This document shows positions 1 to 64,000 of a DNA stretch of 64,000 nucleotides, one piece after another. A model generated the notes under the pieces. The model did no database searches. It was not told the DNA's origin and worked only from the letters and a program-made list of their open reading frames with translations. Where the stretch lies: the NCBI GenBank assembly GCA_037043015.1, contig CM073329.1, forward strand, positions 11,052,648-11,116,647, in the 5' to 3' direction. Both the position numbers and the translations under genes were made by a program. The number at the start of each line of letters is the position of its first letter. Within the stretch, counting starts at the first letter, position 1. The DNA comes from Bryum argenteum (Eukaryota > Streptophyta > Bryopsida > Bryales > Bryaceae).

Positions 1-1
1 C

Positions 2-1179
2 TTTGGTTGTGAAGGTGATGGCTTGAGCATGGACGTGCTCGAGACACTGGTGAAGGTGGCACCCACTGCTGATGAGAAAAAGAAGTTCTTTCTGTTTGAT
101 GGAAGCCTTCAGAGCCTTGGTCCTCCAGATCGCTTCTTTCATGCTATATTGCATGTTCCAAACGCGTTTTCTCGTCTCAGCGCAATGTTGTATCGAGCAC
201 AGTACGAGGAGGAGATGCGTAATGTTCAAAACGCGATCAAAGTCTTAGAGGTAACTTAATGTCATTGGCTTGAATCACGTAAAGCAGAGCTTTTTCCTGT
301 TTATTATTGAATTCATTAATTGTCGTTCAGCTGCTTTCGGGACTGATGTATTCTCTGTGGTGTATGACGCAGTTGGCATGCCAAGAGCTGAAAGGGAGCA
401 AGACTTTCATGAAGCTTCTAGCAGCGGTGTTGAAGGCAGGCAACAGTTTGAACAGGGGCACGTTCCGAGGAGATGCTCAAGCATTCAAACTGGACAATCT
501 CCTGAAACTGGACGATGTGAAAGGAGCTGATGGAAAGACCACGCTGCTACATTTCGTGATAAAGCAAATCATAAGTTCAGAGGAAGCCCGCGCTGCAAGG
601 CTGAACAACTCGGATACTCCGACCACTCCAGCAACTCCACAATCACCAAACGAGACTCTATTTGAAGCTGCCATTGCGAGAAACCAGATCGAGAGGATGA
701 ATAACGAAGAATCCAGGAAGATGGGCATGGAAATGATTTTGAGCTTACCAGTGGAGATGTCGAATGTTCGAAAAGTAGGTGGGTTAGATGCTTCATCGTT
801 GAAGTCGGCGATTCAGAAGCTAGTGAATGGATTGCACGGAATCAAAGCGCAGGTGACTAGTGGGCGCTTCAATGCTACGGAAGGGGGAGAATGTAAAGTC
901 AAAGACAGTTCTCTAGATCTCTCAGGTGATTCTTTTCAGGGGGCGATGGAGAAGTTCGTGTCTGAAGCAGAAGCTAATGTGGCGACTGCGGAGGAAGACT
1001 TCAAACGGGCATTTGACTCTGTCAAGAAGGTTAGTGTCTACTTCTATGGTGACGCTGCTTCCAAAGATTTCGATTCACAACCTTTCAAGGTATTTTTTGT
1101 TGTTCGAGAATTCTTAGGCATATTAGAACGTACTTGCAAAGATGTAATGCAACCTAGCCCTCCGAACAAAGGGAGGTAG
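2..1179 (+). CDS. Formin, C-terminal part of FH2 domain (5' end outside window)
   Basis: Formins nucleate and processively elongate actin filaments through the FH2 domain. Two exons are visible: 2-250 and 331-1179, joined in phase across an 80-bp intron (donor gag|gtaact, acceptor gttcag|ctg). Exon 1 reads through LETLVKVAPT, FFLFDGSLQSLGPPDRF and AMLYRAQYEEE. Exon 2 continues with AVLKAGNSLNRGTFRGDAQA, FKLDNLLKLDDVKGADGKTT and LLHFVIKQII, the FH2 lasso/knob core, and ends with FFVVREFLGILERTCKDVM, which matches the end of plant FH2 domains. The stop at 1177-1179 follows soon after FH2. A possible donor (gag|gtaggg) overlaps it, so a further 3' exon cannot be excluded. The FH1 and N-terminal regions lie upstream of the window, so plant class I or II cannot be told. 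Confidence 0.93.
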
Positions 1180-2465
1180 GGAATAGCCTTGTAGCGTAGC
1201 CTGGAACCCTAAGATTACGGCGAGAGTTTCTGCTGCGGCACCCTATTAGTGCTGCTTTGTACTTATATCACCTCTTCCAAAATCCCAATCTGTGAAATTA
1301 TAGATGGGCCATCAATCTTTGACTCATGTGTGCCGTCATCAGTCGAAGCAATAATACGATTGAATTTCCAATTGCTCTCTAGATAGCACAATTGTGGGTT
1401 TTGTGACTTTTCTTCAATGTGTACATCTGCACACCTCGTTTGAATCACATTGTGCGACGAAGAATGAACTTTGATTGCAGGATACTTCAACAAGTTTTTG
1501 GCAAATGCGGGGTCGGTCCCTTGTGTGGGTGCCTATCACCGACCACGCTGACATTGATTTATCACTCGGGTACCGCAAGCTTTCCTCATGCACAATTAAA
1601 ATTATAGGAGAGAACATCATACCAAGCATCCTGACATGCACAAACCTGATGAGGATGTAGCTCTGGAGAAGATTAATATGGTCACAGAAGCCAACGAAGC
1701 TGCGATCAGTAGAAAGCTGCGATCAGTAGAAAACTCCATTAAGTATCCTGCTTTGATTGAACATGCTTGGATAAATGAGGTGCAGGTGTAAGGTAGCGGC
1801 ACCCACTCCCGTGGGTATAAGATAGATTGCAAAGTTGTGTAACAACAATTGAATTTTCAACCAGACAGTCATGAAGGCGAATACCAAACTGAATTTTCAA
1901 CCAGACAGTCATGAAGGCGAATACCAAACAGATAGTATTGTGAGAAAAAATCCAGAAAATTGAAAGATGTTGTACAATCTGGTCACTCAAACTGAAAAGT
2001 ATGCAGGCACTCTTGACTGAGTCAGAGGGGCGCCACTCTTGTGACATGAGGACACACAATGCACGCTAACGTACACCTCAACTCAAGCACCTGGACTACA
2101 GAAAACCGTGCTGAACATGCACCGAAATCCATTCCCAAAAGCCCCTATTCCTGTGTCGAACTGTAGCACAAACAATGAGTCACTAATTTGCATCTAAGTT
2201 TTAGTATACTAAGAACGCCACTGCCGCTGTCTTGCACGACTGATGCCCACCCGCTTTGCACCGAGCTCCCTTTTTCTGATCTCCCTTTTCCGATTTGGGA
2301 GGTACCAGGAACCGTGCTTGTAGGAAGTACCCGGATTGAAGTGCCGCTGTAATATGCGGGAATGGGCACTCTCACAGGAGTGGATGCCGCTACCTTAAGT
2401 AGAGGAAACGAGGTCAGACCTTAATCTTCCATACAGATGTGCTCATTCTATACAGATGGGATTTT
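1180..2465. other. Intergenic, no gene recognised
   Basis: No open frame here resembles a known protein. The stretch follows the formin stop and may include its 3' UTR. Short frames on both strands are unsupported. Two small tandem duplications are present: a 17-bp one at 1699-1732 and the 40-bp one listed separately. Confidence 0.5.
1850..1929. repeat. Perfect 40-bp tandem duplication
   Basis: The 40-base unit beginning tgaattttcaaccagacag occurs twice head to tail (1850-1889 and 1890-1929) without mismatch. This implies a recent replication-slippage or repair duplication in non-coding DNA. Confidence 0.95.
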
Positions 2466-2468
2466 GCC

Positions 2469-2737
2469 ACACTAAATTTGATAATTAGTGTTAGATACAC
2501 TAATTTACATAAACATGTTATAAGTTTTTATTGTTGTTCAATAATTTTACCCACTATATTGGTCAAGATGGGGGTCCTTATATGGTATCTGAATCCATGC
2601 TCTTGGTAAAAAAAAGAAAAAAAGAAAAAAAGAAAAAAAGAAAAAAAGAAAAAAAGAAAAAAAGAAAAAAAGAAAAAAAAAACTTATAGCATTTTCAAAT
2701 CTTATAATAATCTAACACTAATTATCAAATTTAGTGT
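2469..2737. mobile_element. MITE family A, copy 1, with internal poly-purine microsatellite
   Basis: Terminal inverted repeats of about 27 bp: acactaaatttgataatta at the left and its complement at the right. A second copy at 35520-35744 shares the termini and the interior (for example the stretch around ccactatattgg). In this copy the middle is expanded by an (aaaaaaag)n run at about 2608-2681. No coding capacity. The superfamily is not certain; the ends resemble CACTA-type termini. Confidence 0.85.
2608..2681. repeat. (AAAAAAAG)n microsatellite
   Basis: About nine near-perfect 8-base units of seven A and one G, inside MITE A copy 1. Copy 2 has only a short A-rich stretch at the same place, so the array expanded after insertion. 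Confidence 0.95.
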
Positions 2738-2799
2738 AGAGTTAGATGATGTTCCCAGCGGGGAAATTGGAGGAGCCGGGGGATTCAAGCGAATTGCCG

Positions 2800-2958
2800 C
2801 AATTGAGGTGGATTGGTGTGCATTTATAAGCGTCTTGCATTCCCCTTGTCCGGTGGCCATCGGGATATTAGCATTACGAACGGACACTTCATTCACGCCG
2901 GCCCCTTAGAAAGGGACCGGAGTTTCTATCTATCTATCTATCATCTATCTATCTATCG
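2800..2958 (+). mobile_element. SINE-like repeat, 3' tail with (CTAT)n
   Basis: Contains ccccttgtccggtggccatc, then ttcacgccggccccttagaa, then ggaccggagtttc, then a (CTAT)n run. The same tail occurs at 36885-37102, 37500-37642 and (diverged) 38310-38407, and on the minus strand at 42995-43400. This copy is 5' truncated, as expected for retroposons. Confidence 0.7.
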
Positions 2959-3025
2959 TCTTGCATTGTTCTTGGCCGGACACTCGGTGAGGCATCTTTG
3001 AGTAGCTGTCACCTGAATTGCTTAA

Positions 3026-3386
3026 CCCTTAAATGCCCAAGGTGACCCGAAGGGTCACCTTCCAACAGAATCTTCTCTATGGCTCTCACTGTAACAACTT
3101 TTCACTTATATTTTGATGTCAAACTGGTCACCTTCTTGTGATGCATTCAAAAAATGAAATTTTACAATTCAAATCACAATTTGTATGAGTGATTTTGTGC
3201 TTTGAAAGGATTGTAGTAGCGAGGTTGGGGTTGTACATAAGCTTGTAGGAGGTTGCAAGCTCATCATTGATTGGTGCATTCACGATGCACTTGTTCAAAA
3301 AGTGCACTATTCATGATGCCCAAGTCCAAAAGATGCTGTGATCCAATTTTGGGCTGCCCGTTTCACACCCCATGGGCGTTTAAGGG
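3026..3386 (+). mobile_element. TTAA-flanked MITE family K, copy 1
   Basis: 361-bp non-coding element flanked on both sides by TTAA (3022-3025, 3387-3390). Left end cccttaaatgcccaagg and right end catgggcgtttaaggg are imperfect inverted repeats. The interior is shared with copies at 28549, 29661(-), 32894(-), 33259, 33630 and 45912(-). A TTAA target with ends starting CCC is the signature of piggyBac-type transposition. Confidence 0.88.
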
Positions 3387-3506
3387 TTAATTCTTAACCT
3401 ATTGTAATACCTTCAAGATTCTACAATTCGACCTTTTGAATAATGCTTAGATTGAGTTTTATGAGGCTTGAAGTTATTTTTGATAGTCACTTACACTATA
3501 TGGAAT

Positions 3507-3690
3507 GGTGTCCAAAGTGAATGTTGATTGGAATGACATAAGAGATTTATGTCTAAAATGACATAAAATGACATAGAATTTTGTCATTCAAGATACAATT
3601 ATGTTTGAAATGACATATTTTTAATGTCAATTTGGACATAAATGTCTCATGTCATTTTAGACTGATTCTAGTCAACATCTTTGGACGGTG
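3507..3690. repeat. Long imperfect inverted repeat (hairpin MITE-like)
   Basis: The left arm (gtgtccaaagtgaatgttga and onward) is complementary over about 55 bp to the right arm ending catctttggacggtg. The middle is built of repeated atgacat/atgtcat words. Probably a short palindromic transposon remnant. No other copy seen in the window. Confidence 0.65.
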
Positions 3691-3731
3691 TTCCTACCAG
3701 TGTTGCGCAATTCTGCATCAGGGATCTTTAA

Positions 3732-4744
3732 CCCCTCAACGACCCCAATGTTGTTTTTTACATTTTGGATAAATGGCAAAAGCTTTGAAGAGTTACAACT
3801 TCTTTATCTCACGCCATTTCATAACGAAATCACTTGGGTTGAGTCCCAAATCAAGTTCAATGTGTGTGGTGAAAATTGTAGACCCATGCAATGAAGTATA
3901 AATAAATGACATGTATTTTAGTGATGACAACTTTTGGTTTTGGGTTTTCAAACATGGAGCATGTTTCATCATTGCAAGCCAAAAATGTGAAATTAGAGTA
4001 GTTTTTGATGAATTATTTTTACATAATCATGATGTTAAGATGAAATCAATTCTTACAATTTCTGAATCGGAAGACTTTTACTTCAAAATACTTTTGTGAT
4101 GAGATTTGCAATGATGTATGTACCATGAAAAAAATGGAAAACCGGATGATTTTGAGGAGCCTTATCTCCTTCTCTCCTTCATTCATTGTTGGATTTCAAC
4201 TTTGTTATTTAGGATGGATTCCAATTCGAGTCTAGTTTTGTGATAAAAAGCTCAACTAAATCAAGTGTTTTGAAGATAAGGTTTAGAATAGAGTGCAAAG
4301 GGTCTAGTTTTGGACTCATCTCCCTTCATAAATTTTTTGGTAGTTTTCACCATTGCAAGCCTATAATCCGAGCCTAGATATTTATTTTATTTTTACTTTT
4401 ATTTTTTATTTTTTGATGAATCATATTTGTACAAAAGTGCTCTTAAATGAAGCAGATTATATTTCTTGTTGGTGAATTTCATTGTGCAGTAGGTTATCAA
4501 GTAGCATTTTCACTTCAAAGTGAAAATGCTAATACTTTGTAAATTTTTTTTAGTACTAATATGTTACAGCCTCACAATCTATGAAAGCCTCATGACTCCA
4601 AATTTCATATAGAGTACCAAGATTGTACGAGATTCATTACATGATTGTACCGTTGGGATCTAAATAGCTCACCTTTATTTTATCTTAGGCACTTTGAGAA
4701 AACTTCTGTTTCTAAGCTTGAGATCCCCCTTACGCATTTAAGTG
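3732..4744 (-). mobile_element. TTAA-flanked element family I, copy 1
   Basis: About 1 kb, flanked by TTAA (3728-3731 and 4745-4748). Starts cccctcaacgacccc; the other end, acgcatttaagtg before TTAA, is a diverged version of the family terminus. The interior matches in inverted orientation the elements at 17587 and 56689 (shared words such as ttttcacttcaaagtgaaaa and ggattccaattcgagtctag). Short frames inside are not protein genes. Confidence 0.75.
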
Positions 4745-4748
4745 TTAA

Positions 4749-6018
4749 GGGTTGGTTCATTCTTTAAAGATAGTGTAAGTGTTTAAGAAAATAATTGAAG
4801 TTATAATAGAATAAGGTCGTATGTTGAACGACCACACAAAACGAAAAATCGCAAAGTGAGGGCATCCAAGCATGAGGTACTTGTAACTCGTAACTTCAAG
4901 TTTTAATATCCCCATGGTGTATATTTTAGAGAGGAGTTTTGGTACACCCTACTACTTCCACTTCCAAAATTCATATCTGTTTCAAGATAAATCCAAAAAC
5001 CAATTATTGCAAGTCATACAATTTCTTAGAGCATTTGTACCGCAACTACTTTTTTGCCCCTCAAAAGTCATGACAATAATGATAAAGCATTTGCACCACA
5101 ACTACTTTTTTTCCCCTCGAAAACATAGCCCCCATCCATCTCGTGTTGACCCCGCCAACGCTAATTTCGAGGGGCAACTACCCCTCCAAATGGCCTTGGC
5201 CCTCAATAGTCTAAGGGTCCCTCTATACTCAAAAGTTTTCTTCCAAATAATATTTTATATTTTATTTTATGGTGAGCATTGAATTAACTTTCTTGACAAT
5301 TGGGTCTTTGGGAGGCCTATTTTGGAATTGTCACCTTGGGATATGAGTAGATCACGTCAATTTGGAGTTTTTGTGGGTGGAGCTCCTTATTGTTTCCTCC
5401 AAATTTCTGCCTCAATAAATCCCTCCATCACTGTGTTGGAGGGGTTGCTTGGAGGGGCTACGGTGCCGATGCTCTTACATACTTTTGTACATCTTCCAGA
5501 ATTGATATACTTGACTGTGAACCCTTGTGGAGAAATTGTGCCTTCTCATCGCGGACACGTTGTGAGGCGTAATCCCATGTTAGGTGCTTTTCCCTTGTAA
5601 CACGGGAATGACGGGATTAGGAGAATACCATTCGCGGTTTTGAGTTTCATTGCTATTTTGGATAATTTCCGCAGAGGTTTTTGTCGGGCAATCACCTACT
5701 CCTTGGGCGATGTGCCCAATTATCCCTTTCCTCATCAAACTCCGTTTTCCTCATCGGGGAATTATTTGGCGCATTGCCCTTGTCGGAGGTGATTCCCCTA
5801 TACATTCGGAGTGTAATTTCAATGTAATTCTACTCAAGTTTCAAAGTGACCCAAGTCAAAAAGTTCACCAATTTTACAAAGGCACCCTCTAAAAACTACA
5901 GAATTAATCTTTACAATGCCCAAAAAAACTTGGGAGACAAACTTTGGATGTTCCAATATCTTGACTAGTAAACATCCAACAGGCAATTTTTGGAACAATA
6001 ACTAAAAACAGTTTCAAG
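4749..6018. other. Repeat remnants, no gene
   Basis: Two similar blocks (5028-5064 and 5083-5120, agcatttgyaccrcaactac) suggest an old inverted-repeat element. 5826-5965 resembles, in reverse, the interior of the TTAA element at 30174-30731. Frames of 80-122 codons here have no recognisable domain, start context or splice structure. Confidence 0.5.
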
Positions 6019-6481
6019 TACAGTACCCTCCAACAAGTGTTGCAACACACTCTGTTTTTTCACTTAAAACATATCCCATGGCTTGTTTTAGAATGGTGGT
6101 GTTGGCATGATAATCATCACATCTCCATGAGATTTTTTGCATCATGGAAGGTGTTCCAGACACCAAGCATTTTCTAAATATAAAGAGGCATCCATTGCCA
6201 TGTGTCTACCAAAATTGCCATCATGCTTAAAAATCTTGGAAAAGGGTACCCTTCTTAATGTGATCACTTCTTCTCTGGGATATCAGATTTTGAGTATGTT
6301 TGAGCTTGGGAGGGTCCAGAGATACACATACTTGTTTGTAAGTCATCTTGATGGTACACATTTCTTAGAAAAGTTGTGTGCCAGAAGTCCTGTTTGTCAA
6401 ACATATCGTTTCTGTGTTGTTGTTAAAACCTTTTTTATCAAACTTTTTGTGGATGTAAGTGTTGTTTGAGGATTGTACACC

Positions 6482-7501
6482 ATGACAAGGAGTTATGTAT
6501 CAAATGATATACGACACATGATAGTTGGTATGTAGAAAGCTGGCATGTCGGTGAGTGAAATTGGAAACATTGTAGGAAGGCCAAAATCGACTATTTCAAG
6601 GATTCTCAAGCGATTTAGAATTAGTGGCTCTCATTGCCAACAAGTAGATCCGGTAGGCGAAAAACATGAGTGATCGAGATAGGAGAAGGCTCCATAGAGA
6701 TCTTAGTAGTAATCGTCGTGCTCCTCTTGCGGTGTGCGCAGCAATGTGACATCTTCCGTGGGCATGTCAACTTTACGTAAAGAGCTTCATAAGCTTGGTA
6801 TTAACAGTTGCATTGCAGTAAAGAAACCATTCTTGAGTGACATACACAAGGCAAAGAGGTTGGCTTTTGCAAAGGGGCACTTGCATTGGACGATTGACGA
6901 TTGGAATAATCTGATTTGGACCGATGAGTCATCCTTTGAAGTTGGAAAACCATCACGCCAAATTAGGTATGCAGCGAAAAGCATATGAACGCTACAACTA
7001 CAATTGCTTAGCACCTTCATTCAAATCCGGAAGGACTTCAATTATGGTATGGGGTGCTATCACTGGCTCTTCTAAGTCTTATTTGGTGTTAATTCCTCCT
7101 AATGGACGCACTGCCAAAGACTTTGTAGAGATAGTATCTCAAGGAGCATTAGAGCATTATTATTGGTACCATGACCACTATGAGCACCTCATTTTAATGG
7201 AGGATGGTGCTCCGACAGACATGGTAGTATATACAAAAAGATTGGAGACAAAGAACTTGGATTGAAAAAGCTTGAATGGCCACCAAATTCTCCTGACCTT
7301 AATCCTATAGAGAATGTCTGGAAGCAAGTTAAAGATCAAGTGCAACAGAGAAATAGACCACGAAACAAAGACGAAATGTGGACATCAGTCAATCTGGCTT
7401 GGGAGGATATACCTCACGAAAGCATCAAGAAGTTGATTTCAACAATGCCAACCCGGATGAAAGCTGTAATAGCAGCTCAAGGTGGTAGCACTCGATGGTA
7501 G
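6482..7501 (+). pseudogene. Tc1-like transposase, inactivated
   Basis: Transposases of this type cut and paste DNA at TA sites with a DDE/D active site. Residues are recognisable in three frames: an N-terminal helix-turn-helix (KAGMSVSEIGNIVGRPKST), then IWTDESSFEVG (first D), IMVWGAI, LILMEDGAPTD (second D), and SPDLNPIENVWKQVKD (final E), ending at a stop at 7499-7501. The second D and the final E are 104 bases apart, close to the DD34E spacing of Tc1. Lesions: in-frame stops near 6532 and 6672, a stop near 6748, and frame changes near 6960 and 7260. Wording around the final E resembles fungal Tc1 copies, but origin needs phylogeny. Certainly non-functional. Confidence 0.92.
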
Positions 7502-7638
7502 TAGGTGTTCCATTTTACTGTAGAATATTTGTTAGTGAGTAAGACATATTGTAAACTTCATATCATATTAGGCTTCTATACTACTATAGCTTTGTAATGG
7601 TACCTTATTTGACTTTATTTGATCAAATTTTGATTTAA

Positions 7639-8065
7639 CCCCTAAACGCCCAAGGGGGGGTAAAGCTCCTAACAATTGGTAATAATGCTGATTTTTTCAA
7701 AACTGCGTAAAAACAAATCAAAGATGAAAATGGAAAATCCAACCGTAGGATCTTCTTTAGAGCATGGCAATTAGTATGACCACCAAGTTGCATGCCATTT
7801 GGAGGTATGGATTTCAAGATCCATGCAAAAAAGGGGTGAAGATCACACCACCAAAACTTTCATGAAAAATCTCTTTCGCCCACTCTCACAAATTGAGGAT
7901 CAAGGTTTTTACTATTTATCCAAGGAGGGAGTAGAGTAAACCCACCGAGGAGTTGAGCAAAAAAAACGGCGGATGAAAAATCGATGGGATGAAAGCGGGG
8001 TTGTGCACCAAAGACGGAGCCTCACATCCAAAATGTCGAAAAACGACACCGTGGGCGCTTAAGGG
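7639..8065 (+). mobile_element. TTAA-flanked MITE nested in the Tc1 element
   Basis: 427 bp between TTAA at 7635-7638 and 8066-8069. Ends cccctaaacgcccaag and gtgggcgcttaaggg are inverted repeats of the TTAA superfamily. The interior differs from family K, and near its right end it has aaatgtcgaaaaacgacac, also seen at the family I right end. It inserted after the Tc1 copy. Confidence 0.88.
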
Positions 8066-8468
8066 TTAATATATGAGTTTGATTTCCTTAGCCTAGAATA
8101 TGAATGAATGGAAACTATGAAAATACTTTAGAGCCACATAGAGGAGAATTTTACCCACATAGTATGCATCTTTGTAATACCAAGAATGTAAACAATGATA
8201 TATCCTATAGATTGGTGCAATCAAATTTTAAAAAATCATCATATATATTTCTCAGTTAATTTTTTTTGAAATTAAGTGAAAAAGATAAAATAATTCATCA
8301 AAAATAGAGATTTTGTTTTTTAACATTGACATTTTATGAACACGTGAAGGGTCCATAACACAAAAGATTTAATAGGATAAATTTGATAAAATCCTCCCAT
8401 TTTGAAAATGAATTAGAGAATTTCAAGAGTTCACAAAATGGTTGCAAGACTTGTTGGAGGGTACTGTA

Positions 8469-9404
8469 CAGTGGGGTACAGAAATAATTCGAACTGAATT
8501 TGAAGGCAGTTTTTGAAAAAACTTCGAAATGTGCCTACATACTCAAAAATGATCGGAATTGCAATCCGTAAAGGGCGTTGGAACCACGTCAGAGTGTTTT
8601 ACACTATCATGGCAAAAAATTGCTTCTTTTTTGTGCAATTGTTCAAAGAACTAAAACTCTACATGTTCCATCCACAATTGACCACTGTCGCTTTGTGCTT
8701 TAATTACAATGTTCATTTTCACTTGCAAAATTGATATGAGTGCCATAAGTTGTTCTTTAGATACTTGAGCTCATTGTTGAATGTTCAAAAATACTTGCTC
8801 CCTCTAAACTTTTGAGTTGGTGTAGTTTTGTGATAAATTTCCAATCAACACTTAAGATGTGAAATTGAACTTTGATTTAAACTCGGCGAGAATGCTAAAA
8901 GAATTTGAGTTTGGCAATGAGCTTATGAAAGTAAGCACCCTAACTTTATCAAACCATCCTTTAAGTCCTTGTAGGAAATTTCTAGTGGTGTGAATGGCTT
9001 CACAAAGCTTTGAGAAAAATTGACTAGTCACAAGCACATTCTAAGACATTCCTCCTACCCAAGAAACAAACAAGGAACATATCAATGATTCAATAAGCAT
9101 GAGCTCAAGTATCTAAAGAACAACTTATGGCACTCATATCAATTTTGCAAGTGAAAATGAACATTGTAATTGAAGCACAAAGCGACAGTGGTCAATTGTG
9201 GATGGAACATGTAGAGTTTTAGTTCTTTGAACAATTGCACAAAAAAGAAGCAATTTTTTGCCATGATAGTGTAAAACACTCTGACGTGGTTCCAACGCCC
9301 TTTACGGATTGCAATTCCGATCATTTTTGAGTATGTAGGCACATTTCGAAGTTTTTTCAAAAACTGCCTTCAAATTCAGTTTGAATTATTTCTGTACCCC
9401 ACTG
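8469..9404. mobile_element. Foldback element with 306-bp inverted arms and Tc1/mariner-type ends
   Basis: Left arm 8469-8774 and right arm 9099-9404 are complementary over 306 bp with about two mismatches seen; the spacer is 324 bp. Ends read cagtggggtacagaaataat, flanked by TA on both sides (8467-8468, 9405-9406), as in Tc1/mariner elements. Both arms carry the same 73-codon open frame, which is a palindrome consequence and not a gene. No transposase. Confidence 0.93.
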
Positions 9405-9729
9405 TACAACAGAAACTCAATTGAGGGGTAAGAGCATTCAAGAGCCAAAAGTTGGCTTTTTTGTCTCCAGGATAGAAGGGGGCCCATACTCTATACGCAG
9501 GAATGTTATGGGCATGTTTGGGGAGTCCAAACCCATAGGTCCATGAGAAACAATTAAAAAGGGAGCTTTTGGATCATAACAAAAGTTGTGAGTAATAATT
9601 TTAAGCAAACTGGAACTTTCAAAATATTGATCTTCACTTTTGTTACGTCATTTTGCAAAGGGTGACGCATATTTTGCAAAGGGTGACGCATATTAAGCTG
9701 ACGCCCATTAGTGGCCCATCCTATGCAGG

Positions 9730-9883
9730 GTTGTCTTATTAGACAAAATTCCTATTCATTTGTCATACACAATTTAGATGAGGTGTACATCTAAGAAGTT
9801 TTCAATGTATCAAATAATTCAAATGTACATCTCATTTAAATTTTGTTTGACAAATGAATAGGAATTTTGTCTGATAAGACAAC
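9730..9883. mobile_element. Palindromic MITE family F, copy 1
   Basis: 154 bp starting gttgtcttattagacaaaat and ending with its near-perfect complement; arms about 40 bp. Related copies lie at 15711-15815 and 13516-13660. Non-coding. Confidence 0.85.
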
Positions 9884-10716
9884 ACTGATCCTATGTATGG
9901 AGAAAACTTTTGGACTAGAATACACTAGCAGAAAAGTGTCCTCAATACACCAAGCACTACACCCACCTTGGGTGCAGAATACCACTTTGGCATATACTCA
10001 TGTGGTGTACTCAGGGCAGTTTTCTACTACACAAGAGTTGTTAATTAGTGTAACAAACAATAATTGTGAACCGGAACACTAAAAACGTTTTTTTCTTTTC
10101 AAATTTGAATGCTACGTTCTCAAATTTAATGCAAAAGTTCTATCTAAATTTTGGTATTTTATACATGTCTATTTTATACATGGGTATCTAAGTTTTATTT
10201 TATACATGTTCATGTACAAGTTGGCTACTAGATCCTACAGTTACATGTTCAAAGTTTGTAGGGATGACTGTTTGACTGTTTTCGAGGCTGCTCACGTTTA
10301 CTAGGGGTTAAACGCTGCTCGTAGGGGGTATAGTAGTTGATGAAGTTTCGTTGCATGCTGCTGATGCCGGTGGTCTCCGCGAATTCTCACAACAAGAGAA
10401 TTGGGGCGCGACAAGCGGAAGATGTTCCCCGACGATCTGAGCATCGATTCCTCGTTTTGCTTTAATTTAACGACTCTGTTTGTGTCCCCACCTTATCCTT
10501 GAGCTTGCGTTCCATGCGCCCAGCTCATTGCAGGATGTTCCCCGGTTTGTGTACCCCATAATCTATCCACAAGTCGTTACTAGCAATTGCCATTTGGCAG
10601 ACATTCTTCGGAAGGAAGAACATGCTGCCACTGGACACTTGGAACTGCGAAAAGTAGGCGATTGCGAACTCAGACCTCCCTGGTCTCACTCTGATCACAT
10701 CGTCTATTAAGCTCCG
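9884..10716. other. Intergenic, upstream of the 10822 gene
   Basis: No gene recognised. GC content rises from about 10290 onward as the downstream gene is approached, so part of 10290-10720 is probably its promoter. Short frames (9867-10082, 10480-10710) lack support. Confidence 0.5.
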
Positions 10717-10733
10717 ACATATATACATATAAA
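10717..10733 (+). promoter_or_regulatory. Candidate TATA region
   Basis: acatatatacatataaac lies about 90-105 bp before the ATG at 10822, a plausible TATA box position with a short leader. The leader ends in a GT run and ttgcag directly before the start, so a 5' UTR intron acceptor is also possible. Confidence 0.4.
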
Positions 10734-10821
10734 CCGTGCAGGAAAAAGGCAGCGTAGAATCAACGGGAAGGAATCAATCATTGTCAGTTTTATAGAGAGT
10801 GTGTGTGTGTGTTGCAGCTAG

Positions 10822-11766
10822 ATGGTGAAATTCGAGATTAGCGATGGATTTGCAGGGATATATCCCTGGCAAACGCAGTACTTCGAGAAGCAGAATGTGG
10901 CGAAAGGCGTGGTGATTCCAATGAAGGATCCATTGGCGTGGTCGCTCTACCCGCGTTACCGATGGGTGTACAACAAGATGCTAGTGTGCGAGACGCAGGG
11001 CGTGACGCACGGGCCACACGGAGTACTCCCGGAGACTTACCCGGTGTTCTCCAAGCCGATCGTGAGCATGTTCGGGATGGGTTCCGGGAGCCGCATGGTG
11101 GCGAACGAGGACGAGTACATGGAGATCATAGAGCCGGGCTACTTCTGGATGCCACTCTTCAAAGGTCGTCACGTCTCCACAGACGTCGCGCTCGTGAACG
11201 GGACCCCCTGCTGGTGGCAGCACGCCACGGGCGTGCCGGGGCGAGAACCTGGGACTTTTGATTACTGGATCATCCACGCTCCGGACGACGTGGCACTGTT
11301 GCCCGCACTGGAGGCTTATCTCTCGACCTGGATCAGTAAGAATATGCAGGGGTACACTGGCTTCATGAACATTGAGTCTATTGGTGGTCGTATCATCGAG
11401 TGTCACCTACGCATGACTGCCCAGTGGCCGGACTTGAACGGCGAGGGCTGGCTCGACGCGGTCTCCAATCTGTATGCTCACGGCGTCTGGAGGTTCGACA
11501 ACAACCCCAAGAAAGATGGTTACAGTGTCGCTCTGTTCTCTGAGCATGGACGAAGTTACAAAGTCGACCACCAGGCCGTCAAGCGCCTCTTGCCCGCGGA
11601 GAATGTGTCCTCCATTGGGATCACTTTCGATGAGTCTCTGGCTCCTGAGCATCACAGCATGCCCCTCGGCGGCTTCCGTTTGGCCGTCATCAATTGCTGG
11701 GACCTCGACGCCGGATTCAGAATGCGCGACACCCTCAAACCAATGTTCACTTCGAAACCATTATGA
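10822..11766 (+). CDS. Intronless conserved-looking protein of unknown function (314 aa), ATP-grasp-like features
   Basis: I do not recognise this gene with certainty. It encodes 314 residues in one GC-rich exon within AT-rich DNA. The start is well fixed: an in-frame TAG (10819-10821) abuts the ATG. There is no signal peptide, membrane segment or repeat. It is rich in aromatic and Gly/Pro motifs: GIYPWQTQYF, PVFSKPIVSMFGMGSGSRM (about residues 74-92), WWQHATGVPG, TFDYWIIHAP, and NIESIGGRIIECHLRMTAQW (about 187-206). The Lys in the second motif and the Glu/Asn-rich last motif, followed by WLDAVSNLYAHGVW, resemble the nucleotide-lysine and metal-binding strand of ATP-grasp enzymes; this is a weak pattern inference. 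Third-position G/C bias on this frame and the absence of stops support real coding. A perfect hairpin follows the stop. Transfer from a virus, bacterium or fungus is possible but unproven. Confidence 0.8.
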   Translation: MVKFEISDGFAGIYPWQTQYFEKQNVAKGVVIPMKDPLAWSLYPRYRWVYNKMLVCETQGVTHGPHGVLPETYPVFSKPIVSMFGMGSGSRMVANEDEYMEIIEPGYFWMPLFKGRHVSTDVALVNGTPCWWQHATGVPGREPGTFDYWIIHAPDDVALLPALEAYLSTWISKNMQGYTGFMNIESIGGRIIECHLRMTAQWPDLNGEGWLDAVSNLYAHGVWRFDNNPKKDGYSVALFSEHGRSYKVDHQAVKRLLPAENVSSIGITFDESLAPEHHSMPLGGFRLAVINCWDLDAGFRMRDTLKPMFTSKPL

Positions 11767-11777
11767 TCCACATTTCG

Positions 11778-11809
11778 GAATCGTATCACTAGCTTGAGTG
11801 ATACGATTC
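11778..11809 (+). other. Perfect 13-bp stem hairpin just after the stop codon
   Basis: gaatcgtatcact, a 6-base loop, then agtgatacgattc. It starts 11 bases after the TGA of the 10822 gene. It could be a 3' UTR structure affecting RNA processing or stability, or a remnant of a small inverted-repeat insertion. No U-tract follows, so it is not a typical polymerase III or bacterial terminator. Confidence 0.85.
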
Positions 11810-12495
11810 TAGGCACTAGCTAGCTTCACGTATCATTCATACGGTGATTGATCGATCACTGTAAGTACTGATTGACTTTTCGTTTCATTTTCTTGGTGGA
11901 ATTTGTGTACATCATCACTTGTAGAATACATCTATATCAAATCAGGAAGCTCACTGGTTGACCTTTCAAATGTACGTACCCGATTGTCGACGTACTCTAG
12001 ATTCTACGTGCTGCTCGTCAGTACGTCCCTTCACGCCAGATTTTATGTGCTGAGAACTGTTCATGGCAATTGAGGTGGCTACTGCAGAGTCTTGTACGCA
12101 ATCTATTACGGGAGGCTGCTGCTATAGTCCAGAAGTTGATTCACGTGATGCTACTTATACGCCGGATGCCTTTATTCATGATTTACATGCTTCTGATCAC
12201 TTATAGGTCGTTACGAGAATCCGGGACGTCTTCCTATTACATCAACTGGTCCCACTTCAGAAGGTCTACGTTACCGAATACTGACAATTACATGATTCTG
12301 ACATCTAGCGTCGACAATAAACAGAATGAAGTAGAGTCTACAATTCCTGCGTTGAATTTCTAGCACGTTACTGATATTGATGAAATTTTGTGTTTACGCA
12401 TATAACTCATGTAACTTTTCACTTTCGATCGAAAACTTTACTAGTTCACAGGGTTGCCTCTTTCTAAGTAGTGCAAATAGTTCTTTGCCTGTAAG
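11810..12495. other. Intergenic, no gene recognised
   Basis: Presumed 3' flank of the 10822 gene. One 97-codon frame (12070-12363) has no domain, codon bias or splice pattern that would support it. Confidence 0.5.
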
Positions 12496-12880
12496 GTCGA
12501 ATACCCTAAAACCACCAACTTAAGCTTTTTGAGGTTTTTTTAGAATGGTTATTTTTGGGGTATGTTTTTCCCACGTAGGAAAGAAATTTTCTCATAGGAT
12601 GCAATTTTTTTCAAAATTTAACTCCCAGTACATAAATAAATATAAATTTTCAAAGGCAATTGTACTTGGTGACCCAAAACTAATCTGTAGACTTTCCCAT
12701 TGTCACACCTAGCGGGTACAAATTTCCATTCATGATTTGACCCAAAACCACGAGCTTTTTTATTGTTTTGATTGGTCAGTTTGAATTGAGTGTTCTAACA
12801 ATGCTAGTTCAGGCTAGGTGCGGTTATGGGGAGACCTATAGTTTGATACTGGGGGTGCTTGTGGTTTTAGGTACTTCTAC
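12496..12880 (+). mobile_element. MITE family D, copy 1
   Basis: About 385 bp with inverted ends gtcgaataccctaaaaccac and ggttttaggtacttctac. The right 220 bp are nearly the same as the second copy at 14454-15097 (shared ttgacccaaaaccac and caatgctagttcaggctagg). Non-coding. Confidence 0.82.
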
Positions 12881-13515
12881 CATAACAGCAGTTCCTGTAT
12901 TGTAGTTTAGGAAGGTTCTTGATTACTATCAGGTCACTTGTATTTGAGTATACACTATAGCTACTTAACTTATTATATGTTCTGTCCTTTTCATCCAACT
13001 ACTTTAATTTTGACATGCAAGAGACTTTGGACTTTCGTCAGTTATGTTTAATATGAAAAGAGACTAGTATAAAGAATCTCAAGAGGCCAAGCTATTTTAG
13101 GGAATTTGTATTCTTGCAAGGGATCGAATGTTCATGAAATCAGAATCGAATGTTCTTATGCACGTCTTTGATGCCTTTAGTTAGAATGTGGCGGGCAGGT
13201 TTGCATGTAATGATTGACATGACCATGAGCATCTATCTAGATTGCTGGATTGCATGTCCTTGCATGCACCACATCCATGATTCCATGTGAACAATTCTAA
13301 GAGCATGCCCAGTCCTTACTGTGGGACTGAGAGTGGAGCCTTGTTTGGAGTGTGAGGAACCCCAGCTCACACTATTCCTCTAACCTCGTCAAGAGGGTTG
13401 AGGACTCCTTAACTCCAAGTTATCATGTGCCTTCGTTTAGCGTCCCCATTAACCAATGGAAGAGTGACTTCATTGACAGAAAATAATTTTTATTTTAACC
13501 GGCTTGTCAGCCATG
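12881..13515. other. Intergenic, no gene recognised
   Basis: AT-rich. At 13300-13320 the sequence taagagcatgcccag recurs (inverted and direct) at 13809-13870 and near 14190, suggesting the edge of an old element with GAGCATGCCCA ends, as in some PIF/Harbinger MITEs. Confidence 0.4.
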
Positions 13516-13660
13516 GTTGTCATATTGAACAAATCACTATTCATTTTATGTGCTACAGGACAAGTTACTATTTATCAAATGTACCTTTCAAGTACATGTG
13601 ATGAATAGTAACTCATCCTATAGGACATGAAATGAATAGTGATTTGTCTAATATGACAAC
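13516..13660. mobile_element. Palindromic MITE family F, diverged copy 3
   Basis: 145 bp starting gttgtcatattgaacaaatc and ending gatttgtctaatatgacaac. The arms are complementary and contain atgaatagt words in the middle. Same termini type as 9730-9883. Confidence 0.75.
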
Positions 13661-13799
13661 TATGTTGTCAGCAGATGTGATTCGTGAGCAACATTTTCCT
13701 ATGCCCTGTCTCATGGCCGGGGTGGGGTTGCAACACCCGGCCGAGAGGCGCTTGCAAGCTTTTGATGGAGCCAAGCGGCCCGGTTTGAAGCACAGGGTT

Positions 13800-13872
13800 G
13801 TGCATGCTCTAATTAAGAGCATGCCCATTGCCCAACCCTCCCTGTATGCTCTAATTAAGAGCATGCCCAACA
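13800..13872. repeat. Duplicated palindrome tgctctaattaagagcatgccca
   Basis: The self-complementary word atgctctaattaagagcat occurs twice about 45 bp apart, each followed by gccca. It looks like abutting ends of two inverted-repeat elements joined at a TTAA/TAATTA core. Confidence 0.7.
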
Positions 13873-14453
13873 GCCCAACCCTCTCTTCAGGCGAAACTCT
13901 AGTCGCTTTTGTTGTAAGGAGAACCTCTACGGCTCAACCCACGTACTCAGCAAACCTGTAACCCGGCCAAGATGGTCGGCATCCCCTAGATTATAGCTTG
14001 TCATAATTCCAAGTTTTAGAGTCCCTTTTCTCACATTTGACATCCTCATCAACCAATGCAAGAGTGCTCGTGCCCTCGTGGCGGCTTGCGGCGGCCCTCC
14101 TCAATCGCGAACCCCCTACTCCCTAAGTCGGCTCACTCGCAAGACCCAGCTGCCCCTTTGGCACGCCATACAAGCTATCCCCGGCCCGGCTTGGGCATGC
14201 TGTAATGAGCAGTCTTAAAAGCAGATGTTACGGCAGCTGAATGTGCATCGATCTTTGTTGACAATTCAAAGATAATGCGGGTTACCACCACCTCCACCAC
14301 TTATCTCCAGCACATGGGACAAGAGATAAGATGACTGGGAGAAGGTACTGCTGCCTTATCAATCTCTTCAGCAGATGATTGGAACAAGTCATAGCACATG
14401 TGCATCTTTCTCACTTTTATGCCCGATATTGTTCTTATGGCCACAAAATTACG
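13873..14453. other. Intergenic, no gene recognised
   Basis: Moderately GC-rich 13900-14200, ending near ggcttgggcatgct, which is the complement of the agcatgccca word seen earlier. No coding evidence. Confidence 0.4.
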
Positions 14454-15097
14454 GTCGAAGTACCCATAACCACCAACATAAGAAAATTCGCGCATTTGTA
14501 GCTGGTCTATTTATAGTGAGTAATTTTTGGGGGGGTGGCAAGATAGTTTTTAGGAAGGTTTGTAATTTTATTATATTTTTTTGTAAAACACATGAATTGA
14601 TACAAATTTTCAAACAGTAAAGTTCTGCAGGACCCGTAATCAACCTATAGGGTATAAGCCCAATTTCGTTAAAATGGCACTATGCCATGTGCCATTTTGT
14701 CATACTAGATCTTACATTTGTGCTCATATAAAATGGTATATTCTGTAATATCACAATTTTTTGTAATATCACTTCTTTATATACATTGTCACTCATTTTC
14801 CCTAATATCACCTTATAATTCTGTTATATCACATGGTTTTTGAACTACAGTTCAGAAAGTTGAGGTGTGCCATTTTACTGGAATAATGCCATTTTGACGG
14901 AATTGGGGTTGTATGCAAAAATCACCTTAGCTGGTACAAATTTCCATTCATAATTCGACCCAAAACCACCAGCTTTTTTATTGTTTTGACTGGTCAGTTT
15001 GAAGTGAGTGTTCTGACAATGCTAGTTCAGGCTAGGTGCGGTTATGGGGAGACCAATAGGTTGATACTGGGGTGTTGGTGGTTTTAGGTACTTCTAC
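14454..15097 (+). mobile_element. MITE family D, copy 2, split by a family C insertion
   Basis: Ends gtcgaagtacccataaccac and gttggtggttttaggtactt are inverted repeats. The right part matches copy 1 base for base over long stretches. The middle (14659-14907) is a separate inverted-repeat element, so copy 2 predates that insertion. Confidence 0.85.
14659..14907 (+). mobile_element. MITE family C, copy 1, nested in family D
   Basis: About 249 bp. The left end cccaatttcgttaaaatggc and right end ccattttgacggaattgggg are inverted repeats of about 28 bp. A second copy in the opposite orientation lies at 18810-19060 and shares the interior (tgtgatatcaca-like blocks). Non-coding. Confidence 0.88.
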
Positions 15098-15710
15098 TTT
15101 AGAATACGCAGACTTTTTATTTGCTGCTGCACCTCTCTCTCTCTCTTACCACCGTAGTATTGAAATTTTAGGCGTTTTTGAATAGTAGTGAAGACAAAAG
15201 CAAGAGTATGCCAACACACCAACAAATGTGTGATTTGGATAGTGCATGAAATCTTTACTGAAAATTCAAGTCTTTTCTAGAGATTTCTAAATGTTTTGAA
15301 AGTAGGTCTCAATAAATGCTCACACGAGTTGAACCCTAATGTCAAAAAGAGCTAGGAACAACATATTTGTTATATTGAGACAATTCTCAGTCTCTTTTCA
15401 ATTTTACAAACTTATTCTTAGACTGAGAACATTTGTTGCATTAAAATACCCATTCACCTAATGAACAGTTGATACTTATTGTGAACAAAAGGTTGTCCCC
15501 CATCATTATGTCTCGTGGGCATATGATCAAGGAGTGTCGAACGGGCAATTTATTTGAACGTGAGGCCTACAAGGGTTTGGTGTTCTTATTTATTTATTTA
15601 TTTATTTTGTCCCCCATCATTTTGAGACCGAGAATGTCCTTGGCTAGTTATCTACTTGGCATCTCGCATGAAATAAAGAATTCTGAGCCGGAGAGTTTCA
15701 TTGGTATAGT
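15098..15710. other. Intergenic, no gene recognised
   Basis: Contains a (ct)n run at about 15134-15146 and a (ttta)n run at about 15589-15606. The 92-codon frame over 15469-15747 crosses into a MITE and is not supported. Confidence 0.4.
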
Positions 15711-15815
15711 GTTGTCTTATCAAACAAAATTCCTATTGATTTGTTAAACACTGCAGACGTCTTAGATGTACATCTCATCTGACAAATGAATCGGAAATTA
15801 GCCAAATAAGACAAC
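15711..15815. mobile_element. Palindromic MITE family F, copy 2
   Basis: 105-bp shortened copy: starts gttgtcttatcaaacaaaat, ends gccaaataagacaac. It shares the attcctattsatttgt core with copy 1. Confidence 0.8.
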
Positions 15816-16056
15816 CTTGCATGGGTGGAGAAGTAGCTTTTAAATGAAATTGCCCATTAGGACATGCATGAACAATATGGTTTATCACTATCAACTCTAC
15901 TCATGAGGTGATTGATAATTACTAACAATGCTTTATCTGTAACTATTACGACTACTTTGAACTTGTTTTTTTTACCAAATTGAGTCCGAAGTTTGAAATA
16001 AAGAATCTCCATACAACATTCTGATATTAGAGTAGTATTGTTAATTTATTGTTTGA

Positions 16057-16744
16057 CCCTTAAAGGCCCAAGGGAATAGGAAACTTTAACCTTCACCCTA
16101 GATGAGTAAATCAATGAATACTTTCTAAATTCATACTAGATAATTTAAAATCTTGTAACCATAGGATCTTGTAGAGTACAAGTATGAAAAGTAAACTTGA
16201 TTTTCAATGTAAAAACATTTTTGTTTGATACAATCACAATTGCAAAGAGGATGAAGAGTTCCTGCAACTCTTGGTTAAGTCAACCTTTACTTATTGTGAA
16301 CTTGGTTATTTTAGGGGGGTGAATTTAAAATATGAAATATTGAATTTTCTTACCAATCTCTTCAATTTTGTACGTCAAGGATTTCATGAGCTTTTGAGTT
16401 ACTTGAAAGGGCTTATGCTTTTTAGCTTGTTATTAATTAAATAAATGATCTAAAATAAGGTGGAACAAGATCTACATATAAGAAATAAGTATCACACTCC
16501 CCATTTAACTATCCCTAAAAAGTAACAACCCAATCAATCATGAATATATCAATAATGAAATTCAAAGTGTTGCCACACCTAAAATAAGAATATTCTTTGA
16601 AATATGATGTAGACTCTAGAGGTCAATTTAGTTGTGTATCTAATTTACAAAAGTTTCTTTAGGTTTGTGATTTTTTTTGTTATAAACACTTGAACATAAA
16701 TTGGGCAACGTTTTCATGGCTTTATCACACACTTGCCCATATTA
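16057..16744. mobile_element. Left end of a TTAA-superfamily element, right end not found
   Basis: cccttaaaggcccaaggg follows TTGA at 16053-16056, matching the superfamily terminus with one target change. The interior is AT-rich and non-coding, and no clear right terminus is visible before the element at 16745. The listed end is therefore only a bound. Confidence 0.45.
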
Positions 16745-17253
16745 GGGTCACTTTACACTATGGACCATGAAGGTTGACCACGTCCTTTTAAAATCTCTGA
16801 ATGGAGAGTAAAGTGCTCTTGGTTCCATTTGGCGTTAGACTACCACAATAAAAGGATGAAGAATGACCACTAACTTTGAGGTCCCCAAAGTATGCTAAAC
16901 TTTCCATTGTGGATAATGTTTTCATGATCTCCTTGATTACAGTTGAGTTGAAGCAAATGCCTCCACTTGACTATAATTAAGTAGACCATGAGCTTAAAAA
17001 TCATTCATTTGCTATTGTTCAATTTAGGGAGGAAAAAGGAAGGGTGAAAGAGAGAATGATGAGGATTTATACTAGAAAATCGACCTTAAACTTGTCGTGG
17101 TCCAAATTCACTTTATACTACAAGAGTGATCAAGCCACTTAAAAATCCATTTTTGTTTTATCATGCTGAGAGCTCTTGGACCAAGAGCCATGACCATGAA
17201 ATTGACTTTACTTTTCTTATACATGGCTCTTAGTCCATAGTGTAAAGGGACCC
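16745..17253 (+). mobile_element. MITE family J, copy 1
   Basis: 509 bp with inverted ends gggtcactttacactatgga and tccatagtgtaaagggaccc. Related copies are at 35983-36778 and 42384-42896. Internal blocks such as ccaagagccatgaccatgaa are shared with copy 2. Non-coding. Confidence 0.85.
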
Positions 17254-17764
17254 TCATTATCATCTAATGAACCAAATTTTCAATGAAGTGTTGAGTTCTT
17301 ATGTACTTCGCCCATTGCAAGTCTCTCAAATGCATCTAAAGACTTGAAATGATTCAATTTGATATTGAATAAGACTCGGAGGTACCACTATTGTACTTTG
17401 TTTGAACTTTGAAGGCATAATGCTTTGTTGAAATTTGTTGCCCAAAATTTTTGCAAGTACATGTGGTGAAATTTTCTCTAGAAAAACTTCTCAAACTTGT
17501 ATTCTATAGGATAATACTAGAATCATTCATTAACTTGCCAATTTGGGGAAAAAAGTGGAACTTGTAGGAGGGCCCATAACCCTTAGCCCCTACACGTCCT
17601 TGGGGTATTTTAGTCAAAAACACAATTTCAAAAAAATTGTTAATAATGAAAAAGAATGTAAAAAAATTAGATCTCAACCATACAAACTTGTAACTGTTAT
17701 TTAACTAATTATGGACTTATTTCCAACTTATGGACTTTTTGCAACTAATGAAGAACCTTGGTTT

Positions 17765-17988
17765 TGTCGGCGGCCAGCCGATACATCTCCAGATCTGCGA
17801 CTTTCGAAAGGCTATTACTCACTCAAATTTTGTCCGAATCAAACATATGAGGTGTTTATTGACATCTACATTTTTCGTAGATATCAAAAAAACACCTCAT
17901 ATGTTTAATTTGGACAAAATTTGACTGAGTTATGACCTTTCAAAGATTACTGATAAAGTCTTAAGGTAATATCGGCAGACGGCCGACA
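17765..17988. mobile_element. Small palindromic element with GC-rich TGTCGGC ends
   Basis: About 224 bp with degenerate inverted ends tgtcggcggccagccgat and atcggcagacggccgaca. Inside is a nested palindrome: a gaggtgttt...aaacacctc stem around gacatctac...gtagatatc, flanked by aaattttgtccgaatcaaac and its complement. The layout is the same as the palindromic core of the large hAT-like element at 51561-58682. Confidence 0.7.
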
Positions 17989-18809
17989 TTATTTCTGGAC
18001 TATGGGTTTGTCCATAATTAATTAAATAGGAGTTTTGTAATAGACTTGTTGTAGGTCATGTGGACCAAAACATGACTCATGAGACCTTCTAGATTGCAAG
18101 ATCATAACGTACTAGTGCGCAAAATAAGCTACAAAATTCCATCAGTTTCACTTTGAAGTGAAAATACTACCAACATCAAAAACACGATTAAATAATCACA
18201 AACTAGAAAGTTGTTCATTTTTATCTGGAAAAACAAATTTTTATCTTGGCTCAAAGAAAAGTCATTCCATGGTGAGAACTGCCCTAAATGTTTTGAAAAC
18301 AAAAATACTTTAAAACTAGACCCTATGGACTCAAATCCAACCCTATACGTGATACATCTTCGATTAGGTAAAGGATTTTACGACTAAAAACTAAACTATG
18401 ATTGGAATCCATCCCTAATAGAAAAGTTAAAGTCTAACTGTGGATACATGAGATCTAACTCTTCAAAAATCATCGGCTTTTTTTTCACTATTTCATTGTA
18501 AAAACATCATTGCAAATCCAATTCCAAAGTTATGTCAATCAAAAAACTTGCACTCAGATATTTCTTAGAATGCATCTAAAGATCATTCTTATTAAGAAAT
18601 ATTCCATGAAAATTTATTTCTCATTTCATAGAATTAACTTGCAATGGTAAAAATTGCTCCATGGTTGGAATCTCAGAAACAAAAATTGTCGTCACTAAAA
18701 TGCTTTGAATAAATTCATACTTATGAGTCTTAAATTCCTACAACGCAAACAAGAGTAGACTTCATTTGGAACCCAACCAGAGTAACTAAGTCAAAAACCA
18801 AGTCTAGAT

Positions 18810-19060
18810 CCCCAATTCGGTTAAAATGGCGTTATGCCGCTAAAATGGCACACCTCAACTTCTGAACTGTAATTCAAAAACCATGTGATATAACAGAATT
18901 TGAAGGTGATATTATGGAAAATGAGTGACAATGTACGTAAAGGAGTGATGTTATTAAAAAATTGTGATATCACAGAATACACCATTTCATGTGAGCACGT
19001 ACGTAAGATTTGGTGTGACAAAATGGCACATGGCATAGTGCCATTTTAACGAAATTGAGG
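18810..19060 (-). mobile_element. MITE family C, copy 2, nested
   Basis: Ends ccccaattcggttaaaatgg and ccattttaacgaaattgagg; opposite orientation to copy 1. Flanked by TCTAGA at 18803-18808 and 19062-19067, a possible target duplication. Confidence 0.85.
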
Positions 19061-19237
19061 TTCTAGACAAAGAAGTTATAGCTAGACTTCAAGTTTCTAC
19101 CGTTCATCCAGAATGTCGTTTTTGGACACTAGGGAGGTCCAAAAGGACATTCTATTTGTAAGAACCCCAGAGTTCACGTAGCGTATCCTCTATTCCTCAT
19201 CCTCCTCCGCTTCCGACACTGATTCAATTGCTTAATA

Positions 19238-19975
19238 CTACCGACTGTTCAACGCACAGTTCCACGGCGCAAATCCAACTCGACTATTCTCGTTATCATA
19301 AACAACCATAACATTCTGCATGAAAATATGAACGAGGATACCGAGATCCAGAGGTTTCATTACCAAGTTAAGCAGAGCATACAAGGCATGAATGCAATCT
19401 CAGGAGCCACATAATGAAAGATCGGCTCCCGGGGACTTGAAAGTCAAGCAGGAAGTATTGGCAGAACGTCAACAATCCCAGTATCGATCGAAGCACACCG
19501 GAAGCCCTAGTTCTAGCTCCGGAAAGTCCACCTGAGCGTGCAGTAAGCTGCCACCGCGGCATCGAACGCAGCTCTGGGAAGATAGCTAGGCCAAGTTGGA
19601 ACCGCCCGGAATCCAGCATAGTTTCGATCGACGACTTAGATCCTGGTCAGTTGCACGAAATAGAAGCTAGCTAGCCCGATGGTACTATTGGATTGTAGAT
19701 GATGCCGGCGTTCTCGGGCCCGATCGATCGTGAACGTGCTCGAACCTTCAATGGGCGAACTTGTTGGGAATCTGGTAAGAGAGGGCGAAAGAGCCTCGTG
19801 ATAGACCTAGATTTCCTTCGTTTTGTAATGCCTTGCCCGTGTTCCCATAACTGCAGCGGAGATTGAACTCTTTCAGTCTGTCCTTCCCCTCGGCGTCGGA
19901 GTGGATCATGTCGTAGCTCACCTGGTCGCCCCGTCGACGTATGTGTAGGAAATTTTGCCTACACTCGGATCGCAC
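19238..19975 (-). pseudogene. Nepenthesin-like aspartic protease relic
   Basis: Family A1 proteases cleave proteins with a pair of Asp residues. The middle segment reads FNLRCSYGNTGKALQNEGNL then GLSRGSFALSYQI (the FGC...GILGLG region). Further on come IIYNPIVPSG, YLPRAAFDAAVAAYC, LPVCF and KSPGADLSL, and finally GILVHIFMQNVMVVYDNENS then RVGFAPWNC and a stop at 19238. These pieces lie in different frames with stops between them (after the first block, near 19690, near 19515 and 19470). The N-terminal half with the first DTG is not visible up to 20470. So this is a 5'-truncated, frameshifted pseudogene, distinct from the gene at 60199-63903. Confidence 0.82.
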
Positions 19976-20605
19976 TTAGTTGAAGAAAATTCCTGTTTAG
20001 AGCGGTACTATGCACTATCAGTACCATTCCCCAAATCTTACCTCAAACAAAAGTGACCACGGTATGCAAACAACGTCATTCGCGGTACAAAGGCCGAGAT
20101 GAAATTGTTGCTTCCCAGAAGGGCAGGAATACAGATGGACAGCTTAATGTGCTCTGGCGCTGGCACAGTTGAAAGGAGGGAAAAGCATAAAGCTTAAGAT
20201 TTCGATGAAACGAGATTTATGAATGTGTGACTAGAATGGATCGGGGAACTTCTCCTGCATGAGGTTTGAGCTTGACTTGTAAGTGAAATATTCCAGATGG
20301 TCCTGAAAGGGCACTTGAGTGAAGTGTGTGATCCGTTCACGCACGGGTATTAAGAGTTCGAATCTTACAATGCCGGAGGAAACAATCGACCAGCACATTC
20401 TATGGCTTCGGAGGTGGATTAAGCGAGGATTAACGAAGATCACTAGCATCAAGGCTGCAAAATATAAACTGCCATTTAAGCCTGTCTTGGGCTAGCTCGA
20501 TGACGACAGGTATCTTCTCAACATTCTGAAAAAGATTCGCTCGAGGTACCGACCAAGTCACACATAGGCGTTACCAAAACTCTACGGAGAGTCCTAACAA
20601 ATATT
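19976..20605. other. Between protease relic and tRNA, nothing clear
   Basis: A search on the minus strand for the missing protease N-terminus found no DTGS-type motif. One 73-codon frame at 20231-20452 (-) is unsupported. Confidence 0.45.
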
Positions 20606-20678
20606 GCTTCCACTGAGAGTTGAACTCAGGACCTCCCGCTTACTAAACGGGTGCTCTAGCCAACTGAGCTATAGAAGC
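20606..20678 (-). tRNA. tRNA-Thr(AGT)
   Basis: The minus strand folds as a complete 73-nt cloverleaf. The acceptor stem is gcttcta with tggaagc. The D arm is gctc...gagc. The anticodon stem cccgt/gcggg encloses loop ttAGTaa. The T arm ctgag/ctcag encloses ttcaact. Anticodon AGT reads ACU (Thr) after A34 to inosine editing. There is no intron and CCA is not encoded, as expected for a nuclear tRNA. A weak T-rich stretch follows, with no strong T4 terminator within 20 bases. Confidence 0.96.
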
Positions 20679-20867
20679 GGCGACTGATCCTCGGCAGGAA
20701 TTGACGCTTGCTGCTGATCCATGTCTGAGGGGCGACACAGCAAGGATCAATGGAGTTCGTAGAATGTGTTTCGAATCTGGAGGGTAGCCCTAAAATTTTA
20801 TTGTATTGTAATAAATAAAAAATAATAATAAATAAAAAATAAATAAATAAATTTGATTTATTAAAAA

Positions 20868-21849
20868 CTAGTTGAATGTACTTTCTTCATCACTTTCATC
20901 ATCTAACACAATTTCATTAGGATCCACCAACATTTTATCTTTTGATACAACTACATTAGTTTCTAGTTCTGTTTCACTTCTTGACAATCCTTGATCAAAC
21001 AAATAAGGAAGATTCATCAAGTCAAGGAACGTTGTAGTTTGTGGATTCCGCACATGGTTGTTTGATAATTCACCAAGTTGATTTGGTTTATATGGTGGTA
21101 CGGTTTGGATGAAGTTTGTCGGAATAGTACATCCATGTATAGCTAGTTGCTCTTGAATCCACTTTCTATGTTGCAAGTCAATCATGACTTGTTGTTGTTG
21201 AATCGGTTGTTGAGTGAGAGATAATCGATGGTGATATGCATGTGTAATGGCGAGCCAATCCTCATCATAAGTGAATTCAAGATCACGAGCATTTGGATGT
21301 GTGATGTCAAACACTTCCAACCAATTCCGACGAGGGAGACACTTATCAAGAGCTAAAAACTTCGTCGTGCAATTGTTTGAGTGATGAACTGTTGCAGCAA
21401 ATTGTGTATGTAAGTGGGCTAAAACCAGTACGTGGGTTTCAATTTATGAAGAAGATTCTTGTTCGGACAGCTTCCCAAACTATCGTCAGCAATTTCTTTT
21501 CGGAAATAACGTTTACGTTGCAGAAGTTGCTCAATATCCTGTTCAGTTGCATGGTTTGCAATGCTTTGAGGCCTCAGAGGTAATTCGAAGCTTCATGGTT
21601 TCCGCCAACGAAGATGGTGGGAAATGGTGCGGTCTTCGATCGAGAATAGTACATCCAGAAGTCATTCATGGTCCGGTACTTTGGTGGACAGTGCAATGAC
21701 TGCAAATCCATCTCATTTCTAACAGCTTGAAAATCACCGCAACAAATAACAAGGTCAATCTTGACCTTGTCAATTCTTTCTAAACGCTGCAGCGTAGCGT
21801 ACATGAAATCAAGATTGCCATGGACACACCCTACCACTGCAATTTTCAT
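20868..21849 (-). pseudogene. DBR1: RNA lariat debranching enzyme DBR1, intronless relic with internal deletion
   Basis: DBR1 hydrolyses the 2'-5' bond of intron lariats in the nucleus. The start [17 protein letters not shown] is followed by [15 protein letters not shown] and [13 protein letters not shown], the metallophosphoesterase motifs. A stop then follows, and sequence resumes in another frame at about 21567 with RKRYFRKEIADDSLGS and LHKLKPTYWF. After a one-base loss near 21420 it continues in a third frame with AHLHTQFAA, KFLALDKCLPRRNWLEVFDI and EFTYDEDWLAITHAYHH, ending NEIVLDDESDEE at 20868. About 85-100 codons between NHEASNYL and the SHDW region are missing, so it is dead. No intron is visible, unlike a typical plant DBR1, and the C-terminal wording looks non-plant. 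Processed copy or foreign DNA; origin open. Confidence 0.9.
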
Positions 21850-21894
21850 TATTATACAATAATTTAGCATGTGCTGAAGATCTTGATGAAACAA

Positions 21895-22438
21895 GGGGGT
21901 ACGATATTATTCTTAATCGTATCCTTATTTATATAAAGGACATATATTTTTGTGTTCAATACCTTTTAAACTGAAAAATACTCCAAAATTAAAAGAAATT
22001 ATTTTTAAGAGAAGTAAAAGTAACTATGTACAAAAATGGAAAGAAGCTTGGCTACATTCTCACACTGAATCCGCAATTACTTTCACAAAGTATCCAGAGT
22101 ATCCATATCCAGCCAGACTATTCCGTATTCAAAATTTTGAGATTTCAGTGTCACTGAGTTTATTTCAGAAGCACTGTACCCTTACACCAACACGTCCTGG
22201 CAATCAGCATTTACAGCAAACGTATGTCACTAATAACAAATCCTGTAGAAGAAGGATACCCCACATTGCCGAAAAATCAATGTATTTGAATGGAAAACTC
22301 ACTTGAATGAGTGCAAAAGTGTGTATATAGTGTAAGAGTTCCAGCACTAAAATCAATACGTACGTATGACTAGACCTGAAGAGTGATGGGGTGATGAAGA
22401 GGCAAGCAAGTTCGTAATATAATACACACATAACAGAA
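21895..22438. other. AT-rich intergenic, no gene recognised
   Basis: Upstream of the DBR1 relic and downstream of the kinase gene. A 118-codon frame at 21950-22306 (+) has no recognisable domain. Part of it probably holds the kinase 3' UTR. Confidence 0.5.
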
Positions 22439-25185
22439 TCACCTGCCCTGGGGGTTCACCAACTGCGAGAAGATCTCACTGGCGGACTGATCCTCGGACG
22501 AAGTCTCCTCCAGCATCTTCCGCTCCGTGGACACCGTCAATGAGCTATCGAGCAAGTTGGGCACCACGGCCACCGACTGCGTGGACATCATTTGACTGCT
22601 GTCGGTGTCGAAGGTGTTTTGCTCCGGACTCGCAAGAGAGCCGAATTCGGACGATTCTTGCAACTGGAGCGCGTATTCTAAGTTCCAGAGCACGTCTCCC
22701 ATCGCAGGCCTGTCGATTCCTTGCTCCTCCAAGCACTTCTCGACTGTGTCTCCGAACTTCTTGAGGGAGTCGGGACTGATTGTTCCTCGCAGCTTCTCGT
22801 CTACGATTTGATCGAGCATGTCTGCTTTCTGGTACTTGATCGCCCACTCTGCCATGTTGACTTGCTCCCGGGGTAGCGCTGGATTGATGGCCGGCCGCGC
22901 GCACAGCACCTCCATGAGCACCACTCCGAACGAGTAGACATCTGACTTTTCGGTGAGTTGTTGCCTGCGGAAGTACTCGGGGTCGAGATATCCGAAGCTT
23001 CCCTTCACCGCCGTGCTCACATGGGTCTGCTCGAGTGCAGGTCCGATCTTGGAAAGTCCGAAGTCTGCCACTTTCGCAACGAAATTCTCGTCCAGGAGGA
23101 TGTTTGTTGTTTTGACATCTCGGTGAATAATTCCTTGTGCGGCGCCCGTGTGGAGGTAATGTAGCCCACGAGCTGCACCGATGCAGATTTCAAGCCGCTG
23201 CTTCCATGGGAGAGAAGGCTCGTCTGTCCCGTAGAGGTGACCACGAAGTGGCCCGTTCGCCATGTAATCGTAGACGAGGATCATCTCGCCGTGCTCCTCA
23301 CAATAACCGATCAGGGAGACTAAGTGACGGTGTCGTAGCTTCGAAAGAAGCTCGATTTCGGTTTGAAACTCGTTGAGTCCCTGCTCGGATCGTGGGTTGC
23401 CTCGTTTCACTGCTACTTTCGAGCCATCGTCAATCTCACCTTTGTAGACTTTCCCAAATCCGCCCACTCCGAGGACGAGATTCTCGTCGAAGTTGTTCGT
23501 TGCTTCTTGAAGCTCAGCGAATGTGAAGTATCTGCCGAGGTTCGAGGGAGTCGAGGAAACGTAGCTACCGGCCCCGCTCTTGCCACTCTTGCCGCCCAGA
23601 GACGTTGTCGAGACTTTGCTGTGGTCAGTGCTCCCGCCGTGGAGTGGTAGTGGCAGCCAGGTCGTGGTGGATGTCTTTGAGCCTTTGGAGCGCGCTCTGC
23701 GTCTGCAGAAGAAGATCGCGAGGAGGACGAAGATGGCGAGAGCGACAACGCCGCCGATTGCTGAGCCGATGATCACACCCTTGTTTGTCTTCTCGCTTTC
23801 CGACGTGGTGCTGGACGGAGTGTTTGCAGATCCTGGTGATACAGTTGGGTTCGGGCCTGCCAAGCTCTGCGCCGTGTTGTTCACCTTGAAAACCTCGATG
23901 CCGTTGAGAATCGCATCCTTCTGATTCGTCGAGAACGTGCTTGTCCCGATCTGCACCCACATTCGGTTGCTGCCTCTGAACATGGACACCACAAAGTCGA
24001 CGTAGAGTGGCGTGTTCGGCTGGGTCACCACGAGGATGTCGTATGCCGAAAGCGCAGACTGGTTGTTGATGTACACATTAAAGATCCGCTCACTGATTGT
24101 GGTGTAGAAAATCTCACATAAGTGAAGACGCACAAAATACGTATAGTTGGCATCAACAGGAAGAATCCATGTCACATTGAAGTTCGCGTTCACTGTGCTT
24201 GAATCTCCCAATGTCCGCGCCGTTGAATACACCGCAGGCGGCGCAATATACCTGCACATACGACCCCAAAATCAGAACCACATGGACACAAAACGTTATA
24301 CATGTACACATAAGGAAATCACATGTAAATCGGAAGGGAAAGAGGATGCGGAGATGAGGGCACGCACTCTGGGACAGTGGAGGGGTATGTGATGGACGCG
24401 ATTTCGGTTTTGCCAGTGGAGCCAGTGGCGGCAGAAAAGATATAATCAGCGTCAGGCATCCAAGTGCGGAAAATGTTGGTGGAATCAGCCGACGGGCCGA
24501 TGGTGGCACCTCCAACATTAAGCCGGTACATGGTTTGCATAGCAGACGTAGCCAAACCAATACTCGCAGGAGTGAGAGGACCCAGCAGAAGACCATCGTC
24601 CTTAACCAGATCATTCGGCTGGGAGACCACCTCGATGGCATTGATAAAAGCGAAGGATTGCGGCTGCGGGGTAAATGTCAACACCAGATTGAGTCCTGTG
24701 ACATTGAGCAGATACTCGCGAACAAAGTCCGGCCGAGTGGGTCGCGACGCCGCGGTGACCGCCACGGCGCTGAAGTTGTCGAGGAGCACGAACTGGTTGG
24801 CTTCTACGCTGAAATACGAGTTGTTGGGCTGAAAGGAAGACGATGCGAACGGGTAGAAGTAGAGACGGACCCAGTGTCGTCCCGGCGTCACCTTGAATGT
24901 GTAAGTTGACTTCGTGGTGAAGAAGCGCGCGGAGCTGAGGAGAGTTGGGTATGAGACGGCGGCATTCGGGGAGGGAGTGGAGCCTGGAACTCCTCCGGAT
25001 GAGAATGTGTTTCCGACGCTGTCTGATTGAAACACTCGGGTGTCGATCGTGATGTTTGTTGCTGAGCCGCAAGCAATTCGAATCTGGTCTGCTGGTGTGA
25101 ATGGCGGCGCCGGTGGCGGTGCTTGCGCCAGTGTCACCTCTACTATTACCAACAATAGCCCTACGAGTACCTGTATTCTACCCAT
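22439..25185 (-). CDS. CrRLK1L-type receptor-like kinase (FERONIA/THESEUS family)
   Basis: Plasma-membrane receptor kinases of this plant family sense cell-wall state and RALF peptides. Exon 1 is 25185-24368 and exon 2 is 24251-22439. Splicing (donor CCAGA|GTGCGT, acceptor TGCAG|GTATATT) joins ...TVPE to YIAPPAVYSTARTLG in phase and gives 876 residues, a normal family length. Signal peptide about 1-20; two malectin-like domains about 30-200 and 215-400; TM about 430-455 (GVIIGSAIGGVVALAIFVLL) followed by CRRR. The kinase starts about 535 with GVGGFGKVYKG, then VAVKRGNPRSEQGLNEF, HRDVKTTNILLDE, DFGLSK, and activation segment GSFGYLDPEYFRRQQLTEKS. All catalytic Lys/Asp residues are present and HRD is of RD type, so it should be active. 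The tail is 80-90 residues, Ser-rich. The start is the first ATG before the hydrophobic leader. No overlapping neighbour. Confidence 0.97.
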
Positions 25186-26660
25186 TCTGTCCCCTTCTCA
25201 GGACACCACTCGTCAACCCTAAACCATTCCTTCCGCCACTCGTAGAAGCTCCTACCGATGCTCCTCTCCAAAAATTGCAATCCTGCTGATGTGCTCCTCT
25301 CCAGAATATCAATGTCGATGTCGAGAGAGATGCTTTACAGCATCACCCGGATTGTCCTTCTAGACCTGCATTTGCAACCACTGACATATCAAAACTTCGT
25401 CCTCAATAAAGAAATCGAACAACTCACAAGGCACGCGTACTCTAAATAGTATCAATCAGTGATACGACTTCCCAGATTCCAAGACATCTAATCGCTTAAA
25501 ATAGTGAAGTTTCCAGGAATTACGGAACGAAACTGCAGTTCGAATCGGATGTCATCACGAAAATCGGGACATCAGGCAACAGACATTTCTCGCAGTACAC
25601 TTTCAACAGAATTCATACTAGCTGCACATTCCACTTGCGAACCCGCTAACTAAATGCACCGAAACCCGGCGTTGTTACCGTTGCGGAGGCTTTCCTCTAA
25701 GATCAAGCATCTCCGTGGCCTAAAGCTCCAAATCAGAACCGTAGCCTAAATCTAAGTGCAACAAAGAAAGCTTCACAAGCGGACAAAAGCGAGCACAGGA
25801 TTCAATGTCTGTTTGTGACACCCCTTCCAGCCTTGCACAACTCAAATGCTCCAACCTTTCCTGTAACGATATTCGGGACACTGAGCAAGTACTACTCTCG
25901 ATGCACTCCGAAACTGCACTTTCACCAGATGCACGCTAGCTCGACATTTTCCTATCTCGCCGCTATCTAGTGCTAACCACACCAAGACCCAACATCATAC
26001 CCACTCACACGAGATCAGACATCAGAGCACCGCTGTATCCTAATGCTCCAAATCGCAAAGTCCACCGAGCGAAAGCAAGGACAGGGTTTTATGTTTGATA
26101 CTCGATACGACATCCAAGGATTCCTCTAAACGAAGAATAGTCTGTATCTAAGCCAGCGATCAGCTCGTGTCCACTTAGAGAAGCGGTACCACGTACTGTA
26201 CCTTCGAAACAGCAACTGCTTGAGGGACTTGAACGCGAAGACATGTAATGCTAACTTCCACAATGCGACAAGCTTCCACAAAAAGCCCGTTGTGGGCTTG
26301 TTAAGATGCACATTCTTGCAAGCTCGGAGTTAAGCTTTCCTGTTGCGATACATTGTAAGGAGGAGGAGTGAGTGAGGAAGTGGGGGACGAACCTGAGAAG
26401 TGGAGCGGCATCTGCTGCTCCTCCTCCGCCGGTGGTGGCAGCAGCAGCTGCAAAAACTCAAGCCAACGAGGAGAGGAGGAAGGAGGCTTGTGAAAGGGGG
26501 GGACTTGCGGAAGGACAGGAGCAGCAACAGCAGGCAGGCAGCGATGATGGTGGGGGACGGCGCGGAGCAGCGCAAAGAGTGGGGTCGACTGGCCCTGCGA
26601 GACGGTCCCTACCTTTGATGTGGTGGCCGCGTGACCGTGGCCGCGTTCCGTGGTCATAGG
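25186..26660 (-). promoter_or_regulatory. 5' flank of the receptor kinase, with a GC-rich block
   Basis: No coding region recognised. 26345-26655 is GC-rich and, read on the minus strand, pyrimidine-rich (many ctcctc units), unlike the flanking DNA. It may be a first non-coding exon or core promoter of the kinase, with a 5' UTR intron between; this is inference from composition only. Overlapping frames there on both strands are low-complexity. Confidence 0.4.
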
Positions 26661-26810
26661 CTCTGTGTCAGTTGGTAGGATATTTCACGTTCTTAAATGT
26701 ACATTTGGAGAGACATTTGAGTTCTTCTATGTGCACTTGAAGTAGATGGTTGGTTTTTAGAGTTTTTATGGATGTAGTCATGTTTAGCATATTCAAATAT
26801 GTGCCCGCGG

Positions 26811-26955
26811 GGATTTTGTTTGATTCACGATAAGCGGTGATCGAAGGTTCGAGAACCCTCGAATAGTAGGTGAGATCATGTGTGTGCACGGGGATTTTGT
26901 TTGGCTCAGGATAAGCGATGATCAAAGGTTCGAGAACCTTCGAATAGTAGGTGAG
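26811..26955. repeat. 81-bp imperfect tandem duplication
   Basis: The unit beginning ggattttgtttg and containing aaggttcgagaacc...tcgaatagtaggtgaga occurs at 26811 and again at 26892 (the second partial). Similar words (agcatattyaaatat, gaatttgtttggtc) recur near 30115 and 31300, so the unit belongs to a dispersed repeat. Confidence 0.8.
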
Positions 26956-28544
26956 ACTGACCTTCGCATATATATGTGTTTAGAGAGACACTTAGCTTTT
27001 GATTAATTGGTCATGTACTATCAATTTAGGATATCTAAATATGCATGCAAGGGAACTTTTCTCGATGTCCTTCATTGAGTGGCTACAATTAACCTTCAAA
27101 TGCCAAATCGTCCAATTTTCCGTCAATGCAAAAGTTCAAATGCTCAAGTAGGCTAAATATGGAATATATTTGAAATAAAAAATTGTTCAAAAATTTGGTG
27201 AGTTTGTTTCATATGCAATATTTTAGACATTTTCATTTGGCCACATTCTTTTTTAAGCCTCCAAATACAAACAGGGCATGATTTTATTGTGGGCACTTCA
27301 AAGCAACCTACCTAATCATAACTTTGGAATAAGATAGTCAACAAGTTGCCATGCTCACCTTGAAAAACAATTGCCTAGGCATAAAGGGTTTGACTTGGCC
27401 TTGTAGTCCTTTTATTGGTAAGATTTCTTTTTGGATAGTATCAAAACAAGTAAAATCAATACAAATCAATATAAAAAGGGCGACAAGTTTTTAACATAGG
27501 GAGATTTGCTAATACCTGCAAAACGTGAGCTAAGTAAATCTAGTTCATGAGATATCAGAGTAGTCGTCTTTCTACAAGTCCTCAAAAATAAACATGTCAA
27601 GAATTCATTTTGGAGCACTTTTGAGCAATTGATTAGATTGTACCTTTAGAATAGGGTGGGCAACACCTTGACATGCCCATTTTGGACTTTATTTTGCAAG
27701 GGCACAAGATGTGGAAGGTTCCACCTGATATTTACTTAGTCAAATTTCTATTGTTCAAAACCTTATGTAATTAACAAAGTAGTCTAACCTAGCAAAAGTT
27801 TCAAACAAGTATTTGGTGTTACTCTCTTTATCAATGTCTATAATTTAGAGTGTCAATTCAAATTTACAATATATTAAGTAAAATTAAGGGTGATCCTTGC
27901 GACCTTTATTTTAACTATAGTAAATATAGTGTAAGAAAATTGTCCATTTGTTGTTTTATTTTTAACACAAAGTTGTAAGTTTCTAAGTTTCATGGATGAT
28001 TACAACCTACATGAATGTTTAAATTTCAATGATTACAAGACTTTAGGGAGTGATAGGTAACCTTTTTTTAACTCATGAATTTTGAAAGAAAAATATTATT
28101 TTGGCATAATAAGCAATTGTAGTGCTTGCTCATTGTTCATTGCCCAAATTTATTCTAAATGCATGCTTTGAATTAGATGCATGGATCTACTAATGGGTAC
28201 ACTAGAAATATTGAATCTTTTGGTCGATCTTGGTACTCTAGAAGATCATATGGTTACAATATTGCGAGTTTTTTATAATTTTTTTCTTGAAAAATCATGG
28301 AATTCTTCTTCTTCTTCTCGGAGAAAGTTGAAGGTTGCTACCTCCTTGAGCATGAAGGAATTGAATGAGTAGGATGTTGTAAACTCTTCAACTACACTAT
28401 TTGGTGTAATTAGTGTGTATGACACTATTAGTAAAAGGGTGATATCTAGGCGAGTAAAGAAGTAGGTATGAGTTAAAAAATGAGGAATTTATTTGTGACT
28501 TACAGTGGCTAAGAATCATACATTAATTTGCTCTCTCAAATGCT
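26956..28544. other. AT-rich intergenic, no gene seen
   Basis: No open frame above 63 codons with any support, and no inverted-repeat element recognised. Confidence 0.55.
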
Positions 28545-28548
28545 TTAA

Positions 28549-28909
28549 CCCTTAAACGCCCAAGCAAGCCCGAGGGGCATGACTCCAACAGAATCTTCCA
28601 TGTAGCTCTCACTGTACTCAACATTTCACTTATATTTTGATGTCAAACTGGTGACCTTCTTCTGATGCATTCAAAAAGTGAATTTTCACAATTCAAATCA
28701 CAATTTATATGAATGATTTAGTGCTTTGAAAGGATTGTGGTAGGTAGGTTGGGGTTGTACAATACTTGTAGGAGGTTGCAAGCTCATCATTGATTGGATC
28801 ATTCATGATGCCCAAGTTCAAAAACTGCACTATTCATGATGCCCGAGTCCACAAGATGCTGTGATCCAATACTGGGCTGCCCAAATCTGTATAGCCTGAC
28901 GTTTAAAGG
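28549..28909 (+). mobile_element. TTAA-flanked MITE family K, copy 2
   Basis: Flanked by TTAA at 28545-28548 and 28910-28913. Ends cccttaaacgcccaagc and ctgacgtttaaagg. The interior is collinear with copy 1, including the ttgtaggaggttgcaagctc block. Confidence 0.88.
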
Positions 28910-28913
28910 TTAA

Positions 28914-29656
28914 AGAGGCTTTTTTCAAGAACCTTGACATTGTGTATGTTTTGATCATAATCTTTCTATAATATATTGGTAATATATGTTGTAGAATACT
29001 AATTGGACTAATTAGTGTAATTGGTGGACCGACCTTATGAATCATGCATTTTGCAGACTTGGACTCTTAAAATAAGTGTCAATATCCATTCAAGTTTGGA
29101 ATCTTTGAAATTTCAATGAATGTTTTCATATTGTTGGGTTGTAGTTAATAACCACAAAAATCTTCTTATTAATGAATTTGACCTCATTTGATTTGTATGA
29201 AGGAACATATTGAGATTTTTGATGAACTTGTCAAGTAAAGTCAAAAGAGTCAAAAAAATGGTTCCTTTCAAAACACTTGAGCACTCCAATCAATATAACT
29301 AACAACATGCCAAACATTGATACAAATGTGCCAAATATAGCGACTATAGTTGTTTATAATTTAAGCATCTATAATTTGATGACCACAAATTTCATACTCT
29401 TGAGATAGTAGATAAATTTGTCACAATAACATGTATATATAATGAGAGCTTGTGTTTTTATATCTACAAACTAGGTATATGGTTATTTTATAAAGCACTT
29501 TACAATGAACGGATATCATCAGGTGTAAAATATTTAAAATCCATTTACAAGGATTATATTTGATTTACATTAAGCAGATACAGTTCACTAATAGATAGCT
29601 TGAGACTCTTTGTTTAGTTGATGGAACCAATTTCCGTGATCAAAAGTTGGGGAACT
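28914..29656. other. AT-rich intergenic, no gene seen
   Basis: Nothing recognisable. Confidence 0.5.
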
Positions 29657-29660
29657 TTAA

Positions 29661-30020
29661 CCCTTAAAGGTCCTTCCACTCCTCAATGGGTAGCCCGAAA
29701 TTGGATCTCAGCATCTTTTGGACTTGGGCAACATGAATAGTGCACTTTTTGAACTTGGGTATCATGAATGACCCAATCAATGATGAGTTTGCAACCTCCT
29801 ACAAGGTTTTGTGCAATCTCAACCTACCTACCACAATCCTTTCAAAGCACAAATCACTCATACAAATTGCGATTTGAATTGTAGGATTTTACTTTGTAGA
29901 TGCATCACAAAAGGGTGACCAGAATGATATAAAAAAATAAGTGAAAATTTGAGAATCAAAAGAGCTACAGGCAAGATTCTGTTGGAAAACAGCCCAAGGG
30001 GCTGACATGCACCTTTAAGG
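29661..30020 (-). mobile_element. TTAA-flanked MITE family K, copy 3
   Basis: TTAA at 29657-29660 and 30021-30024. Inverted relative to copy 1; contains gagtttgcaacctcctacaa. Ends cccttaaaggtccttcc and tgcacctttaagg. Confidence 0.87.
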
Positions 30021-30173
30021 TTAAGAACCTTCAATTAGTTGGTGGAACCAACCATTGGTAAATGGTTCCTTTTGGAACGCTCGATGTTCAATTCGATGAA
30101 TAGCATGAAACTTAGCATATTTAAATATTGTACATAGGAATTTGTTTGGTCTATATTCGGCAACTGTACTTAA

Positions 30174-30731
30174 CCCCTAACTTTCCTTGGTGTTTTTTGG
30201 GAGCTTGAAACCTCAAAACTCCAATTATCTACTTCTATGCACTCATGGGATGTGAACAAATTTGTTTTCCTTTTTTAAAACTTACAACCGTAAGATCTTG
30301 TACCTAAGACAATTTTTAGTTGTTGTTCCGAAAATTGACGGTTGGATGTTTACCGTTTGAGAGATCGTAACATCCAAAGTTTGTCTTCTAAGTTTTTCTG
30401 GGCATTGCAAAGATTGGTTTTGAAAATTGGTAAGCTTTTTGACTTGGATCACTTTGAAATTTGAGTAGTGATTTAGTAATTGACATATTTCCAAAAAAAA
30501 TTAATTCAAAAAATTTACTTTTTTAAGCTGCCCTTTTTCAACTTGAAAACTAAAATTTCTAAATGAAGGTTTTTAAAAGTGGAATATGACTTTGAAATTT
30601 TTTACCACATACACTTTGCAGATTTAGGAGCACCCAATAAAAATCTTAGGCAAAAATATTACTCTTACCTACTTCATCTAGGCTGCCCTAAAGTGCAACA
30701 ACTTGTTTCGAGCTTCAAGGAAAGTTAATGG
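30174..30731 (+). mobile_element. TTAA-flanked element family G, copy 1
   Basis: TTAA at 30170-30173 and 30732-30735. Left end cccctaactttccttgg, right end caaggaaagttaatgg: inverted repeats. The interior shares a gggcagcyyt/agggctgccc-type block and a gacttggatcactttgaaat block (inverted) with 34574-35502 and 5826-5965. Confidence 0.78.
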
Positions 30732-30735
30732 TTAA

Positions 30736-32223
30736 TGGATCACAAAGTTCGAGAACCTTTTATCAATTAAGAGAAGCAATTGATCATAGATAAATTGTTG
30801 GTTTTTGGACATTCTAGATAGCCAATGTCCATGCCCAGGCTTCACTTCGTCAAGCTAAACTCAGCCTTTAGTTTTATTTGATGTTGTTGTTGCTGCTCAT
30901 TTTTCTCTACCTCATGCGTTACATTGGCGCTTATCAAAACACATGGAGCGACTTCAATACCTTTTACCTTGTATTGCTAGATGGGAGCAAACAAGTTGTT
31001 AAAGAGTTAGGGCACGGTGCCACATGCAACTCCATGCTACCCTTCACCTTTTGCTAAAGCTTGTCAACACCTTAACACTCTTCAATAATTCTTGCAAATA
31101 TGTTGCTCCTCTTGCTAGTGCTTATCAATACCTTGTGTGGCTTCAATACTTGTTCCATGTTGTGCGTGCACGTCTCTTGCATTGTTGGTCAAGAGCACTG
31201 GATAGGTTGCTCGATAGTTAGTGTTGATAGTAAGCTAATAGACGTATATGCACCTCGTATGTATCTCATGAGTGTGGGCCAAGACTTTCAATGCATACAA
31301 TGGGATTTAGCATATTTGAATATATGCATATGGGAATATTTTTTTGTTCATATTAAGTACTTGTACTTATAAATGAGAACATTGGATTAGTTGGTGGAAC
31401 TCATCATAGGTACATGGTTGGTACTAGAAAAAATCACCCTCATTGTTCCAAATTATATGATATTAATTTAATAGTTAAAAATATTTGACACTTTGTTCAT
31501 GAATACGACCTTATTAAATTGCATCTAGGAATATTCAAGTATAGTCAATAAATAGTCATTTTGGACCACTTTATAATTCAAATAAAGAATAACATATACA
31601 AATGCAATTGTGGCACACATAAGCCTTTAGTTGCCACTCTTAGAATGGGGATTTGCAACGTTTTTTACTCAATGTTATTCTAGGGAATCAATGCCCTTGA
31701 ACTTGTACAAATGGGTAGTATGGTTGCGAACGATAAGAACAACTTCTTTGCTTGTTCATTAACAAAACGTTGCTCTAGTGAAGTGTCCATTCTGAACTTG
31801 CTCTAGGAACGCTTGTAGCAAAATAAACAAAACTATTTGTAATGTCATAAACTTGATACTGGAAACGGTGTTAGAGCAAGGAAGAGAACGTTGCTCCCTC
31901 TTAAAAACATTCATGAATCATGTGGCAAAAAATGTTGCATACTTTTGTCTCTTGTAGTAGTGTGTTCTATTAAGCAACTATATTTGTGAAGAAAATTAAT
32001 TAATTAATAATAATTGTAACTTTGTTACTAGTTAATAGTGTAAAGTGTCTCTAACTACAATATTTGAAAAACTATAAATCAAAGTAGGATACATGCAGAT
32101 TTACTTTTCTGCTCCATTATCACTTAAGAGTACAACATAAACATCCTACATCATTGTTGTCATGTCTGATGATCATATCAGCAAGGGTAGGTCAAAGAGG
32201 CATTTTATGGTAGCAGTGCCAAA
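30736..32223. other. Intergenic, no gene seen
   Basis: AT-rich with scattered repeat words (atttagcatatttgaatata at about 31306). Frames at 31024-31372 have no recognisable content. Confidence 0.5.
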
Positions 32224-32550
32224 AATGGCGCAGTGCCGAAAATGAAGCCCTAGTAATCTTGAGTCAGACGTACATAATAGATTCCCCACGCAATAGTATC
32301 ATGTACTCACCGCAGACATTATAGGGTATCTTTTTAGGGCACCATTTTAGGAACACCAATACTTTCAACTTCAAAAATTCATAACTCATTGTAGAAGAGT
32401 CCAAAAATGATGATTCCATTTGCTCTATTCTTCTACTAGTTTTCCCCATGCACGAAAATTGCTTGTACTGGTGACATCCCTGTAGATTTCTCGTGCTGAA
32501 AATTGAGCCATTATAGAGCACCATACCATATTCAAGCCAACCCCACAAGA
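32224..32550. repeat. Dispersed repeat shared with 37340-37490
   Basis: The block acttcaaaaattcataactcattgtagaagagtcc (here about 32368-32402) and the following gatgattcca...gctctat recur at 37378-37440 with moderate divergence. Probably an old transposon fragment. The minus-strand frames over both copies are repeat-borne. Confidence 0.65.
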
Positions 32551-32893
32551 GTTCGAGGTTCTAATTAATTTATTTAGAATAGAACAACGTTCCAAATAAA
32601 TAAATGTGTGATCGCTTGTGGAGCACACTAAGTTATGCCATAGTGGAGTGAGTTGGAGGGTGCGTACAAAAACAACATGGTTGGAACCCAGCTGGGGTGC
32701 CTACTGTCAAACGCTGTCAGAGGAACTTACGTGGAAATTCCCTCGGATATTAATTCAATAGAAAGCACCACCTGTTTGGGTGCCCTTCACTCATGGCATG
32801 CTCATGTGCCAGGAAACAAACAATTCGAACTACCACCCTCTTGCTCATGATCCGAGAATGACTTTTCCATTTGAATGCTAGGTTAACCCTTAA

Positions 32894-33254
32894 CCCTTGA
32901 AGGTCCTTCCACTCCTCAATGGGCAGCCCAAAATTGAATCTCAACATCTTTTGGACTTGGGCAACATGAATAGTGCACTTTTTGAACTTGGGCACCATGA
33001 ATGAACCAATCAATTATGAGTTTGCAATCTCCTACAAGGTTTTGTACAATCTCAACCCACCTACCACAATCCTTTCAAAGCACAAATCACTCATACAGAT
33101 TGCGATTTGAATTGTTGGATTTCACTTTGTAGATGCATCACAAAAAGGTGACCAAAATGATATAAAAAAGTAAGTGAAAAATTGAGAATCAAAAGAGCCA
33201 CAAGCAAGATTCTATTGGAAAACAGCCCGAGGGGCTAACATGCGCCTTTAAGGG
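32894..33254 (-). mobile_element. TTAA-flanked MITE family K, copy 4
   Basis: Bounded by TTAA at 32890-32893 and 33255-33258, with an extra ttaaccc unit on the left. Collinear with copy 3. Its right TTAA is also the left TTAA of copy 5. Confidence 0.87.
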
Positions 33255-33258
33255 TTAA

Positions 33259-33625
33259 CCCTTAAACGCCCAACGAAGCCCAAGGGGCTTTTTTTCTCAA
33301 CATAATCTGCTCTGTAGCTCTCACTCTACTCAACTTTTCACTTATATTTTGATGTCAAACTGGTCACCTTCTTCTGATGCATTCAAAAAGTGAAATTTCA
33401 CAATCCAAATCACAATTTGTACGAATGATTTTGTGCTTTGAAAGGATTGTGGTAGGTAGGTTGGGGTGGTACATAAGCTTGTAGGAGGTTGCAAGCTCAT
33501 CATTGATTGGATCATTCACAAATGCCCAAGTTCAAAAAGTGCACTATTCATGATGCCCAAGTCCAAAACGGATGCTCTGATCCAATTTTGGGCTGCCCAT
33601 TTCAGACCCCATGGGCGTTTAAGGG
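33259..33625 (+). mobile_element. TTAA-flanked MITE family K, copy 5
   Basis: Ends cccttaaacgcccaacg and catgggcgtttaaggg, flanked by TTAA (33255-33258, 33626-33629). Directly abuts copies 4 and 6. Confidence 0.9.
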
Positions 33626-33629
33626 TTAA

Positions 33630-33900
33630 CCGTCAAACGCCCAAGGAAGCTAGAGGGACTTTTTTACGAACGTAATCTCCTTTGTAGCTCCCAATGTACT
33701 CAACTTTTCACTTATATTTTGATGTCAAACTCGTCACCTTCAAAAAGTGAAATTTTAGAACTCATATTAGAATTTGTATAATTGTTTTTTGTGGTTTGAA
33801 AGGATTGTGGTAGATGGGGTTGGGGTTGTACATAACCTTTGTAGAAGGTTGCAAGCTTGTCATTGATTGGTTCATTCATGATGCCCAACTTCAAAACGTC
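33630..33900 (+). mobile_element. TTAA-superfamily MITE family K, copy 6, 3' truncated
   Basis: The left end ccgtcaaacgcccaagg follows the shared TTAA. Homology to copy 5 is lost near 33900 and no right terminus is seen. An internal deletion removes the tgatgcattc block. Confidence 0.8.
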
Positions 33901-34259
33901 TTTAATTCTTTCAAGTTTTCACACCAAAAAAATCTAGAATTTTGAATTTATAAAAAACATGCTCATGTGAGGAAAAAGAAATAGGACTTTCAAGTTACAA
34001 ATATGCAGAAGTTTGGAGCATGATTGGAGGCTTTTGGCATTTAGGGACAATTACTTGAATGACTTCAATGAACATTGATGCCGCCCTGACAATAACAAAA
34101 ATTCAAGGTCAAAGACAATCTCCTATAAAGACAATGGCTCTGTAAGGATCCAGCAAATCTTTGAAATGGGCCCAGTCATCCTTTGAACCCACTTGGTAGT
34201 GTACAGTAACCATGACTTTATCCTTGTTGTTCCTTGAGTCAGGACTCATGTCAGACTCA
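33901..34259. other. Intergenic, no gene seen
   Basis: No supported feature. Confidence 0.45.
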
Positions 34260-34261
34260 TA

Positions 34262-34363
34262 CTCCCTTTGTCCCATTATAATTTTCCAGTAGGTTCTCTC
34301 AAATCTACCTTCAGAGGTAGATTTGAGAGAACCTATTGTACAATCATAATGGGACAGAGGGAG
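34262..34363. mobile_element. Stowaway-type MITE, copy 1
   Basis: 102 bp, ends ctccctttgtcccatt and aatgggacagagggag, flanked by TA. Long internal complementarity (ctctcaaatctaccttc with its complement) makes a hairpin. Ends starting CTCCCT with a TA target are the Stowaway/plant-mariner signature. Second copy at 45283-45378. Confidence 0.93.
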
Positions 34364-34573
34364 TAAGTTGTTAGAGACATCCAAAAATCTACAGCACTAA
34401 TCTCGTACTGGGTATATATGGGAACTTTTTCAAATTTGTAGAAGAGAAACTCCAACCTATTTAGAGGCACGCCTGAATGGAGTGTTTGTTCGACCTGTCC
34501 TTGGATGTATGCCAAGAGGTCATCACAACAATGGCGGGACTACTAACCCCTCTCGAGGTGAACACTATGTTAA

Positions 34574-35502
34574 CCCCTAAAGATCCACGGCCACCAAAGT
34601 GGAGGTTTCCTATTTCGGGCAGCCTAGATGAAGGGGTTAAAAGTAAATTTTTTTTCTAAATTTTTACTGGGTGCCCCTTACACCGCAAAGTGCATGTGGT
34701 AAAATTTCCAAATCCAAATTCCAATTTTAGAACCTTCATCTAGAAATTTTAGGTTTGAAGTCCAAAAAGGGCAGTTTAAATTTAGTCTTTTTTTGAATTT
34801 TTTTTTTGGAAATATGTTCATGAACAATTCAGTACTTGAGTTCCAAAGTGACCCAAGTCAAAAAGTTTGTCAATTTCAGAAGGGCAGCCCTCAAAAATTA
34901 CAAAAACAATCTTAACAGTTTCTAGTAATTTCTGAATTAACTCTTACAAAATTTGTCAAAATTCAAGGTTTTGGAATTTTCCTTTTTTTTTTTTTTTTTT
35001 CACAAATTTTACAAACTCATAAAGGCACCTACTCGCCGTTGGGATCTTTAATTAAGCCAAATATATCGTATGAAATGCATGTTTTACTATATCATTGTTT
35101 TTAGACCTTCTTTTACGAAATAATTTGCATGAAGGTCACAAAAATGGAATGAGTTTCCAAAATTTTGCATGAGCGTACCCAACCTGATTACCCATGGGAA
35201 TTATGGGAATTATGTTTGGGGTAACAATCTTCAATTTTCTCTTTGCTCCATGGAAACAATGTCTCACAAGCAATGCCCTAAAAAACTTTTGCACCAACTT
35301 TGAATGTTACGATCTCACAAATGATAAAGATCCAATGATTGAAATTTCACATGGTAGTAGTGATAGTAGGTAGGTTTGAGATCTTACGGTTGAAAGTACA
35401 GATAAACAATAAAAAATTTGACCATGTCTCAATTCGAACAAGGTGGTAGAAAATCGCAGTTTTTGGTTTTAGAAGTCCAAAAAACGCTTGGATTTTTAGG
35501 GG
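34574..35502 (+). mobile_element. TTAA-flanked element family G, copy 2
   Basis: 929 bp, TTAA at 34570-34573 and 35503-35506. Left end cccctaaagatccacgg, right end gcttggatttttagggg. Contains caaagtgacccaagtcaaaa, shared with 30174 (inverted) and 5826. Non-coding. Confidence 0.82.
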
Positions 35503-35519
35503 TTAATTCCTCTCTAACT

Positions 35520-35744
35520 ACTACACTAAATTTGATAACTAGTGTTAGATACACTAGTTTACATAAACATTTTATAAGTTTTTTACTGTTGTTCAATAAT
35601 TTTACCCACTATATTGGCCAAGATGGGGGTCCTTATATAGTATAGGAATTAATGCTCTTGGTAAATTTTTTTAAACAAAAGTAAAAACTTATAGCATTTT
35701 CAAATCTTATAGTAATCTAACACTAATTATCAAATTTAGTGTAG
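35520..35744. mobile_element. MITE family A, copy 2
   Basis: Same ends (ctacactaaatttgataact) and interior as 2469-2737, without the microsatellite expansion. It sits directly beside the preceding TTAA element. Confidence 0.87.
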
Positions 35745-35747
35745 TGT

Positions 35748-35955
35748 GTTAGAGATACCCGACATGGTATCCCCCAAAGGGCTTTGAAGTACCCATACAA
35801 CAAGGTCCAAGAATCCCCACCATAGTTGGGTGGCATGTGGTGGTGAGCACCACGTCAGCATGAGGAATAGACCCCACAATCTCCGTATAGGGGGCCATGA
35901 GCCGTAACCACCAAGCCAAGGCTTGTGGTGCCTTTTCAGATGTGTATAAATATTT
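35748..35955 (-). mobile_element. SINE-like repeat, tRNA-like head only
   Basis: Read on the minus strand: cttggtggttacggctcatgg (A-box-like), then gtggggtctattcctcat (B-box-like), then caccaccacatgccaccc. Matches the head of the fuller copy at 42995-43400. The 3' part is missing here. Confidence 0.6.
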
Positions 35956-35982
35956 TTCATTTAGATTTCAGTACCAACTTCA

Positions 35983-36778
35983 TGGTCGCTTTGCACTATG
36001 GACCATGAAGATTGACCACAACCCTTTAAAATTTGTGATTGGAAAGTGAAGTGCTCTTGGACCCATTCGGCTTTACACTACCTTGAAAAACATGAGAATG
36101 ACCACTAAATTTGGAGTCCCCAAAGTATGCTAAATTTTGCATAGTAGATAATATTTCAATGGTCTCCTTGATTATAGTTGAGTCCAAGAAAATACCTAGG
36201 CTCAACTACAACCAAGGAGATCTTGAGGCTCAAAAATCATTGATTGGCTTGTGTTCGATTATTCAAAAAGTAATGAGGAAATACGGAAGGGTAAGAGAGG
36301 GAATGATGAGGATTTACTTTAGAAAATTGAGTTTAAACTTGTCCTGGTCCAAATCCACTTAACACTACAAGGGACCAAGCCACTCAAAAATTTAATTTTG
36401 ATTTATCATGGTCGCGGCTTTTGGGCAAGAGCCTAAACCATGAAAATATAATTTCCTTGGTCATGGCTCTTGGTTCATGAATCAATGTAAATCAGTGCTA
36501 CGAACGTTTCTTGGGAGTAAGGAAGGGGGAGGGGTAAAGAGCCCCCTAACTTTTAATGTTTAGGCTTTAAATGCCAAAGAGTAGTCTGGAAGTGCAATTT
36601 GGGGCCGCATGCCCCATTTTTGTGTTCAAAATTATCAAAAACGGGAGTTAGGAGAGGGGAGGTCCATATAAAAAATTCCAGGGATTCTGAAGAAAACATC
36701 CCATTGACTTATGGGAATCCGAGAAAAGCTCGTAGGACTCTTTCACAAGCGCCCTTGGTTCATAGTGTAAAGGGACCC
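35983..36778 (+). mobile_element. MITE family J, copy 2, with internal insertion
   Basis: Ends ggtcgctttgcactatggac and ttcatagtgtaaagggaccc. Blocks collinear with 16745-17253 are interrupted at about 36480-36750 by GC-richer unrelated sequence. The 83-codon frame at 36111-36362 is repeat-borne. Confidence 0.82.
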
Positions 36779-36884
36779 TCATTCTCTAGTGCATATGTGG
36801 TGAGAGTATATGGGGCGAGTGAACCCATAGTGGCACAGTAGACTCAAACCACACATACAAATGAATAGTGATTGTTCATGTATG

Positions 36885-37102
36885 AACATTGTAGCCCTCT
36901 GGGGAGATACTATGTCAAATATCTTCAAGGCACTAGTAACTAGGCTAGAAACAAGCGTAGTTATAGTGTCCACCATGGAGAGGGGGAAGTAGTATTGTTC
37001 TAATTTCCCCTTGTCTAGTGGCCATAAGGATATTAGCATTACGAACGGAGACTTCATTCACGCCGGCCCCTTAGAAAGGACCGGAGTTTCTATCTATCTA
37101 TG
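36885..37102 (+). mobile_element. SINE-like repeat, body and (CTAT)n tail
   Basis: Starts in gtagccctctggggagatac, continues through cttcaaggcactagtaacta, ccccttgtctagtggccat and ttcacgccggccccttagaa, and ends (CTAT)3. 5' truncated. Confidence 0.7.
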
Positions 37103-37499
37103 AACATTGTTAGTTTTAGATTAAAGGCACTTGCCCCAATTTCAGAGTGTATTGGTTTCAAATATTTTTTTTTTAAATTTTTTTTTTAATTTTTTTTAAA
37201 ATTTTTTTAATAGATTATATGTCAGCTTACACTTTTCTTGCCATGGATAATATATTTAAATCCTTTTAGAGAGGCTACAAAAAGTAAATACTGAGACCCA
37301 TAAAATATGCCAGCTTCTAATAACCACAAATTGACATGCCTATTTCTTTTATTGTTGGAAACACCTATATTTCCAACTTCAAAATTTTGTGACTCATTGT
37401 AGAAGAGTCCAAAAAGGATGATTCCACTTGCTCTATCTTTTTGCCAAACATTCCAATGCACAAAATTTGCTTGCAGTGGTAACATTATCCCATGCTGAA
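37103..37499. repeat. T-rich tract and dispersed repeat
   Basis: 37160-37210 is a long T/A-rich low-complexity tract. 37340-37490 is the second copy of the repeat at 32224-32550. Confidence 0.6.
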
Positions 37500-37642
37500 G
37501 CTAGAAACTAGCGTAGTTATAGTGTTCACCCTCGAGAGGGGGAAGTAGTATTGTTCTAATTTCCCCTTGTCCGGTGGCCATCGAAATATTAGCATTACGA
37601 GCATACACTTCGTTCACGCCGGCCCCTTGGAAAGGACCTTAT
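37500..37642 (+). mobile_element. SINE-like repeat tail, truncated
   Basis: ctagaaactagcgtagttat through ttcgttcacgccggcccctt, without the (CTAT)n tail. Confidence 0.65.
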
Positions 37643-38309
37643 AACGCGCCCATTTTTGGGGATATGAGCAAGCAATATCTGTACTTGTGACAGTTACTTG
37701 AGTCATGCACGACTATATGTGTCCTCCTATACAGCAAATTGTGCATCAAATAGTTGTACAACTAAACAATAAAGATTTGCACATACCCATACTTTGCATA
37801 TATTTTGGGTTGCTTTGGTAACCTTGATGAACTCACTTGTACAAATCTCAAAAGAAATACAAAATATGGATTTTTGTGAAACAAAACTCATCACAAGATC
37901 AAGATCTAATAAATTTTGGCATTTAAATATCGATGCTTTGAACGTAAGATTATTCCCTTATTCTTTATGTAAGTTTCTTGCCCTCATTCTTAACTCTTAA
38001 AGGAGTAGCTCTACAATGACCTCTAAGACGGCCATGTCTGAAATTAGTGAACATAATCCTTATAAATTCAATTTTAACAAATTCAAGAGTGAGATCTTGT
38101 TTATTACTCTCTAACTGGGACACCTACCAATTTTTATTAGATTTCACTGTACAAATTTTGAGTTGTATTTAGTCAAAGTTTCGGTTTTTGCAAAAACAAC
38201 GTATCTTTTTTAAAGCAAATCGATCACAATGTGGTCAATTTCAACTTTAGGGGTAAAAAATAAAGTTGTGAGCAAATATACGAAACACAGTTATGTATAC
38301 AATGTTCTT
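37643..38309. other. Intergenic, no gene seen
   Basis: AT-rich, nothing supported. Confidence 0.45.
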
Positions 38310-38407
38310 GTAGCAATGGCCCTTCGCCCGGTGGACATTTTCTAGACAAACAAACGCTATATTTTCATGCCGGCCTCGAAAAGCCTTGGAGTTTATATCT
38401 ATCTATC
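38310..38407 (+). mobile_element. Diverged SINE-like tail
   Basis: cgcccggtggacattttc, catgccggcctcgaaaagcc and tatctatctatc match the tail of the SINE-like family with clear divergence. A neighbouring block (38430-38510, agaagaagaacaccagaccc) recurs at 42908-42990. Confidence 0.55.
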
Positions 38408-38591
38408 AAAACAATGTTCACCAAGACGAAGAAGAAGAACACCAGACCCGTGAGGGTTGGCTTGAATAAGTGTCTGTTCGACCTACCCTTGATGATATGC
38501 CCAGAGGACAAGTTTTCACCACAAGTAAAGCCAACATTCCTACACCAATTGTGCTATGTCCTATGGCCAGTGTGAAAAGTGGGTTATTCGA

Positions 38592-38697
38592 TGTGGTCTG
38601 CCCCGGCCGCTCCCGGCTGGGGTCACCCGTTGTACCATCTTTATTTGCAATTGATACCCGTCAATTTGTCTAAAAAAAAAAAAAAAAAAAAAAAAAG
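38592..38697 (+). mobile_element. Short poly-A retroposon with 15-bp target duplication
   Basis: aagtgggttattcga occurs at 38577-38591 and again at 38698-38712. Between them lie about 80 bp of GC-rich then AT-rich sequence and a 25-base A run. Such an insertion is made by LINE-type target-primed reverse transcription; most likely a strongly 5'-truncated L1-like 3' end. Confidence 0.9.
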
Positions 38698-38712
38698 AAG
38701 TGGGTTATTCGA

Positions 38713-39174
38713 ATGCATAGTGATTTGAGATCAATGAGCAAAGCATACAAGAAGCTCACCACCTAAAAACGAGATATTTGATAAACAAAAAAAAAAGAGG
38801 ATATGGATTAGTCACTTTTGTGCATCCAAATCCTATTTCGACATCACCAAAGCCACAAAAGGGACACATCCAACAAATTCGAATTCAAAAAAGGCTCTCA
38901 CGAACTCCGCATGGCGTGGTGGTCCGGCCCCCATTCTTGGCCGCACCTCTCCATCACTCCTCAACTGTACATTCCATCATTCCGACATCATAAAGGTCAC
39001 CAAAGCATGCAACCAGGTTTGTGATTCTGTGTACATTCTATAGTATCAAATGCTCCGGAAGCTAAAATCCTAAAGCACAAGCTCTGTTTCTGCTATTGTG
39101 TGAAAAAAATGAGGTGCTCTACGGCACCGTTTTCTACAAGATAGTGTACAACGCTACAGACACAGCAGCTGGGG
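38713..39174. other. 3' flank of the fucosyltransferase gene
   Basis: No other gene seen. Probably contains its 3' UTR (minus strand). Confidence 0.4.
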
Positions 39175-41635
39175 TCAGCTGGTGGTGAGCTGCAAGCCAA
39201 GGCCAGCGCCATTGACCTTGAAAAACGGGTTCTCAACAAGATGACAATCGCTCAGATACGGCACGACCTCCGTCACGAGCTTCCCATTGACGCCCACATC
39301 GTGCGGGCAGGTGAACATCTTGGTGGCGGGGATCTGGAAACAAGTCTCGCTCGACTGCGCGCGCACGCACGGAGTGCTCGTCTCCGGCCGCAAGTCCACG
39401 AACCACGGGACCAGTCCACCGTAGCCTTGCGCCAATGCACCGATAGTCGACTGCGGGGTGCGAATCAAGTGATCCATCAAGCTCAGACACAAAACCTCCG
39501 TCAATGCTTGACGATCGACTTCCACTCCGAAGCTCTGAGTACCCTCGTGGGTGAGCTGCACTACCCCCACCGCGTCCCCGGACCCGAGCGCCACGCGCAC
39601 AAACTCGTCACTCAACCGGTTGTGCATCGACTGGTACAGTGACGCGATGAAGACGGTTGTGACTTTGAGTGGGGTCATCGGGGGTGAGTCTTCTCGGCGG
39701 CGCGGGAGTGCGATTTCGGGGTTGCGATCTGGGAGCCAGCCGTGTTTGAGGAGACAGTTTACGACGTTGTCTTCCATGGCTTTGTGTAGGAGTTTGAATT
39801 CCTCCTTCCCGCTGAAGTAGCGCTCCTGGACGCCGACGAGGCGGTGCGCGTGACGGAAGTGGGCGTCGTGAGTTTGCTTGACGCGGTTCCAGACTGGGTC
39901 GCATGGGAGCATCACTGTTCGGAGGAGGTGGGTGAAGACTTTGCGATTCGGGAAGAGATCCTCCAGGAGTGGTCGGAAGGTGGGCACTGCGAAGAGCTTC
40001 GGGATGAAGTAGAGGTTGTTCCGGAAGTTGATCCATTCGACGTGAGTGTACTGCGCTTGCTCTGTGTCGCAGAAGAATCGGGGCTCGGGTTGCGCGTCCC
40101 AATCCTCTGTTGTGGAGACAGCGTAAATGTGCGGGATTTTTGTTGTTGCGTCGCGGCGCGCGTCTACCTTTTTGTAGAATGACTCTAGAGTTTCCCACAA
40201 ATCCTTCCGCTTCTTACTCTCCGACCATGTCTGCCCAAAATCACACGATCCATCAGTCTCCAGCCAATATCCCATGCTTCAAAGTTTCTCTCTCTCTCTC
40301 TCTCTCCACTCAAAATTGTGAGTCTCAGAAGATACTTCAATGAGCACTGAGCCTACTGTACAATTTAGAATGAGACACTACTAATATATGATCAATTCTC
40401 TTACTAATCGGTCCAAGCATTCCACCAGGTGGCCATCGCTAAAACCTCATCGACATGCTTTTAAACCGAGGAAAGCTCATCATTCTTTATTCGATATTGA
40501 GAGTCTCCGATGAGGATTCAATTTATTCTCACAAGCATTCAACACTCGAACAGAACTATTGAGCCTCTTGAAAATTCGACATGAGTAATTCTACTATAGA
40601 AAGTTGTCGGTGAGAATGATTGTGATAGAATACTATTAAATTGTAGTGAATTCGGATACTAATGAGTCAAAGATTGTGGCTAATATCGACCAGGTGGACC
40701 TCATCTACATACTTCCAAACCGAGGACACTCAATTCTCTATTCAAAATTGCGAGTCTCGGATGAGGATTCACAGGCGCTCAACACTCAAACAAAAACTTT
40801 GAGCCTCTTGAACAACACTGTCCTCAATGATCATTCTACCATCAAAACTGTTGGAAGAATGATTGTGATGAGGTAATACTAAGTTGTGGTTGGAGAATGA
40901 TGATTGACCTAATCTAAGGACAGAGGAAAGGGAACTGACCTTGTGAGGATCCACCATCCAAGACGAGCCTTCAAAGGGCTCACAGAAGACACCAGGGACA
41001 GCGGTGACGAGCGGCACGAGGAGGACGCGCTGGGTGAGGACAGCATAAACAAGCGCAGAGACAATCGAAAGCACTTTATTCCCAATTCCACTCCCCGCGG
41101 ACACGCCCGCCACGACAAACTTACACCCATCAATATGCTTCCGTTTCAAGAAAAACTCATCAACGTCACCCATGCGCGTCACGCACGCGCGGTGAAGCTT
41201 CGTGTACTCGGCCAGCACTTTCTCCCACTTGGGGTTCCTCACAGTATCGTGCGTCGCTTTCCTGTTCTCGTACAACGAGTAAATCTCGTACCGACTAGAA
41301 CACGGGTGCCGCTTGTGCCAATCTCCAACACTATCGTTGCGACCACCCGTCACTACCCTTGTCGTGGCCGCTAGCTTCGCCAGCAGCTCGCCAGTATTGG
41401 AAGGGACTCGGACTCTGGCTGGTAATGGATTCTTCAAATGCACCACCTGTACTTCGTGTGAGACCTTGCTCCCGAGGATCCGAGACTGGGAAATAATTGT
41501 TGTCGTGAGCATGATGAATGAGATCCCCATGATGCAGAGCGCGCTGCGCACTCGTGCGCTTCGCAATACGTTCCGATGCTTGCAGCTCGCCATCGCCATC
41601 CTTGCTTCAATCGTTTCATCCCCTCGCTGCCACAA
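39175..41635 (-). CDS. FUT: GT37 fucosyltransferase (xyloglucan fucosyltransferase family)
   Basis: Golgi type II enzymes of this plant family move fucose from GDP-fucose to wall polysaccharides or arabinogalactans. Exon 1 (41635 to 40940) gives a short cytosolic N-terminus, a TM anchor at about 31-50 (ALCIMGISFIMLTTTIISQ), a stem, then RNPKWEKVLAEYTKLHRAC, GIGNKVLSIVSALVYAVLTQ and FCEPFEGSSWMVDPHK before donor AAG|GTCAGT. Exon 2 (40276/40275 to 39175) runs from GYWLETDG through FFCDTEQAQYTHVEWINFRN, FPNRKVFTHLLRTVMLPCDP, TPQSTIGALAQGYGGLVPWF and CFQIPATKMFTCPHDVG to LQLTTS. Total about 598 residues against roughly 550 usual. The simple join of the two exons is out of phase (exon 1 ends in phase 0; the exon 2 frame needs two extra bases), so a small exon in the intron or another junction is likely. 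An alternative start is the ATG at 41599. Confidence 0.92.
40285..40905. repeat. Degenerate tandem repeat units inside the fucosyltransferase intron
   Basis: About three related units (about 40310, 40480 and 40735) share gagtctc-gatgaggattca, gcattcaacactcgaacaga and attgagcctcttgaa; the longer two units are about 250 bp each. The intron evidently grew by tandem duplication. A (ct)n run at 40290-40308 forms, on the minus strand, the purine stretch before the exon 2 acceptor. Confidence 0.7.
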
Positions 41636-42383
41636 TCGTCACAGTCCTGCTCAAAATCGGCCGCTCCCAGTAAGCCCCTCCCAGTAAGACCCTCCCAGCA
41701 AGCCCCTCCCTTGTTTCAAACCTAGCAACAGTCGTCAACGCGGGGGGGGGGGGTGAACCACCATCACGCGTGGGCTGCAAATTCTAGCCTCTCTCACGCG
41801 TTCAAATGAACCCTCAATTTCAGAACCACTGCGAAATTTGAACCGACACCAGAATCGATGGATCTGGGAATCTTCGAGGACAGCAAGAGGAGAAGAATCT
41901 GCTGATCGAACAATTGATGGGTTGTGGCGCCGTCGGCAAGGGTTCCATAGCTAGTGAGGAATGGGTACCATCGCCCAAACGGGCGTCTCTGACGCATCGC
42001 ACAAGCTACAGGAGGGAAGCTAGCTAATTGTAGCAATGTGGTGCTGGTCCAGCGAGTTTTTTTTTATGATTGTGGTGGGCTTACTGGTGCAGTGAGCAGT
42101 GAGAGTATGGGTGCAGCACTGGCGGTGTCAGCGGACATTAGACAGAGATTGGAAATTACTGTATGCAGTGGGTCAAAGAATAGTAAGCGCCGTGAAAGCT
42201 TAGATCCCGGGTGTGCATGCCGGGTGGCCGTTTGGATTCTGTCACGGGGGCGCGGCCGCCTGGTGGCGCTGTGGAGCCGTGGCGGCTGCAGACGAAATGC
42301 GGGCGACGACCCGGTCAGGTACGATGTGCTCATTACGTTACCATAGTGGACCTCTTCTTATGTGGCAACCAACGTTCTTTGTT
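41636..42383 (-). promoter_or_regulatory. GC-rich 5' flank of the fucosyltransferase
   Basis: No protein recognised on either strand despite several open frames. Contains a tandem agtaagcccctccc/agtaagaccctccc/agcaagcccctccc triplet (41670-41710) and a G-run at 41742-41753. Likely promoter and leader. Confidence 0.45.
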
Positions 42384-42896
42384 AGGGACGCTTTACATGG
42401 GGAGTCAAGGCCAACAGATTTTCAAGCCAATTCACTCACATTTTGAGTCCAATTGGTTCCATGGGGCACTTGGAGAACACATTAAAAAATTAAAAAAGTG
42501 AGGGCCCATTCCCCCTGTGTAAAGCTCTTGGGGCCGATTTCTAAATGGAAAAACAAGGCCATGGGGCCAATTCATATTATTAGCTACATTCCATGCTTTT
42601 AATTTGTTCACATTAAAGTATTTTAGTAAAAAAATAATTTTTAATTGGAATCAAGAAACAACCTCTATCCATTAATTAGCCTTCCATTCTTATATCTCCC
42701 AACTTTTGGAGCGTGGGTGGTGTGATAACTTGTTCCCCACCCATTATAATATAATTTCAGAAAATTGGCCTTGACTCCCCCGGAAAGGCCCTTCCAGCCG
42801 ATTTCAAGAATTGGACGAATCACAAGGGAGGGTTTGGACATGCATTGGCCCCATCAATTGCTTGGCCCCTCGTGTAAAGCGACCTTTAGTTTCTTT
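42384..42896 (+). mobile_element. MITE family J-like, copy 3
   Basis: Ends agggacgctttacatgggg and cccctcgtgtaaagcgacctt are inverted repeats sharing the GCTTTACA core with the other J copies. The interior is unrelated at first sight. An internal ccccctgtgtaaagctcttg at 42513 mimics the right end. Confidence 0.72.
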
Positions 42897-42994
42897 CTTG
42901 GCTTGAAAAGAAGAAGAACACTAGACCCCTATGGGTTGGCGTGAATATAGTGTCCGTTCGACTTACCCTTGATGATATGCTCACACGTCTAGCT

Positions 42995-43400
42995 TGAGAA
43001 CCACATGATAAATAAATAGAAAGATATATAGAAACTTTGGTTCCATTCTAAGGGGCCAACGTGAATGAAGTGTCCGTTTGAAATGCTAATAACCAGATGC
43101 CCACCGAACAAGGGGAAATTGAAACAACACTATTTTCCCTTTCGAGGATGGACTCTATAACTACATTAGTTTCTAGCTAGTTACTAGTGCCTTGAAAATA
43201 CTTGACATAGTATCCTCCCAAAGGGCTTTCACTTATTCATACAACAAGGTCCAAAGACCCCCTCACCATAGTTGGGTGGACTATGGTGGTGAGCACCACA
43301 CCGGCATGTGGAATAGAAACCACGACCTCCTCAACGGGTACCATGAGCCCCAACCACCAAGCCGAGGCCTGTGGTGCATAAACCACATGACATATATATT
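42995..43400 (-). mobile_element. SINE-like element, most complete copy
   Basis: Read on the minus strand: head ctcggcttggtggttggggc, tcatggtacccg, ggaggtcgtggtttctattc (A-box- and B-box-like); body through ttcaaggcactagtaactag and ttccccttgttcggtgggc; end tagaatggaaccaaagtttc plus a degenerate (CTAT)n tail at about 43005-43030. About 400 bp, non-coding. The tRNA relation is inferred from box-like words only. Confidence 0.65.
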
Positions 43401-43724
43401 GTAGTCTCTAAATAATGTAGGAATTTTTTTTGGATATACAAATGGGCTTTGCCTAAGGTCATAACCAATTCAAGATAAATCCGAATTTCTTTGGTTCCCA
43501 TAGATCCGATTTTCGTGCATACTTGAACATTTTTTAGAAGTGATTCCCTTGACCACTCCCCAATCAGCTCACCAATTTTGAATACAAGTTTATAGGTTTT
43601 AGTTTACACTTTATGCGGTTCACTATTAATATAGGAAACATTATCCCACCTTGAAGGATTTGGATCCACATTGTGTAATCACCTCATTGTGGATAGGGAT
43701 TTACCACAAGTTGTTTTGTACATA

Positions 43725-43925
43725 AGGTTTCTTAGACTATGAAAATATTTTCATCAACGAATAACCATCTTCAACAAAATAAATGCTCTTAGAGTTAAGC
43801 AAACAATGCAATACACAAATATCATATTGATCAATTACACGATTAATATAACACAAGACGCAATCACTAAGAAGAAACATAAACAAGCACACTAAATTTT
43901 ATTACACACACAAACATACATAAAT
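43725..43925. repeat. Dispersed repeat shared with 59240-59445
   Basis: Shared blocks: ataaggtttcttaga, aataaccatctyca, atgctcttagagttaagcaaacaatg and acacactaaatttattaca-like. Order and orientation are the same in both copies. Class unknown (possibly LTR or LINE derived). Confidence 0.7.
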
Positions 43926-44206
43926 ACATATAAACATAATATTAAAAAAAATAAAGAAAAATAAAAAAATAAAAAAAAGTACTTATACTGCCATAGCCAT
44001 GATCTCTCTTAGCTAGCACAAATGGTGATAGAAATTGTGAACATCCACGAGTAGCCTCCGTTAACCGCTGCCGCTACCGCGAGACAAACGGCGGTTACTC
44101 GGGAATCAACAACGGAACCATCAATCACCTCTTTCTAACAACTGCAACCAAAACCCACTCGAACGAGCAGGCCTCTGATGTTGTTGATGTTTTACACTTT
44201 ACATAG

Positions 44207-44338
44207 CATTCTGAGCAGTTGAGAGGAAATTGCAGGGAAATTAGGGTTCCCATTCTGAGCAGTTGAGAGGAAATTGCAGGGAAATTAGGGTTCCCATTCT
44301 GAGCAGTTGAGAGGAAATTGCAGGGAAATTAGGGTTCC
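44207..44338 (+). repeat. Three perfect 44-bp tandem repeats, each with a telo-box
   Basis: Unit beginning cattctgagcagttgagagg and ending aaattagggttcc, repeated at 44207, 44251 and 44295 without mismatch. The complement of its end, aaccctaattt, contains the plant telo-box (AAACCCTAA-like). The array lies 176-307 bp upstream of the proteasome beta-4 ATG, in its promoter or leader. Confidence 0.97.
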
Positions 44339-44513
44339 ACCAGAAACACAAGATCGAGAATTGTCAGCGGACAGCCACACTCCCCTGATATTCGTTTTTC
44401 TAAAATTATCTTCGCTCCAATTGCTTTACCCAGCAATCTCGTGTCTCATTAGCTTCCATGTCCATTTCCCTGTGTCTTTGAATAGAAACTTGCAGATCGC
44501 GTTGCACGTATGC

Positions 44514-47500
44514 ATGGAGTGCTTGTTCGGATTCGTAGGAAATGGCTTTGTAATTGTGACTGCAGACACGGGCGCCAATCAGAGTATTGTGGTGCAGAAG
44601 ACAACCGAGGACAAGATTACTTGCTTGGATTCGCACAAGCTTCTTGGTTGCATCGGTGAGAGTGGCGATCGGTACGAAACATAATTAGGGTTTCATCCTG
44701 TCCACTTTGTTTCCCACCTTTGCTGTACAGTCCACCCTCTCTAAATGTTAAAATTCTTACAACATCTATAGTGAGTTAATATTGTAACAATTATGAAGAG
44801 AGTTTTTCGAATGCTTAACCCTTAATTGACATCACTGTTTTGAGAAAAATGTGACCTCACTGTCCTTTGACCATATTTTAGCATAAATAATTAAATAGAT
44901 TCGAAAATTGGAAACGGTGAGTGTCGAGCTGACTTGATTCTGTAAATAATTTTTTAAAAAAAACGCCCACATCGGGTAAAATCTTGAAATTTGCCACCGT
45001 TGAGAGTATGGAAGTTTTTGTTGAGATTCGAGGACCAATTTGGTCCCCTGTGTCAATAAAGGGTTAACAAATATAAATTCATTACAACTATTGAGGGAGA
45101 GGTTTGCAGAATAGATTAGCTTCAAACCACATTTTGAGTCCTGAAAGACAGTCCTCTCACGATTGGTTGGTGTTTGGAACACAATTTGTTGTTCTTGGAT
45201 TGATAGTAGGGAGAAACTAGAAAACCATTACATTTTGTCAAGAAATCTTCTTCCTTACCTACATAAACTTTCTTAAATATTACTCCCTTTGTCCCATTGT
45301 CCCATTTTAACTGTCGAGTAGGTTCTCTCAATTCTACCTTCAGAGATAGATTGGAGAGAACATGTTGGACAGAGGGAGTACACCATATCTTAGTGTACCC
45401 ATGAGAGAAAGAGAACCGTAGGCTCTAGTTGAAGTTAGTGTCCCTTCAACCTACTTCGGGTGATAGCATAAGAATAGCTAACCATTTTTCGCAATTGGTG
45501 TATAGGATCACTACCCCTCGGAGGGCGGACACTATAAAACCAAAACTAGAAACCAATATACTATACACCAATTGCGAAAAATATGAAGTTGGTGTGTTAG
45601 TTTTGTTAGTCGACACCGATCGTGCTTATGTACCTAATACTTGTAAGCAAATCTTCTAAATTGGGGTCGAGTGGTGCTCCAATTCGCACTTGGATTTAGG
45701 GTTTTAGGATTGGATGAGGTTGGTAATAAGTGGGGAGCTTGCAGGGTGCAGTTTTCGAACTTCATACAGAAGAACTTGAATTTGTACAACTTTAAGAATG
45801 GCATTCCCTTGACAACGTTGGCTGCTGCCAGCTTCACCCGCTGCGAGCTCGCCACAGCTCTCAGAAAGGTAATGGTACCATTCTGGCACATTTAGAGTCC
45901 ATGATATACGACCCATGCATAATGTTAACCCTTCAACGCCCATGCATAATGTTAACCCTTAAACGCCCATGCATAATGTTAACCCTTAAACGCCCATGGG
46001 TTCTGAAATGGGCAGCCCAAAATTGGATCACAACATCTTCTGGACTTAAGTATTATGAATAGTGCAGTTTTTGAACTCGGGTATCATGAATGAACCAATC
46101 AATGATGAGCTTGCAACCTCCTACAAGGTTGTGTACAATCCCAACCTACCTACCACAATCCTTTTACTCATACAAATTGTGATTTGAATTCTAAAATTTC
46201 ACTTTTTGAATGCATCATAAGAAGGTGACCACTTTGACATGAGAATGCTAAGCACAGCGAAAGCTACAAAGCAGAGCAGATTCTGTTGGAATGCTCGTGT
46301 ACAAAGTCTGGGTATCACAGTTTTAGGGGTAATCAATTGCAACAAAACTGATTTCAGAGGATAAACTGATTCTTGAGATTTTTGAGATCTCCTGAATGAG
46401 CTCTTCATGTGGACTCCTGCAAAGAATCATGTGTGGGCATGCTTTCTTTGCGTGGAAACACATGCTTGGGGTGGGTTTAGTGTTGGAGGGGGACGTACTA
46501 TATTTACATCTTTCAGATTTTGTATAGTGGGTGAGACCTTATGTAAAGGGAGAGGCCTCGGCAGGAGGGTCCGACCGTCACAAGAGACCCGTCTACCGAG
46601 GCCTCTCCCGGCGTAAGGCCCATGATGCGCGGGCACGGGCAGCTAATTCCCTGTGAGATATCCTCACCCGGGAATTCCCGCGGGAGGTCACCTCCCAAAA
46701 ATAAATTCCAGTTGGTAGGGCCTATTGCAGAGGGAGGAACCGTCCAAGTGAATGGCGTCAAAGCATCAACGGGCTTTACGTATGGGGGGTTTGACTGCTA
46801 CTTAAATTTCTTTACAATAATCTACCCTAGAGTTCATGATGTCGATTTCAGATTGTTATATCAATCTCCTCCTATTCTAATTTTACATACTATTAAAAAC
46901 AAGTGTAAAAGGATTTGAATGCACCAAAGTGCATGTGGTTTGAAAATTGTATGTAATATTTACTAAAAGTTTAAAACTTAAAACTTATGAAAAGTTCAAT
47001 ATTTTTGGGTTATTCAGATATGATAACTAACTATATATATATATATAACTATATATATATATATATATTAAATAACTTATTTCTAATAGGGTTAGAAACT
47101 GGATTAGGTAGTCACATGTGTTTACCTTAGTTGATATTGCTTCATAACAAACTTGAAAAAAATTATTACCTTAAAGAAGTGTACATTAACGTCTGCACAT
47201 ATATTAAATATAAAACTATACCAAATAGAAAGGACCAAATGTTTGATTTTGTGGATTGCACATGTAGGCCTCTTACCAAGTGAATATAATGTTGGCTAAC
47301 AAAAAGGACTAAATGTTTGCTATCGTGGGTTGCACATGCAGGCGCCTTACCAAGTGAATATAATGTTGGCTGGTTATGACAAACACACCGGCCCAACTCT
47401 TTATTACTTGGACTATGTTGCTACTTTGCAAAAGCTAGACAAAGGAGCCCTAGGTTTTGGTGAGTTGTAATAGTCATAAATATCAAATAAAAACTTAATT

Positions 47501-48774
47501 ATATGATGTTATATATGAGTTAGTAAATATAGAGTATTTTTATTCACAATTTTATGATTCTAAAAACTAAATGGTCATCAAGCGTGGGGCGTAGATGTGA
47601 GTCTTTGAAATAATTCCATGTTGAAATATCTTTGACCATTATTTTTTCCCATTGCTTATTATATATTGATAACAATGACAATTTACGTCCTAACATGTGA
47701 TGGAAGGTAGTGTTTGATTTATTAGACAAATTTATGAAATCGGGATATTTTAATAAAAAGGGGCATTCTAAATTTCAAGGTATTTTGAAGGGTTGTTCAC
47801 TTTTGAGAGAATTGTCAATTTGTGATTGGCTCATACATTCTCCATACAAGAAAGTAAACAAAAATGTAAGTTGTGTTATTTTGTAACTCGCAATATAATG
47901 TGACACTCCGAAAGACATTGTTTGTGTATGAATGCATGACTGAACAAAGATTGTGAGAAGTTTCAGATGTAATAAAATTTCCCTTATGTTCACTCTTATG
48001 CTCCAAAGAAGAGTGCGAGACTATGCATTATTTTCCCTTATGTCTATTGGTCTCCCTTTTTCTATACTTTAATCAACTTTTAGATATTTGACAACACTTG
48101 TGATTTATTACAAAATTTCTTCACTAGAATGTTGTTGAAGTATTAGGAAGATATAACAAGGAATTGAATTGCCATTGGTTACAAAGGCACTTGACACAAC
48201 AATAATGCATAGCTCAAGCACTACACATTCATATCCATTCTGATATCAACTCTTGCAAGATGTGATATATAGATACATATTCGTAAAGTAGTGTAATAAG
48301 TATTGTCTACTAAAAAATTGTGTTAGAGAAGAACAAGAGGTTGAACCAAGAATTCAAGCTTGTCAGATTCCATGTAAAGAAATAGTATGATTATAGATCA
48401 ATCTAAAGTACATGATAAGGTCCAAAGTTTTAACAATAAACAAGTCTCAACTTCCATAAATATAAAGTGTATCTTCTAATTTATCAAGTAATATACATTG
48501 ATTGGTGTTTGTAGGGTCATATTTCATTTTGTCCCTACTAGACAAGTATTATGACAAGAACATGAATGTAGACCAAGCACTCCAATTGGTAGACAAGTGT
48601 ATTTGGGAAATAGGAACAAGAATGATAGCGTCTCCATCAAGCTATTTAATCAAGATAGTTGATAAAGATGGTGCTAGACTCTTAGAGCGACGCACTCGAC
48701 CTGGTCCGGACCAAGCAAGTGCTATGGAGGGAACACATGTAGCTCCGCGAAGCTCCCTTCAAATACCTCTATGA
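44514..48774 (+). CDS. PBD: 20S proteasome beta-4 subunit (beta type-2, PBD)
   Basis: Structural beta subunit of the 20S core in nucleus and cytosol; beta-4 has no catalytic Thr. Four exons with consensus borders: 44514-44671, 45745-45868, 47342-47459 and 48515-48774, all in phase, giving 219 residues (family about 200). Sequence landmarks: MECLFGFVGNGFVIVTADTG, DKITCLDSHKLLGCIGESGD, FSNFIQKNLNLYNFKNGIPL, RCELATALRKAPYQVNIML, AGYDKHTGPTLYYLDYVATL, KLDKGALGFGSYF, ALQLVDKCIWEIGTRM and YLIKIVDKDGAR. The start is the family N-terminus MEC. The C-terminal tail after KDGAR (about 30 residues, RRTRPGPDQASAMEGTH and onward) is longer than, and unlike, the usual one. Introns 1 and 2 hold several MITEs. 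A partial duplicate of the exon 3 start lies just before exon 3. Confidence 0.97.
44819..45063 (+). mobile_element. TTAA-flanked MITE in PBD intron 1
   Basis: 245 bp, TTAA at 44815-44818 and 45064-45067. Ends cccttaattgacatc and gtgtcaataaaggg are inverted repeats. The interior is distinct from families K, G and I, a separate subfamily. Confidence 0.87.
45283..45378. mobile_element. Stowaway-type MITE, copy 2, in PBD intron 1
   Basis: 96 bp, ends ctccctttgtcccattg and ggacagagggag, flanked by TA. Same internal hairpin as 34262-34363. Confidence 0.92.
45487..45593. repeat. Inverted repeat in PBD intron 1
   Basis: tttttcgcaattggtgtata pairs with tatacaccaattgcgaaaaa across a loop of about 70 bases. 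Loop words (ctacccctcggagggcggac, aaaactagaaaccaata) resemble the SINE-like body. Confidence 0.8.
45912..46334 (-). mobile_element. TTAA-superfamily MITE family K, copy 7, in PBD intron 2, with triplicated end
   Basis: Collinear with copies 3 and 4 on the minus strand. The left terminus is preceded by three 27-bp tandem units (45912, 45939, 45966), each carrying ttaacccttaaacgccc (the first with one change). The right end near 46334 is decayed (ttttaggggtaatc). Confidence 0.82.
46536..46622. repeat. GC-rich inverted repeat in PBD intron 2
   Basis: ccttatgtaaagggagagg + cctcgg pairs with ccgagg + cctctcccggcgtaagg, about 26 bp per arm. It may be the left end of a small unrecognised element extending right to the bracket of ccgcgggaggtcacctcc. 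Confidence 0.65.
47231..47378 (+). repeat. 74-bp tandem duplication spanning the exon 3 acceptor of PBD
   Basis: aggaccaaatgtttg...gttggct (47231-47297) is repeated at 47305-47371 with few changes. The second copy holds the true acceptor gcatgcag and the first 30 bases of exon 3. The first copy holds a decoy acceptor (acatgtag) and the same coding start (ctcttaccaagtgaatataa), followed by a stop-containing frame. Confidence 0.9.
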
Positions 48775-48889
48775 TTTACACGACCATATGATTAGACCTA
48801 ATGAAGTTTAGCTTGTTGTAACATTTGAATACCTTCAATTTATTGTTCTAAGTTCTACATATTATAATCTTGAAGATTTTCGCTATCAA
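48775..48889 (+). other. Probable PBD 3' UTR
   Basis: Immediate downstream flank; no separate feature. No clear AATAAA seen in the first 100 bases. Confidence 0.35.
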
Positions 48890-49440
48890 ACATGAGGCAT
48901 ATTTTACTATTACAAGTCAATCATGTGAAATCCCATTTATTTTGTCATGAAACTCATTTATGTATGATCTAAAGATCAAATTCACGAACTTTGTAGTTGG
49001 GAGAATTTTGATTGAATAATCTTGGTAGTGCATTTGCAATATGTTTCTACGATAAATAAATAAATGAAGAAACATGATTTTATGAAGGGGTATCTCCTTC
49101 ATCCACAGTTGTATTTCAATTTTGTATATTGGAATGGATTCCAATTTGGATCTAGTTTTTGTGGCACGAGTCTTCAATCCATCCAAGATGTGAGGTATAC
49201 ATGGTATCCATTTTAGTGCAAGGGGTAGATTTGGACTCTTCATCCTTTGTAAGTTTTTAGGAGTTTTTGCCATTGCAAGGCCATAATTTACGCAAAGACA
49301 TATTTTCCCATGGTATTTTTTTGTGTTCAAGGGTGTTACTGAGATGAAGGTGTACAAATTTCTAATTGGTATTGGAATTATTGGAATCCAATCCAAATTT
49401 ACAAAATTGAAATTCAATACCAAATTGGAATCCAATCTAT
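48890..49440 (-). mobile_element. TTAA-superfamily family I, fragment
   Basis: Shares with 3732-4744 the blocks ggatggattccaatt-ggatctag, ttttgccattgcaagg and attttactattacaagtc-like sequence. Termini not found. The 172-codon minus frame here runs through repeat sequence and is not a gene. Confidence 0.6.
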
Positions 49441-51552
49441 TGTGTTTTTGGCTAAATTAGGCTGGGAAGTTTAGAGGTTAAGTGCAAATGCTTTTCCTAC
49501 CGTTCACTTTTTAAAATAAGGTTTTCTTCAAACAATATGGAATAAGGTTTTCTTTAAATGTTCTACTCATTTTGGAAGCTTGATATTGTTCTAAACCTAC
49601 TTGGGCTTAGAATATTTGATAAAGTTTTTGGATATGTCATTCTTGGCCAAAACATATTGTAGCATACACCCAATCAACAAGTTTCTGTGAATAAAAAGTA
49701 GTCCATGAATTTTGGGTTTCCATGCAAACTCCTTGTTGTTGACAATACACTTTGTAATTAGGGCAATAATGAAAAATACTTTGTCCCTAATTTGAACATT
49801 ATGATTACGCAAATGGAGTACAAAATTCATTCAAGATTCGACACGCTACTTGTGATAGTAATTATGTGATAGTAATTAGGTACAAGGTCTCACAATTGAA
49901 AGTACAAATTAAGAAAGAGTAAATACTTAGTAAGTCAGTCGGTTCAAGGGTGTATATTTTGGTCAGAAGATGAAGGGAGGGAGGAGTGGCTCTCATGCAG
50001 GGGCGTTGCTTTGGCGTTTCTGCCTCCAATCAAATCAATCCATTCTATTAAGTGTTTCTCTATTTGAAGCCCTTGATGGTGATGCATGGTTGTCATTAGA
50101 GCTTCAACACCCAATTCGGTTTGATAACTCCTTAGCCGGCTTTGCTCATTGATCTCTATGTTTTAGAATCCTTGGTTTTAGTCTTTTCTCCTCTTTGGGA
50201 GAGCGAATAGGTGTTTGGAGTTTGTTCTTAGTAGTTTCTGAGCGTTTTCGTTGAGTTTGTGTTTTCAAGGCTGTCCTTTTGTTACGGAGACTGGGAATCA
50301 GCTAGGTCTTCACTCTTAGGTTAAAGACTTGAGCTTGTTGTTCTTGCAAGACAAGAGTTTGGCAGGGATGACAAAGCGTAAGCGCACGATGGTTTATTCA
50401 CTACCCATACATGATCGAGCATTCTAAGACTAAGATGTTCACCAAAGCTAAATGGAGCATGGTCAACTAGACTCTAAGGAGAACCCCAATTGTCAATCAC
50501 TTCTTGATAACTTGTTCCGTTACCTCGTAATTATTGAAGAATATCTTTGTGGTTCAAGAGATTCTCATTGCATGCTTGAAGTCTCCTACCAACCATTGCT
50601 AAGCTACACCAAAGAAGCTCCAAAGTTTGCACCGATTTATGATGAGCACCATGGGCTCATGAGCTTCCAATTCATTGATTCAGCGATGCTATTTACCGAT
50701 CCAACCTCACGGGCTGCTTTTTCATCAACTTTTGTTTTTAATTTTAAAAGGACTTTCACCCACATTGTGGATCTATTAATAATGTGGCTCCTCCAATTTA
50801 AACTCATGGGCTTCAACTTTAGTAGAAAAGAGCCTCATATGGGCGGTAGTCTCATACGAAGGGGGTTTGACTTCTTAGTGTTTGTCGTGGTATTTTAGAG
50901 GACTAGAAGGTGGTAGCTCTCTCACTGCCATGGTAATGTTGATTCACTTCTTCTTGCCCATGGCACATTTGGTATGGTTCACTTGTCTCTTAACTGTGAC
51001 AGGGATTTACCGTCCGATTTATATTTTCGGTATAATTGGACTTTTTGAATCTAAAATCAAATCAAAATTTCAGAGATTAATGTCAAACATTCTTGCTTTT
51101 GGAAACATATTGAAAAATAAAAGGGCTTTATATGGGTTTGTAAGTTTGAGGCAATTTCTGTTTTTCCCAATGATTCCTCAAATCAAATCTTATGAAAAAC
51201 CAAAATTAAACTAATAATTTACAAGAATCTTGGAAGCTCAATGTTCAAGAATTTAAAGACTGCTCTTGTAAATATTGTAAAGCTTCAATTTTTAGATTAC
51301 TTTACGATGTAAGTTGGTACTTGGTTTAATAAAGTTACAAAATTAATATAATCAAAACAACAAATTTTTTGTGATCTAGTTGGGCTTGGAAACTAAAATT
51401 TGAGTTTATATAATTTGAGTTTGCAGATCTTACCACATACACCTTGCATGTAATACCACTCTCATATCTAACGACAGCCTGAATTACAAAATTTGGACAC
51501 TTCATCGATCTAAGCTTCCTAAAACAATAAAATTCAAATGTGGCTTTCAAGG
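49441..51552. other. AT-rich intergenic, no gene recognised
   Basis: The longest frame, 50452-50898 (148 codons), has a usable start but no domain I can name, and is followed by a partly overlapping frame to 51214. It could be part of an unrecognised gene or a decayed retroelement. Evidence is insufficient to call it. Confidence 0.45.
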
Positions 51553-51560
51553 ATTTAAAG
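51553..51560. repeat. Left 8-bp target site duplication of the hAT-like element
   Basis: atttaaag, identical to 58683-58690. Confidence 0.93.
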
Positions 51561-51918
51561 CAGGGTTGTCAAATCGGTCGACATTCGGGGTAAACCTAGT
51601 CCGCGGACGTAGTCCGGACTATGTCGACCGGGACCATAGTCCGGACCATGGTCCGGGGGTAAATGGGAGTTACCCGGTCCTGGTAACTTTGGGGCCGTTG
51701 GATCATCCACCTGGCCACATCTCGGCCGTCAAAATTTGATCCCGGTCTGGGCGACCGGCCTCCCGGTCGCTCCGTCGGATCGGACGACGGCCGACGAGTA
51801 GTAGATCATGGCCGTCGGATCAATTCCGTGCGCTGCGGGCCGTTGGATCGGGCCGTCGTCCGCATGCCCGACGGCCGTCGGATTTCGGGCGCGCCGGCCG
51901 ATCGGGGTCGGGCGGCCG

Positions 51919-52075
51919 TTGCCATGGCGGTCGGGGGTCGGGTGGCCGTCGCCGAAGTGGCGGTCGGGGGTCGGGTGGCCGTCGCCATGGCGGTCCGGGA
52001 GTCGGGCTGGCCGTCGCCATGGCGGTCCGGGAGTCGGGCTGGCCGTCGCCGTGGCGGTCGGGGTCGGACGGGCGG
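51919..52075. repeat. GC-rich tandem array, left subterminal
   Basis: About five units of 30-33 bp of the form gccatggcggtcsgggagtc + gggctggccgtc. Open frames here on both strands are compositional artefacts. Confidence 0.85.
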
Positions 52076-52739
52076 TCGGCAAGGCCGTCGGATCGGTCGT
52101 AGTCGATCCGACCGCATGCGATGGCTCTTTAAACTTCAAATGCCCATAACTTCGTCAAACATTATCTGAATTACTTATTTAAGATGTTTTTTGACATCTG
52201 CAAAACATGTAGATGCCAAAAAACATCTTAAATGCACAATTTGGATTAGTTTTGACAAAGTTATAGGCCTTCAAAGGCCGTTCAACCTTCAAAGGCCTAT
52301 AACTTTGTCAAAACGTATCCAAATTGGACGTTTAAGATGTTTTTTGGCATGTACATGTTCTGTAGATGTCAAAAAACATCTTAAATGTTCGATTCGGATA
52401 AGTTTTGACTAAGTTAGGGGCATTTCAAGTTTCTGCAGGCAGTCACATCGGCCGCCGACCGATTTGCCGACCGATCCAACGACCGCCGACCGATCCTACG
52501 GCCCACACCCGGTCGGCCTCTAGCACTCCCCTCTCTCCCTCTCCCCTCTCTCACTCACAAGCCCTTCCTCTCCTCTTCTTCCTCTCCTTCAACGCATTTA
52601 TGAACTTTCTATTTTGGGGATCAGACATTAAATTCTTTGCCTAATTCAAGGCATGGACCCACGTGCCATATTCTTTGAGGAATGTTAAGAAGATTTCATT
52701 GTAATCTATGAGAATGTTTTATTTGAATAATCATATGGC
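52013..52739 (+). repeat. Arm 1 of internal 0.74-kb inverted repeat
   Basis: Inverted copy at 54822-55573. Includes the palindromic core (52131-52444), a gtcgg-rich block, a (ctctccc)n stretch and an AT-rich end. Mostly the same with several small indels; the spacer is about 2.1 kb. Confidence 0.88.
52131..52444. repeat. Palindromic core, copy 1
   Basis: Nested palindrome: outer cataacttcgtcaaac with complement; inner two hairpins around taagatgttttttgacatct and agatgccaaaaaacatctta; centre tataggccttcaaaggccg with its complement. Copies at 55146-55458 (inverted) and 57929-58242. Confidence 0.9.
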
Positions 52740-52979
52740 CTTGGAGATATATGAAAGGTTGAAATTTGGCATGTGACCTTAAGATCCTACGGTTGAGTCT
52801 TCTATATAATGCTTGAATTGAGGCTTTTTAGGCCTCAAGTAGAAGAATATTATTGTGGAGAATATAGGCAATTTTGCATCAAGGATCTTTAGGAATTAAA
52901 GTCTCTCTATTTGAACTAAGACATAAACTAGACTCAAGCCACTTTTGCTAATTTCTCAATAATTCACATACTCTAATAA

Positions 52980-53239
52980 CCCCTAAAGATCCAAGAAAGC
53001 CGAAATGGCTTTTTGGGATTTCCATGAGGGAAAAATTCAGCCAACTTTGACCATTATAATCTCAAAATTGGAGAAATATCAATGGTTCAAATTCGACATT
53101 CGAGTAAAGGGTCAAGTTAACTTCAAGATCCTACGGTTGGATCTTCTTATTAATCCTTAGATTGAGTTTCTTTGGGCCTGAACTAGAAGAAGGTTCTTCT
53201 TGATAATTTAGACAATTTTGTATCAAGGATCTTTAGGGG
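52980..53239 (+). mobile_element. TTAA-superfamily MITE family H, copy 1, with ATAA flanks
   Basis: Ends cccctaaagatccaag and ggatctttagggg are inverted repeats. The 4-bp flanks are ATAA on both sides (52976-52979, 53240-53243) rather than TTAA. The left 70 bp match the element at 63930. Confidence 0.8.
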
Positions 53240-54821
53240 ATAATGAAGATCAATAAGATGTTACTTACTATTTAACGCATATTATAGTTTTACAATTGTA
53301 AAAAGAAAATATAAAGATCTTTACATTTTGTGTATTTAAAATTACCTTTTCTTTCCTTTTGTCCAAAGAAGGAATTTTAGGAACATGCCTCATATTCAAA
53401 TTCAACCCGGGGGGCATTTAGTATTTGAGTGTAAGTTTTTAAAGTCCTTTGACAAAAATGCTTAATATTATAGGGGTCGAACAAGATGAATAGAAAGTAT
53501 CTAATTGAGGCTAAGAAGAGGCTTCTACAAAGAATATTCTTATTCAATACAAATTTGATCGCCATATCAATCAATTGAAGTTAATATTATCCAATTGCGT
53601 ATTAAAATAACATATGAGTCTACAACTATAGGAACAAGTATACTAATATTCCAATGCTATATATTATAAAACTAGTAGTTTTTTGAAATTTTATTTGGCT
53701 TGGTTAAAATTATTATTATTTATTATCATGGAATAATAGAAAATAGAAACAAATTCTTATTTGCTTTGTATAAGTCATTTAAAAAGTATTCTAATTATAA
53801 TGTGAAGAGAAATCATACTAGAGAAGATAAAAAATTATTATGTACGCAATATAAATAGAAAACCTTACACTTAGATAAAACTCAAGTTTAATCATAATCC
53901 AAGAATGCTAACAAAAATATATTATAAAAAATTATAGGGTACATGATGTCATTAATAAAGTAATGTAGGATTAGAATTTTATATGAAAGAATATTACAAG
54001 GTGCAATATATTGAACGTTTAAAATATAATCCGTAAGTTTATCTTGTCAAATATTTCCAATATACATGTAAATTATGTCAAAATGGAGTTTCTTGTAATA
54101 ACAAGAATTGATAAAATAAAAACTCAAAAATAGATCATTTTATACATAAACAAAAAATAACATAGGCCATAAATGTGGAAAAGAATCATTCTTGTGTGGA
54201 ACTTATGAACATTGACCAAAAACGATAAATGCATAGTCTAAGTTTACACATTGCCACTATGTAACTTGTTATATATATATAGGAAAGTCTTATAGAAATG
54301 TAATCTTTGAATCCTATTAGGCACTCGAAAAACAAATATTAGCATATACTAGTTTATAAACATGTCTATTGAATTTGGGTTATACGAATTTACATTGGAA
54401 GTTTTATTTTATATATCTATTTATTTCACACAATTGTATGAATGCTATTAGCCTTCCAATTTAGTGCATGCTTAAATTTATTCCATACGTTTCATAGAAT
54501 TTACTTCAAGTTGCTAATGAAAGGTGAAGTAACATAATTTTGGAATACTACAATTTTTCTTCACCAATACATGTTCACTCCAACCCTTAAAAAAAGAATG
54601 ACCCATTACGAGGTAGACAAAAGATGGTTAAATTTGTAAAAAAATAAAGACCACATTCTTTTTCATTATCATATGTCAATATGAAGAAATTGCAAATTCT
54701 ATGAAAACATGTGGACATTTTACTCGTTGAGCATGTCGAATGGTTCATGAATAGTGAAAACTAAAATTCATATGAACAAAGTGGACCTATACATAAAAAG
54801 TTATATTTTTCATATCCAAGC
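53240..54821. other. AT-rich interior of the hAT-like element
   Basis: Very AT-rich; no frame above 65 codons and no transposase motif recognised. It is the spacer between the inverted arms. Confidence 0.6.
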
Positions 54822-55573
54822 CCATAAGATTATTCAAATAAAACATTCTCATAGATTACAATAAAATCTTCTTGACATTCCCCAAAGAATATGGCACGTG
54901 GGTCCATGCCTTGAATTAGGCTGAGAATATGATGTCAGGTCCTCGAAATAGAAAGTTCTTAAATACATTGAAGAGGAGGAATACATTGAAGAAGAGGAGA
55001 GGAAGGGCTCGTGAGTGAGAGAGGGGAGAGGGAGAGAGGGGAGAGGGAGAGAGGGGAGTGCTAGAGGCCGACCGGGTGTGGGCCGTAGGATCGGTCGGCG
55101 GTCGTTGGATCGGTCGGCAAATCGGTCGGCGGTCGATCTGACTGCCTGCAGAAACTTGAAATGCCCCTAACTTAGTCAAAACTTATCCGAATCGAACATT
55201 TAAGATGTTTTTTGACATCTACAGAACATGTACATGCCAAAAAACATCTTAAACGTCCAATTTGGATACGTTTTGACAAAGTTATAGGCCTTTGAAGGTT
55301 GAACGGCCTTTGAAGGCCTATAACTTTGTCAAAACTAATCCAAATTGTGCATTTAAGATGTTTTTTGGCATCTACATGTTTTGCAGATGTCAAAAAACAT
55401 CTTAAATACGCAATTCGGGTAATGTTTGACGAAGTTATGGGCATTTGAAGTTTAAAGAGCCACTGCATGCAGTCAGATCGACTACCGACCGATCCGACGG
55501 CCTTGCCGACCGCCGGTCCGACCCCCGACCGCCACGGCGACGGCCAGCCCGACTCCCGGACCGCCATGGCGAC
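54822..55573 (-). repeat. Arm 2 of internal inverted repeat
   Basis: Complement of 52013-52739 with the palindromic core at 55146-55458. The right boundary at the gtcgccatgg unit is sharp against AT-rich sequence. Confidence 0.88.
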
Positions 55574-56684
55574 TAAATGGATACTTTAACATACATATGT
55601 GGATAATATACATTCTATTTTACTTTTGAGAAAGTTGGAAGTTAATGCAATCTAATAATTGTAATAAATTGTCAAATTGTCCAATAGGCACAAACATTTA
55701 CTGGAACGTGGTTTACGTAGTCTATAATCTATAAAAAACCCAAAATACTATGTGGTCTACGTATGAGAGATGGAGGTGATTTAGTAATTACGACTTGTGT
55801 GAATAAGGTACAAAAGGGCATTAGTCACATTAGTCACAACCTACAAAAAATTAAATAGAATTGTGTCAGGGTCCTTCTTGACATAGATGAGGAAGAAGAG
55901 GAGAAAATCCAGCCAAGATAGCAAATTAGATTTGTTTAATTCCTACTCTATCCCTACCTTGTGTTTTAATTTCTATCTACCAACGCTAGTATTTTAAATC
56001 TTGTCCGGCAACCTCAACTTCTAATTTTGATTTATTGCCTTTCAATTTTAATTAACATGTAACCCTCCTATATAATGTAAATTTGTATGCTATTTTACTT
56101 AAAACTTTAATTTCAAAAGTTTGTCTTCTTGCCTTAATTATCTTCTTAAATTCCCAATTTATTTAATTTTTTGAATTTGCAAGTATCTTCCTATTAAATA
56201 TTAATGTTTTTTCTTTCCTTTGTAATTTACATCTACCGCCCCCTTCCCCCAAATTTCATTCCTTTGTTTCACTCTAACAGCTTAATTTCGCACCACTCTC
56301 CAAAAACTAAAATTAAAAACTCAAAAATGAAACTATTAAGTTCAATAGTTTATATGTATACCCATAAGTATACCCCTGAACCCCTAAAGGAGAGTTTGAC
56401 CCGAATCGGGTCGATTTGCTTGAAAAAGATATGATGTTTTTTACAAAAACTGAAACTTTGACTCAATATATCTCAAGATCCGTACAGTGAAATCTAATAA
56501 AAATTGATGGGTAGACTAATTCAACCGTTATGAACAAGATCCTACGGTTGGATTTTCCAAAATCAAATTCAAAAAAATTTGTTCGCAGATTTGAGATATG
56601 GCCGTCTTGGAGGTCACTCTAGAGCTTCTCCTTTAGGGATATGGTCCTTCTTGCAAGAGAATCTTTCGGACATTCTTTTGACTA
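55574..56684. other. AT-rich interior of the hAT-like element, right part
   Basis: No gene or repeat recognised. Confidence 0.5.
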
Positions 56685-56688
56685 TTAA

Positions 56689-57660
56689 CCCCTAAACGCG
56701 CCAGCCTATTTTTAGCAGAAAAGCACATTTCCATAGAAATCCTCATAGATGAAAATCAAGAGAAGCTATTAAGATCTCAACCGTACAAACTTGTAATAGA
56801 CTTATCCAAGATCATGTGGACCAAAACTTGAGTCATGAGGCCTTATAGATCGGAAGATCATAACATATTAATACTAAAAACAAACTGCAAAATTTCATCA
56901 TTTTCACTTTGAGGTGGAAATGCTACCAATATACCTATTGCAATGAAAAAATTACCAACTAGAGAGATGTTCACCTTCATCTTAATAAGTCCTTTACCCA
57001 ACAAAAATTCATCAAAAAAATTTCTTGGCTCAAATAAAAGCCATGCAATGGTAAAAGCGCCAAAAATTTTACAAAGGAAAAATAGTCCAAACCTAGACCC
57101 TTTGCATTCAATTTCATGCCTTATCTTCAAAACACCTTCGATCTTGTTAAGGTTTCTACCACTTAGACTAGACTCTAATTGGAGGCCATCCCAAAAATTA
57201 AGTTGAAATCCAACGGTGGATGAAGGAGATATAGCTCCTCAAATATCATCCATTTTCTCACTTTTTCTCATTGACAAAACATCATTGCAAATCCAATAGC
57301 AAAATCATTTGGATCAAAAAACTTCACACTACAAAGTTGTTAAGAATCACCTTAAGATCATGACCATGAAAAAAAAAAATCATGAAAACTATTTTTAATT
57401 TCACATAATTGGCTTGCAATGGTAATACATGCCCCATGCTTGAAAACCCAAAAGCAAGCGCTGTCTTCACTAAAGTGCATTCCATTAATTCATACTTTAT
57501 TGTATGGGCTTGCAAATTTTACAACGCAAACTAGACTTGATTTGGAACCTAACCCAAGTGATTTCATCCAAAACGGACCTCGGATGAAGAAGATATGGCT
57601 ATTCAAAGTTGCTGCCTTCCATCCAAAATGTCGTTTTTCGACATTCGGCGCGTTTAGGGG
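56689..57660 (+). mobile_element. TTAA-flanked element family I, copy 3, best preserved
   Basis: 972 bp, TTAA at 56685-56688 and 57661-57664. Ends cccctaaacgcgcc and ggcgcgtttagggg are 14-bp perfect inverted repeats. Nested inside the hAT-like element. Short frames inside are non-coding. Confidence 0.92.
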
Positions 57661-57769
57661 TTAATACAAGTATCAGAAATTTCCCAATTAGGCCTATATA
57701 TGTTAGATTGTACGTCCTAAAACAGTAAGTCTCAACGATCCTTTCATTTGTCACAAAAGTCAAGCATTT

Positions 57770-58250
57770 GGGAGGGGGAGGGAGGAAGGGAAGTTAGGAA
57801 GAGAAGGGGTGTTGAAAGAAGAAGGTTGGGTGGGCCGACCGGGTATGGCCGTCGAATCGGTCGCCGGCCGTTGAATCGGTCGGCACATCGGTCGGAGGCC
57901 GATCTGATTGCCTGCATTGGCTCTTCAAACTTCAAATGCCCATAACTTCGTCAAACATTACCCGAATTGCGTATTTAAGATGTTTTTTGACATCTGCAAA
58001 ACATGTAGATGCCAAAAAACATCTTAAATGCACAATTTGGATTAGTTTTGACAAAGTTATAGGCCTTCAAAGGCCGTTCAACCTTCAAAGGCCTATAACT
58101 TTGTCAAAACGTATCCAAATTGGACGTTTAAGATGTTTTTTGGCATGTACATGTTCTGTAGATGTCAAAAAACATCTTAAATGTTCGATTCGGATAAGTT
58201 TTGACTAAGTTAGGGGCATTTCAAGTTTCTGCAGGCAGTCAGATCGACCG
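57770..58250. repeat. Partial third copy of the arm sequence and palindromic core
   Basis: 57770-57925 resembles the purine-rich and gtcgg-rich part of arm 2; 57929-58242 is core copy 3, nearly the same as copy 1. Confidence 0.82.
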
Positions 58251-58262
58251 CCGACGGCAACG

Positions 58263-58425
58263 GCGGCCGACCTCGCCGGTCGCCAAAGCGGTCGGCGGCC
58301 GACCTCGCCGGTCGCCAAAGCGGTCGGCGGCCGACCTCGCCGGTCGCCAAAGCGGTCGGCGGCCGACCTCGCCGGTCATCACCCCGGTCGGCGGCCGACC
58401 TCGCCGGTCCGCACACCGGTCGGCC
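58263..58425. repeat. 32-bp GC-rich tandem array, right subterminal
   Basis: About five units of 32 bp (gcggccgacctcgccggtcg + ccaaagcggtcg), the last two varied. Frames of 75-104 codons here are low-complexity artefacts. Confidence 0.93.
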
Positions 58426-58682
58426 TAGGGAACGCCGGTCCCGCCACCGGTCGGCCGGTCCAAGCGTCGGACGGGGGTGCGGTCGGCCGGGCAACGGTCG
58501 GACCGGGTGCGGTCGGCTGGTCAAAAGATCGGACGGGGGTGCGGTCGGCCACCGGTCGGACGGTAATTTACCCCAGGTAAATTATAAAAAACCCGTTATG
58601 TCACCGACAAGTCCTAGGGGCTGAGGACGACCGGACCATGGTCGACCGGTCGCCCCCTGGTCCGGTCGTCCTGACAACCCTG

Positions 58683-58690
58683 ATTTAAAG
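58683..58690. repeat. Right 8-bp target site duplication of the hAT-like element
   Basis: atttaaag, matching 51553-51560. Confidence 0.93.
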
Positions 58691-60198
58691 GGGTTGAATC
58701 AATTAGGCTTATTGAAGTGTGTAGTGTGAGAAATTATAAAGAGAAAAAAGTAGTGAAGGTGATCCTAAATTCCATGTTTAGTAAGGATCCTTCAAACAAA
58801 TTGGAATGACTAAAAACACTAGTGGAGATTTGAGCTATTATTTATAATGTGATTTACAATATGTTGACCAACTAAAATTTGAACAACATAGGAAATAATT
58901 AAAAAGGGGGGGACATTGATATAACATTTATTGGCTAATAATCACTCCATAACAAATGAGTCACCAAAAAATTATAATTAAAAAAACTCATCTTAGATAT
59001 ACTTCAATACAAAAATACACTATACACAGTAATTTTGGGGTGATATTTAGCATTTTTAAATTCTATAGAAATTAAGGATTTTTGGAAATTGATTGAGAAT
59101 TATAAAATGTATACCTTATAATTCATTATTGGCTAATTAAATCCAATTTGGCTTGTAGTGAGTAGATCATTTCATTCGAGACTCTTAATTTAAAAAATTC
59201 AATCGCTTCTTGTAATACAAATTGTATTCATAAATATGAGATTTGTATATAAGGTTTCTTAGATCATACAAGTAATAACCATCTCCAATATACAAGATGC
59301 TCTTATAGTCAAGCAAACAATGTGGTACATATATATGATACTATGAATTATACTATTAATATAACATTAGACACTATTAAAATAATATAATGCGCAATCA
59401 CACACAAACAAACACACTAAAGTTTATTAGACACAAACACACACACACGCTTCTTATGACTTTTAACACCACTTACTACTTACAGATAAGTTTCTACTAT
59501 TAATGCACAATTACTCAAATAAGCAAAGGATCAATAAACAAAACCTATTCTATGATATTTCTACAAACAATAGATATGAATTCCAAAAATCATAAAATAT
59601 CATTGTGTGAATATGGATGTTGCAGTATACTCAAGATCTTTGCAAAGGTAGTGAGAGTATTACTTTGTTGTGACGAATACACGTCAAACTTGAAAGTGAT
59701 CTACAACAAGTCCAGATGCAGAGATAAAGAGTTTTTAGAAATGTCTTTTTGGAGATATAGAAGCTCAAAAAGGCAACTTCACAAACAATTATCAAGTTTT
59801 TCGAGGTCGCATTTCCAAATATACATGTGCCACATAGAGAAATGAGGAGAGGAAGCAATATCTACAATCACCGAGCACCATGGGGGCATCAAGATGACGC
59901 AAGCGAGGTAAAATAAAATTGCAAGAAGTTTATTGCAACCAAAAGTTCAAATTCCATCTATGACCAATACTTTAAAATAAAATCTAAAAAAAAACTTCTA
60001 TGTTAGGTCATTATGTATTTTCTTTAGCTCTTCTTGAAACTGTTGAAACCAAGATCTTTGGTTTCTTTCATTGGTCTAAGTTATCACTTAAGTTTTACCA
60101 AGAAAATATTGATATAACATCATTATTTTGAGCCAATAATGAGAATAATTATGGTTCAAATGAAAAGGAAAATATAGTCCCTTGTTCTTTCATTGTAG
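58691..60198. other. AT-rich upstream region of the aspartic protease gene
   Basis: Contains the dispersed repeat at 59240-59445. A first exon of the protease gene should lie here or earlier, but I cannot identify it. The 97-codon frame 59552-59845 has no recognisable leader. Confidence 0.45.
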
Positions 60199-63100
60199 AG
60201 TCTTCATGACGTGGAAAGTGGAGCATTTAGACATCATGTGGCACTCACTGCGTTTAGCATAAGCATTGCAATTATCATATGGATATCGCGGCATTATGTA
60301 TTCACTCGTGAAGTAAAAGAAAATAAAATTGGCCTTGTGTTGCCACTTTTTTACCAAGAACAATTTTTGAATACTAGCTACAATAAAGAAGACCATGTGT
60401 GGTATGGAAGCAATTCTGTAGGACTTCGTAGAGAGCGTAAACTCAATTACGTGTCTCCAGCGTTTTTACTTCGGTAAGTGAGCTTTGTTGTGATTATGAA
60501 CCTTGGAACTTGTATTAGAATTTGTGGTGGAGGAAAGAAAGTGATTATTGTGTAGGGTAGTTTCTTTTTTTTCTTTTTTTTCAGTTCAATTGTTGGTTCC
60601 AAAAATAGATGGCCTTTAAATGTGTGTGGAAGTGGAAACAAAAGTTTATCTCTTTCTCTTGCTAGATGAAGAAGGATAAATGTACTATGTGTTTGAAGAA
60701 GCATAATTTGGGTGACATTAGCATGCTTCTATAACCAAAAGAGAGCGCATCTTGTTTTAACACAATTTAATTGTGCTTTGAGACAAAAATCTTCACTGGT
60801 GTAGGAACCAAGTGTTAAGACTACGTTATACTGCGTTAAATGACTACAATGTCTTTAAAGCTCTGATCAAATCCTTTATCAGAACATTAGAAACTTAATA
60901 AACAAGTACTTTGTCAACGTTAGAAATAAAAAAGGTATAACATCTTTTATTTTTCTTCTTTTTCTAAGAGCTTTCTAGTTCAAACCTTCTTCCTCGTTTG
61001 GACATTTTTATGTATGAACCTCTATTACTTGAATGTATTACAGAGAATTTGGGCTTGGTGTATTCTACGTCAAAATGAGAATGGGGCATCCTCTTAGGGA
61101 GTTCTTCTTTCATGTTGACACTGGAAGTACAACCTCATGGCTTTATTGCAATATTCCAAACTACGACTTGAAGCATGATAATTTGGTGAGTGTGTTGTTT
61201 TTACAAGTCAAGTACTTCTTTGAAATGTCATACAAGTAAATTATGTTATAAATAATAGATATAGTCATATCATTTGAAGCTATTGGTCCTAAATGAACAA
61301 AATCATGACAATTGATACTTATTTCACTAAATACAATAACAGTAATAATCACATATGACTAGCTTAGTTGTATGCCATCATCTTTCTTCAATTTGTCTGA
61401 ATCATATGATGACATTTTAAAAGAAGTAAAACCTAACTTGAAAACACTAGAGTCAACACCAAACTTGACTTGTTTGGATCAAGATGCAAACATTAATAAT
61501 TTTTTTGGCACTCAATGATTGACTTTGCCATTAGACTATGTTATTGATCATTATATAGAATAATTAAATCACTTGTCTAAAAGATTGCCTATGACCATGA
61601 TTTTAGCTAATTTTGGATTCTTAAAATATGCAATACAAAACTATCTCGACACAAACTTATGCTCTTGATAAATATGATTGCTGTACTAAATATATTGTGA
61701 TTTAACCTCTATACTTCAATTGGACAAACTATAAGTAATTTCATAGTTACAACAAGTTTTGTGCATGTAGGGACTTAATGGGTTATTGGAGCATTTCAAT
61801 TATTACATAGTGGATTGCAAAGATGATGCATGTATTAGACTGGAACGTGACCGTATCTACCCTTGTTATCCAGGCAACCATTGCAGATTGTATGTTACAT
61901 ATTGTGACAAGACCTCGTATTATGGTCCCTACGTATATACTGAATTCATAGTGCAAAGGCACGATGGAAATGAACAAAAGTTATTGGGCAATATTGGGTA
62001 TGAAATATCTTTATCATGTATATTTTGTTATTTCATTATCACCCCCTAAATGTTATGTTGTATTGATAGTTAAGTAACATTTTCTTCTTAAATTTCACAT
62101 ATACAAATGTCATTAATGTACTACAAAGATTGCACGCTTGAGATCTATATAGCTTACCTACATGACCTAGCTTACCTCTATGACACTTTTTATGAAAATT
62201 TGTTAATTGGCTACAAATAGGTTAGGACGCGTAGGGGATAAGATCATGTGGTTGAATTTACAAAATAACTATGGAATTGAGATTTATATAGTTTAGAATT
62301 AGAAAGAATCAAATTTGATACATAAGTAATTTCTGAACAAAAAAATGATAGTTAAGTAACAAAAGAGAATTTGGTTCACACTCTTGAGAGTGCATAAAGG
62401 TCAAACATTCTAGCTTTAAGGTTTCAAGCTCCAAAAATACACAAGATAATTAAGGGGTTAAAAAACTGAAGTTGGCACATTAATGCATTAACCTACCGAT
62501 TGTCATAGCTTGAAGTAAAATCAATGTTTTCAATTTAAGTAAACCATCTCAAAGATGTATAATGAGCAATATGTTTGATTTATTATATTTAGTAGTCTCA
62601 TTGTTATTGTTTTCTCTCATGTATCCATGCATCAAGAATGTCTCTATTTTATCAAAAAGTTCAAGCTAACAAATATGCCCTACTATATGAATCTTGTACA
62701 CTTTTGATGCTTGAGGACTCCAAATGTTCTTGTATGTGAATTAAGTGTCTTTCATTTTTCTCTAGATGTATAACTAAAGAATCAAGGGTGAGTTCCAAAT
62801 TTGATAAACTTCAAACAGATGGCGTCCTTGCTCTTGGTAATGGTGCCAACACTCTTGTTTATCAATGGGCGGCAACCCAAGTAATCGACAAGAATACAGT
62901 CGGTGTTTGTTTAGGGAAGACTCCAACAACAACTCAAACGTCACCGACGGGTTTCTTATTCATGGGAGAGACAGTAGAACGAATAGTTGAAAGAAGCTCT
63001 TCGCCTTGGATGAATGTGCACAACAAGTGCTTCTTTAACATATTACAACAAAAAATAATTACATTTTGAAATGTTGGAATAACTTGTAACATCTGATACG

Positions 63101-63903
63101 CATCATACAACTGTCAATAAGTAATCATTTCTCTAAATTATGAACATATTATAAGTCTTTCCATATAAGGCAATAAGGCATAACAATATTAAGTGTAATA
63201 TAATGTGTTTTGTAGAATCAAAGATGCTAGATGGAAACTACATCTAGTGGCTCTCTTATTTGAAAATACTAGAATTGTGCAAAGAGGAGGTTCAATAGTT
63301 GGTGAAGAAAAGATTGTTTTTGACACTGGAACCACATTCATATGGTTGGAAAAATCATTCCATGAGCAACTAATCAACATGGTGCATATCCATCCATTTC
63401 ACATTATACTCCTGTAAACTTGTCCATCAAATCACACTGTTTTGCAGAGTAGATGGTAGTACACTGGTACCTGGATAAGATCAACGTCTAGTTAAGAACG
63501 TTGTCCATGTCCCTTTATTATGCTAATCTGAGGCATTGATTCGTTATGGTCAACGCTTCAAGGATAAGATCAACGTTTTCGTCTGTCCGAAAACGTTTAT
63601 CTAATCCAAGCACCACTGTAGTATTGAGATGCATTGTGTCTACTAGAAGCACATACAATACTTGGAGATTTGTTATCCATAAATAGACAAATAGAATCTT
63701 TATAAATTTGAGATATACAAATGCATTTATTTGTATTTATGATATACATTTTCAAATTGGCTGATCATATAAATACGCGCAGGGTGCAGTTAACGTATTA
63801 TGCAGCCACTAAAGGGTACTACCTTGTGGATCTTTTAAGCGCAAAGAAAGATGAAGTTTGTTGGAATCATCCTGTAATGAGCACCAATCAAGCTTGTTTT
63901 TGA
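60199..63903 (+). CDS. Nepenthesin-like aspartic protease (A1B), multi-exon, both ends incomplete
   Basis: Secreted or vacuolar acid protease family with two catalytic Asp. Exons that splice in phase: 60199-60473, 61044-61185, 61771-61997, 62766-63026, 63216-63381 and 63790-about 63903. Landmarks: EFGLGVFYVKMRMGHP, then first active site FFHVDTGSTTSWLYC; Cys-rich DCKDDACIRL...CYPGNHCRLYVTYCD as in plant nepenthesin-like enzymes; DGVLALGNGANTLVYQW; GFLFMGE; and second active site IVFDTGTTFIWLEKSF. Exon 60199 begins after acceptor tgtag with no ATG in frame, so the start lies upstream; it has a hydrophobic stretch ALTAFSISIAIIIWI. The last frame ends at a TGA (63903) before the C-terminal GFA..C region. 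A donor (cct|gtaatg) precedes the stop, so the gene probably continues beyond the window. Introns are AT-rich, up to about 770 bp. Confidence 0.88.
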
Positions 63904-63929
63904 AACACATGAGTTTTCTTAATCTTTAA

Positions 63930-64000
63930 CCCCTAAAAGTCCAAGAAAGCGGAAATCGTTTTTTGGAATTTCCGCGGGGAGAAAATTTAGCCACTTTGAT
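63930..64000 (+). mobile_element. TTAA-superfamily MITE family H, copy 2, cut by window end
   Basis: TTAA at 63926-63929, then cccctaaaagtccaag, collinear with 52980-53050 (aaagcsgaaatsgyttttt, gaatttcc). Lies in the presumed last intron or 3' flank of the protease gene. Confidence 0.85.

Follow-up and report, generated by a model that had tools for sequence, protein, structure and literature searches.

Miniature TTAA-flanked elements of Bryum argenteum as probable piggyBac derivatives, with a palindrome centred on bp 25 whose sequence differs by family

What moves the short TTAA-flanked elements scattered over the window (the whole stretch of 64,000 nucleotides of Bryum argenteum contig CM073329.1 that was analysed)? 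Their ends start with CCC, as do those of piggyBac of Trichoplusia ni, and terminal inverted repeats starting CCC or CCY are a hallmark of piggyBac, a group familiar chiefly from insects and bats; most work on it concerns animals, and it is in wide use as a tool of genome engineering. Plant miniature elements with terminal inverted repeats (MITEs) of the Tourist and Stowaway types are short, high-copy, non-autonomous and mobilized in trans, and the elements described here, while likewise short, high-copy and non-autonomous, differ from them in the target duplication and in the transposase superfamily. As argued below, the elements of the window are very probably non-autonomous piggyBac miniatures, cut and pasted in trans by autonomous relatives of 4.5-5.5 kb located elsewhere in the genome.

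As to the ends, the pattern TTAACCCYTAAA occurs exactly 15 times in the window (10 on the plus and 5 on the minus strand, versus 0.0 expected from 20 order-1 Markov sequences). Reiterations within one 27-bp tandem array (45912-45998) account for two of these. With one mismatch allowed, there are 17 matches, versus 1.6 in the Markov sequences, and with two mismatches allowed, 20 versus 16.5, which is noise. The original prediction placed CCCYTAAA-ended elements at 17 coordinates, with TTAA on both sides where both ends are intact. Twelve of these proved to be complete elements with identical 4-bp flanks (Table 1), several with a mismatched tip (3732, 29661, 30174, 32894, and 44819 among them), the remaining five being one-ended or truncated: 16057 (TTGA) and 17587 (TTAG), both with weak ends, 33630, 45912-45983, and 63930. 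TTAA flanks were confirmed for 11 of the 12, the exception being the element at 52980, with ATAA on both sides. At least five interior families had been proposed as unrelated, a term that slightly overstates the case, as some of the families have short interior stretches in common; within family C, elements 3732-4744 and 56689-57660 are 71% identical over 939 columns. The claim that the window holds no transposase stood: tblastn with 30 transposase frames produced no match in it at E 1e-3 (best E 0.14), and all 30 queries matched control loci.

Table 1. Elements and element fragments in the window (positions are those of the window; palindrome positions count from the element end).
Position	Family	Length (bp)	Flanks	Remarks
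3026..3386	A	361	TTAA/TTAA	left-end palindrome
3732..4744	C	1013	TTAA/TTAA	diverged tips; without bp-25 palindrome
7639..8065		427	TTAA/TTAA	C-like palindrome on right end
28549..28909	A	361	TTAA/TTAA	left-end palindrome
29661..30020	A	360	TTAA/TTAA	right tip 1 base short, its palindrome centred on bp 24
30174..30731	D-related	558	TTAA/TTAA	without bp-25 palindrome
32894..33254	A	361	TTAA/TTAA	TTAA 33255-33258 common to it and element 33259
33259..33625	A	367	TTAA/TTAA	TTAA 33626-33629 common to it and element 33630
33630..33900	A			fragment; no right end found; end coordinate approximate
34574..35502	D	929	TTAA/TTAA	
37994..38253	E			element or fragment; diverged flanks
44819..45063		245	TTAA/TTAA	right-end palindrome GGACCAAATTGGTCC centred on bp 25; left end likewise 5/7 palindrome pairs
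45983..46246	A			fragment; left tip reiterated as 27-bp tandem array (45912-45998); end approximate
52980..53239	B	260	ATAA/ATAA	direct flanks
56381..56640	E			left-end palindrome GACCCGAATCGGGTC; right end diverged, coordinate approximate
56689..57660	C	972	TTAA/TTAA	right-end palindrome
62367..62457	D-related			end only (TTAA CCCCTTAATTATC); inner coordinate approximate
63930..64000	B			left end, cut by window edge

Genome-wide, TTAACCCYTAAA is found 23,184 times, versus 401 times for the reversed pattern, and TTAA precedes 3,298 of the 3,694 CCCTTAAACGCCC ends. Two copies of 5.4-5.5 kb, 97% identical to each other, are flanked one by TTAA/TTAA and the other by TTAT/TTAT, and thus TTAA is target DNA and not part of the element. 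In a single case, one occupied and one unoccupied copy could be aligned across the insertion site, the empty copy reading TTGA; with this alignment and the TTAT and ATAA direct flanks, placement of TTAA within the terminal repeat is rejected. A length difference between loci L041 and L049 was also considered as an empty site and rejected, as it is due to another insertion, which has CACTACAAG ends and a 3-bp repeat of TTT. Tc1/mariner elements duplicate TA and PIF/Harbinger elements a 3-bp TWA, each employing transposases of their own, and as TA, TTA, and TAA are all contained in TTAA, no single copy can separate these schemes of duplication. The elements might then be MITEs of one of these two types, with a terminal repeat that by chance reads ACCC after TTA. 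However, copies flanked by TTAT/TTAT and ATAA/ATAA require a 4-base duplication, whereas duplication of 2 or 3 bp would account for them only with additional, matching changes in the tips, and duplication of TA or TWA is rejected on these flanks; the transposase enclosed by such ends (see below) also speaks against both types, and we give this reading almost no weight. The target site duplication observed is of 4 bp, usually TTAA and occasionally TTAT or ATAA.

An autonomous copy with a DDE_Tnp_1_7 transposase between such ends, the partner that the original prediction implied, is indeed present in the genome. At locus L009, TTAA-CCCTTAAACGCCC ends delimit an element of 5,191 bp, and within it lies a frame of 897 aa that matches PF13843 (DDE_Tnp_1_7) over the full profile (1-349 of 349, E 1.4e-82), and the only relatives of this frame in the PDB at E 1e-3 are piggyBac (6x67, 2e-29) and piggyBat (9c0f, 7.7e-24), supporting the assignment of the TTAA and CCC ends to piggyBac. 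CCCYTAAA tips are found at both ends not only of L009 but of L044+L060 and of the L047 copy. A genome-wide search, conducted with PF13843 only, returned 116 scored matches of 775 candidates (control genomes, 0/14), and no autonomous partner belonging to a different superfamily was encountered. The best 30 of the 116 matches represent seven or eight lineages, and a stop codon was noted by eye in 23 of the 116 domain rows. Three catalytic Asp residues (D572, D651, and D764 in L030 numbering) occupy invariant columns in all 22 frames of the alignment, with motifs that align with PDB 6x67, and a C-terminal Cys/His pattern, predicted to form a zinc-binding fold, is complete in 24 of 30 frames as judged by eye on the tails, being cut or altered in L029, L031, and L055 and absent in L042, L045, and L053. 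Between lineages, six of 15 pairs have a dS of 0.298-1.58, and for these dN/dS is 0.07-0.15. The transposase frames are open, they keep the three catalytic Asp residues, and they are under purifying selection. Like piggyBac of T. ni, these elements combine the TTAA duplication, a DDD catalytic domain, a C-terminal cysteine-rich domain (CRD), and a palindrome near bp 25; unlike the 594-residue chain of that system, the open frame here is of about 900 aa, with about 420 residues before the catalytic domain, the start codon not being fixed and, for L009, an upstream exon being probable. Six transposase domains on five contigs, selected because they had equal search scores, show 0-1 differences over 1,149 bp, with no ends within 6,249 bp at L069, the locus inspected. 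The 5′ ends of L043, L053, and L055 were not found in 3-kb extensions, and L046 has one candidate 3′ tip only, flanked by CTAG instead of TTAA. Among IMG/VR viral contigs, 14 pattern matches were obtained, and none was confirmed as a piggyBac relative.

Families A, B, and D have end sequence in common with transposase-bearing elements, and this extends into subterminal sequence rather than being limited to the tips. Four of the seven A copies in the window match the ends of L009 at E 0.01 (29661, 32894, and 33630 do not). In family D, the final 223 bp of element 34574-35502 correspond to the 3′ end of two autonomous elements, L047 and L054. For family B, comparing by eye the first 100 of its 1,057 places with the 116 PF13843 places gave two matches: the first 36 bp of element 52980 are identical (36/36) at two ends located 2.9 kb upstream of transposase domains, and the candidate partners are L046 and a C5 copy, the latter known from its left end and domain, not the stretch between. 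Another candidate, L035, was rejected, as the box that it matches at its 3′ side is of the left-end type and therefore probably belongs to a neighbouring element, and as L046 and C5 fit better. A similar comparison by eye for family C, of about 100 of 204 listed places against the 116, gave no match, and partners for C, E, and the 7639- and 44819-types were not found among the PF13843 elements. It is here that another superfamily could enter: Kolobok and Sola3 also duplicate TTAA, using transposases of their own, and one of them could be moving the miniatures, the piggyBac copies sharing the tip only. Four sets of elements without a partner, and a transposase search limited to PF13843, are compatible with this. 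For A, B, and D, however, the partner carries PF13843 and has subterminal sequence in common with the miniatures, so that neither superfamily applies to them, and the palindrome described below lies on the same axis in partnered and unpartnered families alike; we thus consider an origin from Kolobok or Sola3 highly improbable. The best reading is that several piggyBac systems exist in parallel and have many non-autonomous derivatives.

A new observation here is a palindrome whose centre falls on bp 25 and whose arms vary from family to family. It is present at exactly one end in 23 of 31 elements; 24 elements bear it in all, 23 of them at one end only, and the seven of 31 that have both ends but no palindrome of at least 5/7 pairs at bp 25 include the autonomous D copy, with its 9-bp palindrome core only. 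In unselected elements the frequency is 9/13. The palindrome axis peaks at bp 25.0 whether 73 distinct or 44 dereplicated ends are considered; on the latter, mean pairing is 3.23 of 7, versus 1.79 ± 0.19 in 500 shuffles, and at least six pairs occur at bp 25 in 10 of 44 ends, versus two at the next best centre. In T. ni piggyBac (6x67), a palindromic internal repeat covers bp 17-33, and close to bp 25 the minor groove narrows (PMC7351741), and in piggyBat of Myotis lucifugus (9c0f), a palindrome on the left end only is read by a CRD dimer (PMC11707139), the first copy falling at about bp 19-32 when calculated from the published coordinates. The Bryum elements are thus like piggyBat in having a one-ended palindrome, unlike T. 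ni piggyBac, which has 19-bp copies at both ends: no second copy was detected on the right-type end in any of 24 elements at p < 0.05 (lowest 0.22). They differ from piggyBat, which has the site three times on the left end, in that the best inner matches are 9-12 of 19, not above shuffles (of a null made for the opposite end), and they differ from T. ni piggyBac in that the sequence of the palindrome varies by family within one genome. By analogy, the position corresponds to the CRD dimer site of insect piggyBac, CRD binding here being putative, and the docking geometry of the insect system appears to be kept, its sequence differing by family.

From the piggyBac and piggyBat structures we infer that the transposase core would read the CCCYTAAA-NNNCC tip at both ends, and the transposases of the autonomous relatives would bind, excise, and mobilize the miniatures in trans. 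The CRD and its palindrome are the probable determinants of specificity: as the sequence of the latter differs by family, the palindrome is likely to govern by which transposase a given family is mobilized. An evenly balanced proposal is that the parallel systems possess a common TTAA/CCCYTAAA tip chemistry and are kept apart by the left-end bp-25 palindrome, co-diverged with the CRD of each lineage. If true, the families would present a natural library of CRD-palindrome pairs for reading the recognition code, usable for building non-cross-reacting piggyBac vectors, and the palindrome of fixed axis and variable sequence poses a testable question, of how piggyBac transposases recognize their own elements. 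Foldback DNA can also give rise to palindromes, and with CRD binding putative, the palindrome may instead be a by-product, an old hairpin-forming or regulatory motif that spread with the elements; we consider this rather unlikely, as the arms vary by family while the axis is fixed and equal to that of the solved piggyBac complex, and as all but one of the bearers have it at one end only.

The original prediction held that piggyBac is little described in land plants. The category has already been recorded there (PMC4438587), and piggyBac is named among plant DNA transposon superfamilies (PMC10794571); what stands, for the matches listed in the open-licence literature, is that no plant piggyBac element with described ends or MITEs was found among them. 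One example from another non-seed land plant is the fern Ceratopteris richardii, with the same superfamily label and 1,230 piggyBac-class copies in its repeat table (PMC6890710), the table as available giving the count only, without ends, transposase, or MITE families. To judge from the present findings, TTAA MITEs of plants may escape labelling during annotation.

Are these systems still moving? The window copies of family A are diverged (74-93% identity to each other), as are 12 of 16 other A copies in the genome (<96% to L013), and all the elements could be relics, with the palindromes and ends as fossils. This we consider improbable, given the long open frames and low dN/dS between lineages and given A copies of 99-100% identity on different contigs, along with the six near-identical transposase domains. 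With over 23,000 ends whose tips are intact, transposases of seven or eight lineages (among the 30 loci read), and such near-identical recent copies, the genome would be a rich natural source of plant-adapted piggyBac systems.

Some of the elements under study have a probable autonomous partner in the moss genome. The locus L009 was reached through a pair of family A ends that face each other at a distance of 5.2 kb. Its element (505-5695) is bounded on each side by TTAA-CCCTTAAACGCCC and contains a single open frame of 897 aa, covering the entire piggyBac transposase profile DDE_Tnp_1_7 (PF13843) at E 1.4e-82 and matching, in PDB at E 1e-3, only piggyBac (2e-29) and piggyBat (7.7e-24). This is the kind of copy, with such a transposase between matching ends, for which the original prediction had proposed a search. 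Its claim that the window holds no transposase was borne out, as none of 30 frames gave a tblastn row there at E 1e-3 (best E 0.14), and all 30 matched the control loci. In L009 a 21-bp tandem repeat (883-1119) separates the 3' side of the frame from the element's left end.

Genome-wide, PF13843 gave 116 scored matches out of 775 candidates, 23 of the 116 with a stop inside the match (by eye), and the family gave 0 matches in 14 control genomes. Among the best 30 of the 116 loci, protein identity separates lineages I (9 loci), II (12), III (3, with L035 at about 55%) and IV (2), along with the single-locus transposases L031, L055 and L057, identity between lineages being 31-46%; D572, D651 and D764 are invariant in the 22 aligned frames. 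At L009, L044+L060 and L053+L059 a further frame upstream of the main one, ending in a similar ...WWPD-GAEA-H stretch, is taken for a putative upstream exon. Over the catalytic domain, 15 pairs were compared, with dN/dS of 0.07-0.15 in six pairs with dS 0.298-1.58, 0.21-0.61 in seven close pairs, and 1.3 in one pair with almost no change between its members, the L036/L043 pair being saturated.

In the window, exact TTAACCCYTAAA ends number 15 (ten on the plus strand and five on the minus, with two of the 15 belonging to repeats of the tip in one tandem array), versus 0 in 20 order-1 Markov sequences; one mismatch gives 17 ends versus 1.6, and two mismatches give 20 versus 16.5 expected, which is noise. 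In the genome searched (258.8 Mb, 25 contigs, the window lying within C9) the pattern is present in 11,520 + 11,664 places, versus 207 + 194 for the reversed pattern, and TTAA directly precedes CCCTTAAACGCCC in 3,298 of 3,694 places. The expectation of at least five interior families holds, with two singletons in addition (see table), although the few short BLAST matches between families depart from the claim that only the termini are shared. Likewise, TTAA was expected on both sides of every intact element and is found in 11 of the 12 complete window elements with identical 4-bp flanks; the family B element has ATAA on both sides.

Element families of the window (BLAST grouping), their palindrome arms, and family B left ends paired with transposases
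Feature	Location	Size or distance	Palindrome arms
Family A	seven copies/fragments in window	about 361 bp	GACCC or AGCCC boxes
Family B	52980-53239	260 bp	AAAGCCGAAATGGCTTT
Family C		about 970 bp	ATGTCGAAAAACGACAT
Family D		560-930 bp	AAAACCGATTCGGTTTT
Family E		about 260 bp	GACCC boxes
Singleton	7639-8065
Singleton	44819-45063		GGACCAAATTGGTCC
Family B partner pair	C3:9250501 with L046	5' side, 2.9 kb
Family B partner pair	C5:9733980 with C5:9736886	5' side, 2.9 kb

TTAA is target DNA, and not part of the terminal repeat, the possibility raised against the original prediction. One line of evidence is a pair of long genome copies, on C3 (L066+L047+L067, 5.48 kb) and C4 (L054+L068, 5.44 kb), 97.0% identical over 5,517 aligned columns and flanked by TTAA/TTAA and TTAT/TTAT, respectively. 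Another is L024, where a family A element is nested in one resembling family B: once the insert is removed together with one TTAA, the flanks align unbroken at the junction to the B element of the window, at 74% overall; at that site the window element has TTGA. A 2- or 3-bp duplication is ruled out by the C3/C4 flanks, barring extra matching changes. In the window, three family A members, two of them elements and the third a fragment, adjoin at 33254-33259 and 33625-33630, one TTAA being common to each pair, as expected if one inserts into another's flanking TTAA. At 45912-45998 the family A left tip and its TTAA are tandemly repeated (27-bp unit, 3.2 copies), perhaps a product of aberrant transposition or slippage.

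Miniature families A, B and D resemble transposase-bearing elements at their ends. The genome family A elements L012 and L013 match L009, in the same polarity, over 30-32 bp (91-93%) at one end and 38 columns (84-87%) at the other; at E 0.01, four of the seven window A copies match L009 ends (81-91% over 32-38 columns), and 29661, 32894 and 33630 do not. The window D element 34574-35502 is 75.7% identical over its last 223 bp to the 3' terminus shared by the long copies on C3 and C4. For family B, comparison of the first 100 of 1,057 left-end places with the 116 transposase places gave at least two left ends upstream of a transposase domain, both identical to window element 52980 over the first 36 bp; the stretch to the domain was read throughout on C3 and at its two sides on C5. 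For families C and E and for both singletons the comparison yielded no partner. Copies of A on different contigs are 99-100% identical and six lineage II domains, selected for equal search scores, show 0-1 differences per 1,149 bases, sequence identities that suggest recent movement. The family A element at L010 (505-1359) equals L013 except for a ~490-bp insertion flanked by the 9-bp repeat CTCACTGTA, which is another mobile family. Two opposed family C palindrome-type ends 4.6 kb apart (G000, C7:11079758 and C7:11084318) may be a composite, or a single element bearing a left end on each side.

Inward of the tip, at one end of most elements, lies a palindrome with a fixed axis. When seven base pairs were scored about each possible centre in 73 distinct ends, centre 25.0 had the top mean (3.38, the next 2.52) and at least six pairs in 16 ends, a count that is at most 2 at any other centre. 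Removal of ends alike at 70% or more left 44, with a mean of 3.23 at bp 25 versus 1.79 +/- 0.19 in 500 shuffles (maximum at any centre 2.57) and at least six pairs in 10 (next centre 2). Among 31 elements with both ends (counting L083/L084, whose opposed ends 5.9 kb apart may be two elements), at least five pairs occur at exactly one end in 23, at both ends in the 44819 element, and at neither in seven (window elements 30174-30731, D-related, and 3732-4744, family C; the D copy on C3; L070, L075, L081, L082). Because this sample is partly selected, some ends having been picked after palindromes were already noticed, an unselected one matters: the first 100 genome places hold 14 opposed pairs less than 1.4 kb apart, 13 of them new (the other is L001); the palindrome is present in 9 of these 13. 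The right end of 29661-30020, its tip one base short, has six of seven pairs centred on bp 24 and was excluded from the counts. In 16 dereplicated palindrome ends only C21-G29 (14/16) and C22-G28 (12/16) are near-constant. The palindrome end is 5' of the gene in L009, L044, L046 and the C5 copy; the autonomous D copy retains only the core CCGATTCGG.

In T. ni piggyBac a dimer of the C-terminal cysteine-rich zinc-finger domain (CRD) sits on a palindromic internal repeat at left-end bp 17-33, with the minor groove narrowed at about bp 25 (PMC7351741). The CRDs of piggyBat, according to PMC11707139, bind a palindrome of unrelated sequence at the left end only, its first copy falling at bp 19-32 as reckoned from the published coordinates. 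None of 24 elements has a second box copy on the opposite end at p below 0.05, and the layout is thus closer to piggyBat, where the box likewise lacks such a copy, than to piggyBac. The boundaries of the elements, the duplicated target site, the transposase frames being open and the ends in common are all observed directly. By analogy, the transposase core domain would recognise the CCCYTAAA-NNNCC tip on both ends and a CRD dimer would dock on the left-end palindrome, axis at bp 25; excision and insertion would proceed by piggyBac TTAA hairpin chemistry, and miniature copies, retaining both ends, would be mobilised in trans. That the palindrome keeps families separate is about an even chance.

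The superfamily was thought to be little described in land plants. This stands at the level of elements, no description of a plant piggyBac element with ends, transposase and MITEs having been found in an open-licence full-text library (subscription papers lie outside this scope), but not for the group, since one survey table counts land plants among the groups that carry piggyBac (PMC4438587), a fern repeat table includes piggyBac copies (PMC6890710), and further papers name "plants" without detail. What is notable is the scale, and the diversity of the fixed-axis palindromes, the superfamily itself being already recorded from land plants.

Protein domains encoded in the window are those of a formin, DBR1, xyloglucan fucosyltransferase and a malectin-like receptor kinase. 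Together with 90 matches to PF00504 across the genome they point to a land plant host, and a PDB ranking hints at a moss-like affinity. Partial chlorophyll-binding-domain matches (PF00504 positions about 31-161) form clusters on C5 (8.16-8.41 and 14.73-14.76 Mb) and C2 (25.06-25.09 Mb), possibly an ELIP expansion like that of desiccation-tolerant plants. Window 52099-58270 contains long inverted repeats, one of 458 nt at 98% and another of 407 nt at 94%, along with GC-rich 32-bp tandem arrays (51902-52091, 55507-55573, 58261-58424), and an inverted repeat at 8465-9408 (310 nt, 99% complementary, spacer 324 nt) is perhaps a young foldback element. At L041 (289-1371, sense) a 1.08-kb insertion with CACTACAAG ends and a 3-bp TTT repeat, its empty site found in L049, resembles a non-autonomous element of the CACTA type.
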